64,000 bases of DNA from Colwellia polaris. Its GTDB lineage: Bacteria > Pseudomonadota > Gammaproteobacteria > Enterobacterales > Alteromonadaceae. Made by a program: the position numbers and the translations under genes. The notes beneath the pieces were generated by a model that was not told where the DNA came from, did no database searches, and saw nothing but the letters and a program-made list of their open reading frames with translations. The stretch spans positions 372,001 to 436,000 of the forward strand of contig NZ_NBOE01000002.1 of NCBI RefSeq assembly GCF_002104515.1. The letters are read 5' to 3'. Of the stretch, positions 1-64,000 are shown piece by piece (positions within the stretch are counted from its first letter, which is position 1; each line of letters opens with the position of its first letter).

Positions 1-2
1 CT

Positions 3-1007
3 TTAATTATCGGCTATGGCATGGTCGCATTTCGTGATCCTAACGGTATTCGTCCTCTGGTATTTGGTAAGCGTGAAACTAAATCGGGCGTTGAGTATAT
101 GGTAGCGTCTGAATCTGTTGCTCTAGATGCTAACGAATTTGAATTTGTACGTGACGTTGCGCCAGGAGAGGCTATTTTCTTTACTGAATCAGGCCAGATT
201 CATAGTCAACAATGCGCTGAAAATCCTTCATTTCATCCCTGTATTTTTGAATATGTTTACTTTGCTCGTCCAGACTCTTCTATCGATAAGATTTCTGTTT
301 ACGGATCTCGTGTTGATATGGGCAAAAAACTTGGTGATAAAATTGCTAAAGAATGGGACGATATTGATATAGATGTTGTGATCCCAATTCCAGAAACATC
401 GTGTGATACCGCATTAGAAATTGCTCGTCACCTTAATATTCCATATCGACAAGGTTTTGTTAAAAACCGTTATATTGGTCGTACGTTTATTATGCCAGGA
501 CAAGAACAACGTAAGAAGTCAGTTCGCCGTAAACTAAATGCCATTGGCACAGAGTTTATGGGGAAGAATGTTTTACTTGTAGATGACTCTATTGTGCGTG
601 GTACAACATCTGGACAGATAATCGAAATGGCTAGAGCCGCTGGCGCTAAAAAAGTATACTTTGCCTCAGCAGCGCCAGAAATTCGTTTTCCAAATGTTTA
701 TGGTATCGATATGCCAAGTGCCAATGAATTAATTGCCCATGGTCGTGAACTTGACGATATATGTGAAATTATCGGTGCTGACAAATTAATATTCCAAACA
801 TTAGAAGATTTAGTGTCAGCTGTTTCAACGTCTAATCCAGATATTACAGAGTTTGAAACGTCAGTCTTTAATGGTGAGTATGTTACAAATGACATAAATC
901 AAGGCTACTTAGATAGACTAGACGCATTGCGTAATAACACCACAAAAGAAACTTCAGACAAAAATGCAGACTCAATTATTGATATGCATAATGAAGGCTC
1001 TGAATAG
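3..1007 (+). CDS. purF: Amidophosphoribosyltransferase, C-terminal part (5' end outside window)
   Basis: This enzyme transfers the amide nitrogen of glutamine to PRPP, making phosphoribosylamine, the first step of purine synthesis in the cytoplasm. The reading frame is open to the left edge, where the residues LIIGYG come before [18 protein letters not shown], so the gene begins outside the window and the first ATG here is internal. The PRPP-binding loop reads [14 protein letters not shown], and the following stretch on sugar-phosphate binding and the allosteric site is typical of PurF. The N-terminal glutaminase nucleophile is not in view. The gene ends before a strong hairpin terminator. 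Confidence 0.96.
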
Positions 1008-1044
1008 TTTTTTCACGACATTTATGTATAAAAATTAGAGTAAT

Positions 1045-1074
1045 AAAAAACCGCTTAATGAAGCGGTTTTTTTA
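1045..1074. terminator. Bidirectional terminator between purF and the Yip1 gene
   Basis: The stem AAACCGCTT/AAGCGGTTT has a short loop, an A-run on the left and a T-run on the right. It lies between two convergent genes and can serve both. Confidence 0.85.
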
Positions 1075-1098
1075 TCACTATTTATATTGTTTAATAAT

Positions 1099-1698
1099 TT
1101 AACTGATGTATTCAACACCTAAGCCAGAGTTAAATACGATAGCACTAGCTGCCATTAAAGTAACAATTAAGACTAATCCACAAGTTACGACCGAGCTTGA
1201 GTAAATAAAACCTTTTTCTTCAGGTATATTCATCATAATAGGTACACCTGAATAAAGCAGGTAAACTGAATAGCATAATGCTGCTAAGCCTGCAATTACC
1301 ACAAACCAAAGTACCGGAAATAATGCGGTTAACCCCGCCATTAATAGAGGTGTTGCTGTATAAGCGGCTAATTCTAACGATTGAGTAAAGTCAGGCTTAG
1401 AGTCAAAAGTTTTTGCCATCCATTGAATTAAAACTGCTAAAGAAAGCACACCTAAAATTAAGCCAAAGTACATGGCCACTGCCATGAATAGTGCGTGTGA
1501 CTCAGTAAGCTTAATAGGATCACCTGCACCAATTGACCAACCTATATGGGCTGCTGCATAGTAACCACAAATAGCTGGAATTAATGCAATAGTCAGTATG
1601 TGCACCAGTGAGTAAGTTAAACTTTCATGACGCTTCTCAATTGTTTGCCATTCTTTTTTAGGTGCAGTGTAAAGCCCCCAGATATGATTTAAGATCAT
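1099..1698 (-). CDS. Yip1-family integral membrane protein
   Basis: The 199-residue protein has about five hydrophobic segments. It begins with MILNHIWGLYTAPKKEWQTIE, a pattern common at the start of bacterial Yip1-domain proteins (cytoplasmic head, then a membrane bundle). Bacterial members have no well-defined role. The gene stands alone, converges on purF and shares its terminator. Family assignment is by recognition of the N-terminal motif and membrane layout; no function is inferred. Confidence 0.7.
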   Translation of the reverse strand: MILNHIWGLYTAPKKEWQTIEKRHESLTYSLVHILTIALIPAICGYYAAAHIGWSIGAGDPIKLTESHALFMAVAMYFGLILGVLSLAVLIQWMAKTFDSKPDFTQSLELAAYTATPLLMAGLTALFPVLWFVVIAGLAALCYSVYLLYSGVPIMMNIPEEKGFIYSSSVVTCGLVLIVTLMAASAIVFNSGLGVEYIS

Positions 1699-1911
1699 GT
1701 TAAATACCTCTCTCTGTCCCCAAAAGTAATGCAGATATAAGTAAAATTCTGCGACCCTACATAGTCATCAACGTTGTTTTTATTTTTGTCGATATACTAT
1801 TTATGTAAGAAGGCGAGGGATTCGTCAAGGATTGTTTGATATTTCAGCGTAAAAAGCTATTTTTTAGCCATCTATCAGTCTGATTAGGTGCAAATTTGAT
1901 GAAAATATAGT

Positions 1912-2190
1912 TTAGGAGACTTTAATGCGAACGATTTTCATCACTTCTAATTCAAAGCCTGCAACCATTTCAACCGTCGGGTAATAGGTTATGTTGACTT
2001 GCTGATTTTGCAGTGACTTATAAAGTTTTTTTCTACGATACTTAAAAGGTACGTCAATGCCCTTAAGCATAATGGTATTTAGGTACCATTCATCGACTTC
2101 ACGTTGCACGTGTGAAAGTACGGTTTGGTGTTCACTATGCGTTAAATCTTTATGTTTATCTGTTAGTGATTTTGCTTCCGTTTTTTTCAT
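1912..2190 (-). CDS. Small conserved-looking protein of unknown function
   Basis: This is a 92-residue soluble protein with a charged, lysine-rich N-terminus and a more hydrophobic C-terminal half (YPTVEMVAGFELEVMKIV). I do not recognise a family. It has no signal peptide and no membrane segment. It stands alone between the Yip1 gene and miaE, read away from miaE. The regular amino-acid composition and independent position support a real gene, but only moderately. Confidence 0.5.
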   Translation of the reverse strand: MKKTEAKSLTDKHKDLTHSEHQTVLSHVQREVDEWYLNTIMLKGIDVPFKYRRKKLYKSLQNQQVNITYYPTVEMVAGFELEVMKIVRIKVS

Positions 2191-2492
2191 TGCTAGGCCA
2201 CTGTGTCTTAATAAAAAGCTTCAACAAAAGTTTTGATAACAAAGGTTAAAGACAATTTAATGTAACTGGATTATCAATATCATAACAAATTGCTCAACTT
2301 TATTCATTTAATTGGTGAGTTTAAAGCTGAGTATCAACAACATGGCTATAAACTCATGAAATAATTACTGCATAACAAAATGTAGTAATCAGTATATGGC
2401 CTTACTAATGTAAAACCGATAAAGTAATAGTTTTACTGGCAACTCAAGCGTTAGGCTTTTAAAATAGAGAAAATTAATTAATAGCTTTTTCT
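2191..2492. other. Intergenic region upstream of host miaE
   Basis: This stretch of about 300 bases has no credible gene. It must hold the divergent promoters of the small minus-strand gene and of miaE. It is AT-rich and I see no confident -35/-10 pair or repeat. Confidence 0.4.
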
Positions 2493-2633
2493 ATGCCTTA
2501 TTCCAAATTACTCGCCCCGATCAACAACTTTCTGAAAGTACCTACACCAGCCTCGTGGCTTGAAGAAGCTAAAGCTGAAAAAAACTTACCTGTGCTTTTA
2601 ATTGATCATCTTATTTGTGAACAAACATGTTGA
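2493..2633 (+). pseudogene. miaE: miaE 5' fragment (host copy split by the mobile element)
   Basis: The first 43 codons (MPYSKLLAPINNFLK... to DHLICE) match the start of a tRNA-(ms2io6A)-hydroxylase. Then the reading frame crosses into element DNA and stops at TGA (2631-2633) after three foreign codons. The rest of the gene lies 26.7 kb away, from 29,298. Joining ...CTTATTTGTGA to GCTAAAGGCC restores an open frame. The fragment holds only the first likely iron-ligand glutamate and cannot be active alone. It keeps the host promoter, which now points into the recombinase gene 54 bases downstream. Confidence 0.92.
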
Positions 2634-2640
2634 GTACACA
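2602..2640 (+). other. attL of the serine-recombinase element
   Basis: Host miaE sequence CTTATTTGT, core GA (2619-2620), then the element arm ACAAACATGTTGAGTACACA. The 7 bases TTTGTGA are shared with attR at 29,291-29,297. The boundary is supported by the exact point where similarity to miaE stops. Confidence 0.85.
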
Positions 2641-2686
2641 TACGGCTTGATTTATAGTCAATAGTATAGTGGAAAAGGTATTCATC

Positions 2687-4369
2687 ATGAAGAAAAAGGC
2701 ATATCTGTATCAACGGTTTAGTAGTGATCAGCAAATTGGTAATAGTTCTATTTATAGGCAATCGTTCAAGCAACATCAGTGGCTTGAGGCACATCCTGAA
2801 TTTGAATGTGAAGGTGAATACGTAGATGAATCTAAATCAGCATCGAAAGGTGAACACCTTAAGCGTGGGGAGCTAGGAGATCTTGTAAGTGAAATAGAAC
2901 AAGGAAAGGTAGAGAAAGGCTCATATATTTTAGTTGAGGGTTTTTCTCGTCTTTCTCGTTTAGATACACCTGAAACTGAAGAGTTGCTCAGAAAGATTTG
3001 GAAAGCAGGCATAACAATTGTCACGGTTCAAAATGGTCAGGAATATCCACCCGATACTGAAAGTAATTTTGGATTGAGAATCCAGCTTTTGGTTGAAGTT
3101 AATGGTGCATATTTAGAATCAAAAATTAGGTCTGAGAGGATCAAAGGGAGTTATGACAGGAGAGAGAGCCAAGCAAAGGAAGGCAAAACAATAAAAATAA
3201 AAAAACCATTCTGGCTTGATGAGGATGGAAAACTTAATGATGGGAAATACATAATTAAAAATATTTTTAATTGGTATGTAAGAGAAGGGCTAGGACAGCA
3301 AAGGATCTATCAACGATTAAAAGAGCAATATCCTGACTATGAACCTTTCAAAAACCTTGCTCCATCGACAGTAATTAGATGGATTAAGAGTAAAAGTGCA
3401 ATCGGTTACTGGGTTCGCTTTGCAGGAATGGAAAATGAACGAGAATATAAAGTATTTGAAGCTGCGGTAGGGTTAAAGATATTTTATAAAGCTGCTTCAA
3501 TTAATATTCATCGACATTATAAAAATATTAAACCAGACTCCAATATGGCACTGCATGGATTACTAGAGTGTGGTCACTGTGGTGGGGGGATTACAGTTCA
3601 AAAGAGTTATCATAAAAATGGTATGCCACTTTTAAGATGTTCAAGACAAGCCCGATATGGAAAACAACATTGTGGTTTTAAATCTACTTATCCATATTCT
3701 ATTGCCTATTATTTGTATGAAAATATTGTATATAACGAAATGATAGGAATGCTATCAGAACAAAATTTACGGCCGATAGAAGAACAAGAACTAAATAAAA
3801 TTGAACATCAGCTTAGTTCAGCAGAAAAAAAATATAATAAGCTGAAAGATCGAATGTTAAATTTAGATGATGATAGTGATGACGATGCTATAACTGATTT
3901 AATGTCTGAGCTATCGACTAAGAGAAAACAGTTGAAAACTAGAAAAAATCAATTAGAAAAGAATCTAGATGACCGACCTCCCTATATAGATGATGACATC
4001 AGGGAGCTTGAAAAAAATCCTAAAGAACTAAATTTAAACTTTAATCAACTTCAGAAGAAAATAATCATTAAAGATAAAACTGTGTTTTTTGAAAGTGATA
4101 GCCGCTATGAAATTACTTATGACGGCTACTCGCAACGAGAAAAAGGATATCAGATAACAAGGAATTTTTTGATCATATCAAAGGATCTGTCAAATCCTGA
4201 AATTGTACATAAATATGCTGATCTATATGATGGTGAAGGTAGTCTTGAAAGTAATGATCCAGATGATCCCTATCAGCAATATATGCGAGAGCTTTCTGAA
4301 AAGCCACATGAAGAAGTTAAGATTACAGAGTTTTTAAAAACCACTGATATCTGCAAAAAAGTAAAATAA
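2687..4369 (+). CDS. Large serine recombinase (integrase of the element)
   Basis: This enzyme cuts attP and attB with 2-base overhangs through a catalytic serine and so integrates the element. The N-terminal resolvase domain shows YQRFSSDQQ, with Ser12 as the likely nucleophile and Arg10 beside it, followed by EGFSRLSRLD. A recombinase domain comes next. Then a zinc ribbon starts at LLECGHCGGG and has a second cysteine pair around LRCSRQARYGKQHCGF. A charged coiled-coil precedes the C-terminus. I chose the ATG at 2687 (560 residues) because an AAAGG ribosome site precedes it; a GTG at 2669 would add six residues. It sits beside attL and can be read from the truncated host miaE promoter. Confidence 0.93.
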   Translation: MKKKAYLYQRFSSDQQIGNSSIYRQSFKQHQWLEAHPEFECEGEYVDESKSASKGEHLKRGELGDLVSEIEQGKVEKGSYILVEGFSRLSRLDTPETEELLRKIWKAGITIVTVQNGQEYPPDTESNFGLRIQLLVEVNGAYLESKIRSERIKGSYDRRESQAKEGKTIKIKKPFWLDEDGKLNDGKYIIKNIFNWYVREGLGQQRIYQRLKEQYPDYEPFKNLAPSTVIRWIKSKSAIGYWVRFAGMENEREYKVFEAAVGLKIFYKAASINIHRHYKNIKPDSNMALHGLLECGHCGGGITVQKSYHKNGMPLLRCSRQARYGKQHCGFKSTYPYSIAYYLYENIVYNEMIGMLSEQNLRPIEEQELNKIEHQLSSAEKKYNKLKDRMLNLDDDSDDDAITDLMSELSTKRKQLKTRKNQLEKNLDDRPPYIDDDIRELEKNPKELNLNFNQLQKKIIIKDKTVFFESDSRYEITYDGYSQREKGYQITRNFLIISKDLSNPEIVHKYADLYDGEGSLESNDPDDPYQQYMRELSEKPHEEVKITEFLKTTDICKKVK

Positions 4370-4381
4370 TTGACTCTTTTT

Positions 4382-4406
4382 AACGGAGTGAATTAACTCC
4401 GTTTTT
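4382..4406 (+). terminator. Terminator of the recombinase gene
   Basis: The stem AACGGAGT/ACTCCGTT has a 6-base loop and a T-run. A near-identical stem closes the small-gene cluster at 12,364, suggesting these modules share an origin. Confidence 0.85.
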
Positions 4407-4631
4407 CCTTAATATGATTAAAATCCACATAGTTATAATATTCGGTTATTTATCAGAGAAGGAAATGAAAAACGTGCTGGATGTTCTGCTGTATTATTTG
4501 GTTGGTCAAGATAATTAAGTGTTACTTCAAATCACAAAAAAATTTTGTAATTGACTGTAACTTTTCGGTGCTCATTTTATTGTTTCTAAGTTAATTAATC
4601 TTAAGATATCTCAACTTTTCAGTCTCCTGAA

Positions 4632-4668
4632 AACTCACGCCTAACGAAGCTTAGGCTTTAGTGAGTTA
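4632..4668 (+). other. Candidate origin of transfer (oriT) hairpin
   Basis: A two-part stem reads AACTCAC-GCCTAA, loop, TTAGGC, 4-base bulge, GTGAGTT. On its 3' side TAGTGAGTTA (4659-4668) differs by one base from the MobV-type nick core TAGTGTG/TTA known for pMV158. It lies 87 bases before the relaxase gene, the usual place for oriT. The rest of the 4407-4755 gap shows nothing else definite. Confidence 0.6.
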
Positions 4669-4755
4669 ATCGTTATTAAAATATCGAATGGAAATCTACG
4701 CTTGAAAAAAATTAAATCTGTGGTTTGATGAAATAAGAACAAATGGATTTCAAGG

Positions 4756-5856
4756 ATGAGAAAGAATTTTGTAGCAGTTAGAGCCGCGTATTACAAACAC
4801 GATAAATTAACTAAACAAGTTAAATCAAAACATATTGTCGAGCAATCACAAGATGACGGCTCAATAAGATCAGTTATTAAAACCAAAGTTACAGACAAAT
4901 CTTATAAATCTGCCATTGCTGAGTTTGAGCATGTACTGAGGACTGGAAGCACTAACTCAATTAATGTCGTTGATAAATATTCAAATGATAATGTCATGGT
5001 TTCACCTGATGAAACATGCTCTCCTCTTGACGCTTATTATAAGCACCTTGAACGATATAAAAAAACTGTAGGGCGCAAATGTCGCAACGATATGAACACA
5101 TTAATGGAGCATATTGTAGTGCTCTCTGAAGAGCATACGGCAAAGCTTGAAGATAAACTGGGTAAAGAAAGAGCTAAAAGAGAAATAGTTAAATGTCTCA
5201 AGACATACTCAAAAATGTATGCAGAGAGTTTTAAATTTACTGAATGTGGTTTTGCTTTGCATTTAGATGAGGGGTTTACTGATAGCGATGGAAACTTTAA
5301 ACGAAATATCCATGCTCATGTGATGTTTTTTAATTACGACTTCGATTCAAAAAAATCATATCTTAGAACGCTTTTTAAAAAAGGCGATTGTAATGTCACA
5401 GGGAAAACCAACGAACTAAATTCCAATTTTGTTGCAATACAAGACTTAGCCCATGAATGCTTTAAACGCCTTAAATATTCGCGTGGTCGATCCAAGCTAT
5501 TAACGATGTCGAAGTACTTACCTAAGCATCAATTTCTGGAAAGAAAGCTTCAAGCATCATTTACTAAATACAAAAAACTAACACGGCAACTTAACCAAAA
5601 GAAAAATGAGTTAAGTGAATACTTAGAAAAATGGTTTAGGAAAATTTTAGATCAAGAATCAGCGAAAACTGAAGCAAGTATTAGTGCTGAAATAGTACTA
5701 GATATTGATAATGCTCAAATTCTGAAAAGTACAGAAGAAGCAATAGGAAAACTAGAACAGGAAGTTCAAGGCAAGACAAAAATTACCCAAATTGGTGATG
5801 AGGAATTGATCACTAATCATATAAAACAAAAAATAAACTCAAGGAAGAAAAAATGA
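4756..5856 (+). CDS. MobV/Pre-like relaxase
   Basis: A relaxase nicks one strand at oriT and carries it into the recipient cell. Near residue 170 the sequence ALHLDEG..., then about 13 residues on NIHAHVMFFNYDF, fits the HUH arrangement of Pre/Mob enzymes (HxDE followed by a His-x-His metal site, here HAH). The later part is lysine- and glutamate-rich and likely coiled-coil (residues 250-360). The 366-residue length fits small mobilization relaxases. The ATG at 4756 follows GGATTTCAAGG. The stop overlaps the next gene by 4 bases (ATGA), so the two are translationally coupled. Confidence 0.75.
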   Translation: MRKNFVAVRAAYYKHDKLTKQVKSKHIVEQSQDDGSIRSVIKTKVTDKSYKSAIAEFEHVLRTGSTNSINVVDKYSNDNVMVSPDETCSPLDAYYKHLERYKKTVGRKCRNDMNTLMEHIVVLSEEHTAKLEDKLGKERAKREIVKCLKTYSKMYAESFKFTECGFALHLDEGFTDSDGNFKRNIHAHVMFFNYDFDSKKSYLRTLFKKGDCNVTGKTNELNSNFVAIQDLAHECFKRLKYSRGRSKLLTMSKYLPKHQFLERKLQASFTKYKKLTRQLNQKKNELSEYLEKWFRKILDQESAKTEASISAEIVLDIDNAQILKSTEEAIGKLEQEVQGKTKITQIGDEELITNHIKQKINSRKKK

Positions 5857-6461
5857 ATGATATAACTCTTGCAACGCTAATAGAGCAAAAATTTAGAGCT
5901 GAAGCATTAGGTGATTTAGATGCTTATAAGTATTTAAAAAATGACTGGCTAATAGATGCAATTATTGGTGTTTTAAAGGCACACCCAGAAATCAAAGAAC
6001 GTATTAACATTGATAAAATGTCGTTGAATCAAGTTATCTGTGTAATAGAAAAGTATTTTAAAGAAAAAAACAATAGACGAAAATTGAAACAAGAACAAAT
6101 ATTCAAATTCATCAAATCCCATGATGATTATCGAATTGAAGAAACACTATTGCTATTGCTGATGCTAGGGTTTACCTTCAGACACGCTCATAAAAGGCTT
6201 GAAAACAACCAAAAAGGTGCTGGTGAAATATTGGACTTAGAACCAAATCTGTCTGGTGCTAAATGTAATGTGCATTTTCAAATTAAAATGCCAATTCAGA
6301 AAAAAGACCCAATGGTGAAGTTACTTTATGATTTGATTGTTAATGATGATGTACCAAGCCAAGTTATAGATTCAGAATTTGAAAATTTAAATGCAAAACT
6401 AAACCATTCAAAAAATAACTCAAATAACAAAAGGAGTATTTACAACAGAAGTAAAAAATAG
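5853..6461 (+). CDS. Relaxase-coupled protein of unknown function (mobilization accessory?)
   Basis: This is a 202-residue, mostly helical, lysine-rich protein with no signal peptide. I do not recognise a domain. The 4-base overlap with the relaxase gene implies coupled translation. A role in relaxosome assembly is an inference from position only. Confidence 0.55.
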   Translation: MNDITLATLIEQKFRAEALGDLDAYKYLKNDWLIDAIIGVLKAHPEIKERINIDKMSLNQVICVIEKYFKEKNNRRKLKQEQIFKFIKSHDDYRIEETLLLLLMLGFTFRHAHKRLENNQKGAGEILDLEPNLSGAKCNVHFQIKMPIQKKDPMVKLLYDLIVNDDVPSQVIDSEFENLNAKLNHSKNNSNNKRSIYNRSKK

Positions 6462-6907
6462 CAAGTTTATAGGAATAACAACCTTGCCATTATTGCAGTA
6501 CCATATTGAGATTGGAGTATAATAAATACCAGAAAGGTTTACTGAGATCTAAGGTTGTTTTATCGTTTTCATATCAGTGATGTAATTTTGAGCTGCTATT
6601 TAATCAGTAAATAGATATTCTCATCACTGACATATTTTTTAATACACATTACTTTATATTCACTGAAAACTAAGTATAAGTTACTGTGATCTAATATTGT
6701 CAGTCTATACCCTCCAGATTTTTTAAATTAAACTTTGATTCTAGCTTGATTTCATAGGGTTTTAGGGGCTTGTGGTTTTGAAAATTTTAGGTTTACCTTT
6801 TCGGGTTGTTGGCGTACCTTTTCGGGTCGGTGAAAATAGTTACGATTAGCTATTGAACTATCTTGAAATTTCGATATATGTATATATACACACTAAAAAG
6901 GTAGGTT
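6462..6907. other. Replication-control region upstream of rep, with two direct repeats
   Basis: This AT-rich stretch of about 450 bases without genes lies just before the replication initiator. It holds two copies of TACCTTTTCGGGT (6794-6806 and 6815-6827) whose starts are 21 bases apart, two helical turns. Such iteron-like repeats next to a rep gene usually bind the initiator, at the origin or for autoregulation. The rep ribosome site AAGGTAGG precedes ATG 6908. Confidence 0.55.
6794..6827 (+). repeat. Iteron-like direct repeat pair
   Basis: Two identical 13-bp units TACCTTTTCGGGT, phased on the same face of the helix. Two units is few for a full iteron array, so an autoregulatory operator is as likely as an origin. 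Confidence 0.65.
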
Positions 6908-7897
6908 ATGGCAAAGAAGAAAAAGTTTACGGTGAGAATGTTTCAAGACGCTGAAACAACACTGGTAACAGATTTATTAAACAGAACAAGTGTTTTTAGC
7001 TGCTACGATAACAAAATTATTAAAAAAGCGCGTGATGCAGAGCAATACTCTTTCGGAGAATATACATACACAATTAAGCATCGTTACTTAGACATGAATG
7101 ATTATTTACTTTATGTCTATATCTTGAAAAAGTGGCTTTTAGTAAATGAGAAAGCGCCAGAATATGTTAATCAGATTGATGTACCATTTGCTGAAGTAGC
7201 GAACCTGTTTGGTATGACAGAAGCGTATATTAAAAAAGACAAGAAAAAGGCAGCAAAGCGTTTTCACGACTCAATAGATAGACTTACAGATGTAAAAGTG
7301 AATTTGCATGACGAGCAAAAAAAGTTAACCACGTTTTATCATCTCTTGTCAGATGGTAGCCAACTTCAAGAAGTAGCAGAAAATATTGTGGCTATTATTC
7401 CTGATTTTATTTTGCTTGAGTTCAGGAAAGAGCGGTACTCGTTTGTAAATTTGGACTGGATGAGTGTGTTAAAAACACAACGTGCTCAAGCGTTAATGCG
7501 CTTTTTAAGTAGTCATAGCTCACGCTTTAACACACATTCCTTAGAATTTTTAAAATCATTGCTTAATTTAAATGGCTCAGATGCAGCAGCAGATAAAGAG
7601 GTTAGAAAATCTTATAAAGAGTTAGTTACAGTTGGTTTTCTAAAAGAGTTTAAAATTAATACCAAAAAGAAGGATGGTAGCAAACGAAAGGTGGGTAAAC
7701 TGAGCTACTCGTCAACACAGGAACACAAAGTTTCTTGGTTCAAGTCTGAAATGGTCAATAAATTCAAAGATAAAAAAAATAAAGTCTTTAAAAATGATAG
7801 CTTCATGGTAGTTAAAGATGATACTGGAATTAACTATATTCACTATGGGAATCGTGTGTTTGGTGAGCCTTATGATGGCTCTGATCTACCTTTTTAG
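6908..7897 (+). CDS. Plasmid-type replication initiator, TrfA-like
   Basis: Such proteins bind origin repeats and load the host replisome. The N-terminus reads LLNRTSVF..., followed by SFGEYTYTIKHRYLDMNDYLLYVYI, which resembles the pattern of TrfA-type initiators (NRSALF, then an I-Y-G-x-L-x-x-D-x-x-V segment). The remaining 329 residues have winged-helix character and a basic stretch around residues 250-290 (KEFKINTKKKDGSKRK). It has its own control region with repeats upstream. Its presence means the element may replicate after excision or during transfer. Family assignment is by motif memory, hence moderate. Confidence 0.68.
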   Translation: MAKKKKFTVRMFQDAETTLVTDLLNRTSVFSCYDNKIIKKARDAEQYSFGEYTYTIKHRYLDMNDYLLYVYILKKWLLVNEKAPEYVNQIDVPFAEVANLFGMTEAYIKKDKKKAAKRFHDSIDRLTDVKVNLHDEQKKLTTFYHLLSDGSQLQEVAENIVAIIPDFILLEFRKERYSFVNLDWMSVLKTQRAQALMRFLSSHSSRFNTHSLEFLKSLLNLNGSDAAADKEVRKSYKELVTVGFLKEFKINTKKKDGSKRKVGKLSYSSTQEHKVSWFKSEMVNKFKDKKNKVFKNDSFMVVKDDTGINYIHYGNRVFGEPYDGSDLPF

Positions 7898-8023
7898 TTG
7901 CAGGGCAAGCGCATCAAGTTATTTGACAAATATTTTTTATATGGAAAGTTAATTGTAAGGCTCGAATAAAAAAGAACTCAATTAACTTTTAACTTCATAG
8001 CTGAAATCATTGGAGAAATAGCT

Positions 8024-9508
8024 ATGGAGCATCAAAAAAGTAAGACAAACAAAAAGACAAAATACACTAAGAAGCAGAATGTTGTCTTAAACCAAGTTCT
8101 TGATATTTATAAATCATATCTAGATAAATTTAAATCAGGTCAAAAAGTTGCGTTTGAAGTACCTTGGCAAAAGAAACAGGTACTGGGAGTACCACGAAAT
8201 GCCAATACAGGACGACCATATCAAGCAACAAATGCTCAACTTTTATCATTGATTCAAGAAACAAAAGGCTTAGATTTACCTTATTTCCTTAACGAATCGG
8301 ATTTAAAAGAGCTTGGTATTATTGATATTATGCCTGATTTTCCAATAGCAATTGGAAAAAAACTGGTTGAGCGTTATCTAGATAAAAGCCGAAATGATGG
8401 TGATAAGCTTAAATGGATTTCTACAAAGAAATTCAAGTCATTGACGTATAAAGAGCAAGAAAACTACGAGCTTAAAAAAGCGGTAAGGCACTTCCCACTA
8501 TACCACCATAGTCAATTTGAAGACTCTCTTAAAAACGTAGATCTCTACCAAAAATGGATAGCTAGATATAATGAAACAAGCCTACTTGCAAAGCTAATGG
8601 ATTGTAAAACCGATGAAGAACGACAAAAGCTTTTTGAACCTAACATATTAGCAGCAAAAAACTATTTGGATGCAGTGCGTACTGAGAAAGGAATTGCATT
8701 AAAAGAACATGCGACTCAATGTTATTACGTACCAGCAAAAGATGAAATTGCTATGGTCAATATAGACCAATTTACTGGAGAAAATGCATTGCTCGCTTAC
8801 GTTGGTGTTTATGCTCATGAATTGTCGCATGCCACAGGACATAAAAGTCGTTTAAACCGTAAGTTAGTGGGTAATATGGACTCAAAGCAATATGGTTTTG
8901 AAGAGCTTGTCGCAGAGTCATCCAGTCTTCAATTAATGAAGCAATTTAATCTTCCGTCAGTACTAGATGAACAAAGTGCAGTATACATTCACTCATGGCT
9001 TAAGACACAACATAATAAAGGTAATAAAGATTTTTTAAGTATCGCTTGTAAGAAAGGAAGTGAGGCATGCCAATATATTGATCAGCAATACGACTCGTTT
9101 AAGCAGAGTGTTGAAAATAATTTTGATATTACCAATGCCATTCGCACACTCAAGTTTTTGCCTGAAAACGCGCCTGTATCATTAGAACTTTCCTATAATG
9201 CTGTATTAATTAAAAACAAAGCAAATGAGTTGTTTACTTCATTCACCGATCAAACTGGTGATGCAGGTACACTAGATTTTTGGTTAGAGTTTGATCACTT
9301 TATGAAACAAGAAGTCGGTTATGCAAAAGCAGATATTGAACAGGTTGTTGAACGAGTTAAAACACAATTGCTGCCAGAACATTTATCCATTAATTTATTT
9401 GATATTAGCTCTCAAAAATTACAGGTGAAACAGGAGTCGAATACCCCTGAAACCTCAGTCGAAAACTTGAAAAGTAATCCAAACAAGAAACGAAAAAACT
9501 CAATATAG
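8024..9508 (+). CDS. ArdC-like anti-restriction / ssDNA-binding protein with zincin motif
   Basis: ArdC proteins enter with transferred plasmid DNA and protect it from restriction. They join an N-terminal ssDNA-binding domain to a metallopeptidase-like domain. Here residues 20-130 carry the DUF1738-like segment (KVAFEVPWQKK, then GRPYQATNAQLL). The zinc motif HELSHATGH follows around residue 266, with a downstream glutamate in FEELVAES as a plausible third ligand. The C-terminal 120 residues are unassigned. The 494-residue length exceeds the usual 300 or so, so this resembles the longer TraC-like fusions. It stands in the transfer half of the element. Confidence 0.8.
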   Translation: MEHQKSKTNKKTKYTKKQNVVLNQVLDIYKSYLDKFKSGQKVAFEVPWQKKQVLGVPRNANTGRPYQATNAQLLSLIQETKGLDLPYFLNESDLKELGIIDIMPDFPIAIGKKLVERYLDKSRNDGDKLKWISTKKFKSLTYKEQENYELKKAVRHFPLYHHSQFEDSLKNVDLYQKWIARYNETSLLAKLMDCKTDEERQKLFEPNILAAKNYLDAVRTEKGIALKEHATQCYYVPAKDEIAMVNIDQFTGENALLAYVGVYAHELSHATGHKSRLNRKLVGNMDSKQYGFEELVAESSSLQLMKQFNLPSVLDEQSAVYIHSWLKTQHNKGNKDFLSIACKKGSEACQYIDQQYDSFKQSVENNFDITNAIRTLKFLPENAPVSLELSYNAVLIKNKANELFTSFTDQTGDAGTLDFWLEFDHFMKQEVGYAKADIEQVVERVKTQLLPEHLSINLFDISSQKLQVKQESNTPETSVENLKSNPNKKRKNSI

Positions 9509-9619
9509 TATAATATAATCAATGATTTATTTTTAAATTAGCTCTTGAGTTTTAATTTAGATATGGTTTTGTTAATAGAGTCTTACGAAATTAGTCGTGA
9601 GACTTTGTTGGAGAAAACA

Positions 9620-10834
9620 ATGTATTTAAATTTTGGAATAAATGAAAAAGGAGAGTGGCAACACGTATCAACTGTAAACAGTGGTCAAACAGCTTTAGTT
9701 TGTCCTTTTTGTGGTGGAGCTTTACTGGCAAAAAAAGGTCAAGTAAATGCACATCACTTTGCACATCAATTTGACACATGTCTTGAGTCAGTCGAAGCAG
9801 CAAAAGCTGCAACTCTACCTACCGTTGATAAATTTGAAATGCTGAATGCTAAAGAGCAAAAATATATGGATAGAAGAGAGCGATATTCATCAAACAATAT
9901 TTACAGCTTCACGGGCATGTATGACGCGATATCTGATCTTGAGGCTATGGGGTTGCTGAAGGTTGAAAAATCCATATCTCAAGAACTTAGCCAGTGTCAA
10001 AACATGTTAGCAGGGATTGATCCAACCTTCCTTGATGATGAGTATTACCCAACGGAAAATTTGCTAGCAATTGGTGATGCGTTAAGGGGTTTTATCAATA
10101 TAGATATTAAAGATATTTGGCTAAAGCAAACAAGGCTTACTACGAGTATAAATAAATGCTACCACCAGAACAAACTTAATAAACAACATACTATTAGCGA
10201 CTTTCTGAGTGCTCAAACGTTTTGGCTTCAGGCTCATTATGATAAGCAGTGCCGTTTAAATCCTGAATATACCAAGCTTATTTCAAAGAAGATTGAAGCA
10301 CTTTCAACACAGCATCTATACCTATTTAAATTCAAAGCCGTTATTGATCACAATGAAGTGACCTTTATCAAAATCGGAATGACTACCCGTACCGCAGAAG
10401 AAAGGCTGAGTGAAGTAACATGTGACTTAAATAAGCATGTAAAAGTCCTTAAAGCTGAGGTTTTGTCTTACGCCAAATATGCAGGGCGAGTTGAGCCGTT
10501 GTTACATCATTATTATGCAAAAGATAGATTTTATTTAGCAACATTTAAGGAGCTGTTTAATATTGAGATTGAATCTCAATTGGTTGAACAATTTGAAGTA
10601 ATTAATAAACAATCTTCTTTAACCCCACTAAAGATTAGACGCAACAATTCAATTAAGCTTCCTAGTTACAAAAAGGATTCGGGACGCAGACCTAAAACAA
10701 GGAAAGAACTCATAAATGAATATCCAGAAATTGTTGAATTACTCAAATTAAATTTGAGTATTCGTGAAGTCGCACGTCAAACTGGTAGAGCCAAAAATAC
10801 GGTACAAAGAGTCAGAAGTGCCTTGTTGTATTGA
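9620..10834 (+). CDS. Zinc-head (CoiA-like) protein with GIY-YIG-type domain and C-terminal HTH
   Basis: The N-terminal 60 residues hold a likely zinc site: C28-P-F-C31, HFAH at 46-49 and C54. This is the head found in CoiA-like proteins. A helical middle follows. Around residues 235-320 a T5orf172/MUG113-type GIY-YIG fold appears: HLYLFKF, IKIGMTTRTAEERL, then GRVEPLLHHYY with the expected glutamate. The last 40 residues (LSIREVARQTGRAKNTVQRV) form a helix-turn-helix. It is likely a DNA-binding nuclease. I chose ATG 9620, with GGAG 7 bases upstream, over an earlier TTG at 9545. The same zinc head, with the same spacing, recurs in the gene at 26,685. Confidence 0.7.
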   Translation: MYLNFGINEKGEWQHVSTVNSGQTALVCPFCGGALLAKKGQVNAHHFAHQFDTCLESVEAAKAATLPTVDKFEMLNAKEQKYMDRRERYSSNNIYSFTGMYDAISDLEAMGLLKVEKSISQELSQCQNMLAGIDPTFLDDEYYPTENLLAIGDALRGFINIDIKDIWLKQTRLTTSINKCYHQNKLNKQHTISDFLSAQTFWLQAHYDKQCRLNPEYTKLISKKIEALSTQHLYLFKFKAVIDHNEVTFIKIGMTTRTAEERLSEVTCDLNKHVKVLKAEVLSYAKYAGRVEPLLHHYYAKDRFYLATFKELFNIEIESQLVEQFEVINKQSSLTPLKIRRNNSIKLPSYKKDSGRRPKTRKELINEYPEIVELLKLNLSIREVARQTGRAKNTVQRVRSALLY

Positions 10835-10892
10835 TTCACATTTGACATTTTTTGATTTAAGTGTGTTAAATGTATGAAAAATAAGGTTTTTA

Positions 10893-10921
10893 TTGACTTT
10901 TGAATAGTGTTTATATATACT
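10893..10921 (+). promoter_or_regulatory. Sigma-70 promoter
   Basis: TTGACT, 17 bases, TATACT. It points toward the small-gene cluster, with a start expected near 10,928 and a long leader before the first ATG at 11,116. Confidence 0.7.
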
Positions 10922-10927
10922 GGTGGT

Positions 10928-11095
10928 GAAATAGAGGTACTAACCCTGCCTTAATTTGATTCTAATAGGTGCTATAGCACCTTAATAAATAATTCCAATT
11001 ATGGAAAAAATATGAAAAGCAAAATCTTAGTGAAATTAGTCCTGAGTAGGAGGTGTTACAACACTTAATATTGTGATCTATAGCCTCCTTTTATT
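10928..11095 (+). ncRNA. Candidate structured leader or small RNA
   Basis: Downstream of a good promoter the transcript has a palindromic stem AGGTGC-TATA-GCACCT (10,967-10,982). A second fold follows in which AGGAGGT pairs with GCCTCCT (about 11,048-11,088) before TTTTATTT. The second fold hides a perfect Shine-Dalgarno sequence that has no good start codon behind it. This could be a short regulatory RNA ending at the T-run, or an attenuator for the genes after it. No coding frame of note runs through. Confidence 0.35.
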
Positions 11096-11115
11096 TAAAA
11101 AATTTGGAGATCTAT

Positions 11116-11694
11116 ATGAATTTACAATTAGTCCACCCCCCTGCAAATCTCACAACTATCGAAAGTGAGATCAATCAAATGTCTGAAATGCTTCGCCAAG
11201 GCTGGCTTACTGTTGGTGAGCGATTATTTATCGTTGAGCATGATCAATTATACAAACAAAGCCACCACAAAAGCTTCACTTCTTGGCTTAATTCATTGAG
11301 CGAAAAGCTCGACACTAAACCTTCAACGCTTTGGAAATACTTAAAAATAGTCAGAATGATTGAAGATATTAACTATCCCAAAGCGAAGATTAATTTAAAG
11401 AATGTTACGGGCTTAGAGCAAGTTGCTCGAATATATGAAGCGACTAAGGACGTTGAACAAGTACTTACTTTAATTAGTCAATTGGATGAGAAAGCAATAA
11501 AATCGAGTGATGTTAAAAAATTAGCAAAGGAAATAGTTTGTGAATCGCTTGAAAACAAAGTTCTGTTAGAAAACAAAGCGACTTTTGGTTCTTTTTTCAA
11601 CAACCAAAAGTATTTCGCCACATTGAAAGCATCTGCAATTCCAATATTTATATTGTCTACGCTAACCGTTTACTGGGTCATAGAACTCTCTTGA
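11116..11694 (+). CDS. Element protein of unknown function with hydrophobic C-terminus
   Basis: The first 150 residues are soluble and helical, with a DNA-binding-like stretch (KLDTKPSTLWKYLKIVRMI). The last 25 (IPIFILSTLTVYWVIEL) are hydrophobic and could be a tail anchor. I chose ATG 11,116, after TTGGAGATCTAT, so the protein has 192 residues. I do not recognise the family. It opens a run of three small genes behind a long structured leader, close to replication and transfer genes, so a plasmid-maintenance role is possible but unproven. Confidence 0.5.
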   Translation: MNLQLVHPPANLTTIESEINQMSEMLRQGWLTVGERLFIVEHDQLYKQSHHKSFTSWLNSLSEKLDTKPSTLWKYLKIVRMIEDINYPKAKINLKNVTGLEQVARIYEATKDVEQVLTLISQLDEKAIKSSDVKKLAKEIVCESLENKVLLENKATFGSFFNNQKYFATLKASAIPIFILSTLTVYWVIELS

Positions 11695-11750
11695 ACCAGT
11701 GTTATAGAACAGTCGTAAAAACTTAAATATTGAATGAATGAGGTGAATAA

Positions 11751-12077
11751 ATGAACTTAGAAATTTTCAAAGAACAAATCCATAGTAATGACTTGCTTTC
11801 AACGCACTTGTGGCAATCATTTAAATTAATGGGCGAAGTCGAAAGCACTCTTACAGATTACTCAATGTGTCGTGTCCAAAAAACGCTAGCTATTATGGAA
11901 ACCTTGATGATGGCTGAAGAAGAATTTTTGCTACAAACAAAAATCTTATACATGCTGCATTTAAACAATCCTGAAGTATCTCTAACCGAGGGGGAGAGGG
12001 GCGCTACACGAAACACAATTACTATTATTGAATCAGTTCTCGAAGAAAAAGCAAATAACAGTGGTGAGGAGCATTGA
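11751..12077 (+). CDS. Small helical protein of unknown function
   Basis: This is an acidic, helical protein of 108 residues. ATG 11,751 follows GAGGTGAATAA, a good ribosome site. It overlaps the next frame near its stop, so the two are likely co-translated. No family is recognised. Confidence 0.5.
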   Translation: MNLEIFKEQIHSNDLLSTHLWQSFKLMGEVESTLTDYSMCRVQKTLAIMETLMMAEEEFLLQTKILYMLHLNNPEVSLTEGERGATRNTITIIESVLEEKANNSGEEH

Positions 12078-12079
12078 TC

Positions 12080-12343
12080 ATGAGTAAGTCAAATCAAATT
12101 GAGCAAAATTATAACCGACATATTCGAAAAGCCAGAAGTTTTGCTAAAGGATATCAAGGCTATGCAAGAGCGATCAAAATCTACAACTACTTTGAATTCG
12201 TAGGGCATCCCCATCCAGACTATACATTTGATGAAGTACGTATGTCTCATTGGAAAGGGAGTTCCGAGCGTCAATTTGCAATAGAGCTAATGAAACAGAT
12301 GGCTCAATTAGTAGCGGTAAATGAATCATTGAAAGAGCAATAA
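12080..12343 (+). CDS. Small basic protein of unknown function
   Basis: This is an 88-residue protein with an aromatic, basic middle (KGYQGYARAIKIYNYFEF). I chose the ATG at 12,080 with GTGAGGAG upstream; an in-frame ATG at 12,074 would add two residues. It is the last of three small genes and is followed by a strong terminator. No family is recognised. Confidence 0.5.
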   Translation: MSKSNQIEQNYNRHIRKARSFAKGYQGYARAIKIYNYFEFVGHPHPDYTFDEVRMSHWKGSSERQFAIELMKQMAQLVAVNESLKEQ

Positions 12344-12363
12344 TTTATAAAAACCAGTCTATT

Positions 12364-12391
12364 AAACGGAGTAGAACTACTCCGTTTTTTT
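12364..12391 (+). terminator. Terminator closing the small-gene cluster
   Basis: AAACGGAGTAG pairs with CTACTCCGTTT and a run of T follows. It separates the transfer half of the element from the defence cargo. Confidence 0.88.
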
Positions 12392-12442
12392 GCTATTTTT
12401 TATTAATTAAAAAAACACCTTACTGTTTTTAATTAGATTTTC

Positions 12443-12470
12443 TTGACCTGAAATTCAAAAAGGTTATATT
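12443..12470 (+). promoter_or_regulatory. Promoter of the defence regulator
   Basis: TTGACC, 16 bases, TATATT. The predicted start falls inside the palindrome that follows directly. Confidence 0.7.
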
Positions 12471-12493
12471 ACTATAATCAAAATGATTATAGT
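12471..12493. promoter_or_regulatory. Palindromic operator of the WYL regulator
   Basis: ACTATAATCA-AAA-TGATTATAGT is a perfect 10-bp inverted repeat. It touches the -10 box and covers the expected transcription start, 18 bases before the regulator's ATG. Repressors of the BrxR/CapW type are known to bind such palindromes at their own promoter, so autorepression is the natural reading. Confidence 0.75.
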
Positions 12494-12510
12494 GATGGTT
12501 TGGATTTGAA

Positions 12511-13431
12511 ATGAGTAATATTTCAGAGAAGCATAAAAACAGTAAAGAAGTTGAAAAGTTAACTTTTGCACAAAAGCAAAGGTTGTCTTTTATTGATTTT
12601 AGTTTGCTGTTTAAAGGCTCTATTAACCGAAAAGAGTTAACTGAAAAATTTGAAATGGGTATGGCAAATGCCACTAGAGATCTTGCTCTATATAGAGAAT
12701 TAGTGCCTGAGAATATTGATTTTGATGCCAAAGATAGAAGCTATTTGCAGTCTAAAACGTTTTCTCCTCTGTTTAATTACAATTCAAAACAAACATTAAC
12801 CAAATTAGCGAATAAAATATCTGATGGTTTTGATGGTGTTTTAGAAATAGCTTTTCCAGTAGATGCGCCACATCAATTGAATGTGCCAGACATTTTTATT
12901 GTTGCCAAAATAGTACAGGCTATTTTGAAAGGTAAAGCTATTTCAATAATTTATACATCATTATCGTCTGGATCAAAGGCGAGAGAAATCGTTCCGCATA
13001 CAATCGTTGATAATGGATTACGGTGGCATGTTAGAGGTTTTGATAGAAAGTCAGGTTCATTCAGAGACTTTGTAATTACTCGCATATCTAAAGTAACTAT
13101 TAAAGATACCGAAGTTGAATCATTTGAAGAAGAAATAAATGATCACCAGTGGGTGCGAATGATGGATCTTTCGATAGTGCCACACCCTAATAACGTTCAG
13201 TATCCTCAAGCCATCATGATGGATTACGGTATGGAAAATGGTGTTCTTGAACTAAAAGTTCGTGCTGCGTTAGTTGGTTATTTGTTAAGACGTTGGAATA
13301 TTGATTGTTCAAAAGATGCAGAGTTACAAGGTGGTGAGTATCAATTGTGGTTAAGAAATAGAATCACACTGTATGGTGCTGAAAACTTAATACTTGCACC
13401 AGGCTTCGATGAAAAAGACTTAGAACATTAG
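12511..13431 (+). CDS. WYL-domain transcriptional regulator (BrxR/CapW type)
   Basis: Regulators of this type repress defence operons and are thought to release them when a ligand, probably a nucleic acid or nucleotide, binds the WYL domain. Residues 20-80 form a winged helix (INRKELTEKFEMGMANATRDL). Residues 140-210 form the WYL domain (KAISIIYTSLSSG, then VPHTIVDNGLRWHVRGFD). The last 80 residues match the WCX dimer region (LRRWNIDCSK, then ENLILAPGFD). The length of 306 is normal. It is first in the operon, behind a promoter with a perfect palindromic operator, and only 35 bases before the helicase gene. Confidence 0.88.
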   Translation: MSNISEKHKNSKEVEKLTFAQKQRLSFIDFSLLFKGSINRKELTEKFEMGMANATRDLALYRELVPENIDFDAKDRSYLQSKTFSPLFNYNSKQTLTKLANKISDGFDGVLEIAFPVDAPHQLNVPDIFIVAKIVQAILKGKAISIIYTSLSSGSKAREIVPHTIVDNGLRWHVRGFDRKSGSFRDFVITRISKVTIKDTEVESFEEEINDHQWVRMMDLSIVPHPNNVQYPQAIMMDYGMENGVLELKVRAALVGYLLRRWNIDCSKDAELQGGEYQLWLRNRITLYGAENLILAPGFDEKDLEH

Positions 13432-13466
13432 AAGTAGAAGAACTAATAGCTAGGAAGGGCTATAAA

Positions 13467-16400
13467 TTGATTATTGATAATAAAACAAAAAAGTTACATG
13501 AAGATTTAAACCAACATATTAAAGCTGGAAACAAGCTTTCAATATTAACGGGTTTATTCTCTTTATATGCGTTTGATGAATTAAAAACTGAGTTAAATTC
13601 ATTAGAGCAATGCCGTATTTTATTTTCTCAATTTAAAGGTTTTTCAGCTACATCAGACGTAAATACCTCTCCATTTGGTGAGCTAACAGGCACTAAATTT
13701 GAAACTAGATTTAGAAACAAACTTAACCAACAATCACTAGCAAAAGACTTTGCTAAATGGTTAGAAGACAAAGCTGATATTAAGCTGGTTAAGCAACAAG
13801 GTGCATTGGCACAAAACGTTATCCATTTAGATTCAAATGAGCCTGTAACCTATACAGGTGCTCAGTTTACTGGCGCAGGATTAGGATTAACAGAATCTGA
13901 AACATTAGACATGATCAATAGTTCTAATGATGTTAACGAAACTCAGCAAATGCTTAATTGGTTTGATTCTGTATGGAATAACAATCATCAACTTGTTGAA
14001 GCTAAAGAGCTGCTACTAAAAGAAGTTGAAAAACTCAGTAGAGACAATGAACCGCAATACATCTACTTTTTAACCTTATGCCACCTCTTCAAAGACTTTG
14101 TAGAAGACCTCGATGATGAAAAAATCATTAGATCTAAAACAGGCTTTAAAGAAACACTGGTTTGGAACAAGCTTTATAACTTTCAAAAAGATGGTGTTTT
14201 AGGCGCAATTGAAAAGCTTGAAAAATACAACGGTTGTATTATTGCTGACAGTGTTGGTTTAGGTAAAACCTTTGAAGCTCTAGCAGTAATTAAGTATTAC
14301 GAATTAAGAAATGACCGTGTTTTAGTAATCTGCCCTAAAAAATTAAGAGATAACTGGTCTGTATACACCATCAATGATAAACGAAACTTACTGTCTAAAG
14401 ATCGTTTTAATTACGATGTGCTAAACCATACCGATATGAGCCGTGTTAAAGGCTACTCAGGTGAAATTAATTTAGAAACATTAAATTGGGGTAACTACGA
14501 TTTAATCGTTATTGATGAATCTCATAACTTCAGAAATAAACCAAACAAGTCAGATAAAAAATTACCAAGCCGATATGAAAGGCTTATGGAACAAGTCATT
14601 CGTGCTGGTGTTAAAACCAAAGTATTAATGCTTTCAGCAACCCCTGTTAATAACAGAATGAATGATTTAAAAAATCAAATTGCATTTATTACTGAAGGTA
14701 ATGATTCTGCTTTGGTTGATGAAGGTATTAATAACATTGAAAACACCTTAAGAACCGCTCAAACACGATTTAATCAATGGAATAAACAAGAGGCTGATGA
14801 GCGTAAAGTTGAACAACTTATCGACTCGATGAACTTTGATTACTTCAAATTGCTCGATACGCTAACCATTGCCCGTTCTCGTAAACACATTGAAAAATAC
14901 TATGATACAACCGCATTAGGAAAGTTTCCTCAACGTTTACAGCCATTGAATATCAAATCAGATATTGATATCAACAATAGCTTTCCACCACTGCAAGAAA
15001 TAAACAAAACCATTAGGCGATTATCATTAGCTGGTTATGCACCGTTAAAGTACGTCAGAATGGAGAAAAAAGGTGAGTACGCTAGACGTTATGATATGGA
15101 TCTTGGTGGTGGTAAAGGTGTATTTAAGCAGGTTGATCGGCAAGACAGCTTAATTCACTTAATGCGTATTAACCTATTAAAACGAATGGAAAGTTCTATC
15201 CATTCATTTAGATTAACCTCAATCAAAATATTAAATCAGGTTGATAGCTTATTATCGAAAATTACAGCTCATGAAAATGGCGAATTTGAAGAGCTAAATA
15301 TTGAAGACTTGATTTTAGAATCACCAGAATATGAGCCGTTTTTAATAGGCAACAAAGTTAAAGTATTACTGCAAGATCTTGATTTAATCAGGTTCAGACA
15401 AGACCTAGAAGCAGATAGAGTTTTCCTTGAGAGTATTGTTGAAGAGTCACAACAAGTTACATCGGATAAAGATGCCAAATTAGCAGATTTAAAAAGCATT
15501 ATTGCCAACAAAGTTGAAAACCCAATAAATGAAATTTTGCGTGACGGACAAACCGACTCTAAAAACAAGAAAATCATCATTTTCACTGCGTTTGCTGATA
15601 CTGCTGAATATTTATATAAAAATGTTAGCCAATGGGCGCAAAATTCATTACATATTCACAGCGCATTAATTACAGGTAGTGGCACTAATAAATCGACCAT
15701 GCCAGATGCTGGCAACGAGTTAAATATGTTATTAACTCACTTCTCACCAGTATCAAAAGAACGAGATAAAGTCGCACCAAGCGCAACACAGCAAATAGAT
15801 ATTTTAATAGCCACCGACTGTATTTCTGAAGGTCAAAACCTTCAAGATTGTGACTACTTAGTTAACTATGATATTCATTGGAACCCTGTTCGAATTATTC
15901 AGCGTTTTGGGCGAGTAGATCGCTTAGGTTCAACGAACAATGTTATTCAGTTAGTTAACTTCTGGCCTAACATGGAGCTTGATGAATACATCAACCTTGA
16001 AGCTCGCGTAAGTGGCAGAATGGTGCTGTTAGATATTTCAGCTACAGGTGAAGAGAACGTTATTGAGCAAGACGCTAAACAGATGAACGATCTGGAATAT
16101 AGACGTAAGCAGCTTAAGCAATTGCAAGATTCAGTAATGGATCTAGAAGATATTTCTGGTGGTGTATCAATCACTGATTTAACGCTCAATGATTTTAGAA
16201 TGGATCTTTCCTCTTACCTTAAAGAAGAAAAGAAAAAACAAGGTGAAGCTACGCTAGAAAATAGCCCCCTTGGTTTATTCAGTGCTATTTCACTAAATAA
16301 TATTAATCAGTCACTCGACTCAGAACACAAATTGAAATCTGGCGTTATATTTTGTTTAAAAGATATAAATAACACAGTTCAAGTTGATGATAATTATCCG

Positions 16401-16721
16401 CTAAGACCTTTTTATTTAGTTTATGTTGCTGACAACGCAGAAGTTGTATTTAGCTTTACTCAGGCGAAAAAAATACTCGATGTTATTAAGTCGGTAGGCT
16501 TACATAACACCGAGCTTAATCATGAAGCAATACAAACTAAAACCACTAAGCCAATTGAGCATTACCAATCATTACTAGAGATTGCTGTAACCAATATTGC
16601 AGGCAAGAGTGAAGAGAAAGGCGTAGAAAGTTTGTTTAACCGTGGCGGCACGGTACTTTCACAAGAATCATCACAATCAGTTAACGACTTTGAAGTAGTT
16701 AGCTACATGGTTTTGATTTAA
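13467..16721 (+). CDS. SNF2-type helicase/translocase with N-terminal PLD-like domain
   Basis: The protein of 1084 residues would move along duplex DNA using ATP. Residues 1-130 look like a phospholipase D-type domain (KLSILTGLFSLYAFDELK) without an HKD motif I can see. The SF2 core follows: ADSVGLGKTFEA near 260, IDESHNFRN near 350, MLSATPVNNR near 392, IIIFTAFADT near 706, and RFGRVDRLGS near 815. The TTG start at 13,467 has AGGAAGG 8 bases before it. It is the first effector gene after the regulator. Similar helicases occur in several anti-phage systems, so the sub-type cannot be named from motifs. Confidence 0.85.
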   Translation: MIIDNKTKKLHEDLNQHIKAGNKLSILTGLFSLYAFDELKTELNSLEQCRILFSQFKGFSATSDVNTSPFGELTGTKFETRFRNKLNQQSLAKDFAKWLEDKADIKLVKQQGALAQNVIHLDSNEPVTYTGAQFTGAGLGLTESETLDMINSSNDVNETQQMLNWFDSVWNNNHQLVEAKELLLKEVEKLSRDNEPQYIYFLTLCHLFKDFVEDLDDEKIIRSKTGFKETLVWNKLYNFQKDGVLGAIEKLEKYNGCIIADSVGLGKTFEALAVIKYYELRNDRVLVICPKKLRDNWSVYTINDKRNLLSKDRFNYDVLNHTDMSRVKGYSGEINLETLNWGNYDLIVIDESHNFRNKPNKSDKKLPSRYERLMEQVIRAGVKTKVLMLSATPVNNRMNDLKNQIAFITEGNDSALVDEGINNIENTLRTAQTRFNQWNKQEADERKVEQLIDSMNFDYFKLLDTLTIARSRKHIEKYYDTTALGKFPQRLQPLNIKSDIDINNSFPPLQEINKTIRRLSLAGYAPLKYVRMEKKGEYARRYDMDLGGGKGVFKQVDRQDSLIHLMRINLLKRMESSIHSFRLTSIKILNQVDSLLSKITAHENGEFEELNIEDLILESPEYEPFLIGNKVKVLLQDLDLIRFRQDLEADRVFLESIVEESQQVTSDKDAKLADLKSIIANKVENPINEILRDGQTDSKNKKIIIFTAFADTAEYLYKNVSQWAQNSLHIHSALITGSGTNKSTMPDAGNELNMLLTHFSPVSKERDKVAPSATQQIDILIATDCISEGQNLQDCDYLVNYDIHWNPVRIIQRFGRVDRLGSTNNVIQLVNFWPNMELDEYINLEARVSGRMVLLDISATGEENVIEQDAKQMNDLEYRRKQLKQLQDSVMDLEDISGGVSITDLTLNDFRMDLSSYLKEEKKKQGEATLENSPLGLFSAISLNNINQSLDSEHKLKSGVIFCLKDINNTVQVDDNYPLRPFYLVYVADNAEVVFSFTQAKKILDVIKSVGLHNTELNHEAIQTKTTKPIEHYQSLLEIAVTNIAGKSEEKGVESLFNRGGTVLSQESSQSVNDFEVVSYMVLI

Positions 16722-16737
16722 AAAGGTGTGAAGAAAT

Positions 16738-16794
16738 ATGGAAATAAAAGTGTTAGTGCAGAATATTAGCGCAGAAAATAAAAGGAAGTTTTAA
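16738..16794 (+). CDS. Possible 18-codon micro-ORF before the DUF4391 gene
   Basis: ATG 16,738 has AAAAGG 11 bases upstream and runs MEIKVLVQNISAENKRKF before TAA. It ends 2 bases before the ATG of the next gene. It may be a coupling peptide that delivers ribosomes to the downstream start, or chance. Confidence 0.25.
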   Translation: MEIKVLVQNISAENKRKF

Positions 16795-16796
16795 AC

Positions 16797-17648
16797 ATGC
16801 TGTTATCTAAATTTTATGAGTATTTAAATTTACCTGATAAAACATATCTAGGTTCAAGAGTTGCCAAAAAACAACTAATTGAAAATAGCCAACTAACTAG
16901 TGCTGATAAAAAGGCAGTACAAGAAGATATAGAAGCTATTATTTGGCGCAATACCTTAAAAAATACTACGGTAAATATTTCTCCTTATCATGAAGTTGTT
17001 GAATCTAGTGCTAACAATTTGGATAAAGACAGTCACTCAGAATCTTACGTTCTTGAGTACAATGAAGTCGCAGTTATTGAAATAACTATTCGTTCAACCA
17101 AAAGAGCTAAAAAAATAGCTGAACTCATTCAAAGGTCTATCCCTTACCCACTTTTTATCGTGTTACACCTTAAGCATGTAACGGAAGAAAATGAACCGAG
17201 TATCACATTAAACCTTGCTACAAAACGGTTAAGCAAAGCTGATCATAGTAAATTAAAAGTTGAACGTTTTTATCAATCTCCTGCATTTACTCTTGAGCAA
17301 TTAACTTCAGGTTCAATTGAAGAGGTTTTTCTGAAATCGCTGACGGTAGAAAAGCAATCATTCGTGAATTTTTATGAATTCTACATGGGTTGGGTAAAAC
17401 AATTTTTAGCCCTTGAAAAATCAAAACATACTAACGAGTTTTCTGAAAGTGAAAGTCAATCTGTAGATATTGAACAAGCTAAATTACAAGCCAGTGTGTT
17501 GGATTCAATAGCATCTCTAGAAGCCAAGCTTTCTGGTATTAGGCAAAAAATAAAGCAAGAAGGTCAGATTAACCGAAAGGTAGAACTGAATATTCAGGCG
17601 CAAAAAATTAAACAAAAGTTAACTCAGTTAACAGCAGAACTATCATAA
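16797..17648 (+). CDS. DUF4391 protein
   Basis: The family is recognised from the start (LPDKTYLGSRVAKKQL), the segment DIEAIIWRNTLKNTTVNI, the strand AVIEITI and the signature SIPYPLFIVLHLK. DUF4391 genes are often found beside helicases and Mod/Res genes, but their biochemical role is not known to me. The last 60 residues (from about 225) are a coiled-coil, suggesting a scaffold or partner of one of the larger proteins. ATG 16,797 follows AAAAGGAAG. Only 10 bases separate its stop from the ATPase gene. Confidence 0.8.
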   Translation: MLLSKFYEYLNLPDKTYLGSRVAKKQLIENSQLTSADKKAVQEDIEAIIWRNTLKNTTVNISPYHEVVESSANNLDKDSHSESYVLEYNEVAVIEITIRSTKRAKKIAELIQRSIPYPLFIVLHLKHVTEENEPSITLNLATKRLSKADHSKLKVERFYQSPAFTLEQLTSGSIEEVFLKSLTVEKQSFVNFYEFYMGWVKQFLALEKSKHTNEFSESESQSVDIEQAKLQASVLDSIASLEAKLSGIRQKIKQEGQINRKVELNIQAQKIKQKLTQLTAELS

Positions 17649-17658
17649 GGGACGAATA

Positions 17659-19851
17659 GTGAATGAATTAAAAGTCAATCTAGAAAACTGCTATGGCATT
17701 AAAAAACTTGAATACACATTTGATTTAGAGCTTCGAGGTAAAAGTAAAGGGGTTTACTCGATTTACGCACCTAATGGTTTTATGAAAAGTTCATTTGCAA
17801 GGACATTTGAAGATATTCAACAAGGTAAAAGCAGTCAGGATATTGTATTTCCAGAACGCGAAACGGTTAGAGATATATCAGTTGATGGCGAGGCTGTAAA
17901 ACCAGAAAACATTTTCGTGATTAAACCTTATAATGAGTCTTATTCGTCAGAAAAAACGTCATTATTATTGGTTAATGAAGATCTTAAGAAGCAGTACGAT
18001 GAAGCACTTTCTGATATAGACACAAAACAAAATGCCTTACTAAAACATTTAAAATCTTTATCAGGTATTAATTCAAAAAATGTTTCAATTGAGTCGCTAC
18101 TTTGTAAAGCCTTTGCAAAAAATGACAAAGAGTTATTTAACTTACTTGTGGAGCTTCAAGAAGTAGAAGGTGATTTTTCAGCTTTTTCAAAGATTAAATA
18201 TGGGGATATATTCAACGAAAAAGTTCTTAAGTTATTAAAGTCTGGTGATTTAAGTAAAGAGTTAGAAGACTATATTGAAACTTATGATCAATTAGTTGCT
18301 CAATCGCCAGTATTATCAAGAGAATTTAATCATCAAAATGCAGCAACAATATCCAAGAGTCTTCACGATACTGGCTTTTTTGGTGCTGCTCATACTATTA
18401 ACATTCAATTACCTGATGGAAAAAAAGAAATATCTTCTCAAGCAGAATTATCAGAACTAATTGAAGAAGAACAAAATAAAGTAATTGCTGATCCTAAGTT
18501 ACAGAAACAGTTTACCGCCATTGATAAAAAGCTTTCGAATGCCGAAACCAGAAAGTTCAGGGAGTTTATAACAGATCATAAAACGTTATTACCTGAACTT
18601 AAAGATCATGAAGAATTTGAAAAGAAGCTATGGTTAGCTTATTTAACAGAACAACCTGAAATACTAAAGGACTTTGCAGAAAGCTACAAAACCAATAAGC
18701 AGTTAATAGCTAACATAACGGGTAAAGCTAAAGAGCAGCAAACTACTTGGGAGAAGGTAGTTGACAGCTTTAACAAACGATTTAACGTGCCTTTTGTTCT
18801 AAGAGTGGATAATCAAGAAGATGTAATTTTACAAAGTGCTCAACCAACCATAGCTTTCGATTTTAAAGATGGTAGAGAAAATCGTAATGTTAATAGAGCG
18901 ACATTGATTGACATACTTAGCCAAGGAGAAAAAAGAGCACTTTATATTTTGAATTTATTATTTGAAATCGAAGTAAGGCTAAAAGAGAGAACGCCTACCT
19001 TATTTATCATTGATGATATTGCTGACTCTTTTGACTATAAAAATAAATATTCAATTGTTGAATACTTGCAAATTTTGGCTAATACCAGTTATTTCAAACT
19101 TTTAATATTAACCCATAATTTTGACTTTCACCGAACCGTATGTGGTCGAGTAGGTGTTTATGGCAATAAGCGACTATTTACCATTAAAACTGATAATAAA
19201 GTTGAGTTAATCCGAGAAAAGTATCAAAAAGATGTTTTAAATTACTGGAAAAGTCAGTTAGCTAGGGATGAAAAATGTGTTTTAGCATGTATTCCATTTG
19301 CTAGAAATTTAGCTGAATACTGCGGATTAGAAGATGAATATAAAGACTTAACATCATTACTTCACTTGAAAACAAACACTAGCGATATTCGTATCTCAGA
19401 TCTTCAAACTATTTATCACAAAGTATTTAGCGATAAAAGTGATGTTGTACTACCTAATCGCACTAAATTAGTTCTAATAAGCTTAATAGATGCTTGTGAT
19501 GCACTAGTTGATGAGTCGAAAGACGTTGCCGAGCTAGAAGACAAAATAATTTTATCAATAGCGATAAGGTTAGAAGCTGAAAAATTTATGATAGGAATGA
19601 TAAATGATCATGAATTTGTGCAAGCAATTGAAACATCACAAACAAAAGAGTTATTTGAACGATTCGTTAATGATTTTGGTGATACCGAAACAGACAGTAT
19701 TGTTCTGTTAGATCAAGTAAACCTAATGACACCAGAAAATATTCACCTCAACTCATTTATGTATGAACCAATTTTAGATTTATCCGCCCAACACCTGTAT
19801 CAATTATATGCTCAGGTAAAAGTGCTTAATAACCAAGTGGCAGAAAATTAA
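17659..19851 (+). CDS. ABC/RecF-type ATPase with altered Walker A, defence-associated
   Basis: A 730-residue SMC/RecF-like ATPase. The P-loop near residue 37 reads YAPNGFMKSSFA, with Ala37 and Met42 in place of the usual glycines. A signature-like motif LSQGEKRAL lies near 418, Walker B LFIIDDIADSFD near 447 and the switch histidine LTHNFDFH near 484. Between P-loop and signature lies a long helical insert. After the ATPase core an R-x3-E (Arg549, Glu553) and His569 recall the Arg-Glu-His triad of PrrC/RloC anticodon nucleases, with shorter spacing. GTG start at 17,659. Its position between DUF4391 and Mod parallels PrrC inside a restriction operon. Function remains inferred. Confidence 0.72.
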   Translation: MNELKVNLENCYGIKKLEYTFDLELRGKSKGVYSIYAPNGFMKSSFARTFEDIQQGKSSQDIVFPERETVRDISVDGEAVKPENIFVIKPYNESYSSEKTSLLLVNEDLKKQYDEALSDIDTKQNALLKHLKSLSGINSKNVSIESLLCKAFAKNDKELFNLLVELQEVEGDFSAFSKIKYGDIFNEKVLKLLKSGDLSKELEDYIETYDQLVAQSPVLSREFNHQNAATISKSLHDTGFFGAAHTINIQLPDGKKEISSQAELSELIEEEQNKVIADPKLQKQFTAIDKKLSNAETRKFREFITDHKTLLPELKDHEEFEKKLWLAYLTEQPEILKDFAESYKTNKQLIANITGKAKEQQTTWEKVVDSFNKRFNVPFVLRVDNQEDVILQSAQPTIAFDFKDGRENRNVNRATLIDILSQGEKRALYILNLLFEIEVRLKERTPTLFIIDDIADSFDYKNKYSIVEYLQILANTSYFKLLILTHNFDFHRTVCGRVGVYGNKRLFTIKTDNKVELIREKYQKDVLNYWKSQLARDEKCVLACIPFARNLAEYCGLEDEYKDLTSLLHLKTNTSDIRISDLQTIYHKVFSDKSDVVLPNRTKLVLISLIDACDALVDESKDVAELEDKIILSIAIRLEAEKFMIGMINDHEFVQAIETSQTKELFERFVNDFGDTETDSIVLLDQVNLMTPENIHLNSFMYEPILDLSAQHLYQLYAQVKVLNNQVAEN

Positions 19852-19918
19852 GAATAAGAATTTTAATTGTCGTAGTAGTTATTTTTATTACGATGAAAAC
19901 AGAATTAACTAGGAATGT

Positions 19919-21826
19919 ATGATGACAGAACAAGTAGAGAAGTTAACACCTGAAGATGGAAAAAGCTTAGATATAGAAGCACAAAATATTGAACAATTAA
20001 AGCAACTATTTCCTGATGTATTTCGAGAGGGAAAAGTTGACTTTGAAGTGCTGAAAGCCGTTTTAGGCGAGCATATTGAAGATGCAGATGAACGTTATAA
20101 CTTTACTTGGCATGGAAAGAATAAAGCAAGACAATTAGCGCAAACACCTTCAACAGGTACATTACGCCCGTGTAAAGAAGAGAGCGTAAATTGGGATACA
20201 ACCCAAAACCTTTTCATTGAAGGAGATAATCTTGAAGTACTTAAATTACTCCAGAAGTCTTACAACAAAAAAGTGAAAATGATCTATATCGATCCTCCTT
20301 ATAACACAGGTAAAGACTTTGTTTATAAGGACGACTTTCAGAATAATTTGGCCAATTATAAAGAAATTACATCGCAGGTTGACAAAGATGGCTTCAATAA
20401 ATCAAATAATCCTGAAACGTCAGGAAAATATCATACAGATTGGTTAAATATGATTTATCCACGTTTAAAGCTTGCTCGAAACTTATTAAAAGACGATGGA
20501 ATAATATTTATCTCTATAGATGACCACGAGGCAAAAAATTTAATTCAAGTATGTGATGAAGTGTTTGGTGTTGAGAATTTCATTGAGCAATTTATTTGGA
20601 AAAGCGGAAGAACATCATCTTCAGTTTATACAAGAGAGCATGAGTACATCATTGCTTATGCAAAGAATACAAATATTTTAAACCATATTAAATATTCTGG
20701 ACCAGACTCTAAAATTACAGATCGAGCAATCAAAAAAATAGGTGTTAAAAACCCTGCTTCAGAAATCAAATTCAAACAAGGTATTAGGTTTGAAGGTGAA
20801 GATAAGGTTTTTCCTAGTGTTTTTGGTGATAAAGAGGTCATTGAAATTACACAAGGTATTTTTGAATGTAAAGATGGTAAATTAGCTAATGATGTAACTG
20901 TAAAAGCTGGCTGGACGATGAAGAATCAAATTGAAAGCTGGCTTAGTGGTCAAGAAACATATGATACGAAAGGTCAAAAGGTAACGGAGTTCTTTTTTAA
21001 AACAAATGGTGTATTACAGTATGTCAAGGAGCGGGGAACAGAGCACCCTAAAACAATCATTAATGATTATACGACAAAGCAAGGTGGCATTGAGGTAGGA
21101 GCTATCCTTTCGGAAGGCGTATTTGATTACCCTAAACCAACAGGTTTAATTCAGTTTTTAATGAAAATAGTATCAGAAGATGAAATTGTAATGGATTTTT
21201 TTGCTGGCAGCGGCTCTACTGCCCATGCTGTATTAAAGCAAAACCAAGAAGACGAGAAGAATAGAAAATTTATTACTGTTCAACTGCCCGAACCAATCAA
21301 CTCGTCAGAAAAAGCTGCTCATTCATATTGTAAAGAGAAAGGATTATCACCAAAAATTTCATCTTTAACACAAAAACGCATTTTTGAAGTTTGTAAAACT
21401 TATCCTGATGCGGGATTTAAAAGCTTTAAGCTAGACACTAGTAATATTAAACCTTGGGATGCAACATTCGATACTGTTGAAGATATGGTTGATCAAAGTG
21501 TTGATAGTATTAAGGCCAAACGTTCCGAATATGATGTGCTATTTGAAATTTTATTGAAGTACGGTCTTGATTTAACCTATCCAATTTCTGAACATGATAT
21601 TAAAGGAAAACGAGTATTTGATGTTGCCTTTGGTTCGTTAATTGTCTGTTTAGATAATAAAATTACGAATGAAACGATTGTTGGCATTGGCGAACTTAAA
21701 AAAGAACTAGACTCTGAATCTACGCGTGTAGTTATTAAAGATGCTGGTTATGAAGATAGTTGTGAAAAGTTAAACGCCATTGAAACGCTTAAACAATATG
21801 GCATTACTGACGTTAAGTGCATTTAG
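19919..21826 (+). CDS. mod: Type III-like DNA adenine methyltransferase (Mod)
   Basis: Mod recognises the target site and methylates adenine, shielding host DNA and guiding Res. The beta-class order is visible: catalytic motif DPPYNTGKD near residue 125 first, and the AdoMet-binding FAGSGSTAHAV near 428 later. The variable target-recognition part lies between (residues 230-400). The 635-residue length is typical of Mod. The start is ATGATG after AGGAATGT. Eight bases separate its stop from res, which has a perfect AGGAGG site, as expected for a Mod-Res pair. Confidence 0.92.
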   Translation: MMTEQVEKLTPEDGKSLDIEAQNIEQLKQLFPDVFREGKVDFEVLKAVLGEHIEDADERYNFTWHGKNKARQLAQTPSTGTLRPCKEESVNWDTTQNLFIEGDNLEVLKLLQKSYNKKVKMIYIDPPYNTGKDFVYKDDFQNNLANYKEITSQVDKDGFNKSNNPETSGKYHTDWLNMIYPRLKLARNLLKDDGIIFISIDDHEAKNLIQVCDEVFGVENFIEQFIWKSGRTSSSVYTREHEYIIAYAKNTNILNHIKYSGPDSKITDRAIKKIGVKNPASEIKFKQGIRFEGEDKVFPSVFGDKEVIEITQGIFECKDGKLANDVTVKAGWTMKNQIESWLSGQETYDTKGQKVTEFFFKTNGVLQYVKERGTEHPKTIINDYTTKQGGIEVGAILSEGVFDYPKPTGLIQFLMKIVSEDEIVMDFFAGSGSTAHAVLKQNQEDEKNRKFITVQLPEPINSSEKAAHSYCKEKGLSPKISSLTQKRIFEVCKTYPDAGFKSFKLDTSNIKPWDATFDTVEDMVDQSVDSIKAKRSEYDVLFEILLKYGLDLTYPISEHDIKGKRVFDVAFGSLIVCLDNKITNETIVGIGELKKELDSESTRVVIKDAGYEDSCEKLNAIETLKQYGITDVKCI

Positions 21827-21834
21827 GAGGTTAG

Positions 21835-24800
21835 ATGAAAATTCAATTTCAATCTGACTTACAACATCAGTCAGAGGCTATATCGGCAGTAGTAAACCTT
21901 TTTGAAGGTCAGGAAGTCTGTAAAAGTGAATTTACAGTTGTGAACACCTACAAACAGGTTAAAGGCCAAATAGCACAACAAGGTAATTTATTTTCGACTT
22001 CTACGTTTTCAGACACAGGGGTTGGAAATCGACTATTTTTATTAAATGATGAAGTTTTAGATAACGTTAAAAAGGTTCAACTTAAAAACGGCTTAAAACA
22101 ATCAGATAAATTGTCTGATTTTGACTTCACCATAGAAATGGAAACGGGAACAGGTAAAACCTATGTTTACTTACGTTCTGCTTTTGAACTTAATAAAAAT
22201 TACGGTTTTACTAAGTTTGTTATAGTTGTTCCGTCTGTTGCTATACGTGAAGGTGTTGCTAAATCTCTTGATATAACTCAAGAGCACTTTAAAAAAATCT
22301 ATGGCATAGATGCCGATTGGTTTGTCTATAACTCCGCCAAACCTACCGCTGTTCGTGACTTTGCAACTAATGACAACCTTTCGATTATGGTTATTAATAT
22401 TGATGCATTTAAAGAAAAAACCACTAAAAAAGAAGGTGAAGCAGGTCAAGTAAGAATGCATACCCGTAGGAATGACCTAAATGATGCAAAACCTATTGAA
22501 TTAATTCAAGAAACCAACCCTATAGTTATCATTGACGAACCTCAATCTGTAGCAACTACAGACAAGTCAAAAGACGCAATTAAATCCTTAAACCCTCTTT
22601 GCACTTTGCGCTATTCAGCAACGCATATAGACAAACTCAATATGCTTTATAAGTTAGATTCTATTGACGCATACGAACAAAAGTTAGTTAAGCAAATTGA
22701 AGTCGCTAGTGTTGGTATTAAAAACGATCATAACCAAGCGTATATCAAGTTAGTTTCTGTGAAACCTCAGCCAAGGTCTGCATCAATTGAAGTGGATGTT
22801 ATGAGTAAAGGTAAAGTTACTAGAAAAAAAGTAACCATTACGCCAAACCAAGATCTTTTTGAAAAAACTAAGAACCCTGTTTATGAAGGGTATGATGTTC
22901 TTGATATTTATACTGAAGAAGGTGGTGAATACATTAACTTTCATTCTAAAAGTGATGTCATTTCTTTAGGACAAGCAATTGGTCAAGTTGATGAGCTTTT
23001 ACAGAAACGTATTCAAATAAGAAAAACGATTGAAGAGCACCTAGATAAAGAAATGCGTTTAACCTCTAAAGGTATAAAGGTATTGAGCTTATTCTTTATA
23101 GATAAAGTTTCTAACTATAGAATTTATGACAAAAATAATAACCGTTCTGCTGGTGTTTTCTGTACATATTTTGAAGAAGAGTTCAGAGATATATTAACTA
23201 AAAGTCCTAAGTATAAAAAAATATATCCTTCAATATATTTAGAAAATGGTCAAATTAATACTGTTGCTTTAGATGAGTTAATTGCTCAGGTTCATAACGG
23301 TTATTTCGCTGCTGATAAAAAGAAAAACTCTAATGGTGACTTGGTTGATGTATATAAAGAATCAACATCAACCCAAGGTGCTTCAGCAAAGTCAGCCGCT
23401 GATATTGATGCATATAAACTGATAATGACTGATAAAGAAAAGCTACTTGATTTGAAAGAACCTTTACGCTTTATTTTTTCACATTCTGCATTAAAAGAAG
23501 GTTGGGATAATCCAAACGTTTTCCAAATTTGTACTTTAAACGAAAGTGGCTCAACCATTAAAAAACGACAAGAAATTGGTCGCGGTTTACGCATCTGTGT
23601 TGATCAGAATGGGGAACGAGTACATGGTTTTGATGTTAATACGTTAACCGTTATGGCAAATGAATCTTATGATGAGTTTGTGTCTGGTTTGCAAAAAGAA
23701 ATTGAAGAAGAAGAAAATGTTCAATTTGGTATTGTTGAAGATCATTTGTTTGCCAATATTAATGTTGCTGAAGATGGTAAACCAACCGAATACTTAGGAA
23801 CCGAAAAGTCAGCGCAGCTATTTCAATATATACAAGAGCAAGGCTATATAACTGAAAAAGGTAAAGTTGAAGATAAATTAAAATCTGCAATACAGGATAA
23901 TAATTTACCATTACCAGAAGAATTTAAAGATGTTCAAAACGTTGTTTTTGACAAACTAAAACAGGTTGTTGGACGTAATTTAAAAATTAAGCCTGCTGAT
24001 AAAAAAGAACAAGTAAAACTTAATAAGGAAGTCTATTTAAGTAATGAATTTAAAGAACTTTGGGAAAGAATTAAGTACAAAACTAACTTTAAACTTAATT
24101 TTGATGAAGCAAAACTGATTGATGAATGTGCTGAAGAAATTAAAGATAATTTAGTTTGTGGCTTTTCTAAATTTGAATATAAGAAAGCTCTTACCGCCAT
24201 TGAACGTAGCGGCGTAAATATTACTGATGAAAAAATAGCATCTTACGTTTATGAATATCGTGATTTTCCACTACCTGATATCGTTTCTTATCTCCAAGAA
24301 GAGACTAATTTAACTAGACGAGCTGTTGTCGAAATCCTTCAAAAAAGTGGTAAATTAGACCACTTTAAAAAGAATCCTCAAAAGTTTATAGAGCAAGCTT
24401 GCGATATTATTATTAAGAAAAAACAGTTGTTTATTGTTAATGGTATTAAGTATGAAAAAATAGGTGATCATGCTTTCTTTGATCAAAAACTGTTTGAGAA
24501 TAACGAATTATTTGGTTACTTGAATAAAAATATGATTGAAGCCAAACGTTGTGTACATGATTACGTTGTTTATGACTCTGAAACGGAAGAGTTATTTGCT
24601 AAAGAGTTAGAAAAGCGTGATGAAGTTAAGCTATATGCAAAACTACCTAGCCGTTGGTTTAAGATAGATACACCTTTAGGTACTTATAACCCTGATTGGG
24701 CTGTACTCATTGAAAAGGATGGTTCTGAACACTTATATTTTGTTGTTGAAACCAAGAGTTCAATGCTCAGCTCTGATCTTAGAGAAGCTGAAAATAAGAA

Positions 24801-24897
24801 AATAAAGTGTGGTAAAGAGCACTTTAAAGCGATTGGGGATAATGCTGAATTCTTAAAAGCTAAAGATTATGACAGTTTTGCTAATCAAATAGTTTAA
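21835..24897 (+). CDS. res: Type III-like restriction subunit (Res): SF2 helicase plus PD-ExK nuclease
   Basis: Res hydrolyses ATP, communicates along DNA and cuts when unmodified sites meet. Walker A METGTGKTY is near residue 102 and the DExx box reads IIDEPQ near 233. Motif VI lies around EIGRGLRICVD near 580. The C-terminal nuclease shows NPDW (Asp954) then VVETK (Glu972-x-Lys974), a complete PD-(D/E)xK site. The length of 1020 is normal for Res. Nothing in the gene suggests decay. It follows mod by 8 bases. Confidence 0.92.
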   Translation: MKIQFQSDLQHQSEAISAVVNLFEGQEVCKSEFTVVNTYKQVKGQIAQQGNLFSTSTFSDTGVGNRLFLLNDEVLDNVKKVQLKNGLKQSDKLSDFDFTIEMETGTGKTYVYLRSAFELNKNYGFTKFVIVVPSVAIREGVAKSLDITQEHFKKIYGIDADWFVYNSAKPTAVRDFATNDNLSIMVINIDAFKEKTTKKEGEAGQVRMHTRRNDLNDAKPIELIQETNPIVIIDEPQSVATTDKSKDAIKSLNPLCTLRYSATHIDKLNMLYKLDSIDAYEQKLVKQIEVASVGIKNDHNQAYIKLVSVKPQPRSASIEVDVMSKGKVTRKKVTITPNQDLFEKTKNPVYEGYDVLDIYTEEGGEYINFHSKSDVISLGQAIGQVDELLQKRIQIRKTIEEHLDKEMRLTSKGIKVLSLFFIDKVSNYRIYDKNNNRSAGVFCTYFEEEFRDILTKSPKYKKIYPSIYLENGQINTVALDELIAQVHNGYFAADKKKNSNGDLVDVYKESTSTQGASAKSAADIDAYKLIMTDKEKLLDLKEPLRFIFSHSALKEGWDNPNVFQICTLNESGSTIKKRQEIGRGLRICVDQNGERVHGFDVNTLTVMANESYDEFVSGLQKEIEEEENVQFGIVEDHLFANINVAEDGKPTEYLGTEKSAQLFQYIQEQGYITEKGKVEDKLKSAIQDNNLPLPEEFKDVQNVVFDKLKQVVGRNLKIKPADKKEQVKLNKEVYLSNEFKELWERIKYKTNFKLNFDEAKLIDECAEEIKDNLVCGFSKFEYKKALTAIERSGVNITDEKIASYVYEYRDFPLPDIVSYLQEETNLTRRAVVEILQKSGKLDHFKKNPQKFIEQACDIIIKKKQLFIVNGIKYEKIGDHAFFDQKLFENNELFGYLNKNMIEAKRCVHDYVVYDSETEELFAKELEKRDEVKLYAKLPSRWFKIDTPLGTYNPDWAVLIEKDGSEHLYFVVETKSSMLSSDLREAENKKIKCGKEHFKAIGDNAEFLKAKDYDSFANQIV

Positions 24898-24907
24898 AAG
24901 TACTTAA

Positions 24908-24934
24908 TACGACTGTAACTTGCTTACAGTCGTA
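24908..24934 (+). terminator. Perfect 11-bp hairpin after res
   Basis: TACGACTGTAA, loop CTTGC, TTACAGTCGTA. No clear T-run follows, so it may be an RNA-processing or stability hairpin, or a weak terminator that separates the restriction genes from the next two. Confidence 0.5.
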
Positions 24935-24970
24935 CATTACTTTACATTTCAAATAGATTGGAAGAAATTA

Positions 24971-26659
24971 ATGCAAACAGGGAAATCCACGATAAAAGAT
25001 ATTTTTGGTGACACCAGAATATTTAATATACCCGTCTACCAAAGGGCTTATTCTTGGGAAGTTGAAGAAAACTTAAAAGATTTTTTATCAGATATTGTTA
25101 ATCAACATGAAGATCGGAGTTACTTCTTAGGCTCATTTCTTTTTCATATAAATGGGAATAAAAACGAGTTTTCAATCGTTGATATTGTTGATGGGCAGCA
25201 AAGGCTCACAACCTTTATAATTTTTATAAATGCACTCATAGAAAAGTTAATTTCCAACTCATCTAGTTTGGTTTCCAGTAGAACAATTAGAAAATTCATC
25301 AAAGATGAAGAGTTCTATAAACTTCAAACAGATAATGAAGACTCTGTATTTTTGCATAGCGTTATATTGGATGATCAGAAAGTATCAATAATTGACATTA
25401 AAACTAATTCTCAAAGACTTTTGTTAGAAGCAAAAAATTACTTCAATACCGAATTAGATAAACTTGATATTGTAAATTTAGAGAAAATATATAACACAGC
25501 AACTAATGCAGATGTTTTGCTCTATGTCGTTGATCAAATCAATACGGCAACACAAATATTTGAATTGTTAAATGATAGGGGAAGAAAGCTAACTGATCTT
25601 GAATCAATTAAGAGCTTTTTGATGTATAACGCTGGATTAGTATCTCAAAACCCAGATCAAATCATCAGAAATATTCAACTCGAATTCGCTGAAATTTATA
25701 GACTAGCTGAAGAGTATGAGATTAGCGATAGGGACGTACTTCGTTATCATAATATTGCTTTTGAGAATTGTCCCGCAGATTTTCAAGAAAAGCCAAAAGA
25801 GTATATCAAACTAAAAATAGCCAAATTGGTTAATAACCCAGAAACTAAAAGTGAAGCGCTGAAAGAAATTAGATCTTATGCAACACGCCTTAAAAATAGT
25901 TTTAAAATTTACTCAAGTATTCAAGATGAAAAACAAATCAATCGTAATTTAGCGCAGTTATTCATGATTGGACGAGTTGCCCCTTTTTACCCTGTACTGA
26001 TGAAAATCTACAGAGACAAAAAAGAAGATTTAGATAGGTTATTGCAAGCGATAAACCAGTTTACGTTTAGGGCATCTTTGGTAGGGCTTCGTAGCAACGG
26101 TGAAAGTTACCTATATACACGACTAAGAAGAAATGAAGATGTAATAGGGCTTGTACAAGATTTTACTCAAAGTAATTGGTGGAATATAAATAGTAGAGCA
26201 TTAGAAGCAGTTCATTATGAAAACCATTATGAATGGTTAAGCAAAAACTCTGTACGTTATGTTTTGTTTTCTTATGAGAACAAATTGCGTCACGCTAAAG
26301 GTTTTCCTCAACTCACCTTGAAAGAGTATTTCACAACAAGAGAAAGGGAAAAACTGAGTATTGAGCATATATCAGCCCAAAGGGCTAAAAATGTTAAGTA
26401 TGATGATGAGTTTCATGAGTCCTACAAGCATAATATCGGAAACTTAGTCATTGATTATGCCGCTTCTAATTCAAGCAAAGGAAATAAGAATACAGCAGAT
26501 AAGTTAGAAGCCTTTAAATTAGCGCCTTTGATGTCACAAAATGAAATAGATGGTGTCCCTTGTGATTGGGGGAATGTAGAAAGCATAAAAAGCTACATAA
26601 AACAGCGTGAAGAGATGATGAAAGATTTTGTCTTAACCCACTTTCAGTTATCCATCTAA
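24971..26659 (+). CDS. DUF262-DUF1524 protein (GmrSD/SspE/BrxU-like)
   Basis: Proteins of this architecture use an N-terminal nucleotide-hydrolysing DUF262 domain and a C-terminal HNH-like nuclease, and several restrict modified phage DNA. Here DUF262 shows IPVYQRAYSW near residue 18 and VDGQQRLTT near 73. The DUF1524 part shows IEHISAQ near 464, then IGNLVIDYAASNSSKGNK, keeping the key His and Asn positions although the usual HIxP is HISA. ATG 24,971 with GGAAG upstream (562 residues) is preferred over an earlier TTG. It follows a hairpin, so it may be a second transcription unit of the cargo. Confidence 0.85.
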   Translation: MQTGKSTIKDIFGDTRIFNIPVYQRAYSWEVEENLKDFLSDIVNQHEDRSYFLGSFLFHINGNKNEFSIVDIVDGQQRLTTFIIFINALIEKLISNSSSLVSSRTIRKFIKDEEFYKLQTDNEDSVFLHSVILDDQKVSIIDIKTNSQRLLLEAKNYFNTELDKLDIVNLEKIYNTATNADVLLYVVDQINTATQIFELLNDRGRKLTDLESIKSFLMYNAGLVSQNPDQIIRNIQLEFAEIYRLAEEYEISDRDVLRYHNIAFENCPADFQEKPKEYIKLKIAKLVNNPETKSEALKEIRSYATRLKNSFKIYSSIQDEKQINRNLAQLFMIGRVAPFYPVLMKIYRDKKEDLDRLLQAINQFTFRASLVGLRSNGESYLYTRLRRNEDVIGLVQDFTQSNWWNINSRALEAVHYENHYEWLSKNSVRYVLFSYENKLRHAKGFPQLTLKEYFTTREREKLSIEHISAQRAKNVKYDDEFHESYKHNIGNLVIDYAASNSSKGNKNTADKLEAFKLAPLMSQNEIDGVPCDWGNVESIKSYIKQREEMMKDFVLTHFQLSI

Positions 26660-26684
26660 CTTTTACTAACAAGGATGTTATGTA

Positions 26685-28349
26685 ATGAAAATTCCAATTG
26701 GGATAGATAAAGACACCTCTGAGCTAATCTTAATCGAAGATTTAACTGAGGAACAAAGGGGGTTAAAGAGCAACTGTATATGCCCTGAGTGTAAATCTGA
26801 ACTTGTGGCACGAATGGGGGACAAGACTGTCTGGCATTTTGCTCACTATAGAGGAAATGAAAGTGAGTCGTGCCAAGAAACAGCTCTTCATTTGTTAGGA
26901 AAGTATGTCTTATCAAAGCTTAAAACAATCCCTCTTATTGACTTTGATAACCAAACCTATTCGCGTAAAGACATATTAGGTAGAAGTTACAGTACAGAAA
27001 ATAAATCATTATTCGGTAAAAAAAAGATTGAACTCAAAAGCGCAGAAGTAGAAAAAACAATCGGTACAGTTAGGTCTGATGTTTTTGTTTCTGCGGTTTA
27101 TGAAGGTGTTGATCTTGATATTAATTTTGAAATAAAGGTTTGGCATAAAGTAGATGATGCCAAAGAAGATAAGCTTAAGGTACTTGAGCTAAATACGGTT
27201 GAAATTGATATCTCGAATTTACTCCAAGAGAGGGATATAGGTTTTAAAGAAGTAAAACAAGAACTTGAACAAGCCTATAATCAAAAAATTATTAACTTAA
27301 CAAACCAATTCATTAATCATGTAAATCGGCACCTTACAGAGCAACTAGATCGGAAGGTTGACTGTATTAATAATGGGTTAAGACAATGGATTAATCTAGT
27401 AGAGCGGTACTTTTTACAAAGTGGCTTTAAACTACCTTGCTATGAATTCATCTTTCAAAAAATACCAACAAACAAGTTTGGTGAAATAATAAAATCTAAG
27501 CTTCCTAGCCCTCCTCAATTAGATAAACGGATTAGAGTCAAAGGCTTTCAGCATACCAAGGGTATGAACTTTGAATTGGTTGCTCAATCAGGAAGTGAGC
27601 TAAAGCCTATTGGTGTTTTAATTGATGAACAATTTGATAATGTGACTGACACTGAGAATTTGACGAATACCCCAAATTTATTGGTATTTGATATTGAAAG
27701 CTTGAATCAACCGCCAGAGCTTATTAGAGCCAAATGGGGTAAAAACAAAATTGCTTTAGACTATATAGAAAAGTGTAATGGCATTATCGAAGGAGAATTA
27801 GCTAAGAGAAAGCAATTTGAACAGAAGCGGTTAGATCAAAGTTTAGAGCGTGCTGAAGTATTAATATCGACTTCTGAAAAGGTTATTAGTCAGGACTACG
27901 ATAAAATTAAAAATTTATCTGTGAGATACTTTAAAGATCTAGTCAATAAAGGCTTTGAACAAGAATATTTAAATTTGCTTATTTGGGAAGATATAGATCC
28001 TAACTGGATTTATGGTTGCCAACCTAAACTATGGCAGATGATATTGATTAGGGATATTTGTTGGGTTAACAATGATGGTGTTGAAGTTGGTTTTTCAGCT
28101 AAAAGGCTAGGACAACTAGGCGTAGATCTAGTAAGTCCATATAAGGACTTAATGTACAAGTCAAAACTTCTAAAAGCCAAAGGAATTGAAATGCCATTTG
28201 TTACTCCTTACAAAATGCTAATGGCTTATTTTGAATACTTAAAAATGCATGGTTTTTTATCTGGTGGTTTTGGTGCTAGGTACAAAAAGCAGCATATATA
28301 TGGTGATAGTTTTAAAAAATTCAATACACATCAACGTGCGATAACTTGA
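26685..28349 (+). CDS. CoiA-like nuclease with zinc head
   Basis: The zinc head has C33-P-E-C36, HFAH at 51-54 and C63, with the same 14-residue gap between C and H as the protein at 9,620. A PD-(D/E)xK-like site follows: TVRSDVFV with Asp132, then FEIKVWHKVDDAK with Glu149 and Lys151. This matches the nuclease part of CoiA-type proteins. The remaining 350 residues include a coiled region (residues 365-400) and an unassigned end. It lies 25 bases after the DUF262 gene and probably shares its transcript. Competence CoiA acts on incoming DNA; here a defence role is more likely from context. Confidence 0.7.
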   Translation: MKIPIGIDKDTSELILIEDLTEEQRGLKSNCICPECKSELVARMGDKTVWHFAHYRGNESESCQETALHLLGKYVLSKLKTIPLIDFDNQTYSRKDILGRSYSTENKSLFGKKKIELKSAEVEKTIGTVRSDVFVSAVYEGVDLDINFEIKVWHKVDDAKEDKLKVLELNTVEIDISNLLQERDIGFKEVKQELEQAYNQKIINLTNQFINHVNRHLTEQLDRKVDCINNGLRQWINLVERYFLQSGFKLPCYEFIFQKIPTNKFGEIIKSKLPSPPQLDKRIRVKGFQHTKGMNFELVAQSGSELKPIGVLIDEQFDNVTDTENLTNTPNLLVFDIESLNQPPELIRAKWGKNKIALDYIEKCNGIIEGELAKRKQFEQKRLDQSLERAEVLISTSEKVISQDYDKIKNLSVRYFKDLVNKGFEQEYLNLLIWEDIDPNWIYGCQPKLWQMILIRDICWVNNDGVEVGFSAKRLGQLGVDLVSPYKDLMYKSKLLKAKGIEMPFVTPYKMLMAYFEYLKMHGFLSGGFGARYKKQHIYGDSFKKFNTHQRAIT

Positions 28350-28432
28350 TAGTTTAATCTATAACAACATCCCTTTTATTCTATATATGGTAAAATCTCT
28401 TTTATTTAGTTTGAATATCGAGATTCAGCAAC

Positions 28433-29197
28433 GTGCCGTATACAGAATTATTAGCCCCTATTAGATCTTTTTTACAATGCGAGACCCCTGACGAATGGGT
28501 TATAGAAGCTAAAAAGGCTGAAAACTTGCCAGTTCTTCTCTTGGACCATTTGATATGTGAATTGAAAGCTGGACAAACAGCGATGTGGTTAATTCGTAAA
28601 TATGCTGCTGATAAAAAAAGTGGTGAAGCACTGCTTGAGTGGTTTCAACCTTATGAGAAATTTGTTTATAAAAAAGAGGGTTCTTTAGAGTCTTTGGCAG
28701 AGCATTACAAATTAACAAAGGATATTGTTCCTAAGAGTGATTCTGACTTCGGACAGGATTTGATAGATAAGATGGTGCTTCTTATTAAAGAAGAGTTACA
28801 CCATTTTTACCAAGTTCTAGAAATCATGGTTACACGAGGTATACCTTACGATAATATTACTGCTAGTCGTTATGCTAAAGGCATGATGAAGCATGTGAGG
28901 ACTCATGAGCCAGCAATTTTAATTGATAAGTTAATTTGCGGTGCTTATATCGAAGCTCGTTCTTGTGAACGATTTGCAAAATTAGCCCCACATTTAGATG
29001 ATGAACTTAATAAGTTCTACGTTTCTTTACTGCGTTCAGAGGCAAGGCATTATCAAGATTACTTGGCACTAGCTGAACAAGTCGCTGGCGAAGATATTTC
29101 CGAAAGAATCAAGTTCTTTGGTGAAGTGGAAGCTGAGTTGATCTCTACTCCTGACACTGATTTTAAATTCCACAGTGGTATACCTAATAAAGATTGA
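28433..29197 (+). CDS. miaE: tRNA-(ms2io6A)-hydroxylase carried by the element (replacement copy)
   Basis: MiaE is a non-haem di-iron monooxygenase that hydroxylates ms2i6A37 in tRNAs reading UNN codons. Full length is 254 residues, beginning MPYTELLAPIRSFLQ (GTG start). Likely iron ligands are Glu43 (HLICE), the pair EELH at 120-123, a later Glu in IEARSCERF and the pair EARH in LLRSEARHYQDY. It is clearly homologous to the split host gene but has diverged throughout, so it is not a recent duplication. It sits just inside attR and keeps MiaE activity available after integration. An AT-rich promoter region of about 80 bases precedes it. Confidence 0.93.
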   Translation: MPYTELLAPIRSFLQCETPDEWVIEAKKAENLPVLLLDHLICELKAGQTAMWLIRKYAADKKSGEALLEWFQPYEKFVYKKEGSLESLAEHYKLTKDIVPKSDSDFGQDLIDKMVLLIKEELHHFYQVLEIMVTRGIPYDNITASRYAKGMMKHVRTHEPAILIDKLICGAYIEARSCERFAKLAPHLDDELNKFYVSLLRSEARHYQDYLALAEQVAGEDISERIKFFGEVEAELISTPDTDFKFHSGIPNKD

Positions 29198-29242
29198 AAT
29201 TAACTTAGAAATTTTATTTAGAAATATAGGTTAAACGAATTG

Positions 29243-29260
29243 AGGTTCTATGAAGAACCT
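29243..29260 (+). terminator. Weak hairpin after element miaE
   Basis: AGGTTC-TATGAA-GAACCT, followed by a second small stem CTGCT/AGCAG (29,259-29,273). No long T-run follows, so termination would be leaky; in the circular form it lies just before attP and the recombinase. Confidence 0.35.
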
Positions 29261-29274
29261 GCTTTAATAGCAGT

Positions 29275-29952
29275 TTGCACACTCAATATGTTTGTGAGCT
29301 AAAGGCCGCACAATCAGCGATGTTCATGATCCGAAAATATGCAGTTGATAAAGCGGGTAGTGATGCATTGTTAGCGTGGTTACAACCTTTTGAAGCCTTT
29401 ATATATAAACGAGAAGGCGACTGGCGGTTATTAGCGGCGAAAAATAAACTGACTAAATCAGTCGTGCCGAAATCTAGCTCGCCCTATGGACAAAATTTAA
29501 TTGATAAAATGGTATTGTTGATTAAAGAAGAGCTTCATCATTTTTATCAAGTACTAGAAGTCATGGATGAATATGGTGTTGAGTATCGAAGTATTACGCC
29601 TTGTCGTTATGCAAAAGGGATGTTAACACATGTTAAAACCTTCGAACCTGATGCGCTAATAGACAAGTTGATTGTCGGTGCTTTTATCGAAGCAAGATCA
29701 TGCGAACGATTTGCAATGCTAGCACCCCATTTAGATAAACGCTTAGGTGACTTTTATTTATCATTATTAAGGTCTGAAGCTCGTCATTATCAAGATTATT
29801 TAACCTTGGCGAAAGAAATTGCAGGTCCAGATCAAAGTGACAAAGTAGAGAGCCGCGTTGCTTATTTTGCAGATATTGAGGCCAGCTTAATTACAAGTGA
29901 AGACTCAGACTTTAAATTCCACAGCGGCGTGCCTAAAATTGCTATGAACTAA
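29275..29952 (+). pseudogene. miaE: miaE 3' fragment (host copy split by the mobile element)
   Basis: From LKAAQSAMFMIRKY to the end this is the rest of the host hydroxylase. It keeps the di-iron motifs EELHHF, IEARSCERF and SEARHYQDY. By chance the element end supplies a TTG and six codons in frame, restoring the first ligand glutamate (VCELK), so the open frame covers 225 residues. It has no ribosome site before the TTG and lacks the first 42 or so residues, so expression is unlikely. It is the partner of the fragment at 2493-2633. Confidence 0.88.
29276..29312 (+). other. attR of the element
   Basis: Element arm TTTGCACACTCAATATG, shared TTTGTGA (29,291-29,297, core GA 29,296-29,297), then host miaE sequence GCTAAAGGCCGCACA. 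Together with attL it defines the exact insertion point. Confidence 0.85.
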
Positions 29953-30046
29953 TCTAAAGTCAATCTAGATTATACATAAGCTAATGATTCCACTATAATA
30001 ACAAAAATTTGTTAAATAATGTACGTTGGGTAGATTTTTACAGCAC

Positions 30047-30073
30047 TGTATGCATGTGCTAAGTGTGCATACA
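30047..30073. promoter_or_regulatory. Inverted repeat upstream of the TonB receptor
   Basis: TGTATGCA and TGCATACA are separated by 11 bases, about 60 bases before the receptor's start. It could be an operator controlling the receptor; the regulator is not visible here. Confidence 0.4.
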
Positions 30074-30130
30074 TAAATGTACAGCTAAAAATTTCAAAAC
30101 TACAAAGAAAATCACCACTGGAGAACAACC

Positions 30131-32338
30131 TTGAATAATAAGCAAAATAAAAATGCCAATGCGCGTTTATTTTCTCGCTACAACCTAATAACTGCAGCCG
30201 TTTCACTAGCAATTGCTACACCTTTATATGCAAATGAACAAGCTACAGAGACAAAAGTAGAGAGTAAAATTGAAAGTATTACCGTAACGGCAACAAAACG
30301 TTCACAAGTGATTTATGAAGTACCCGTTGCAATTAGTGCTTTTAGTGGTGAAGCACTAGGTAAACAAGGAATTTCAGATTTAACTGATGTTGGTAAATTT
30401 GTACCAAACCTAAATGTTACAGGCTTTTCAGCCGGGCATACTTCTTCAGCTAACCCTTTTATTCGTGGTATTGGTTTACAAGACCATTTGATAACCACAG
30501 ATCCTGGCGTTAGCGTTTATGTAGATGGTGTTTATCTAGGCAGACAAGTTGGCCAAAACTGGAACCTAAATAACATTGAAAGAATTGAGGTTTTACGTGG
30601 TCCACAAGGTACGCTATATGGCCGAAATTCTATCGGTGGTGCAATAAATATTATAACTAAAGAGCCTGATGCTGAAGCAGTAACAAAACTGGGTTTAGAT
30701 GTAGGTACGCGCGGTAGATTGAAAGCTGATGCGTTTATCAATAGAGCAATTAGCGATACTGTTTCATTCAATTTAAATGCAGGTTATAACCATCGTGATG
30801 GTTTAGGTACATTCATTAACTTGCCTAATGCAGAATACGATGTTGGTGAAACTAAAGAATTATATGGCCGCTTATCAGTAAAGTATGAGCCAAATGAAGA
30901 TTTTAATGTTGTACTTACTGCAGATATTAATGATGGTGAAGGGGGTTTAAGACCTTACACGACGTTAATTGATGAAATACCAACGGGTGCATATTATACC
31001 GGTGAGCGTTTTGGTTCTCCAACGCCCTCAGGCCCACTAAGAAATTCTGATGTAGCCGCCAACCCATACAATAATGCTACTGGCACTGAAGAAATTTCAA
31101 CGGTAAGTAACAGTGCTAATGGTGTCTCTATCACTGCTGATTACAACTTGTCAGATACTTATTCAACTAAACTTGTTGTAAGTCACCGTACCTCAGAATA
31201 TAAAGCAGGCTTGGATGATGACAGCACAATTTTCGCTTTAGATCATTACCCTGAAGAAGGTGATGCGGATCAAACCTCTGTAGAATTGCAGTTAAACGGT
31301 TATTTCGACGAGTTTGACTTTGTTTCGGGCCTTTATTGGTTTAATGAAACGGGTAGTAACTACCAAGGTGAAGATTCAAGTTTTAATGGTGGCCCTAATT
31401 TATTAGCCCTTGATCAAGAAACCACTAGTCGCGCGGTATTTGTAAACGTGGGCTATGATGTCTCTGATGAACTAAGAGTTTCAGGCGGCTTACGTTATAC
31501 CAAAGATAAAAAATCAGCTACCGCTAATGTCGGTATCGGCCCTTTTTCAGCGCATGATGCTTGGAACGAACTAAGTTACGATTTATCGGTAAGCTACAGA
31601 CTTGAAAATGACCTTAATGTTTACGCCAGTATTCAAAATGGGTATCAGTCTGGTCAATTCCCAGCACGCCCATATTGTTTGTTTGGCGACCCTACCTGTT
31701 TTGTTGCCTCTGAAAATATTACCGCGGTTAACTACGAAGTTGGCTTAAAAGGTATGGTTACTGACGAATTTAGTATGAGTATCGCTGTATTTAATACTAA
31801 TTATGATGATTTACCATATCAAGTAAGTACAACTTCTGAAGCCGGATTCGATACCAGTAACTTAGTGGTTAAGCAAACATCGCGTGGTATTGAATGGGAA
31901 AGTACTGCTTATTTCACTGAAAACTTTAAACTTCATACTAGCTTAGGTTACATAGATGTTGATGTTGATGAGCAAGATGGTGTAAAACCTGTTGCACCAC
32001 TCACACCAAAAATTACGGCTTCAATTAGCCCTATGTATGACTTTACTTTGGAAAGTGGCGCGAATATATCAACAAGAATTGACTATTCATTCCGTGATGA
32101 AATGTACGGCGAACCAAGCTCTGATCCTGGTCGTTTAACTGAAATTGAAAGTCGTGCATTAGTTAACTTTAATATTAACTTTACACCTGCTGAAGGTGAT
32201 TGGAGCGTTGCTTTATACGGACATAATATTTTTGACAAACGTTATGACAATGCACGTTTAAATACCGGTGATTATATATTACAAATCATGAGCAACGACG
32301 CGAGTGAGTTTGGCTTGAGATTTAAAACAGCTTTTTAA
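30131..32338 (+). CDS. TonB-dependent outer-membrane receptor
   Basis: The receptor imports a scarce ligand across the outer membrane with energy from TonB. A signal peptide (NLITAAVSLAIATPLYA) ends near residue 35. A TonB box-like ESITVTATKR follows, then the plug domain (VPVAISAFSGEAL to EVLRGPQGTLYGRNSIGGAINIITK) and a barrel to the terminal phenylalanine. The length of 735 is normal. The start is TTG at 30,131 after TGGAGAAC; no better ATG lies nearby. The substrate cannot be told from sequence. It has its own terminator and stands alone, with a DUF885 lipoprotein gene downstream. Confidence 0.93.
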   Translation: MNNKQNKNANARLFSRYNLITAAVSLAIATPLYANEQATETKVESKIESITVTATKRSQVIYEVPVAISAFSGEALGKQGISDLTDVGKFVPNLNVTGFSAGHTSSANPFIRGIGLQDHLITTDPGVSVYVDGVYLGRQVGQNWNLNNIERIEVLRGPQGTLYGRNSIGGAINIITKEPDAEAVTKLGLDVGTRGRLKADAFINRAISDTVSFNLNAGYNHRDGLGTFINLPNAEYDVGETKELYGRLSVKYEPNEDFNVVLTADINDGEGGLRPYTTLIDEIPTGAYYTGERFGSPTPSGPLRNSDVAANPYNNATGTEEISTVSNSANGVSITADYNLSDTYSTKLVVSHRTSEYKAGLDDDSTIFALDHYPEEGDADQTSVELQLNGYFDEFDFVSGLYWFNETGSNYQGEDSSFNGGPNLLALDQETTSRAVFVNVGYDVSDELRVSGGLRYTKDKKSATANVGIGPFSAHDAWNELSYDLSVSYRLENDLNVYASIQNGYQSGQFPARPYCLFGDPTCFVASENITAVNYEVGLKGMVTDEFSMSIAVFNTNYDDLPYQVSTTSEAGFDTSNLVVKQTSRGIEWESTAYFTENFKLHTSLGYIDVDVDEQDGVKPVAPLTPKITASISPMYDFTLESGANISTRIDYSFRDEMYGEPSSDPGRLTEIESRALVNFNINFTPAEGDWSVALYGHNIFDKRYDNARLNTGDYILQIMSNDASEFGLRFKTAF

Positions 32339-32405
32339 AAATCTTATATATGAACTATATGTATGATTATTAAATGTTAAAAAACAGCAAATGATCTACA
32401 TTACC

Positions 32406-32437
32406 AGCCCAACGAGCGTAATTCGTTGGGCTTTTTT
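32406..32437 (+). terminator. Terminator of the TonB receptor gene
   Basis: AGCCCAACGA pairs with TCGTTGGGCT and is followed by six T. Confidence 0.9.
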
Positions 32438-32481
32438 ATATATTGTTAATAATAGTAAGAGGCTAAATTTCATCATTATAT

Positions 32482-32643
32482 AATACCAATTGACTTAATG
32501 AATCGGTCAATTTTAAACGAGGATAAACTTTCAGTAGCAAGGCGCTTGATTGACCAATAGCAGGCTATTGGGATTGAAAGCAACGTAGATACTGGATATT
32601 TAAACCGCTTTTACATGATCGATTGTTTATATCAATTGGTATA
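32482..32643. repeat. MITE-like dispersed repeat, about 160 bp
   Basis: The ends read AATACCAATTGA and, inverted, TATACCAATTGA. Inside is a second palindrome CCAATAG/CTATTGG. No coding frame is present. Short elements with TACCAATTGA ends are, from memory, common in Colwellia-type genomes. The remainder of the 32,339-32,743 gap holds the terminator above and the DUF885 promoter. Confidence 0.6.
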
Positions 32644-32743
32644 AGTACTTAGCTAGATTAGGTTTTATTTCATATTATAACTCGATAATATACAAACACG
32701 TTTTTCTATAACACTGAAATTTAAATAACAAGGAGAATAACTA

Positions 32744-34621
32744 ATGCGCAATATGATTGCATTGGTAGGTGCTGTAGCATGCTTATCTGCCTGCCAGCCA
32801 CATAGTTCAACACAAACCACTCAAGAACCCTCTAAAATTGAGACTACTCAAAGTGTTACACAAAATAAATTAAGTGAATCTGCAAGGCTTAATCAGTGGT
32901 TTGCTACTAAGTATGAAGAGCAACTACAAAGTAGCCCAATGATGCTGACATTTTTGGGACGTAAAGAAAAATACGACCAAATTAATGATATGTCAGTAGC
33001 GTTCGAGAAAAAGCAGTTAGCTCGGCAAGCGGCAAGTGTGGAAGAGCTTAAATCGAATTTCGATTATAACAAGCTGACAGCTGAAGCTAAAATATCTTAC
33101 GACATTTGGATTTATCAGAATACACAAGCTCAAGCTGGACAAGAATTCACTAATAACGGTTATATTTTTACACAATTTAATGGCATTCAATCATTTGCTG
33201 CAGAGTTTCTAATTAACTTTCATCGCGTAGATGACTTTAGCGATATGCAAGCTTATATCAAGCGAATTAAAGGTGTTAGTGTTGCTATTGGTCAATTATT
33301 GGTAAGAGCTCAAGAAAATGCTGCAGCCGGCACTCGACCGCCTAAATTTGCCTACGAAGGTGTTATAGAACAATCAAAAAACTTGATCAGAGGTATACCA
33401 TTCTCAAATGCTGAAGGAGCGAGTGCTTCACCCCTTTGGCAAGACGTACAGCGAAAAGTATCAGCCTTAGTTGATGCTGACAAAATAACAGCAGAGCAAG
33501 CGTTATCATTAAAAAATGATGCAAAAGCACAACTCGAAAATTATTTCTTACCTAGCTACCAAGCATTAATTACCTGGTTTGAAAAAGATATAGTAAATAC
33601 AGCGAGTAATCCTACAGGCGTTTCAACACAAAAAAATGGTCAAGCGTTTTATGACTATATGATAGGCGTATCTACAACAACTGAATTATCTGCTAATGCT
33701 ATCCACGATATTGGTCTTAAAGAAGTTGATCGCATTACTCAAGAAATGATCGCCATTAAAAATCGTGTGGGTTTCGAAGGTGATTTATCTGCATTTTTTA
33801 ATTTTATTAAAACCGATGAACAGTTCTTTTACCCTAATACGGATGCGGGTCGTCAGGGCTATATTACTGACACTGAAACGTATTTAGACTTTATTAACGG
33901 AAAATTGCCAGAATATTTCGGTATTTTACCCAAAGCAGCATTAACCGTTAAGCGGGTTGAAGCATTCAGAGAGCAAGATGGCGCAGCACAACATTATAGT
34001 CCTGGCACAGCAGACGGAAGTCGTTCAGGGGTTTATTACGCTCACCTTTCAGATATGACGGCCATGCCGAAAAATGAAATGGAAGGCGTTGCTTATCACG
34101 AAGGTAACCCAGGTCATCATATGCAAATCTCGATTGCCCAGGAGCTAACTTCAATACCACAGTTTCGTACGCAAGCTAACTTTACTGCATACAGCGAAGG
34201 TTGGGGCTTATATGCTGAATTGTTAGCAAAAGAAATGGGCGCCTATCAAGATGACTTTTCTGATTTTGGCCGCTTGGTTAACGAAATGTGGCGTGCAGTT
34301 CGTTTAGTGGTAGACACCGGCTTACACACAAAAGGTTGGACTGAAGAGCAAGCAATTGCTTACTTTAAAGAGAAAACGCCCATTGCTGAAGAAGCCATTG
34401 TTTCTGAAGTGCGTCGATACTTAGTATTACCGGGCCAAGCAACGTCTTATAAAATAGGCATGTTGAAAATAATAGCGTTACGTGAAAATGCAAAGCAAAA
34501 GCTTGGCGAGCGTTTCGACATTCGAGGTTTTCACGATACTGTACTAGGTGGCGGTGCTATGCCATTGGCTATTTTAGAACGTAGAGTGAATGACTGGGTC
34601 GATAGTCAAATGTCTAAGTAA
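32744..34621 (+). CDS. DUF885 lipoprotein, putative metallopeptidase
   Basis: The signal MIALVGAVACLSAC ends in a lipobox cysteine (Cys17), so the protein is a periplasmic lipoprotein. DUF885 proteins carry a zincin-like motif, seen here as YHEGNPGHH near residue 450, with a later glutamate in YSEGWGLYAELL as a likely ligand. The 625-residue length fits the family. The substrate is unknown, probably peptides. ATG 32,744 has a strong AAGGAG site. It is transcribed alone and has its own terminator. Confidence 0.85.
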   Translation: MRNMIALVGAVACLSACQPHSSTQTTQEPSKIETTQSVTQNKLSESARLNQWFATKYEEQLQSSPMMLTFLGRKEKYDQINDMSVAFEKKQLARQAASVEELKSNFDYNKLTAEAKISYDIWIYQNTQAQAGQEFTNNGYIFTQFNGIQSFAAEFLINFHRVDDFSDMQAYIKRIKGVSVAIGQLLVRAQENAAAGTRPPKFAYEGVIEQSKNLIRGIPFSNAEGASASPLWQDVQRKVSALVDADKITAEQALSLKNDAKAQLENYFLPSYQALITWFEKDIVNTASNPTGVSTQKNGQAFYDYMIGVSTTTELSANAIHDIGLKEVDRITQEMIAIKNRVGFEGDLSAFFNFIKTDEQFFYPNTDAGRQGYITDTETYLDFINGKLPEYFGILPKAALTVKRVEAFREQDGAAQHYSPGTADGSRSGVYYAHLSDMTAMPKNEMEGVAYHEGNPGHHMQISIAQELTSIPQFRTQANFTAYSEGWGLYAELLAKEMGAYQDDFSDFGRLVNEMWRAVRLVVDTGLHTKGWTEEQAIAYFKEKTPIAEEAIVSEVRRYLVLPGQATSYKIGMLKIIALRENAKQKLGERFDIRGFHDTVLGGGAMPLAILERRVNDWVDSQMSK

Positions 34622-34653
34622 TTATACAAAACGCTGAAGTGTTTAATTTGAAG

Positions 34654-34686
34654 AGAGCCCAAGATGAAAGTCTGGGCTTTTTTATT
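34654..34686. terminator. Terminator between DUF885 gene and lpxH
   Basis: AGCCCA pairs with TGGGCT, with a T-run on the right; it lies between convergent genes. Confidence 0.8.
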
Positions 34687-34708
34687 TTAAGTCATCGTTA
34701 AAAAAAAT

Positions 34709-35476
34709 TTATTTAACGATTTCAAAAGGTTTATCTAATAACTCCATAGATTCAGGCGTTACTTTTAACCAAGCTCCTTGTTCGTACCAATCGCCAAGTA
34801 CAATTCTTTGAGCATGCTGGTTATTAGCTATTACATCATGCACCGCAGGTCTGTGGGTATGACCATGAATTAATGTTTGACTTTGATATTGTTCTAAACA
34901 AAGAATAACTTCACTTTCAGTAACATCCATAATATCTTGCGACTTCATTGCCGTAGCAGAAGCGCTTTGTTCACGATAATTATCTGCAATTTTTCGTCGA
35001 ACAAACAAAGGTAAGCTTTTTATCATGGCTTGCCACCACCAGCTTCGAGACTTTTTACGGAAAGCTTGATAACCAGTATCACGTGTACAAAGGCTATCGC
35101 CATGCATTATAACGACAGGGGAGCCATATAAATCAATCAGAGTTACTTCAGGCAACAACGTCATATTAGCTTGTTTAGCAAAGCGCTTACCTAATAAAAA
35201 GTCGCGATTTCCATGAATAAAATAAATTTTACAGCCAAGCACTGATAACGCTTTTATCGCTTGAGCAATTTGTAAAATAAAAGAGCTATCATCATCGTCA
35301 CCTATCCAATATTCGAATAAGTCGCCTAAAATATATAGTACTTGTGCTTTTGGGGCTTCATTTTTCAAAAAAGACAAAAAACAGGCCGTAATATCAGGCC
35401 TGTTTTGCGCTAAATGTAAATCAGCAATAAAATACGTTACCGCTGATTTATCATGTAAATGAGAAGTCTCACTCAT
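34709..35476 (-). CDS. lpxH: UDP-2,3-diacylglucosamine diphosphatase
   Basis: LpxH removes UMP from UDP-2,3-diacylglucosamine to give lipid X in lipid A synthesis, at the inner membrane surface. The metallophosphatase motifs are all present: IADLHLAQNRPD, LGDLFEYWIGDDD, HGNRDFLLG, MHGDSLC and HGHTHRPAVH. The length of 255 is slightly above the usual 240. It is followed upstream by ppiB on the same strand with a gap of 23 bases, a pairing also known in other gammaproteobacteria. Confidence 0.95.
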   Translation of the reverse strand: MSETSHLHDKSAVTYFIADLHLAQNRPDITACFLSFLKNEAPKAQVLYILGDLFEYWIGDDDDSSFILQIAQAIKALSVLGCKIYFIHGNRDFLLGKRFAKQANMTLLPEVTLIDLYGSPVVIMHGDSLCTRDTGYQAFRKKSRSWWWQAMIKSLPLFVRRKIADNYREQSASATAMKSQDIMDVTESEVILCLEQYQSQTLIHGHTHRPAVHDVIANNQHAQRIVLGDWYEQGAWLKVTPESMELLDKPFEIVK

Positions 35477-35499
35477 ACTTTTTACGTATTAACCGAGCG

Positions 35500-35991
35500 T
35501 TAAGCTACGATTGTTTCTTCAATAAGTATTTCTTCTTTTGGCACATCGTCATGGAAACCCATACGACCAGTATCAACTAAAGTCATTTTATCAACGATGT
35601 CCATGCCTTCAACGACTTTACCAAATACACAGTAACCCCAGCCTTGAACGTCTTCGCTTTTGAAGTTTAGGAAGTCGTTATCAGCTAAGTTAATAAAAAA
35701 TTGTGCTGAAGCTGAGTGCGGCTCTTGTGTACGCGCCATAGCTAAAGTACCACGAGCATTGGCTAAACCATTGTTTGCTTCATTTTTAATAGACTCACGA
35801 CTATTTTTTTCGTCCATACCTGATGCAAAACCACCGCCTTGCGCCATAAAACCTTTAATTACACGGTGAAAAATAGTGCCGTTATAAAAGCCATCTTCAG
35901 CATATTGTTGAAAGTTTTTTGCAGTAACAGGTGCGTTATCAAAATCTAATTCAATTTTAATGTCGCCTAAAGTTGTTTTAAATGTGATCAT
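35500..35991 (-). CDS. ppiB: Cytoplasmic peptidyl-prolyl isomerase B (cyclophilin)
   Basis: PpiB speeds cis-trans isomerisation of proline bonds. Cyclophilin motifs are [14 protein letters not shown], the FFINL strand and [18 protein letters not shown] take the start at [13 protein letters not shown] (35,991), which matches the usual N-terminus and has GAG 7 bases upstream; MSKK at 36,003 is an alternative. It has no signal peptide. The gene is divergent from cysS, an arrangement conserved in many gammaproteobacteria. Confidence 0.93.
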
Positions 35992-36214
35992 TTTTTTACT
36001 CATAAATATAAAGGAAATGTAATGAGGTAAATTGTAACTTAATAAAAGAAACATTTCTTGGCAAAATGTCTTGAAAATTAATCGCTAAATATTACAGCAA
36101 ATACCGCCAAGCTAATGATTCATTGCAATACTTGGGGTACAATTGCGATAATTCCCACTCTGGGAGTAACAGAATTTAATCAAGTATTGATATTACATAG
36201 GAAAAACAGTCGTT

Positions 36215-37597
36215 ATGTTGCAAATTTATAATACCTTAAGCAGGAAAAAAGAAGTTTTTAAGCCGATCACTTCCAACAAGGTAGGTTTATACGTTTGCGG
36301 TATTACTATTTATGACCGTTGCCATATTGGCCACGCCAGAACCTATGTTGCTTTCGATATTATCGCTCGTTACTTTACATACTTAGGTTACGACCTAACA
36401 CATGTTCGTAATATTACTGATGTAGACGATAAAATAATTCAACGTGCAAAAGAAAATGGTGAAAGCTGTGAAGCGTTAACCTTGCGTATGACCGAGCAAA
36501 TGTATCAAGACTTTGATGATCTTAATATTATGCGCCCAGATATTGCACCAACAGTAACAGGGCATATGGATGAAATTATCGCTTTGGTTGAACGTTTAAT
36601 CGAACGCAAGCATGCTTATGTTGCCAGCAACGGTGATGTTATGTTTGAAGTTAGCACTTACAAAGATTATGGCAAATTAAGTTTGCAAAATTTGGATATG
36701 TTGCAGACTGGATCTCGCGTAGATGTTGATGAGGCTAAACGTAGCCCGTTAGATTTTGTACTTTGGAAAATGGCTAAGCCTGATGAACCTAGCTGGGAAT
36801 CACCTTGGGGTAAAGGTCGTCCTGGCTGGCATATTGAATGTTCTGCGATGAACTTAAAGCATTTAGGTGAGCATTTTGATATTCATGGCGGCGGCTCAGA
36901 CTTACAGTTTCCTCACCATGAAAATGAAATTGCACAATCTTGCTGTGCACACGACACACCTTATGTTAATTATTGGATGCATGGCGGTATGGTGCAAATT
37001 AACAAAGAAAAAATGTCTAAATCGTTAAATAACTTTTTTACCTTACGCAGCGTGCTTGATGAATACGACGCTGAAAGCGTTAGGTTCTTTTTAACTTCTA
37101 GCCATTACCGCAGCCAATTAAATTACTCGCAAGATAATTTAACCCAGGCTCGTGCCAGTTTAGAGCGAATTTATACGGCTTTGCGTGATCTAACACCGGT
37201 AAAAGTAGAGCTAAAAGGTAATGAATACGTGCAACGCTTTGAGAAAGCGATGAATGATGATTTTAATTGCCCTGAAGCTATGCCGGTATTATTTGAGCTA
37301 GCGAAAGAAATTAATCGCCTTAAAGCAACGGATAAAGCAGAAGCGTCTAAGCTTGCTTATATTTTAGTTTCACTTGGCGAAGTTTTAGGTGTTGCACAAA
37401 ACTCACCAGAAGATTTCTTCCAAGGTGGTGATTCTAACAGCGATGAAACGGCAGAAATTGAAGCGTTAATAAAGCAACGCAATGATGCTCGCGCAAATAA
37501 AGACTGGGCAATGGCAGATGACGCCCGAGATAAATTAGCGGCATTAAATATTATTTTAGAAGATGGTGCTGGCGGTACAACCTGGCGCAAGGCGTAA
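36215..37597 (+). CDS. cysS: Cysteinyl-tRNA synthetase
   Basis: CysRS charges tRNA-Cys with cysteine. The class I signatures are HIGHART near residue 38 and KMSKSLNN near 270. The zinc-site sequence GWHIECSAM and the block [14 protein letters not shown] are characteristic. The length of 460 is standard. The ATG at 36,215 follows AGGAAAAACAGTCGTT. It is divergent from ppiB and convergent with folD, with which it shares a terminator. Confidence 0.97.
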
Positions 37598-37689
37598 TTT
37601 ATCTGTCTTAATGTTTGTTAGCTTGAGCTAGTAATCTGAATAGCTAAGTAATGTTAAGTTAAACAATAAAATACTATGTTAAAACTAAA

Positions 37690-37716
37690 AACAGCCTGCA
37701 ATTGCAGGCTGTTTTG
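37690..37716. terminator. Bidirectional terminator between cysS and folD
   Basis: The perfect palindrome AACAGCCTGCA/TGCAGGCTGTT is followed by T on one side and preceded by A on the other. Confidence 0.88.
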
Positions 37717-37774
37717 TTATCAGCTACAGCTTCAATATTTAACTTTAACAGAAGCTTTTATGATGTCGTTATAT

Positions 37775-38629
37775 TTAGTGGTGAAATTCTTCACAAGCAA
37801 TAAGGGTATTTTCAATTAAACTCGCAACTGTCATTGGGCCTACACCGCCCGGAACAGGAGTGATATAAGCCGCGCTATCTTTAGCCTTTTCAAAACCTAC
37901 GTCGCCAACTAATTTTCCGCTTTCTAAACGGTTAATACCTACATCAATAACAATAGCACCACTTTTAATCCATTCGCCAGGGATAAACTCAGGCTTACCA
38001 ACAGCAACCACTAGCAGATCGGCATTTCGAATTTTAGCTTCTAAGTTTTTGGTGAATCTATGCGTAGTGGTTACGGTGCAACCTGCGAGTAGTAGCTCAA
38101 GTGTCATTGGGCGACCAACAATATTAGATGCGCCTACAACAACAGCTTCTAATCCGTGTGGGTCTATTCCTGTTGAAGCAATTAAGGTCATGATGCCTTT
38201 AGGTGTACAAGGGCGCAGACCTGGTTGACGTAATGCCAACTTACCAACATTATTCGGGTGAAAGCCATCGACATCTTTTAATGGGTTAATATGTTCAATA
38301 ATAAGATTTGCATCTAAACCAGCAGGTAAAGGTAGCTGAACAAGAATGCCATCAATAGCATTATCGTTATTTAATTCATCGATTAGATTGAAAAGTTCAT
38401 CTTGGCTTGTGCTAGGTGGTAAATCATACGAGCGAGAAACAAAGCCAACTTCTTCACAAGCTTTTCTTTTACTACCAACATAAACTTGAGATGCAGGATC
38501 TGAACCTACTAAAATTACGGCTAATCCTGGAGCGCGTAAGCCGTTTTCTATACGTTTTTGAACTTTATCTTTAACAGAATGGCGTAGTTGTTGAGCGATC
38601 AACTTACCGTCAATAAGAGCTGCAGTCAT
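37775..38629 (-). CDS. folD: Methylenetetrahydrofolate dehydrogenase / cyclohydrolase
   Basis: FolD interconverts methylene-, methenyl- and formyl-tetrahydrofolate using NADP. Family motifs are [13 protein letters not shown] with the catalytic lysine, [20 protein letters not shown] for nucleotide binding and [10 protein letters not shown] near the end. The length of 284 is standard. The gene stands alone on the minus strand, convergent with cysS and divergent from the tRNA operon. Confidence 0.97.
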
Positions 38630-38838
38630 AATTCTTCACAATAGGCTAATAAACATCGCTATTTTCGCATACTAGCAAGACTATTTGTAGAAAATAAATG
38701 CATAGTTCGGAGAAATATTGGCTTTTTGAATAAATAGCGTTAGCAAAGGACGTTTTTTATTTTATTGCTCAATATTAGTGGTATTTTAACCAAGCTGCTG
38801 TAAAAGTGAGCGAACGCACATTTATTTAAAAAAAGTGT

Positions 38839-38867
38839 TTGACGCGCAACGGGCAACTAGGTAATAT
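38839..38867 (+). promoter_or_regulatory. Promoter of the tRNA operon
   Basis: TTGACG, 17 bases, TAATAT, then the GC-rich discriminator CCGCACCCG, which is the usual mark of stringently controlled stable-RNA promoters. Confidence 0.85.
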
Positions 38868-38905
38868 CCGCACCCGTTGAGAACGCAAGTGTTTTTAACA
38901 AATGT

Positions 38906-38982
38906 CGGTGATTAGCGCAGCTTGGTAGCGCACTTGGTTTGGGTCCAAGGGGTCGCAAGTTCGAATCTTGCATCACCGACCA
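38906..38982 (+). tRNA. tRNA-Pro (anticodon UGG), copy 1
   Basis: The 77-base gene begins CGGTGATTAGCGCAGC and ends CACCGACCA, with CCA encoded. The anticodon loop TTTGGGT holds TGG. The sequence parallels E. coli tRNA-Pro. It is identical to the copy at 39,360. Confidence 0.97.
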
Positions 38983-39102
38983 CTTTTTTTTAATTACTTT
39001 GTTTATTTTTAAATATAAGTAATATAAAAATAAGTAACTGGTTTAGATATTTAAGTTAAATCGCAAGATTAAATTTAACATCAAAACTGCTTCTTACATT
39101 TA

Positions 39103-39131
39103 TTGTGAGAAAAGGATAAATTTTATATAAT
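39103..39131 (+). promoter_or_regulatory. Second promoter, before tRNA-Arg
   Basis: TTGTGA, 17 bases, TATAAT, ending 29 bases before the tRNA-Arg gene. Confidence 0.65.
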
Positions 39132-39160
39132 GAAATTTGTTCTGCATCTGTAGGCAATGT

Positions 39161-39237
<77 letters not shown>

Positions 39238-39243
39238 TACAGT

Positions 39244-39320
39244 GGTGGCTATAGCTCAGTTGGTAGAGCCCCGGATTGTGATTCCGGTTGTCGAGGGTTC
39301 AAGTCCCTTTAGCCACCCCA
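39244..39320 (+). tRNA. tRNA-His (anticodon GUG)
   Basis: The gene starts GGTGGCTATAGCTCAG, including the extra 5' G needed by HisRS, and ends TAGCCACCCCA. The loop holds GTG. Only 6 bases separate it from tRNA-Arg. Confidence 0.97.
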
Positions 39321-39359
39321 TCTTTCTGTATGCATTATAGAAGAAGTAAAAAAGTATAT

Positions 39360-39436
39360 CGGTGATTAGCGCAGCTTGGTAGCGCACTTGGTTTGGGTCC
39401 AAGGGGTCGCAAGTTCGAATCTTGCATCACCGACCA
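39360..39436 (+). tRNA. tRNA-Pro (anticodon UGG), copy 2
   Basis: This copy is identical to the one at 38,906. It lies 39 bases after tRNA-His without an obvious promoter, so it belongs to the same transcript. Confidence 0.97.
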
Positions 39437-39828
39437 CTTCTTATTTTATATTTATCATCTTAGTTACACTATAATTTCAGCCCAATAGGTACAACTTCGG
39501 GTTAAGAAATAAATTATAAGTACAAGTTTTAAACCTCATCATTAACCTCTATTTATCAAATAAATATATTCATTCTAGCTTTTTAGTCATATTTATCATT
39601 TATATAGCATTAAATTTTGATTTATTTGCGTTCTAAGCTCGACTCTTGTTTAAAGCACCGCTATAATTTCGCGTCATTATTTTAATCTGAACATCTTTAT
39701 TCGGGTTTTCCGGGCTCTGTTTACATAAGCTAAACAAGCTGAAAGCATAATTTTTTATTAAGTTGTGTTGACTATATTTAGATGCGTTATAGAAAGCGTG
39801 CATACGCTAAGTTTTTTGAGGTAATTAA
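39437..39828. other. Intergenic region between tRNA operon and tig
   Basis: About 390 AT-rich bases with no credible gene. It must hold the tig promoter; a TTGACT lies at 39,768 but no -10 box stands at the right distance. Confidence 0.4.
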
Positions 39829-41136
39829 ATGCAAGTTTCAGTTGAGACTACACAAGGTTTGGAGCGTCGTTTAACGATTTCAGTTCCTGCCGAAACAGTA
39901 GATGTTGAAGTTAAAAACCGTCTTCGCCATATCGGTAAAACACAGCGTATAAATGGTTTCCGTCCAGGTAAAGTTCCTGCGTCAGTAATTCAAAAGCGTT
40001 ACGGCCAGTCTGTTCGTCAAGAAGTTGCTGGTGAATTAATGCAACGTAACTTTGTTGATGCGATTGTAGCTGAGAAATTAAACCCAGCAGGTCGTCCATC
40101 GTTCGTTGCAAAAAGCAATGAAGATGGTAAAGCGTTAGAGTTTGAAGCAACATTTGAAGTTTACCCAGAAGTAGCTTTAAAAGATTTAGACAAAATAGCG
40201 GTAGAGCGTCCAGATGTTGACGTTACCGATGCTGATCTTGACGAAATGTTTGAAACGTTACAGAACCAACATAAAACGTGGAAAGAAAACAAACGTAAAT
40301 CTAAGAAAGGCGATAAGCTAACAATCGATTTCACAGGTCGTGTAGACGGTGAAGAGTTTGAAGGTGGCAAAGCTGAAGCTTTTGACCTTGAGCTAGGCGC
40401 AGGTCGTATGATCCCTGGTTTTGAGAAAGATATCATTGGCATGAAAGCTGGTGAAGAAAAAACCATTACTGTAACTTTCCCTGATGATTACCATGCTGAA
40501 AAGCTTAAAGGTAAAGATGCAGAGTTCGATATCGTTGTTCATAAAACTGAAGGCCCAGTATTGCCAGAAGTAGATGACGAATTTGCGAAACTTTTCGGTG
40601 TTGAAGAAGGTGGTGTTGCTGCACTTCGTGAAGAAGTAAGCAAAAACATGACACGCGAACTTAATCAAGCGGTTAAAGCTAAAGTTAAAGAGCAAGTAAT
40701 CGAAGGTTTACTTGAAGTTAGCGAATTAGAAATTCCTGCTGCGTTAATCGCACAAGAAGTTGATGTTTTGCGTAAGCAAGCAATGCAACGTTTTGCTGAC
40801 CAAATGGATCCAAACAACTTACCTGAACTTCCTGCAGAAATGTTTGAAGAACAAGCAAAGAAACGTGTTAAAACAGGTTTATTGTTAGGTGAAGTGATCA
40901 AAGTTAACGAATTAAAAGTTGACGAAGCTAAAGTAACTGAGTTAATTGAATCAGCTGCATCAGCTTATGAAGACCCAGCTGAAGTTATTGAGTACTACAA
41001 AACTAACAAAGAACTTGCTCAACAAATGCAAAATGTTGCATTAGAAGAGCAAGCTGTTGAGTTTTTACTTGGTAGCGCTAAAGTTAAAAACAAAAAAGCC
41101 AGTTTCAAAGATATCATGAATCCTGAAGGTAAATAG
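39829..41136 (+). CDS. tig: Trigger factor, ribosome-bound chaperone
   Basis: Trigger factor binds the ribosome exit tunnel and shields new chains. The ribosome-binding motif reads GFRPGKVP near residue 44. The FKBP-like isomerase domain covers about 150-245 ([19 protein letters not shown]). The C-terminal helical arms follow. The length of 435 is standard. It heads the cluster tig-clpP-clpX-lon-hupB seen in many gammaproteobacteria. Confidence 0.97.
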
Positions 41137-41171
41137 ACCTTTTAGATTGACATTTTGCTGAGCAATCGCTT

Positions 41172-41207
41172 AAATGGCTTGTATGGGGACATATGAGCCA
41201 TTTTTTT
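41172..41207 (+). terminator. Terminator between tig and clpP
   Basis: AAATGGCT pairs with AGCCATTT across a 16-base loop, followed by seven T. It lies just before the clpP ribosome site. Confidence 0.75.
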
Positions 41208-41225
41208 ATAAAAAAGGAAAGTTAG

Positions 41226-41864
41226 TTGTTTACTTCTCACAATAATTCTCACGATTTAACGAGCATGACCGAAAGTGCGTTAGTACCTATGGTTGTTGAG
41301 CAAACCGCCAAAGGCGAGCGCTCTTACGATATATATTCAAGACTATTAAAAGAGCGTGTTATTTTTCTTTGCGGTCAAGTTGAAGACCACATGGCGAACT
41401 TAATTGTTGCGCAAATGCTATTTTTAGAGTCAGAAAGCCCAGATAAAGATATTTATTTATATATCAATTCTCCAGGTGGTTCTGTAACTGCTGGTATGGC
41501 GATTTACGACACCATGAAATTCATCAAGCCAAACATTAGCACAGTATGTATTGGTCAAGCGGCAAGTATGGGGGCATTTTTACTTTCTGGTGGTGAAAAA
41601 GGTAAACGTTACTGCTTACCTAATGCTCGCGTGATGATCCATCAACCTCTTGGTGGTTTCCAAGGTCAAGCGTCTGATTTTGAAATACATGCAAAAGAAA
41701 TTTTATACATAAAAGGCAAGCTTAACCGTTTAATGGCTGAGCATACAGGCCAATCACTTGAGAAAGTATCAGGCGATACAGACCGTGATAACTTCTTAAG
41801 TGCAGAAAGTGCAGTTGAATATGGCTTAGTTGATGCCATATTAGAACAAAGAATCGATAAGTAA
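41226..41864 (+). CDS. clpP: ATP-dependent Clp protease proteolytic subunit
   Basis: ClpP forms the 14-subunit protease chamber that works with ClpX. The catalytic serine lies in [13 protein letters not shown], the histidine in VMIHQPLGG, and the aspartate further on. I take the TTG at 41,226, since AAGGAAAG stands 5-6 bases before it and the resulting N-terminus gives a propeptide of normal length; ATG 41,268 would remove it. The length of 212 is standard. Confidence 0.96.
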
Positions 41865-41957
41865 CGGTCTTCTAAATTATCCGTGTTGTTATTTACACGA
41901 TTTATGAAATACTGTTTAGTCATAGTTTGTAAAAAATTTTAATATTAGAGGTACCGT

Positions 41958-43235
41958 ATGACCGATATGAAAACAGGTGACGGTGATGACGGTAAGCTAC
42001 TTTATTGCTCGTTTTGTGGTAAAAGCCAGCATGAAGTACGTAAGTTAATTGCAGGTCCTTCTGTCTTTGTTTGTGATGAATGTGTTGAGTTATGTAACGA
42101 CATTATTCGTGAAGAAATTAAAGAGATTGCGCCTAAGCAAGATAAAGAAAGCTTACCAACGCCAAAAGAAATTCGTGAAAGCCTTGATGATTATGTTATC
42201 GGGCAAGAACACGCTAAAAAAGTACTCGCTGTAGCGGTTTATAATCATTATAAACGTTTACGGAACGGTGACTCACATAATGGTGTAGAGCTTAGCAAAA
42301 GTAATATTTTGTTAATTGGTCCTACAGGTAGTGGTAAAACATTATTAGCGCAAACCTTAGCGCGCTTACTTGATGTGCCGTTTACTATGGCTGATGCTAC
42401 AACATTAACCGAAGCCGGTTATGTGGGTGAAGATGTTGAAAACATTATTCAGAAGCTATTACAAAAATGTGACTACGACGTTGAGAAAGCACAGCGCGGT
42501 ATAGTTTACATTGATGAAATTGATAAAATTTCACGTAAATCAGACAACCCATCTATTACCCGTGATGTATCAGGTGAAGGTGTTCAGCAAGCTTTATTAA
42601 AGCTTATTGAAGGTACTATTGCTTCTGTTCCTCCACAAGGGGGTCGTAAGCATCCACAACAAGAGTTTTTACAGGTTGATACCTCTAAAATCTTATTTAT
42701 CTGTGGCGGTGCTTTTGCTGGCCTTGATAAAGTTGTTGAACAACGCTGTCATACCGGTACGGGAATTGGTTTTGGTGCTACAGTACGTGGCAAAGACCAA
42801 GAGAAATCGTTAACAGAACGTTTTCAAGATGTAGAACCTGAAGATCTAGTTAAATATGGTTTAATTCCAGAGTTTATTGGACGCTTACCGGTAGTAGCTA
42901 CACTAACTGAACTTGATGAAAGCGCACTGATCCAAATATTGCAAGAGCCTAAAAATGCTTTAACTAAGCAATTTAAAGCACTCTTTGATATGGAGAATGT
43001 TGAGCTTGAATTTAGAGAAGACGCTTTAACTGCAATTGCACATAAAGCCATGGTACGTAAAACAGGTGCTCGAGGTTTACGTTCTATTGTTGAAGGGGTT
43101 TTACTTGAAACCATGTATGAAATACCTTCAATGGACAATGCCACTAAAGTTGTTGTTGATGAAACCGTTATTAAAGGTGAATCTAAGCCGATTATTATTT
43201 ATGAAACGCAACAAGATAAAGCGTCTTCAGAATAA
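41958..43235 (+). CDS. clpX: Clp protease ATP-binding unfoldase
   Basis: ClpX unfolds tagged proteins and feeds them to ClpP. The N-terminal zinc domain has CSFC and CDEC pairs. The AAA+ core shows Walker A GPTGSGKT near residue 116, the pore loop GYVGEDVE, Walker [10 protein letters not shown] and the sensor region [11 protein letters not shown]. The length of 425 is standard. ATG 41,958 follows GAGGTACCGT. Confidence 0.97.
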
Positions 43236-43256
43236 CAGCTAAGCTATTTAATGATT

Positions 43257-43298
43257 AAAAGTGGCGTTATCCAGCATGGGTAACGCCACTTTTTTTTA
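43257..43298 (+). terminator. Terminator of clpX
   Basis: AGTGGCGTTA pairs with TAACGCCACT and is followed by eight T. It isolates lon from clpPX transcription. Confidence 0.92.
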
Positions 43299-43305
43299 TT
43301 CATCA

Positions 43306-43333
43306 GTTGAAAGTATTTACAAACACCCCATAT
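43306..43333 (+). promoter_or_regulatory. Sigma-32 heat-shock promoter of lon
   Basis: GTTGAAA, 13 bases, CCCCATAT. This fits the RpoH consensus (TTGAAA and CCCCATnT) very closely, and lon is a known RpoH target in E. coli. Confidence 0.82.
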
Positions 43334-43386
43334 ACAAATACATATCTTTAAAAATAACATCATATTATTTACCGAGAGAGTAACCA

Positions 43387-45735
43387 ATGACTAAAGAGTT
43401 ATCTGGCGTAGTTGAAATTCCCGTATTAGCCTTACGTGATGTCGTTGTCTATCCGCAAATGGTTATCCCATTGTTTGTTGGTCGCGAAAAATCTATCCGT
43501 TGTCTTGATATTGCTAATGAAAATGATAAGCAAATTTTCCTTGTAGCACAAAAAGATGCCGCAGTTGACGACCCAACACAAGACGATTTATATACAACCG
43601 GCACCATTGCTACCATTTTACAAATGCTTAAATTACCTGACGGTACGGTTAAAGTATTAGTTGAAGGCGTGCGTCGTGCTCAAATAACTGAGTATGTAGA
43701 AACCGCGGAATACTTTACAGCTAACGCTGATTTCCTCCATGTAGAAGGCGCTCCTGACGATAGTACTGAGGTGTTAATACGCTCGGCTATTTCTCAGTTC
43801 GAAGGCTACGTTAAGTTAAATAAGAAAATACCTCCTGAGGTATTAACTTCGGTATCGGGTATTGATGATGCTGAACAGCTAGCTGATACCATGGCTGCGC
43901 ACATGCCGCTTAAGTTAGTTGATAAACAAAAAGTGTTAGAAATTACTCATGTTTCAGAGCGCCTTGAATTTTTAATGGCCTTAATGGAAGGTGAGATTGA
44001 CTTATTGCAAGTTGAGAAAAAAATACGCACTCGTGTTAAAAAACAAATGGAAAAAAGCCAGCGCGAATATTATTTGAATGAGCAAATGAAAGCGATTCAA
44101 AAAGAGCTGGGTGATGATGAAGAGGGCTCGAACGAAGTTGAGCAAATCGAAAAGCAGATTGAAGCAGCTCAAATGCCTAAAGAAGCTAAAGAGAAAACCT
44201 TAACAGAATTAAAGAAATTGAAAATGATGTCGCCAATGTCTGCGGAAGCAACTGTTGTGCGAAGTTACATCGATTGGATGATCAGCGTACCTTGGAAAAA
44301 ACGCAGTAAATTAAAGCGTAACCTTAAATTAGCACAAGAAGTGTTAGACAAAGATCATTACGGGCTAGATAAAGTTAAAGAGCGGATACTTGAGTATTTG
44401 GCCGTTCAGCAACGTGTAAGCCAGTTAAAAGGGCCAATATTATGTTTAGTAGGGCCTCCTGGTGTAGGTAAAACCTCGTTAGGGCAATCTATTGCTAAAT
44501 CAACCGGACGTAAATATGTTCGTATGGCATTGGGTGGTGTTCGCGATGAAGCTGAAATACGTGGTCACAGAAGAACCTATATTGGGTCTTTACCAGGTAA
44601 ACTAATTCAAAAAATTGCCAAAGTTGGTGTGAAAAACCCGTTATTTTTACTCGATGAAATAGATAAAATGGCTTCTGATATGCGTGGTGATCCTGCATCA
44701 GCACTTCTAGAAGTACTAGACCCAGAGCAAAACAGTAGCTTTAATGATCACTACTTAGAAGTAGATTACGATCTTTCTGACGTGATGTTCGTTGCTACGT
44801 CAAACAGTATGGATATTCCTGGGCCTTTACTTGACCGCATGGAGGTTATTCGTTTATCGGGTTACACCGAAGATGAAAAACTTAACATCGCTAAAAATCA
44901 TTTGTTAAATAAACAAATAGAACGTAATGGTTTAAAGAATACTGAAATTGAAATTGAAGACAGTGCGATTATTGGCATTATTCGTTATTACACTCGAGAA
45001 GCGGGTGTGCGTGCTTTAGAGCGCGATATTTCTAAGTTATGTCGAAAAGCCGTTAAATCTATACTTTTAGACAAGAAAGTTAAAAAAGTAACGATTAGCC
45101 AAGACAATTTATCTGAATTCTTAGGCGTACAACGTTTTGATTATGGCAAAGCTGATGATGAAAATCGCGTAGGCTTAGTTACTGGTCTTGCATGGACTCA
45201 AGTGGGTGGCGAGCTGCTTACCATTGAAACGGCCTCTGTGCCAGGTAAAGGTAAGCTAAGTTATACCGGCTCGTTGGGTGACGTTATGCAAGAATCTATT
45301 CAAGCAGCCATGACCGTTGTGCGAAGCCGTACCGAAAAGTTACGTATTAATTACGATTTTTATGAAAAACGTGATATTCATGTACATGTGCCTGAAGGGG
45401 CAACACCTAAAGATGGTCCAAGTGCCGGTATTGGAATGTGTACGGCATTAGTTTCAAGCCTAACAGGTAATCCTGTAAAAGCGGATGTAGCAATGACAGG
45501 CGAAATAACTCTACGTGGTGAAGTTTTAGCCATTGGTGGTTTAAAAGAAAAGCTACTTGCTGCAAATCGTGGTGGTATAAAAACGGTTGTTATTCCAAAA
45601 GATAATGAGCGAGATTTGAAAGAAATACCTGACAATGTGAAGGCTGATTTAGCTATTTACCCTGTTAAATGGATAGACGAAGTGTTAAAAATTGCTTTAG
45701 AACATCCGGTTGAAAAGTGGCAGTTAGAAAAATAA
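43387..45735 (+). CDS. lon: ATP-dependent Lon protease
   Basis: Lon degrades damaged and regulatory proteins. The N-terminal substrate domain starts PVLALRDVVVYPQM. The AAA+ core has Walker A GPPGVGKTS near residue 356 and Walker B FLLDEIDKM. The protease domain has the catalytic serine in PKDGPSAGI near residue 679, with a lysine about 40 residues later. The length of 782 is standard. It has its own heat-shock promoter and sits between clpX and hupB as in E. coli. Confidence 0.97.
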   Translation: MTKELSGVVEIPVLALRDVVVYPQMVIPLFVGREKSIRCLDIANENDKQIFLVAQKDAAVDDPTQDDLYTTGTIATILQMLKLPDGTVKVLVEGVRRAQITEYVETAEYFTANADFLHVEGAPDDSTEVLIRSAISQFEGYVKLNKKIPPEVLTSVSGIDDAEQLADTMAAHMPLKLVDKQKVLEITHVSERLEFLMALMEGEIDLLQVEKKIRTRVKKQMEKSQREYYLNEQMKAIQKELGDDEEGSNEVEQIEKQIEAAQMPKEAKEKTLTELKKLKMMSPMSAEATVVRSYIDWMISVPWKKRSKLKRNLKLAQEVLDKDHYGLDKVKERILEYLAVQQRVSQLKGPILCLVGPPGVGKTSLGQSIAKSTGRKYVRMALGGVRDEAEIRGHRRTYIGSLPGKLIQKIAKVGVKNPLFLLDEIDKMASDMRGDPASALLEVLDPEQNSSFNDHYLEVDYDLSDVMFVATSNSMDIPGPLLDRMEVIRLSGYTEDEKLNIAKNHLLNKQIERNGLKNTEIEIEDSAIIGIIRYYTREAGVRALERDISKLCRKAVKSILLDKKVKKVTISQDNLSEFLGVQRFDYGKADDENRVGLVTGLAWTQVGGELLTIETASVPGKGKLSYTGSLGDVMQESIQAAMTVVRSRTEKLRINYDFYEKRDIHVHVPEGATPKDGPSAGIGMCTALVSSLTGNPVKADVAMTGEITLRGEVLAIGGLKEKLLAANRGGIKTVVIPKDNERDLKEIPDNVKADLAIYPVKWIDEVLKIALEHPVEKWQLEK

Positions 45736-45860
45736 ATGGCTAAAAAACAGCTGTTTTTGTTAAAAAAGTTAAAAAATTAGCAAAAAAGTTGAAAAAAATG
45801 CAATTAACGCTTTTCAAACGCTGAAACTATGGTAAGTTAATGACGCTGATAACGCTAGAG

Positions 45861-45876
45861 CCCCTACGTATAGGGG
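45861..45876. promoter_or_regulatory. Short hairpin in the lon-hupB gap
   Basis: CCCCTA-CGTA-TAGGGG, without a T-run. It could be a regulatory site in front of hupB; its role is open. Confidence 0.3.
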
Positions 45877-46021
45877 GCATAGTAGAGATAAAAATAATTA
45901 TCAATATTTTTAGTTTTCTTTAACTCGGTGCTTGATGTTCAAAAAGAAGCAAACTATAAGGCTTCTGCAGGACGCTAAACAAAGATAGCGCTGAAAAATA
46001 ACAATTGAAGGGGAATACACT

Positions 46022-46297
46022 GTGAATAAATCTCAACTTATCGAGAAAATTGCTGCTGGCGCTGACATTTCTAAAGCTGCGGCTGGTCGTGCATTAGATT
46101 CATTTATCGAAGCAGTTACAGAAGAATTAAAGGGCGGCGATCAAGTTGCTCTTGTAGGTTTTGGTACTTTTTCAGTACGCGACCGTGCAGCACGTACAGG
46201 CCGTAACCCACAAACTGGTGCGACTATTGAAATCGCAGCAGCTAAAATTCCATCTTTTAAAGCTGGTAAAGCACTTAAAGATGCATGTAATGGCTAA
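46022..46297 (+). CDS. hupB: DNA-binding protein HU-beta
   Basis: HU bends and compacts DNA in the nucleoid. The arm sequence [21 protein letters not shown] is the family signature, and the length of 91 is normal. The start is GTG at 46,022, with GAAGGGGAA upstream. It follows lon as in most gammaproteobacteria. Confidence 0.96.
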
Positions 46298-46846
46298 TCA
46301 CTAGCTTTTGCTATTGATTGCTTATTAAGCCGCTTTTAAAGCGGCTTAATTGTATCTGGCGTATAAGTTATTATACTCTGTACCAATATCATAAAATAAT
46401 GTATCGCCAAGCTCATCCCTCCTGTGAAAGAGTTTTCTTACTTGTTTTAAATATAGTAAGAAAAACGAGTACACTTTTATTACAGTTTACCTGAATTTAG
46501 TATGATATTTTCTCTTCTATTAACTCGCAACGTTTGCAAGTTGTTCTGTAAAAAAACTTAATATTGAATAACGTTAACATTGAATGTTTTTTGTGCCAGT
46601 TAATACTCGCGTCACTTTATTACACTTTAACTTAATGACTAAAGGCGATGGCCTTTATTACGATGAATATGCATTTTTCTCCGTCGGAATAGCTATTAAT
46701 AATCGCTGATAATTGTTACTCTACGACGCGATTAAAAGGTATGTATATAACGTGGGTATTTATTGATTTACGTTAATTATGGTTTCTACAACGTTTATAT
46801 CAAACGAAATAAACGATAGCTTTAACATAGGTATAAATTAAAAAAT
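46298..46846. other. Intergenic region between hupB and ccmI
   Basis: About 550 bases without a credible gene. The first part holds the hupB terminator; the rest is AT-rich and I see no repeat or RNA gene. In relatives hupB is usually followed closely by ppiD, so this gap marks one side of the ccm insertion. Confidence 0.45.
46324..46350 (+). terminator. Terminator of hupB
   Basis: ATTAAGCCGCTTT pairs with AAAGCGGCTTAAT; the T-run is short. Confidence 0.75.
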
Positions 46847-48106
46847 ATGACTACATTCTGGCTGGCAATTTTATCATTGATAGTGATTGCATTACTTATT
46901 GTCTGGCGTATTTTTTCTTCATCTAAAGATACGCTTGGTGCAGAAAATATTAATATTCGTCAAGAAACCAATGTTACGCTTTATCATGAACACCTAGCAC
47001 AACTTGAAACTGATCTAGCTGAAGGTAGTATCGAGCAAGATAGTTTTGTGCAATTAAAAGCAGAATTAGATAAAACACTATTACAAGATGCTAGCAGTTC
47101 TGAATCGGTCAGAGATACGAAAGCAACAACATGGATTTGGCCACTAGGTATTGCAATAGCTTTGATGAGTTTTAGTTTTTTTAGTTATATGAAGCTAGGT
47201 GCATACCCCTTATTAAACTCACCAACAACTAGTGCCATGAACGAGGAAAACAAGCAGATAACGCCTGAACAAATGATGGCTTTTCGTTTACAACAGCTTG
47301 AACAAGTTGTAATTGACGAACCAGAGAATGCAGAAGCCTGGTTTAGCCTAGGCCAAGCATATATCTCTATTGGTGAGTTTGACAATGCGATTGCCGCATT
47401 TGATAAAGTTATAGCACAAGTAGGTATACACGCCGAATTATTGGGCCCGAAAGCTCAAGCCATGTATTATAAAAACAATCAGCAAATTAATGCTGATATT
47501 CAGCAAGTCATTGACCAAGCATTAGCATTAGACGCATTAGATCCTGCGACCAATATTTTGTTAGGTATGAACAGTTTCAGTAATCGAGATTTTGCCAACG
47601 CCGTTAAGTACTGGGAAGTTGTATTAAATAGCGATAGACCCGGCATTAGCACTGACGCTTTAGCTGAGGCGGTTGCAGAAGCTAAAAACCAACTGCGTTT
47701 GAGTAATGAAGAATCTGCTGGTGTTGAACATAATAAAAGCTCAGATACAAGTTTACCGCAGCTAACCGTTGACGTTTCATTAGCGCAAAGTCTACAAGAA
47801 AAATTACAAAATGATGAAGATAAAGTTGTCTTTATATATGCTATTGCCGCCAATGGCCCGCGCATGCCACTGGCAGCAGTGAAATTAAAAACCAGTGATT
47901 TACCTATATCTATCGTGCTTGATGACTCGCAAGCAATGACACCACAAATGCGTTTAAGCAGTGTTAATAAAGTTAATATTTACGCGGTGGTTTCTATGCA
48001 AGGTAGTGTTGGCATTAAGTCTGGCGACTTTAAAGCAGAAGTATTGAATGTAGACACCATGAAAAAATCTCCAATAGCCATGGAAATTTCAATACAAGTA
48101 CCATAA
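46847..48106 (+). CDS. ccmI: Cytochrome c maturation protein CcmI
   Basis: CcmI presents apocytochrome c to the haem lyase. Residues 1-20 and about 95-112 are membrane segments. Residues 140-270 hold TPR repeats (ENAEAWFSLGQAYISIGEFDNAIAAFDKVI). The C-terminal periplasmic domain (GPRMPLAAVKLKTSDLPISIVLDDS) is the one found in full-length CcmI, not in NrfG. Here it comes first, not last as in the usual ccmABCDEFGHI order, and is 150 bases from ccmF. Confidence 0.88.
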   Translation: MTTFWLAILSLIVIALLIVWRIFSSSKDTLGAENINIRQETNVTLYHEHLAQLETDLAEGSIEQDSFVQLKAELDKTLLQDASSSESVRDTKATTWIWPLGIAIALMSFSFFSYMKLGAYPLLNSPTTSAMNEENKQITPEQMMAFRLQQLEQVVIDEPENAEAWFSLGQAYISIGEFDNAIAAFDKVIAQVGIHAELLGPKAQAMYYKNNQQINADIQQVIDQALALDALDPATNILLGMNSFSNRDFANAVKYWEVVLNSDRPGISTDALAEAVAEAKNQLRLSNEESAGVEHNKSSDTSLPQLTVDVSLAQSLQEKLQNDEDKVVFIYAIAANGPRMPLAAVKLKTSDLPISIVLDDSQAMTPQMRLSSVNKVNIYAVVSMQGSVGIKSGDFKAEVLNVDTMKKSPIAMEISIQVP

Positions 48107-48256
48107 CGAAATTTGTAAAGTGCTGCGGTAAAAATATTAGTTTAGCTTTACCGCTATTTTATAGCTAGATATGAGCTGATTAGGCGCTAGTTTTCACTAG
48201 TTATAATCAGCTAAACTAATGACCATAATGTTTAACATTGATTTACAGGAATTATC

Positions 48257-50242
48257 ATGATCCCAGAGCTCGGCCATTTCGCACTTATTATTGGGTTAGC
48301 TTTTGCATTATGTTTAAGCATAGTGCCACTTATTGGTGTAGCTCAAAATAATCAACAACTTATTAATAGTGCCAAACCATTAAGTTTTGGCTTATTCTTG
48401 TTTGTTGGCATTAGTATTGTATTGTTAGCCTACAGTTTTACGGTTGATGACTTTTCTGTTAAGTATATTGCCAATCACTCGAATAGTTTATTACCTTACT
48501 ATTTCAAAATAAGTGCCGTTTGGGGCGGACATGAAGGTTCAATGTTGTTATGGATATTTGCGCTAACCGTATGGACATTTGCGGTGAGTATTCATAGTAA
48601 GCAGTTGGAAAAAGAATTTGTTGCACGTGTTTTAGCCATTATGGGTATGATTGCGGTAGGCTTTATTTTCTTCACCCTGTTAACTTCTAATCCTTTTGAG
48701 CGTTTATTACCTAACTCTCCAATGGAAGGCCAAGATCTAAACCCATTGTTGCAAGATATTGGTTTAATTATTCACCCGCCATTTTTATATATGGGTTACG
48801 TGGGTTTTTCTGTAGCTTTTGCTTTTGCAATTGCGGCGTTAATGGCTGGTAAAATGGATGCAGCATGGGCTCGCTGGTCTCGTCCATGGACAGTTGCTGC
48901 TTGGTCTTTTCTCTCTATCGGTATCGCATTAGGAAGTTGGTGGGCATATTACGAACTTGGCTGGGGTGGTTGGTGGTTTTGGGATCCAGTGGAAAATGTT
49001 TCATTTATGCCATGGCTTGCGGGTACCGCACTTATTCATGCATTAGCGGTTACAGAACAACGAAATACCTTTAAGCATTGGACACTCTTGCTGGCAATAT
49101 TGACCTTTAGTTTAAATTTACTCGGCGCTTTTTTAGTACGATCAGGTGTGATTACTTCAGTGCATTCATTTGCTGTAGATCCTGGTCGCGGCCTTTATTT
49201 ACTGATATTACTTGCAGTAGCTGTCGGCGGTTCATTAACACTTTATGCATTTAGATCGGCAAAAGTGAGTACCCCAAGCCGTTTCACTTTTTACTCTCGT
49301 GAAAATACCATATTGGTCGCTATATCAATATTAATAACAGCAACAATCACTATTTTATTAGGCACGTTGTATCCACTGATTATAGATGCCATGGGATTAG
49401 GGAAAATTTCAGTTGGGGCCCCTTATTTTAATGCGGTATTTGTTCCTATGATGATCGCACTTTTCCTGTTTATGGGGATAGGTCCACTTATTCGCTGGAA
49501 AAAAGCTCGCAAAGGGGAGCTTTCTAAACACTTAAATGCTATCTCAGTGGTGAGTGTTATTTTTGGCGCAGCATGGCCATTTATATTCGCAGGTGAATTT
49601 AGTATCAGTGCGTTTATCGGTATGACCTTGGGTTGTTGGATTGTTTTAGCGGTATTAAAAGATGTGTTTAATAACGCGAAACAAGCTGATGGCAGCTTAA
49701 AGTTCTCAGCTGTTCCGCTTAATCATATCGGTATGGCTGTTGCACATGCAGGTATAGCTATCACAGTAATAGGTGTCACTATGGTGTCAACCTATGAAAA
49801 AGAAATTAACGTTAAAATGGCACCTGGCGAAAGTACCAATTTATCAGGTTACACCATAGAGTTTGGTGGCACTAAAAATATACTTGGCCCTAACTACAGT
49901 GCAATTCAGGGACAAGTTAAGATTTCATTAGATAATGAATTTGTCACATTGCTGAAGCCAGAGCAACGCACCTATAAAGTTCAACGTACTGGCATGACAG
50001 AAGCGGCTATTCATACCACTTTATGGCGCGATATATATGTAGCACTGGGCGATCCACTTGATAAAAACTCTTGGTCAATGCGTTTATATTACAAGCCCTT
50101 TATCGTTTGGATTTGGTTAGGTGCATTTTTTATGGCATTTGGTGGCTTTTTAGCGATACTAAGCAAGCGATACCGTAAGCGGGTTGCCGTAAAGCAACAA
50201 GGTATTAATCAACCTAATAATGAAGTTTTAAAAGAGGCATAA
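48257..50242 (+). CDS. ccmF: Haem lyase subunit CcmF
   Basis: CcmF joins haem to the CxxCH motifs of apocytochromes in the inner membrane. It has 661 residues and many transmembrane segments. The periplasmic haem-handling WWD domain (GGWWFWDPVENVSFMPW) lies near residue 240, after WGGHEGSML near 93. The length is normal. It is directly followed by ccmG (4-base gap). It could be either the housekeeping lyase or a dedicated paralogue of the NrfE type; the full CcmI and CcmG beside it favour the former. Confidence 0.92.
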   Translation: MIPELGHFALIIGLAFALCLSIVPLIGVAQNNQQLINSAKPLSFGLFLFVGISIVLLAYSFTVDDFSVKYIANHSNSLLPYYFKISAVWGGHEGSMLLWIFALTVWTFAVSIHSKQLEKEFVARVLAIMGMIAVGFIFFTLLTSNPFERLLPNSPMEGQDLNPLLQDIGLIIHPPFLYMGYVGFSVAFAFAIAALMAGKMDAAWARWSRPWTVAAWSFLSIGIALGSWWAYYELGWGGWWFWDPVENVSFMPWLAGTALIHALAVTEQRNTFKHWTLLLAILTFSLNLLGAFLVRSGVITSVHSFAVDPGRGLYLLILLAVAVGGSLTLYAFRSAKVSTPSRFTFYSRENTILVAISILITATITILLGTLYPLIIDAMGLGKISVGAPYFNAVFVPMMIALFLFMGIGPLIRWKKARKGELSKHLNAISVVSVIFGAAWPFIFAGEFSISAFIGMTLGCWIVLAVLKDVFNNAKQADGSLKFSAVPLNHIGMAVAHAGIAITVIGVTMVSTYEKEINVKMAPGESTNLSGYTIEFGGTKNILGPNYSAIQGQVKISLDNEFVTLLKPEQRTYKVQRTGMTEAAIHTTLWRDIYVALGDPLDKNSWSMRLYYKPFIVWIWLGAFFMAFGGFLAILSKRYRKRVAVKQQGINQPNNEVLKEA

Positions 50243-50246
50243 ATTA

Positions 50247-50798
50247 GTGAAAAGTATTATTCGTTTTATTCCCTTAATTTTATTTGTATTATTAGGTGTA
50301 TTGCTTTATCGAGGCTTATTTCTTAACCCTCAGGCCATGCCATCTGCAATGATAGGTAAACCATTACCTGACTTTCAGTTACCTATGCTCAAAGCAACCG
50401 ATAAAATGGTTGGCCGCGAAGATTTAAAAGGTAATATTGTACTAGTCAATGTTTGGGCAACGTGGTGTATTCAATGTAAATATGAACACCCATACTTACT
50501 CGATATTATTAAAGATAAGCGAATTAAACTTTATGGACTTAATTTTACTGATGATCACAGTGCAGCTTTGCGTTGGTTAAAACAGTATAAAGACCCATAT
50601 GTATTTTCAATTTTTGATGAACAGGGCGCTTTAGGCTTAGATATTGGTGTATTTGGCGCACCCGAAACCTTTGTCATTGATCACACCGGCATTATACGTA
50701 AACGTTTTGCAGGGCCTATTAATACACAGGTATGGAATAACGAATTTTTGCCGTTAATTGAAACCATAGAAGCAGAAATGTTGCAGGGTAAGTCTTAA
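50247..50798 (+). CDS. ccmG: Periplasmic thioredoxin CcmG (DsbE)
   Basis: CcmG keeps the apocytochrome cysteines reduced for haem attachment. An N-terminal anchor (FIPLILFVLLGVLLY) is followed by a thioredoxin fold with the active site NVWATWCIQCKYEHP near residue 76. The acidic, family-specific loop and GAPETFVIDHTGII are present. The length of 183 is normal. The start is GTG at 50,247, with AGAGG upstream. It overlaps ccmH by one base. Confidence 0.94.
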   Translation: MKSIIRFIPLILFVLLGVLLYRGLFLNPQAMPSAMIGKPLPDFQLPMLKATDKMVGREDLKGNIVLVNVWATWCIQCKYEHPYLLDIIKDKRIKLYGLNFTDDHSAALRWLKQYKDPYVFSIFDEQGALGLDIGVFGAPETFVIDHTGIIRKRFAGPINTQVWNNEFLPLIETIEAEMLQGKS

Positions 50799-51307
50799 TG
50801 TATAACTCAGTATTTAATAATGTTCTGGGCTTAAAGCAAGTATTACGTTTAGCATTTGTTGTCCTAGTGCTAAGCGCATTTGGATTAACCAGTGCAAATG
50901 CTAGTCCAGTAGATACTTTTGAATTTAGTGACGAAGTTACTGAGTCGAGGTTTCATGTACTCTCTAAAGAGTTACGTTGTCCTAAATGTCAAAACCAAAA
51001 CTTAGCCGACTCTAATTCTAAAATTGCAGTAGATTTAAGAAAAAACCTTTATAACTTATTGCAAGAAGGCAAGAGCGATCAAGAAATTATTGATTTTATG
51101 GTTTATCGTTACGGTGATTTTGTTTTATATCGCCCACCGTTAAAAGAACAAACTTATATTTTATGGTTTGGTCCTATTGTTATTCTTTTTAGCTTTTTTC
51201 TAGGCGTGGTATTCGTGTTACGAAAACGTAGCAAGCTAAAAGCCAATGAACTAGATTTATCAGCAGAAGAACAAACAAACTTAAATGACATTCTTAACAA
51301 GAAATAA
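50798..51307 (+). CDS. ccmH: Cytochrome c maturation protein CcmH
   Basis: CcmH takes part in thiol exchange at the apocytochrome. A signal or anchor segment (LAFVVLVLSAFGLTSANA) is followed by the redox motif LRCPKCQNQNLADSNS near residue 63. One transmembrane helix (YILWFGPIVILFSFFLGVVF) follows near 125. The length of 169 matches the short, separate CcmH type, with CcmI encoded apart, as found here. Confidence 0.94.
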   Translation: MYNSVFNNVLGLKQVLRLAFVVLVLSAFGLTSANASPVDTFEFSDEVTESRFHVLSKELRCPKCQNQNLADSNSKIAVDLRKNLYNLLQEGKSDQEIIDFMVYRYGDFVLYRPPLKEQTYILWFGPIVILFSFFLGVVFVLRKRSKLKANELDLSAEEQTNLNDILNKK

Positions 51308-51625
51308 CCTGATAAAAGTGATCTTTAATTTACAAATGCAAAGACCATAAAACTGCGCTTGTGAACACTTAATTGTTGGATATTTGAGCGTTATCTATAC
51401 GCAAGAGTAAAAGAGTTTCATTTTGATTATTATTGGGCTAACATGCCCGTTCATATCGCGATTTTAAAGCATAAAAGTTAATTGACTCACCTGCTTGACT
51501 AGCTATAGAAATTTAATTTTTATACGCTCATCAGGATTTCATTAATTTTATGTATAATAGCGGTAATTTAATACCGCAGATAAAGTCGCCCGGAAAGTAA
51601 AATACCCGCGTGTAAAGAGATAAAG
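51308..51625. other. Intergenic region before ppiD
   Basis: About 320 bases without a gene. Near its end TATAAT (51,553-51,558) could be the ppiD -10 box, with no good -35. Immediately after is the hairpin GCGGTA-ATTTAA-TACCGC (51,560-51,577), which would lie at the 5' end of the ppiD message. Confidence 0.45.
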
Positions 51626-53533
51626 ATGTTAGAAAATATTCGAGAAAGCTCTCAAGGATTAACCGCTAAGATTATTCTTGGTTTTATTATTTTAACCTTC
51701 GCCGTTGCCGGTATAGGTAGCTACAGTAACTCAGTTGACTCTTCAGTTGCTGATGTTAATGGTGAAAAAATTACACAAGATGAGTTTAATAAAGCTTATC
51801 AAGCTCAACGTAATCGTATGGCACAGCAATTTGGTGAAATGTTTGAAACCTTATCAGCAGATCCAGCATACATGAGTAACTTTCGACAAGGTGTGGTTGA
51901 TAATTTAATTAACCAAAAGCTTGTTGACCAAAACTCAGAAACACTCGCCATTCGAGTTTCTGATGAGCGAATTAAAAGCACAATTCGTAACATGCCAGAA
52001 TTTCAAATTGACGGTGTATTTGATAACAATCGTTACTTAGCAATGATAAACCAAGCGGGTTTTTACCAATCTTCTGATTTTCGCGATTACCTTCGTACTG
52101 AAATGACACGTCGTCAATTAACTCAGGCGTTAGTGGCAAGTGAATTTAGCTTACCTTATCAAGAGAGCATGTTTTCAGAACTACAGAATCAAGAACGTGA
52201 TATTCGATTTGCTACTATTAATGCCGAACAGTTTAAAGAAGGTATTGAATTAAGCGAAGAAGAGATCAACGATTACTATCTTGAAAACCAATCATATTTC
52301 GAGAATCAAGAGAAAGTAAAAGTTAATTACATTACTCTTGATGTTAACAGTATTGCTAGTTCAATCGTTTTAACGGATGCTGATGTAAAGGCATACTATG
52401 AAAACAATATTAGCCAATATCGTGACGAAGAAAAACGCCGAGTTGCCCACATTTTAATAGAGTTTGGTGACGACGAAGGAAAAGCTAGAGCAGAGATTGA
52501 AGCACTTCTTGCTAAAATCAAAGCAGGTGAAGACTTCGCTACTTTGGCGCAAGAAAACTCAGCTGATACATTTAGTGGTGAAAACGGCGGTGATTTAGAC
52601 TGGATTGATGCTGGTGTTATGGATGCTACTTTTGATGAAGCCGCATTTGCTTTAACAGAGGTAGGCAGTGTCAGTGATGTTATCAGAACTGATTTTGGTT
52701 TTCACATTATTAAACTTACAGACTTGAAAGCTGAAAACGTTCAAAGTTTAGAGCAAGTACGTGAAGATATAGTTGCTAAAGCCAAAAATGAAAAAGCACA
52801 AGATAAATTCTTTGAACTTCAACAAGAAGTTGCTCGCTTAAGTTTTGAATTCCCTGACAGCTTAGATGATGCTGCTGGTGCACTTAATGTTAAAGTTCAA
52901 ACTTCTGACTGGTTAACTCGTGGCGCTAATATCGCTCCTTTTAATGAAAGCGCAGTAGTAGAAGCTGCATTTTCAGATATTGTTGTTAATGAGCAATTAA
53001 ACTCAGATATTATTGAAGTGAGTGACACTTTAGCGATAGTTATGCGTTTAAATGAATACCAAGACGCGAGTGTTAAGCCATTAACTGAAGTTAGTGAGTA
53101 CATTGAAAATGTGCTTGTTGGTCAAAAAGCATCACAAAAAGCACAAACTGTTGCTGATGAGTTACTTGTTACATTTAAAGCTGGTACCGATGTTACAGAA
53201 CAACTTAGTGCAATTGGCGCTACAATGGAAAGTAAAGCTGCTGTTACACGTGTAGGTAGTGGTTTAGATGCCAGTTTAGCTCGTGAAGCATTTAAGTTAC
53301 CAAAGCCTAGCGATAACGTGGTTTCTGCAACGACTGTTAACCTAAGCAATGGTGATTTAGCATTACTTGAAGTGCAAGCTGTTAAAGTAGGCGAAGTAAA
53401 AGATTCTCCAAACTTATCACAACAGTTAACTCAACAATTAGCCCAAGCGTCATACTTAAGCTATGTAGAGTCACTTAAAGTTGATGCAGAAATTATACGT
53501 AAAGAAGTACAAGCTCCAGCTACACAATACTAG
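51626..53533 (+). CDS. ppiD: Periplasmic folding chaperone / PPIase-like SurA-type protein PpiD
   Basis: PpiD is a membrane-anchored chaperone next to the Sec translocon. It starts MLENIRESSQG and has one transmembrane helix near residues 17-35 (IILGFIILTFAVAGIG). The SurA-like N-terminal region follows. A parvulin domain lies near 270-360 (RRVAHILIEFGDDEG, then NGGDLDWIDAGVM and FGFHIIKLTD). The length of 635 is standard. Its terminator has been hit by an insertion sequence, see 53,569. Confidence 0.96.
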   Translation: MLENIRESSQGLTAKIILGFIILTFAVAGIGSYSNSVDSSVADVNGEKITQDEFNKAYQAQRNRMAQQFGEMFETLSADPAYMSNFRQGVVDNLINQKLVDQNSETLAIRVSDERIKSTIRNMPEFQIDGVFDNNRYLAMINQAGFYQSSDFRDYLRTEMTRRQLTQALVASEFSLPYQESMFSELQNQERDIRFATINAEQFKEGIELSEEEINDYYLENQSYFENQEKVKVNYITLDVNSIASSIVLTDADVKAYYENNISQYRDEEKRRVAHILIEFGDDEGKARAEIEALLAKIKAGEDFATLAQENSADTFSGENGGDLDWIDAGVMDATFDEAAFALTEVGSVSDVIRTDFGFHIIKLTDLKAENVQSLEQVREDIVAKAKNEKAQDKFFELQQEVARLSFEFPDSLDDAAGALNVKVQTSDWLTRGANIAPFNESAVVEAAFSDIVVNEQLNSDIIEVSDTLAIVMRLNEYQDASVKPLTEVSEYIENVLVGQKASQKAQTVADELLVTFKAGTDVTEQLSAIGATMESKAAVTRVGSGLDASLAREAFKLPKPSDNVVSATTVNLSNGDLALLEVQAVKVGEVKDSPNLSQQLTQQLAQASYLSYVESLKVDAEIIRKEVQAPATQY

Positions 53534-53556
53534 TAGTTTGTACTTTTAAAAAAACC

Positions 53557-53568
53557 AGCCAATTGGCT
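53557..53568. repeat. Left target-site duplication of the IS
   Basis: AGCCAATTGGCT, repeated exactly at 54,985-54,996. It is itself palindromic: it is the stem of the ppiD terminator. Confidence 0.85.
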
Positions 53569-53571
53569 AAT

Positions 53572-53600
53572 GCCGTTCACTTAAGGTGAGCGGCATTTTT
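53572..53600 (+). terminator. Hairpin at the IS left end, able to terminate ppiD transcripts
   Basis: GCCGTTCAC pairs with GTGAGCGGC (one mismatch) and ATTTTT follows. On the plus strand it looks like a terminator and may replace the one the insertion broke. Confidence 0.6.
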
Positions 53601-54899
53601 ACTTTTAACAGGGTACCTATTCTTTGAGCACTTCAACATTCTCGGATATTGCCGCTCTCGCCTTCCGGGTAAAACGAATTGCTTAGCTGACTTTGTAATA
53701 TTCATTGTGTATCTGGGAATGTTACCTGGCGTACAGAATGACAACTGCGTTAACTCGTGAATAATGTGCATCGAAGCACCATTAAAACTCAGTTGGTTTG
53801 GGTGTATACCATCAAGCGATTTAGCCATTAATACCATTTGATAACGAATTAAATTATAAGCCAACAATATACCCCACAACTCCTGTCTAATAAGCTCCGG
53901 TTGATTACTTCATAAAGTAAAACGATTGTCCAATAGCGACTGTTTCATTTCTCTAAATCCTAACTCTATTTCCCATCGGTGGGCATATAAATCAACAATA
54001 TCAGCTGAAGGGAAACGCATCGGATCTGTCATCGATGTTAGTATTTGAAGGTCTTTTCCTTTCACTTTTTTTGTTATTAGTCGCGCTTGCATTGTCTTTG
54101 GTAATGTTGGAAATTTTTTTCGTGATTGAGGTGTTGTGGTTAATTGGATTAACTTATCTTGGCGCCCAAAGCTTTTTATCACTTCATATTGCGTGTTTTT
54201 CTTAAGCGGCATTAACCAATGCCTCGCATTGCCGGTACTTTGCCAGCGATGTAATAAACCTAATGAATAAAAGCCGCGATCGAACAACGTTAAACTATTA
54301 TCCGGTGTTTTATCAATTAGCCCTAGTGCAAGATTCATCTCATTTACATCAACACTATCGAAGACACTGTTCGTTAATAAATGGCTAGTGAGCTCCATCT
54401 GACAGACCATCCGTACTTGAGGGTAGCTGGCCTTACCATGTTGGGAGCCTGTCTTGGCAAACTCCTTATTATTTTCATCTGTGTCGGGGACTCGCCAAAC
54501 AACACCATCGACACCTAGAAGATTTAAACCACACCATTGGCCATGATGAGCATCTCGGTTCCATTGTTGCTGAGTTTGCTGAAATACTGTCTCGATGACT
54601 TTGCTACCGAGTTTTTTTCTTGCTTGCGTAACCGCACTTGAGGCAACATATGGGACTCCGCTGGGCAAAATAATATCAAGCTGATTAAGCATTTGGCGCA
54701 TGGGGAATTTACGAAATAATGCCATACCTATGACAGCCCACACCATATTCTCCATTGGAAGCTTACGCTTTCGAATGGTAGATATACCGTGCTCTTTAAG
54801 CCCAGCGTTAATGATTTCAGGGGATAGAATTTCGGCTAGGTTTTGAAACTCTGTAACATTATTTGAATTAACTAAAGAAAGCGCGGTAGAAAGTTGCAT
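53577..54899 (-). pseudogene. IS4-family transposase with an in-frame stop
   Basis: The N-terminal part (residues 1-329) shows the IS4 layout: an N-terminal domain ([14 protein letters not shown]), the DDE aspartates in [10 protein letters not shown] and [11 protein letters not shown], and [19 protein letters not shown] with the YREK-type glutamate near the end. Directly after NRFTL comes TGA (53,910-53,912). The same frame then continues as SNQPELIRQELWGILLAYNLIRY to 53,577. Relatives usually have an arginine codon here (CGA or AGA), so one base change explains the break. The last third of the fold is lost. Confidence 0.88.
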
Positions 54900-54903
54900 A
54901 ATA

Positions 54904-54933
54904 AAAATCCAGTGATATCAATCACTGGATTTT
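54904..54933. terminator. Hairpin upstream of the transposase start
   Basis: AAAATCCAGTGAT, loop ATCA, ATCACTGGATTTT: a perfect 13-bp stem between the IS right end and the transposase ATG. Many insertion sequences use such stems to block transcripts entering from outside. Confidence 0.6.
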
Positions 54934-54984
54934 GATCTCATAAAAAAATTAAGCAAGTTATTAATTTCTTAACTGATCGGCATT

Positions 54985-55004
54985 AGCCAATTGGCTGTTT
55001 TTTT
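54985..55004 (+). terminator. Right target duplication, remnant of the ppiD terminator
   Basis: AGCCAATTGGCTGTTTTTTT: the palindromic stem with its original T-run. Before insertion it stood directly behind ppiD. Confidence 0.8.
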
Positions 55005-55397
55005 GTTTTCTAAGATTTGTGGATCTTCATGAATAATGAGGATTCTCGTTCAGGACTTTTTCGGTTGTAGCTAGATAGAGTTAAATCGATTGAAACATTT
55101 ACGTCCAAAGTTGTGAGAAAACTTTAAAAGACGTCACCAAAATTAAGGAACTGCAAAAACTTCCTAAACTTTGTGCTTAATGTACACTTATTGCCCAAAG
55201 CGGTCACTAGCTTTGGTGAAGTTAAGTGTATATCAGCAGCAACTTCAACCAGAAATAACTACAAGTTTGAAGGACTGCTGCAAGTTCATAGCTTACTCAA
55301 TTTAATTAATTAAAAGTGCAGATTGAAGAAGTCTACAAGAGTAGAATTTAGCTGTGTTATGCTATAAATATTAAAAACATGGAAGAATATAATAACA
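54997..55397. other. Intergenic region between IS and the 696-residue protein
   Basis: About 400 bases without a credible gene. The only clear structure is the nested hairpin at 55,183-55,230. Confidence 0.45.
55183..55230. repeat. Nested inverted repeat (cruciform-like)
   Basis: Outer arms TACACTTA/TAAGTGTA and inner arms CCAAAGC/GCTTTGG are both perfect, separated by small internal loops. No T-run follows, so it is not a standard terminator. Confidence 0.6.
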
Positions 55398-57488
55398 ATG
55401 AAGAAGTTAATTTTACTTTTAGCAATAGTAATTGCTTTAATAATATACATAAACCCTACTAAAAGCACCAAATCAAACAATATTGTTAATGATGTTGCTT
55501 CCGATTTGAGTGACAATGTTCCCACTGAAGTTTTTCAGTTTAGTAACAAAGAATTTGCGTCACAAAAGCTTAAGGAATTAACAATTGCAAATGCTCAATG
55601 TAAGGAGAGAAGCTTAGATTTCAGCAAGCAAGTTAACAATATACATCAGATATTAATACAAGCTCTGGAACATGAGTTGAGAAATGGAAAAACGGAACGT
55701 GAGCTACTTAGTTATTCCAAACAATATAAAACTTTTTATAATCGTTATGATAACTTACTTCTTCAAGCGAAGACAAAAATAGAGAAAGAAAAATACAACT
55801 TTACCACTTCCGTTGATATTTTAAACGACTGGAGTGGTTTATCAGTAATTAATAACTTCTCAGTCATAAATACACCCATCATAGTTCAAAGTTTAAAAGC
55901 TTTTGAAGACATGTCTAATGGATTAAGTATGGGCTTAGAGTTAGACAATGAAGTTAGTAAGTCAGATATTTTCGCTTTGCTTGAAAACGATGAAAATTTC
56001 AACACATACTTAGAATCACCTCTAGGAATAAATGGTAGCCCCGTTTTATCACCGTCTATATTATTCGTTCTAACTGGCAGCAACCTTAATATTGAAGAAT
56101 TCAAACAAGCAGTATCATTGAGAAACTTTAACGTTAATGATGTTGCTGTGGCAGTTATGAATAATTTACCATTTGAATATTTAGAGCTTCTAATCAATCA
56201 AGCAGTGTCCATTGAGGACATGCCAATAATCGCACAGGGGCGCTATGATTCTTATACTAACTTAGCTGACTTAGCAGCCTCAACACATAACGTAAAGCTT
56301 CTTCAACTAATGGAAACATATGGCGTTCATCCTACAAACGAACAGGGAGTAATAACTGGTTTAGATATAGCCATAATGAACCTGCCAAATAAAGATGACG
56401 CTTATGTTAATGCTGAGAGTTTCCCAGACAAATATTTGGACACTATTAATTACTTGATTGAAAAAGGCTACAAAGCTCATGGTTCACATTATCAAATGGA
56501 TAAGGAAACCATCATTTCTTTTAAAGCTCCAAATAGAAGAAGTTTTCAAAGTTCGAAAGCACTAACTCCAGATCTAAAAAAAGCGCTGCATCAAATAGAG
56601 CTAGTAGATAGCAGTTATAATCTTAATCAGGTTTTACCCGATAACTCATTGGTCTCCAAGGCAATCGAATCTATGGCACTAAGAAAAGCTACTTTAAACG
56701 ATAAATCGAAGTCATGTGAGTCAATTAGAAAAGAGTTATTGGCCGAAGAAGGTTTTCTAGACCACAGTGAAACTTATGATTTGATAAAACGTATTTCACA
56801 AGGTGATGGAAATACTGCTGAAAGGTTGCATGATATTGATCCAGTTCTTGTTAATTTATGGCGTGAAACTGAATCTAGCCATAGTGTAAGCAAAGAAAGT
56901 CACAGTGACTTCATCACCATGCTACAAGAGCAGAAGTTTCAAGATGCGCTTGATTACAGCTCATCGACCCCTCTTACTAAAGTTGAAACTGACACTTTGT
57001 TGATTTCATTATTGCAAAACACTGAAAGTATTATACCTATTTGGAACGCTAGAGTAGCTTTTGCACCACCATCTGGCTTGCTAGCATTTAAACATTTACC
57101 TTTTGAAAAATGGAAGTCACTCAAAAATGAGAGGTTCGATTTTTCAATTAAAGATAGCTTTGGAAATGATCTATTTTTACCTGCTGCTTTAAACTCTCCA
57201 GAGGCAGTTCAACTATTGTTAGACTTTGGTTTGATACCAGAGGTGAATGAATTAGGTTTAGACGTATTAGATCTTTTATTAGAAGACAGTTACGAGAATG
57301 GAAGACTTAATAGAAGCTTGAGTTTAATTGTTTCTGAAGTCGAGATGTTTGAGCCTAGCCATTATTCCAGGGTAGCTAGAATCAAGAAATATTTTCCTGA
57401 AGAATATAAGAAGTTAGTTCAGCTTAGTAGCAAGTTCATGGTAGAAAGTGAAATAGAAGTAAATCAATTTAGACTTAAAGTGTATTAG
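55398..57488 (+). CDS. Large membrane-anchored protein of unknown function with ankyrin-like stretches
   Basis: The first 20 residues (LILLLAIVIALIIYI) form one membrane anchor; the other 675 are likely periplasmic. Two stretches resemble ankyrin repeats: TNLADLAASTHNVKLLQLMETYGVHP near residue 295 and PAALNSPEAVQLLLDFGLIPEVN near 595. The region between 50 and 150 is charged and helical. No catalytic motif is visible. It stands alone between an insertion sequence and the sap operon. The family is unknown to me; a binding or scaffold role is only a guess from the repeats. Confidence 0.65.
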   Translation: MKKLILLLAIVIALIIYINPTKSTKSNNIVNDVASDLSDNVPTEVFQFSNKEFASQKLKELTIANAQCKERSLDFSKQVNNIHQILIQALEHELRNGKTERELLSYSKQYKTFYNRYDNLLLQAKTKIEKEKYNFTTSVDILNDWSGLSVINNFSVINTPIIVQSLKAFEDMSNGLSMGLELDNEVSKSDIFALLENDENFNTYLESPLGINGSPVLSPSILFVLTGSNLNIEEFKQAVSLRNFNVNDVAVAVMNNLPFEYLELLINQAVSIEDMPIIAQGRYDSYTNLADLAASTHNVKLLQLMETYGVHPTNEQGVITGLDIAIMNLPNKDDAYVNAESFPDKYLDTINYLIEKGYKAHGSHYQMDKETIISFKAPNRRSFQSSKALTPDLKKALHQIELVDSSYNLNQVLPDNSLVSKAIESMALRKATLNDKSKSCESIRKELLAEEGFLDHSETYDLIKRISQGDGNTAERLHDIDPVLVNLWRETESSHSVSKESHSDFITMLQEQKFQDALDYSSSTPLTKVETDTLLISLLQNTESIIPIWNARVAFAPPSGLLAFKHLPFEKWKSLKNERFDFSIKDSFGNDLFLPAALNSPEAVQLLLDFGLIPEVNELGLDVLDLLLEDSYENGRLNRSLSLIVSEVEMFEPSHYSRVARIKKYFPEEYKKLVQLSSKFMVESEIEVNQFRLKVY

Positions 57489-57718
57489 AGCCATATAATA
57501 TATTGAAATTTTTAATCAATCGTATGTTTTCAACTAAAGTTATAAGGAAAACTAAGCCTTGCTAATTGTTTAAAGTTATTAAATATAAGGGGATTTTGAA
57601 CACTTAATGAATTAAATTAATTGATTTAACATCGACAACGTAGCTATTAAGTTAAAGCTAATAAACATATAAGTTTGATAAGGTAAAAGCTATGTTTAAA
57701 TAAACGCTGTTAAGCTCT

Positions 57719-58504
57719 TTAACGATTTAATAACTGAAAACGTTGGCTCATAATCAGCTTTTTAGTGTATTTGTGTTTTGGCTTCTTCAAAATATCATTG
57801 GTTTTTCCAAACTCTAATACTGCCCCTTCACACATTACCATCATTTCATCACTAAAGTGTCTAACAATACCTAAATTGTGAGAAATTAAAATAAATGCTA
57901 AACCCATCTGCTGTTGTAAATCGAGCAGTAAATTAATCATTTGAGAGCGTAAAGACGGGTCGAGCGCCGCTAATGCCTCGTCAAGAATAATAACTTGTGG
58001 TTTTAATATAATAGCGCGAGCTAATGAGATACGTTGTTTTTGACCACCAGAAAACATATGCGGATAAAAACTCATATGATCGGCTAACAAACCCACTTTT
58101 TGTAGTGTCTCTCTAATTAGTTGATTACGTTCAACTTCATCGAGTTTAGTATTGAGCTGCAAAGGTTCATCAAGAAGTTGTTCAATGGTCAGGCTCGGGT
58201 TTAATGTTGTGCCAGAATCTTGAAATATCATTCTAATATGCTGGCAACGTTGCTTAAAGTTCCCTGGGGCTAATGTTTGGCCATTTAAGCGTATATCGCC
58301 TGTTGTTGGTAATTCTGCACCAACAAGTAACTTGGCAATGGTTGATTTACCAGAGCCAGTCTCTCCAACTATGGCGAGTGTTTTATGTGGCATTATGTCG
58401 AAAGAAATAGGCTCTAAAGCCGACACACATTTACGATTAAACCAATAATTTTTGTCTTTATAGGTTTTACTTAAATTACTCACTTGTAATAACACAGTAC
58501 TCAC
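57719..58504 (-). CDS. sapF: Peptide ABC transporter ATPase SapF
   Basis: SapF is one of the two ATPases that drive the Sap importer in the inner membrane. Walker A GETGSGKST is near residue 50, the signature FSGGQKQRISLARA near 153, Walker B VIILDEALAALD and the switch histidine LISHNLG. The length of 261 is standard. It ends the operon and overlaps sapD by 4 bases. Confidence 0.92.
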   Translation of the reverse strand: MSTVLLQVSNLSKTYKDKNYWFNRKCVSALEPISFDIMPHKTLAIVGETGSGKSTIAKLLVGAELPTTGDIRLNGQTLAPGNFKQRCQHIRMIFQDSGTTLNPSLTIEQLLDEPLQLNTKLDEVERNQLIRETLQKVGLLADHMSFYPHMFSGGQKQRISLARAIILKPQVIILDEALAALDPSLRSQMINLLLDLQQQMGLAFILISHNLGIVRHFSDEMMVMCEGAVLEFGKTNDILKKPKHKYTKKLIMSQRFQLLNR

Positions 58505-59493
58505 GAATAGCTATCCTTAAGTGGAAAGTGACAACTTACTTGATGGCTATGGAAATTCTTAATTTTTGGCGCATGAACACACTTCTGTTGTGCTCTAGGG
58601 CATCTAGGACCTAAGCGACATCCGATAGGTAAATGCTGCAATATAGGGATGCTGCCAGGCAAGGTCATTAACCGAGATTTATTAGGGATCATCCTGTTTG
58701 CTCTTGGGCTACTATCAACAAGGGCACGAGTATAAGGGTGATAAGGTTGGTTAAATATTTGCTCAGTTGTTCCAGCTTCTACAAACTGTCCGCTGTACAT
58801 TACCGTAATAGTATTTGTCCAATGGGTAACGTTTTCTAAGTCATGACTGATTAATAATATCGACATGTTTTTTAGCTGATTTAAGCTCGCCAGTAGACGA
58901 AATATTTGCCCTTGGTTAGTACTTTCCATTGCAGCTGTAGGTTCATCAGCAATTAGTAGCATAGGGCGCCTTGCAAGCGCCATAGCAATCATTACTCGCT
59001 GACATAACGCATCAGTGAGTTGATGCGGAAAGCTTTTTACACATACTTCATGCTGTTTGATACCAACTTTATGCAATAAATTAATTGCGGCTTGTTTACG
59101 TTGTTGACGCTTTTGCCAAAAAAAACCAGTAAGTTGTTCAGCATCAACGGCTTCTTCTAATTGTTCACCGATAGACGTTGTTGGATCTAAGCACGCCATA
59201 GGCTCTTGAAATATCATGGCAACGTCTTTAGTTATAATGGCTTTACGTTCTGCAGGAGACAACCGCATTAAGTCATTTCCACGCCAATGAAAGCGATCGG
59301 CATCTACTCGCCACTTTTCATCCAATACGCCAACAATTGCTTGAGCAAGTAGCGACTTTCCAGAGCCAGATTCACCAACTAAGCCGCGCACCTCACCTTC
59401 TTTCATTGTGAGGTTAACACGATCAACAGCAAATATTGGTTTTGAAGCGGTTTTAAGCTCAATAGAAAGGTTGCGTATATCAATTAAATTCAT
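58501..59493 (-). CDS. sapD: Peptide ABC transporter ATPase SapD
   Basis: The second ATPase of the Sap importer; in E. coli SapD is also needed for Trk potassium uptake. Walker A GESGSGKSL lies near residue 40. The signature region SFPHQLTDALCQRVMIAMALA is divergent, as known for SapD. Walker B is LLIADEPTAAM. The C-terminal oligopeptide-transporter tail has the cysteine cluster GCRLGPRCPRAQQKC. The length is 330. It overlaps sapC by one base. Confidence 0.92.
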   Translation of the reverse strand: MNLIDIRNLSIELKTASKPIFAVDRVNLTMKEGEVRGLVGESGSGKSLLAQAIVGVLDEKWRVDADRFHWRGNDLMRLSPAERKAIITKDVAMIFQEPMACLDPTTSIGEQLEEAVDAEQLTGFFWQKRQQRKQAAINLLHKVGIKQHEVCVKSFPHQLTDALCQRVMIAMALARRPMLLIADEPTAAMESTNQGQIFRLLASLNQLKNMSILLISHDLENVTHWTNTITVMYSGQFVEAGTTEQIFNQPYHPYTRALVDSSPRANRMIPNKSRLMTLPGSIPILQHLPIGCRLGPRCPRAQQKCVHAPKIKNFHSHQVSCHFPLKDSYS

Positions 59494-60386
59494 TAGTTTT
59501 CCTTGCGCACTTTCAATGCGTGGCGCATGCCTTCACCAACTAAATTGGTGGCAACAACCGAAAATAAAATAGCTAAACCAGGCAAATATACTGTCCAAGG
59601 TGCGATATAAAATAAATCAATACCGTTTGCTAGCATTGCACCCCATTCAGGCATAGGAATAGGCGCACCTAATCCCAAAAAGCCAAGCGCGGCTATGTCT
59701 AATATAGCGGCCGATTGTGCAAGAGTTGCTTGGCTGATTAGTTTTTCGATAATATTAGGAAAGATTGAGTAGCGCAAAATTCGCAATGAACTTGCACCGT
59801 CAAGGCGTGAGGCTAATACATAATCTTTTGCAAACTCTTCTCGCACAGCATTTCGGGTGATATGCACAAACTGCGGGATCAACACCATAATAATAGCCCA
59901 TAAGGTGTTTTCTAAGCCCGGCCCTAATATTGCGACAATAATAATAGCTAGCAGTAAAGAGGGGATCGACAATATAACGTCGAGAAAATGATTGAGAAAG
60001 CTTGATTTAATACCCGATGTTAACGCAGATAGCGAGCCAATAACCACGCCAATAGCAAGTGAAGCAATAACCACAATAATACTTAAACCAAAAGTTAACG
60101 AAGTGCCCTGAATCAACCGCGATAACATATCACGGCCTAAGTTATCAGTACCGAGTAAAAAGCTGACATTACCTTCGTCACTCCATGCTGGTGGTAAAAG
60201 TAAATGATCTAAGTGATTCTCTACTGAAGAGTAAGGGGAAATAACATTAGCCAACACTGCGAGCACTATCAGAAACAAAAAACAGCCAAAACCAATTAAA
60301 ACAACAGGCGGCTCTTTAAAGTTATGCCACAATTGCATTAATGGCGTTGGAAACTCTTCTTCTTGATATATTTTATCGCGCGCCAT
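59493..60386 (-). CDS. sapC: Peptide ABC transporter permease SapC
   Basis: An inner-membrane permease of the Sap/Dpp family with about six membrane segments in 297 residues. The N-terminus has a charged segment before the first helix. LGTDNLGRDMLSRLIQG is the typical DppC-type block and the EAA-type loop lies near VLASRLDGASSLRIL. It overlaps sapB by 14 bases. Confidence 0.92.
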   Translation of the reverse strand: MARDKIYQEEEFPTPLMQLWHNFKEPPVVLIGFGCFLFLIVLAVLANVISPYSSVENHLDHLLLPPAWSDEGNVSFLLGTDNLGRDMLSRLIQGTSLTFGLSIIVVIASLAIGVVIGSLSALTSGIKSSFLNHFLDVILSIPSLLLAIIIVAILGPGLENTLWAIIMVLIPQFVHITRNAVREEFAKDYVLASRLDGASSLRILRYSIFPNIIEKLISQATLAQSAAILDIAALGFLGLGAPIPMPEWGAMLANGIDLFYIAPWTVYLPGLAILFSVVATNLVGEGMRHALKVRKEN

Positions 60387-61404
60387 GATGAGGCTCCCTA
60401 GCTAAGGGGTTTAGTGCTGCATAAACAAAATCTATAATTATATGAACGATAAAAATAAAGGTTGAAAGCACGATTAAACCACCTTGAATTGCCGTGTAGT
60501 CACGCTGATAAATACTTTCTATTAACCAACGTCCAATGCCAGGCCAGCTAAAAATAACCTCAGTTACCATAGCAATAGTAATAAGATTAGCAAACTGTAA
60601 ACCAACGTCTCTAATAACTTTGATAAAAGCATTACGCATAGCATGGCGATAAATAATTTGGCTAAAAGTCAGACCTTTTGCTTTAGCTGCTTTGATATAG
60701 TGAGTGTCTAAAACCTCTAACATTGCTGTACGCGCTAATCGCATAAAAATTGTCGCGGGTGCTAACGCAACTACAATAACAGGTAATATCAAGTGTCGGG
60801 TAGCATCTTGAAAAGCCTGCCATTTATATTCATTGTCACTCAGTAAAATGTCAATAAGTTGTAGGCCAGTAACAGGTTCAATTTCAAAGAGCAGGCTGAT
60901 CTGGCCTGCAGAAGGTAACCAACCTAGCTGAATCGAAAATACCAATATCGCCAGTATTCCTAGCCAAAAAACGGGGATTGAATAACCCAGCATAGCAACA
61001 GTTAGAATTAAATTATCAGGTAACTTTCGATGATAAATAGCAGCACAAAAACCAATAGGAATACCAAAAAACATAGCAACTAGTAACGCAACGCAGGTCA
61101 ACTCAATGGTGGCGGGCAAACGATTCAGTACTTCAGTAGCGATGGGGAGTTGGCTATTCATCGAATAGCCCATTTCACCATGAAAAAGGTGATTAAGATA
61201 ACTGAAGTACTGGCTTAAAAGCCCAAACTGCTGATTGTAGTCATTAGCTAAAATGGCTAATTGTTCTGGTGAAGCATTTAATTGTCCCGTTAAATTAATG
61301 AGTTGATCGCCAGGAAACAAAAAACTTAAACTGAAAGACAATAATGTAAGCAACAAAATTGTAAAAATAAATAAACTGAGTCGGCGTAGGGTAAATATCA
61401 ACAT
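60373..61404 (-). CDS. sapB: Peptide ABC transporter permease SapB
   Basis: The partner permease, of DppB type, with 343 residues. It starts MLIFTLRRLSLFIFTILLLTLL, and the EAA-type loop is near HYIKAAKAKGLTFSQIIYRHAMRNA, followed by the last helices. The stop of sapA is one base upstream of its start, so the two are coupled. Confidence 0.92.
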   Translation of the reverse strand: MLIFTLRRLSLFIFTILLLTLLSFSLSFLFPGDQLINLTGQLNASPEQLAILANDYNQQFGLLSQYFSYLNHLFHGEMGYSMNSQLPIATEVLNRLPATIELTCVALLVAMFFGIPIGFCAAIYHRKLPDNLILTVAMLGYSIPVFWLGILAILVFSIQLGWLPSAGQISLLFEIEPVTGLQLIDILLSDNEYKWQAFQDATRHLILPVIVVALAPATIFMRLARTAMLEVLDTHYIKAAKAKGLTFSQIIYRHAMRNAFIKVIRDVGLQFANLITIAMVTEVIFSWPGIGRWLIESIYQRDYTAIQGGLIVLSTFIFIVHIIIDFVYAALNPLAREPHHGAR

Positions 61405-61405
61405 G

Positions 61406-63031
61406 CTAGTTTTTTGTTACCCCATTAAAATCAATTCCACCAATAGCACGTAATAGTTTGCCATTTATATTATTTGAACGAGCTTGAAATCGTTTTGAGT
61501 GAGCAATGGGGATTAACGGCACTTCTTCATTAATTAAAGCAAGGGCTTTTGAATATAACACTTTTCTTTTATTGATACTGTTTGTTTGTAAAGCGCGTTT
61601 AATGAGCCTGTCAAATTTTTCATTGCACCAAAATGTTCTATTACTTCCCGTTATTGCTGAAGAGCAGCTGAGCATTGGTGAAAAAAAGTTATCAGGATCA
61701 GGGTGATCAGCAGACCAACCTAAAAGAACACTTTGGTGTTCGCCATCTGTAATTTTACGTAAGAAAGTTGACCATTCGTAACCTGATACTATATCAACTT
61801 CAATGCCTATTTTTTGTAAATCTGCCTGAATGAGCTTTGCCATAGTCACAGCGTCTGGGTTATATGAACGTTGTACCGGCATTGCCCATAAATCCATAGA
61901 AAATCCATCGCTATAACCCGCTTCAGATAATAACTCTTGTGCTTTATTTATTGAATATTCTTGGCTTGAAATCGTTTCGTCGTAAGCCCATGAAGAGTTA
62001 GGTATTATACCGTTAGCTATTTCGGCCTGCCCAGTATAAACCGCGTCTAAAATAGCTTGCTTGTTAATAGCGTAAGACAATGCTTTACGCACTAACGGGT
62101 TGTTAAATGGTGGCTTTGCGGTATTAAAACCTAAGTAGCCAACATTAAAAGCAGTAACAGATTCTAATATTAAATTATCATGTTGTTTTATTTTTTCGTG
62201 GGCAATAGGGTAGGCGATAATATCACACTCGCCAGCTAGCAATTTGGTTAGTCTACCGGTGTCTCTTGGCGTAATATCAAAAACCAATTGTTTAATTTTT
62301 GATTTGCCTCGCCAATAATTTTCATGCGCTTCATAGCGAATAAATGAGCTAGAACTATACCATTTAAACTTAAATGGCCCTGTTCCAACAGGCAGCATAT
62401 CTATCTCTTGCATGGTATTGAGTTGTAAAAGTTGATCAGCATATTCTTTTGATAAAATAACCGCAGAATCACTACCAATGTTCGCCAGAAAAGAGCTGTC
62501 AGGGCGAGTTAATTGAAAGCGCACAGTATGCTCATTAATTTTTTCTACGCTACTAATTAACTCTGCTAATTGCGCATTTTGAAAAAAAGGGTATTTACCA
62601 CCCGAAACTGGATGATATTCATGGTTTACATCCAACATGCGGCTGAAGCTAAAAATAACATCATCGGCGTTAAGCGCTCGTGTGGGGGTAAAGTATCGAG
62701 TTTGGTGAAATTGCACATCTTTGCGAAGATAAAAGGTAATCATTTTACCATCGCGTGTTACATGCCAAGATTTAGCAATTGCCGGAATAATAGTATTGTC
62801 TGTAGGGTCAAACTCAAGTAGGCGATTATACAGTTGATTCGAGGTTGCATCGATTGTAGTACCTGAAGAAACCGTTTGAGGGTTAAAGCTTTCTGGCGAG
62901 CCTTCACTACAGTAAATAATACTCTCTTTACTTAAAGAGAGCGTTTCATTTGTATCGCAGCCAGCAAGAAAAGCGAGCAAAGACAATGCGAAAAAATTGT
63001 AAAATGTTTGAGTAGAGTAAGCCATAGCCAA
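61406..63031 (-). CDS. sapA: Peptide-binding lipoprotein SapA
   Basis: SapA binds antimicrobial peptides or other peptides (and haem in some species) in the periplasm and hands them to SapBC. The signal FFALSLLAFLAGC ends in a lipobox cysteine near residue 25, so it is probably lipid-anchored, unlike the soluble SapA of some enterics. The SBP_bac_5 pattern is clear (YNRLLEFDPTDNTIIPAIAKSWHVT, later ALSYAINKQAILDAV). The length of 541 is standard. It starts 3 bases after pspF. Confidence 0.9.
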   Translation of the reverse strand: MAMAYSTQTFYNFFALSLLAFLAGCDTNETLSLSKESIIYCSEGSPESFNPQTVSSGTTIDATSNQLYNRLLEFDPTDNTIIPAIAKSWHVTRDGKMITFYLRKDVQFHQTRYFTPTRALNADDVIFSFSRMLDVNHEYHPVSGGKYPFFQNAQLAELISSVEKINEHTVRFQLTRPDSSFLANIGSDSAVILSKEYADQLLQLNTMQEIDMLPVGTGPFKFKWYSSSSFIRYEAHENYWRGKSKIKQLVFDITPRDTGRLTKLLAGECDIIAYPIAHEKIKQHDNLILESVTAFNVGYLGFNTAKPPFNNPLVRKALSYAINKQAILDAVYTGQAEIANGIIPNSSWAYDETISSQEYSINKAQELLSEAGYSDGFSMDLWAMPVQRSYNPDAVTMAKLIQADLQKIGIEVDIVSGYEWSTFLRKITDGEHQSVLLGWSADHPDPDNFFSPMLSCSSAITGSNRTFWCNEKFDRLIKRALQTNSINKRKVLYSKALALINEEVPLIPIAHSKRFQARSNNINGKLLRAIGGIDFNGVTKN

Positions 63032-63034
63032 TCT

Positions 63035-64000
63035 TTATTCTTCGTCTGCACTACTTGAATCGAGTAGATTATATTTTTTTAAATAGCCTCTTAATTGATG
63101 ATAGGTTAATTCTAAGGCATCTGCGGTTTTCTTTTGATTATATTGGCAATTAGCCAAAGCAGATTTGATCAAATCAACTTCATAATTCTGTGATAGTTCT
63201 TTTAACGACAGTGGAAATTGCAGTGAAGCAGTATTAATTGCTAATGGCTTTACTTCGGCTTTAGTCTGAGGCTTTGACTCTGTGGATGCTTCTGCTACTT
63301 CTACTTGAGGAGCCGTCTTAATTCTATCTTGTGTTTTAATACGTTTTGAAGGGCGATAAGGCGACTCAAAGGGATCAATAATTAATTCATGCACAGGTAA
63401 ATGAGGATTATTGCAACGATAAACACTGCGCTCTACTACATTTTTTAATTCGCGAATATTACCCGGCCAATGGTATTCAAGTAAGGCACGTTTGGCTTTT
63501 TCTGTAAAACCACTAAACAGTTCAAACTCAAGCTCACGAGCCATATTAATGGCGAAATGTTCAGCTAAAACCAAAATGTCGTCTAATCGCTCACGTAATG
63601 GCGGCAGGGTAATAACATCAAAAGCTAACCTATCAAGTAAATCTGCACGAAATTCGCCAGCAGCGGCCATTGAAGGTAAATCTTCATTTGTAGCAGCCAC
63701 TAGGCGAGCATTGGTTTTAATGGTTCTTGAACCACCAACACGTTCAAACTCGCCATATTCTACAACACGCAATAACTTCTCTTGTATTAATCCGGTAGTG
63801 TTAGCTATTTCATCTAGAAACAAAGTGCCGTTATCAGCACGTTCAAAGCGGCCCTCATGGCGCTTGCTTGCACCGGTAAAGGCGCCACTGTCATAACCAA
63901 ATAATTCCGTTTCCAATAAATTTTCATTTAACGCGGCACAATTGAGTTTCAAATAGTTTTGATCCCAACGTTTTGACAGGTAATGTAAACGCGCCGCAAC
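63035..64000 (-). CDS. pspF: Psp operon transcriptional activator PspF (5' end outside window)
   Basis: PspF is a sigma-54 enhancer-binding protein that switches on the phage-shock membrane-stress response. The frame is open to the window edge (ARLHYLSKRWDQNY before LKLNCAALNENLLETELFG). The AAA+ core shows GAFTGA, NGTLFLDEIANT and R-finger region PPLRERLDDI. A Fis-type HTH ends the protein (NQKKTADALELTYHQLRGYL). The linker of about 60 residues before the HTH is longer than in E. coli. It is three bases from sapA, so they may share a transcript. Confidence 0.9.
   Translation of the reverse strand, partial: VAARLHYLSKRWDQNYLKLNCAALNENLLETELFGYDSGAFTGASKRHEGRFERADNGTLFLDEIANTTGLIQEKLLRVVEYGEFERVGGSRTIKTNARLVAATNEDLPSMAAAGEFRADLLDRLAFDVITLPPLRERLDDILVLAEHFAINMARELEFELFSGFTEKAKRALLEYHWPGNIRELKNVVERSVYRCNNPHLPVHELIIDPFESPYRPSKRIKTQDRIKTAPQVEVAEASTESKPQTKAEVKPLAINTASLQFPLSLKELSQNYEVDLIKSALANCQYNQKKTADALELTYHQLRGYLKKYNLLDSSSADEE

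Follow-up and report, generated by a model that had tools for sequence, protein, structure and literature searches.

A large serine recombinase element splits miaE in Colwellia polaris and carries a complete, diverged copy of the gene

Results

In Colwellia polaris the tRNA hydroxylase gene miaE is split after codon 43 by an element of 26,677 bp (approximately 26.7 kb) that encodes a large serine recombinase (LSR) and carries a second, complete miaE at its right end. The element spans positions 2621–29297 of the window, by which we mean the whole analyzed stretch of 64,000 nt (contig NZ_NBOE01000002.1, positions 372,001–436,000). Similar loci are found in several genera. We consider it highly probable, at roughly five chances in six, that LSR elements of this type split miaE at a fixed attB site and supply miaE in cis as compensation.

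The split gene and its empty site

Joining of the host fragments 2493–2620 and 29298–29952 by script yields a single open frame of 260 aa, which, with the coordinates (Table 1), bears out the cut after codon 43 reported in the preliminary description of this DNA. The unsplit gene to be sought in relatives was found in G228, an element-free genome of the same genus, where the halves form one intact miaE with the same neighbors on both sides (87.5% identity over 257 aa). This locus represents the empty site. Given that the break point recurs in other genomes and miaE of G228 is intact at the locus, the split is not a chance event. An assembly error is improbable, as recurrence across many assemblies speaks against it.

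Table 1. Features of the miaE-splitting element and its junctions (positions in the window)
Feature	Position	Strand	Basis or remark
Host miaE 5′ stub, codons 1–43	2493–2620	+	5′ half of the gene intact in G228
attL, shared core TTTGTGA, left junction	2614–2620	.	
Left element arm, inverted repeat of right arm	2621–2642	.	18/24 positions; equaled in 0/2000 shuffles
LSR, 566 aa; Resolvase, Recombinase, Zn_ribbon_recom	2669–4369	+	domain matches
Putative relaxase	4756–5856	+	below every Pfam cut-off; homologous to an Alteromonas flava element protein matching Mob_Pre
Replication-protein-like ORF, phrog_775	6908–7897	+	
ArdC-type antirestriction protein, ArdcN and MPTase-PolyVal	8024–9508	+	
WYL-domain regulator	12511–13431	+	
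SNF2-type helicase, defense cargo	13467–16721	+	PADLOC C3a139, "HKD+Snf2"
DUF4391 protein, cargo	16797–17648	+	
Candidate defense protein PDC-S46	17659–19851	+	PADLOC
Type III restriction-modification methyltransferase	19919–21826	+	
Type III restriction enzyme	21835–24897	+	
GmrSD-type protein, GmrSD_N and GmrSD_C	24920–26659	+	
CoiA_N-domain protein, cargo	26685–28349	+	
Complete replacement miaE, 254 aa, GTG start	28433–29197	+	
Right element arm, inverted repeat of left arm	29270–29290	.	
attR, shared core TTTGTGA, right junction	29291–29297	.	
Host miaE 3′ part, codon 43 to stop	29298–29952	+	clusters with genus natives in the tree

The carried copy

The carried MiaE aligns with the joined split MiaE over the whole length, with 164 of 254 aligned residues identical (64.6%), and scores 446.6 bits in a profile search against NF047790, for which the curated equivalog cut-off is 320 bits; the full, throughout diverged miaE noticed earlier at the right end is thereby confirmed. 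The gene is positioned between the two att arms, that is, inside the element. Of the four MiaE-family matches in the genome, two are the halves, one is a short paralogue of 190 aa located elsewhere (78 bits against the same profile), and the fourth, the carried copy, is the sole complete long-type MiaE. In a tree of host and element MiaE, likewise proposed in the preliminary description, the split gene is placed among natives of the genus, beside G163 and G228, and the carried copy lies outside these natives, paired with a sequence of another genus; judging by this position, it is foreign in origin.

The copy had also been called a working substitute. Its completeness and intact frame agree with that, and its activity is suggested by frames, conserved motifs and low dN/dS (see below), so far as sequence can tell: the carried MiaE is presumably expressed and would act as a hydroxylase on tRNA A37. 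In a crude scan no good promoter match was found directly upstream of it, and two matches in its vicinity are fewer than the shuffle mean of 5.2.

Other contents of the element

The LSR gene is the first one inside the left junction, and its product belongs to one clade with 11 other miaE-targeting recombinases. Mob_Pre, presumably a relaxase domain of the MobV type, exceeds the cut-off in four out of eight candidate relaxases scanned (G100, G342, G011 and Vibrio mediterranei), and the ORF 4756–5856 of the window is tied to it by homology only (E = 1e-19 against the G011 region). The window element is integrative and probably mobilizable. The Rheinheimera baltica element has a gene 61% identical to the SNF2-type helicase of the window.

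Recurrence at miaE

We examined 15 LSR-split miaE loci from Colwellia, Rheinheimera, Pseudoalteromonas, Alteromonas, Vibrio, Shewanella and further genomes. A search for other elements with a terminal miaE was suggested earlier; a complete open miaE is present in 13 loci (the window, G285, G348, G018, G392, G342, G318, G100, G011, G068, G328, Vibrio mediterranei and Pseudoalteromonas MMG007), and G260 and Shewanella colwelliana may or may not contain one. The break is directly after codon 43 in 26 out of 28 miaE 5′ ends, the other two being contig ends. The attP arms are inverted repeats in all nine elements measured (p ≤ 0.0055 in seven, 0.034 in G018 and G328). In six elements the miaE frame directly adjoins or overlaps that of the recombinase; taken at its longest, it begins between 13 bp upstream and 9 bp downstream of the final base of the LSR gene.

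MiaE-family matches are found in 389 of the 395 genomes of the family searched. In the plasmid collection no close relative of the recombinase was identified (19 records, all below 60% identity, none covering 80% of the recombinase), and a scan of IMG/VR with the recombinase alignment gave no match. MiaE matches eight plasmid-collection records: seven are between 550 kb and 5.4 Mb in length, and the eighth is a Legionella plasmid of 164 kb (38% identity); the phage collection, queried with MiaE alone, yielded four records, two from Salmonella of 501 kb (62–63%) and two Acinetobacter phage records of 174–175 kb (42%).

Stubs and layers

Seven genomes without a detectable recombinase retain 11 miaE 5′ stubs, at most two per locus, cut at codon 43 and adjoining the same element-end motif as in the LSR elements. 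Genomes G101, G169, G040 and G306 have two stubs each, identical in codon and end motif. Stubs of this kind are probable fossils of successive miaE replacements, and we infer the order of events behind them as set out below under the mechanism. Where a locus has two 5′ stubs, a carried copy was probably itself struck by a later element, which speaks against carried copies being recoded and hence immune.

An old insertion is common to G198 and G240, and no recombinase was found in either genome. The native miaE pieces are decayed in G198 and undetected in G240, and the carried miaE is intact (dN/dS 0.036).

LSR insertions at other genes

Among 21 LSR loci at sites other than miaE, three show the same split-and-carry design, two at tag and one at yjbR. 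An insertion in yjbR of G087 carries no substitute, and neither does the LSR insertion in a Mg-chelatase-family (comM-like) gene of G309, which was rechecked. Hence, the substitute gene is optional for LSR elements.

Selection on the carried copies and their origin

Among complete copies from elements or from beside stubs, five pairs allowed dS to be estimated; their dN/dS over the part after codon 43 is 0.02–0.06, and the EELHH, EARSCERF and SEARH motifs, which we take to be the iron-site motifs of MiaE, are conserved in all 13 carried copies. Split 3′ halves compared to each other or to natives have equally low values (0.022–0.049). This indicates that most insertions are recent and that the low dN/dS of carried copies is mostly no evidence of selection after insertion; among these sequences, G198/G240 is the sole case bearing on selection after replacement.

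Carried copies appear in many places of the tree, with at least eight label changes forced. In Pseudoalteromonas their C-terminal parts closely resemble those of native copies, and some may have been recently picked up or converted. A test for chimeras with a native C-terminal and a foreign N-terminal part singled out G348 and G328 as odd against native pairs, and nine of 11 were not odd.

Proposed mechanism and alternatives

The LSR would recombine a palindromic attP, in which a short core lies between two inverted arms, with an attB in miaE made of the codons for Leu-Ile-Cys-Glu43, the crossover presumably being at or next to GA of the Glu43 codon. Integration would inactivate the resident miaE, while the complete diverged miaE provided in cis would let the cell retain the tRNA A37 hydroxylase; the cost of landing in a conserved gene would be canceled, and the cell would from then on depend on the element copy. 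Deletion of the recombinase might subsequently fix the swap, with decay of the old halves, and splitting of the carried copy by a further element would produce layered stubs. Compensation may thus be the reason for keeping the carried copy. Several points count against it: miaE may be dispensable, since E. coli lacks this hydroxylation (available part of PMC7680852) and the genus has a short MiaE-like paralogue; LSR elements can do without a substitute gene; no good promoter match directly precedes the carried gene of the window; and the low dN/dS is mostly no sign of selection after insertion.

Alternatively, allele exchange itself could be selected, the element MiaE being beneficial in its own right, e.g., as a better enzyme, and the split removing its competitor. 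The strong divergence of the carried MiaE would fit this, as would the proposal of Rapa et al. on the recA island, in the available part of their paper, that the split keeps the native protein from interfering with the carried one; still, carried copies from many lineages agree better with a demand for any working miaE than with one favored allele, and we regard this alternative as unlikely.

Less likely still, the carried miaE could be a passenger without a selected role, captured when an element excised imprecisely or recombined homologously with an earlier host. Several tree origins, the C-terminal closeness of some copies to local natives and dN/dS that may largely predate insertion are all compatible with a passenger. 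It does not readily account for a complete open copy with conserved motifs in 13 of 15 loci, for the abutting LSR and miaE frames, for the carried gene being the split one at tag and yjbR too, or for the G198/G240 copy, constrained while the native pieces of G198 decayed. An old tandem duplication with one copy later struck by an unrelated insertion, to which only the adjacency of the complete and split copies (28433–29197 and 29298–29952) could point, is contradicted both by empty sites and by the tree: all 12 genomes of the same genus for which no stub is listed have a single long-type miaE, the carried copy of the window lies between the att arms and not outside them and has a foreign place in the tree, and carried copies are scattered over it; this also supports the earlier expectation that the two copies are not an ancient tandem pair.

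Discussion

Splitting a conserved gene and replacing it is, as such, already known from the recA islands of Vibrio, whose "phage integrase" is of the tyrosine type, and the end of trmE is restored upon SGI1 insertion. Two such islands, the recA mobile element (RME) of Vibrio cholerae S24 (PMC4405046) and that of V. parahaemolyticus 090-96 (PMC4334540), interrupt recA and bring a divergent copy of it. Excision in circular form with restoration of the native gene also characterizes this island type, and for miaE the joined halves form an open frame. According to the available portions of these reports, the islands resemble the miaE element in being about 30 kb long, in using one site inside a conserved gene, in having inverted repeats at the ends and in carrying a complete gene copy (23–24% divergent in the islands), and in RME the integrase and the gene copy are likewise at opposite ends. 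They differ in target, recA as opposed to a tRNA-modification gene, and in recombinase, a "phage integrase" as opposed to an LSR; moreover, they are described from few strains, and these portions mention neither layered stubs nor coupling of the gene to the recombinase, both of which are observed for miaE elements.

Integrative and mobilizable elements with serine integrases (IMEs; PMC5704250, available part) share with the miaE element a single LSR, a very short shared att sequence and intragenic insertion, and four miaE elements also encode a Mob_Pre protein above the cut-off. That text has serine-recombinase elements disrupting host-dispensable genes, e.g., rumA, and mentions no substitute copy. 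SGI1 (trmE) and dusA islands also land in conserved tRNA-modification genes, at the gene ends; for SGI1 variants this is the 3′ end of trmE (PMC8409611, portion consulted), whereas in miaE the cut falls at codon 43 and the entire gene is replaced. The LSR catalogue of Durrant et al., 2022 (PMC10083194) likewise contains diverse LSRs with a common target site in a conserved coding gene, e.g., that of a prolyl isomerase; its available sections, unlike our data, mention no element-borne substitute gene.

We found no paper in the open-licence PMC literature on miaE with a serine recombinase or with an integrase and a genomic island, nor, in the same literature, a description of a serine-recombinase family replacing miaE repeatedly and in layers. 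The preliminary description considered full replacement less usual; this stands for the serine-recombinase version at miaE, new within that literature, but not for the strategy, which the available accounts of recA islands of V. cholerae and V. parahaemolyticus precede.

Split-and-replace elements may be likened to a natural counterpart of synthetic "cleave-and-rescue" drives. It is conceivable, though we hold it somewhat short of an even chance, that split-and-replace is a general, repeatedly evolved life style of LSR elements, in which the element wrecks a conserved target gene and becomes its sole supplier, miaE, tag and yjbR are overwritten in layers, and the element makes itself indispensable to the host. 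The miaE elements show how a site in a widely kept gene can be used for landing while the host still has such a gene. Housekeeping genes could be horizontally swapped in place, confounding gene trees, and the layered stubs would document one invasion after another. More than ten diverged recombinases have this one coding target in common, and their att sites could serve as orthogonal integration tools.

With regard to a possible recoding of carried copies, Val41 is present in nine of 13 carried copies and three of 35 native rows, a count that ignores relatedness.

Splitting and Replacement of miaE

We observe splitting and replacement of miaE at one codon, in layers, which, as judged from sequence comparison, would characterize a whole family of serine-recombinase elements beyond the window. 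In the window, the first 43 codons of the host miaE are separated from the remainder by an element of 26,677 bp, both junctions share the 7-bp TTTGTGA, and the rejoined halves yield an open MiaE frame of 260 aa, in agreement with the preliminary description, which had a mobile element cutting the gene after codon 43. The first gene of the element encodes a large serine recombinase (LSR) of 566 aa, and the last one, the full, intact and diverged MiaE that had also been claimed (254 aa; 164 of 254 aligned residues shared with the host protein; a score of 446.6 bits on the MiaE equivalog model, whose cut-off is 320). Besides this carried copy, no second complete long-type MiaE was found in the window genome. 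A short MiaE-family protein on contig C3 of the same genome (190 aa, 78 bits, far under the cut-off of 320) might serve as a backup; similar short paralogues occur in other same-genus members that have matches.

MiaE matches were obtained in 16 of 17 same-genus genomes (the window genome counted); in 12 of the 17 there are just two, a long-type match and a short one. An unsplit miaE, which the preliminary description had proposed to seek in relatives, is present in genome G228 as a single intact gene, 87.5% identical over 257 aa, with the same neighbours as in the window (a Yip1-domain gene and a small ORF upstream, a DUF885 gene downstream). The tree of host and element MiaE that it had also suggested (72 rows, part of the protein after the break) places the window 3' half among genus natives (with G163, 100/86; with G228, 99/90), and pairs the carried MiaE with a sequence of G388, from another genus (100/95). 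In six relatives read, the DUF885 gene lies within about 500 bp after miaE, whereas in the window a TonB-dependent receptor gene intervenes.

Coordinates of features (G, genome of the searched collection; L, fetched stretch; unprefixed, window)
Feature	Coordinates	Genome
Host miaE, 5' part	2493-2620	window
LSR gene (+)	2669-4369	window
Gene with homologues in other elements	4756-5856	window
Five shared cargo genes	13467-24897	window
Their homologues	L064:6983-18323	R. baltica
Carried miaE	28433-29197	window
Host miaE, remainder	29298-29952	window
TonB-dependent receptor gene	30131-32338	window
DUF885 gene	32744-34621	window
Short MiaE paralogue	L003:1498-2070	window
DRT3-type protein	L125:11785-13806	V. 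mediterranei
tag (two loci) and yjbR (one locus) with complete copy	L173:2457-9089; L188 (reverse); L186:2833-17384	
LSR element in nth	L182:2638-14860	
Split Mg-chelatase-family gene	L177:1329-1979 and 9781-10668	G309
Element in yjbR without copy	L195-L196 (joined) 17260-24628	G087

Recurrence at miaE

The window recombinase has matches in 44 of 395 family genomes, and a miaE piece adjoins 12 of the 30 recombinase loci kept (the window counted). The genome collection was further scanned with an 11-row alignment consisting solely of miaE-site recombinases and with a required peptide-pattern match, so that relatives at non-miaE sites may be missed; of 73 stretches with the patterns, 10 encode a recombinase relative, and all 10 adjoin a split miaE. 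Such LSR relatives are found in Colwellia chukchiensis, Rheinheimera baltica, a Rheinheimera MAG, three Pseudoalteromonas, two Alteromonas, Vibrio mediterranei and Shewanella colwelliana. As purF and the Yip1-domain gene were not found within 10 kb at the V. mediterranei locus, the recombinase tracks miaE and not its neighbourhood. Order (394 genomes) and class (369 genomes) searches yielded 19 and 2 matches, respectively (E <= 1e-40); those in the window, G068, G100 and G018, which are the four strong matches, had all been found before, and at the weaker loci (15 from the order, 1 from the class, 16 together) no miaE lies within 1.5 kb.

A complete open miaE is present in 13 of 15 LSR-split miaE loci examined. 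In G260, a truncated recombinase lies beside the 3' half and a complete miaE is on a separate small contig; in S. colwelliana, no complete copy is seen in the 10 kb fetched, and the recombinase matches as two overlapping pieces. The G260 3' half and truncated recombinase adjoin the Yip1-domain gene in inverted orientation (L072), which suggests a local inversion at the miaE hotspot. The 3' half was located in 10 of the 13 loci with a complete copy; it is absent within about 55 kb in C. chukchiensis, and the search covered 10 kb only in V. mediterranei and MMG007. The complete copy is at the far end in the window and G068, directly after the recombinase in G285, G348, G392, G342, G318, G100 and MMG007, and mid-element in G011, G328 and V. 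mediterranei, while the layout of G018 is inverted. In the first six of those with adjacent genes, the longest miaE frame begins from 13 bp before to 9 bp after the last recombinase base, making co-expression of the two genes probable.

Attachment Sites and Recombinase Lineages

The break directly follows codon 43 in 26 of 28 miaE 5' ends, the other two being contig ends. Element-side arms (e.g., AAATGTAAATATGTGCA) recur as the reverse complement at the opposite end, and reconstructed attP arms form inverted repeats in all nine elements measured (G100 left out), with 12-20 of 24 positions matching against shuffle means of about 9-11 (p <= 0.0055 in seven, 0.034 in G018 and G328). Shared cores include GA of the Glu43 codon, at which the comparison was anchored. 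In a 33-row tree, a single clade (100/100) unites 12 of the 13 miaE recombinases; as the G328 enzyme falls outside it, in a weakly resolved area, this codon seems to be the target of at least two recombinase lineages. Val at codon 41, beside the core, is found in 9/13 carried copies vs 3/35 native rows (counts that ignore kinship), and might lower re-targeting of the element's own copy.

Layers and Selection

Nineteen genomes, most picked for extra MiaE matches, were rescanned. Four of them (G101, G169, G040, G306) have two 5' stubs, i.e., leftover pieces cut after codon 43, and one complete miaE each, with no recombinase of the miaE-site family in the stretches fetched. The element-end motif occurs at 11/11 stubs (eight in two-stub genomes; singles in G284, G198 and G056), one with a single mismatch. 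The simplest reading would be that the next element to arrive split the copy brought by an earlier one.

G198 and G240 have an insertion in common (7.2 kb at 87% identity), where no recombinase was found; the native miaE ends are decayed in G198 and undetected by tblastn in G240, and dN/dS of the carried copy, computed like the other ratios over the part after codon 43, is 0.036. Five pairs of complete copies, either element-borne or associated with stubs, have dN/dS of 0.02-0.06, with dS near saturation in some, and other pairs gave no dS estimate. As the split 3' halves have equally low values (0.022-0.049), most insertions look recent, the ratios mainly reflecting the time before them; constraint on a carried copy alongside decaying native pieces is seen solely in G198/G240.

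Other Target Genes

As a control, we applied a screen to twenty LSR loci outside miaE (stretches of about 20 kb, one of 12.7 kb), looking for a piece next to the recombinase that has a homologue in another part of the region. Where an element extends past the fetched stretch, a copy could escape notice. The screen is positive at all 13 miaE loci, and split-and-replace is observed at 3/20 control loci, tag in G222 and G502 and yjbR in G413, which we regard as related cases. In G222, tag is split near codon 168, its 5' part is decayed by a stop, a complete tag lies just inside the far element end, and a short 3' stub follows about 25 bp beyond. The tag 3' stubs are short, weak matches (best E 0.015 and 0.004), yet at the expected place. 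There are also counter-cases: the Mg-chelatase-family gene of G309, presumably comM-like, is split by an LSR element with no further copy in the 12.7 kb read, and yjbR in G087, a locus beyond the twenty, is split by a serine-recombinase element of about 7 kb holding no replacement copy. In G114, nth is restored, by appearance, by a new 3' half. In stretch L182, the old nth 3' half is beside the recombinase, an arrangement resembling half-gene restoration, and the complete nth adjoins genes that we take to be rnf-like.

The recA islands of V. cholerae S24 and V. parahaemolyticus 090-96 follow the same strategy as the miaE elements, but carry a "phage integrase" instead of the LSR of the window element. 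Serine-recombinase elements disrupt dispensable genes, according to a review of mobilizable elements (PMC5704250), and an LSR catalogue (PMC10083194) describes convergence of diverse LSRs on a single coding site and, in the portion consulted, does not mention substitutes. In the open-licence PMC library, we found no paper that treats miaE together with integrase and genomic island, or together with serine recombinase.

Cargo

By gene content, the miaE elements resemble defence islands that can be mobilized. Genes for restriction or another type of defence are present in the window element, G348, G342, G068, G011, G318 and V. mediterranei, and an RND (ACR_tran) efflux gene, in G392. Mob_Pre proteins exceed the cut-off in G100, G342, G011 and V. 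mediterranei, and no relaxase match was obtained for the candidate ORFs of G392, G348, G068 and G318. The product of the window gene with homologues elsewhere is related to those of G392, G348, G318 and G011. Five neighbouring window genes, encoding an SNF2/HKD helicase, a DUF4391 protein, PDC-S46, a type III methyltransferase and a type III restriction enzyme, have 28-61% identical homologues in the R. baltica element, in a different order, and possibly constitute one composite defence system. The V. mediterranei miaE element also encodes a DRT3-type reverse-transcriptase defence protein.
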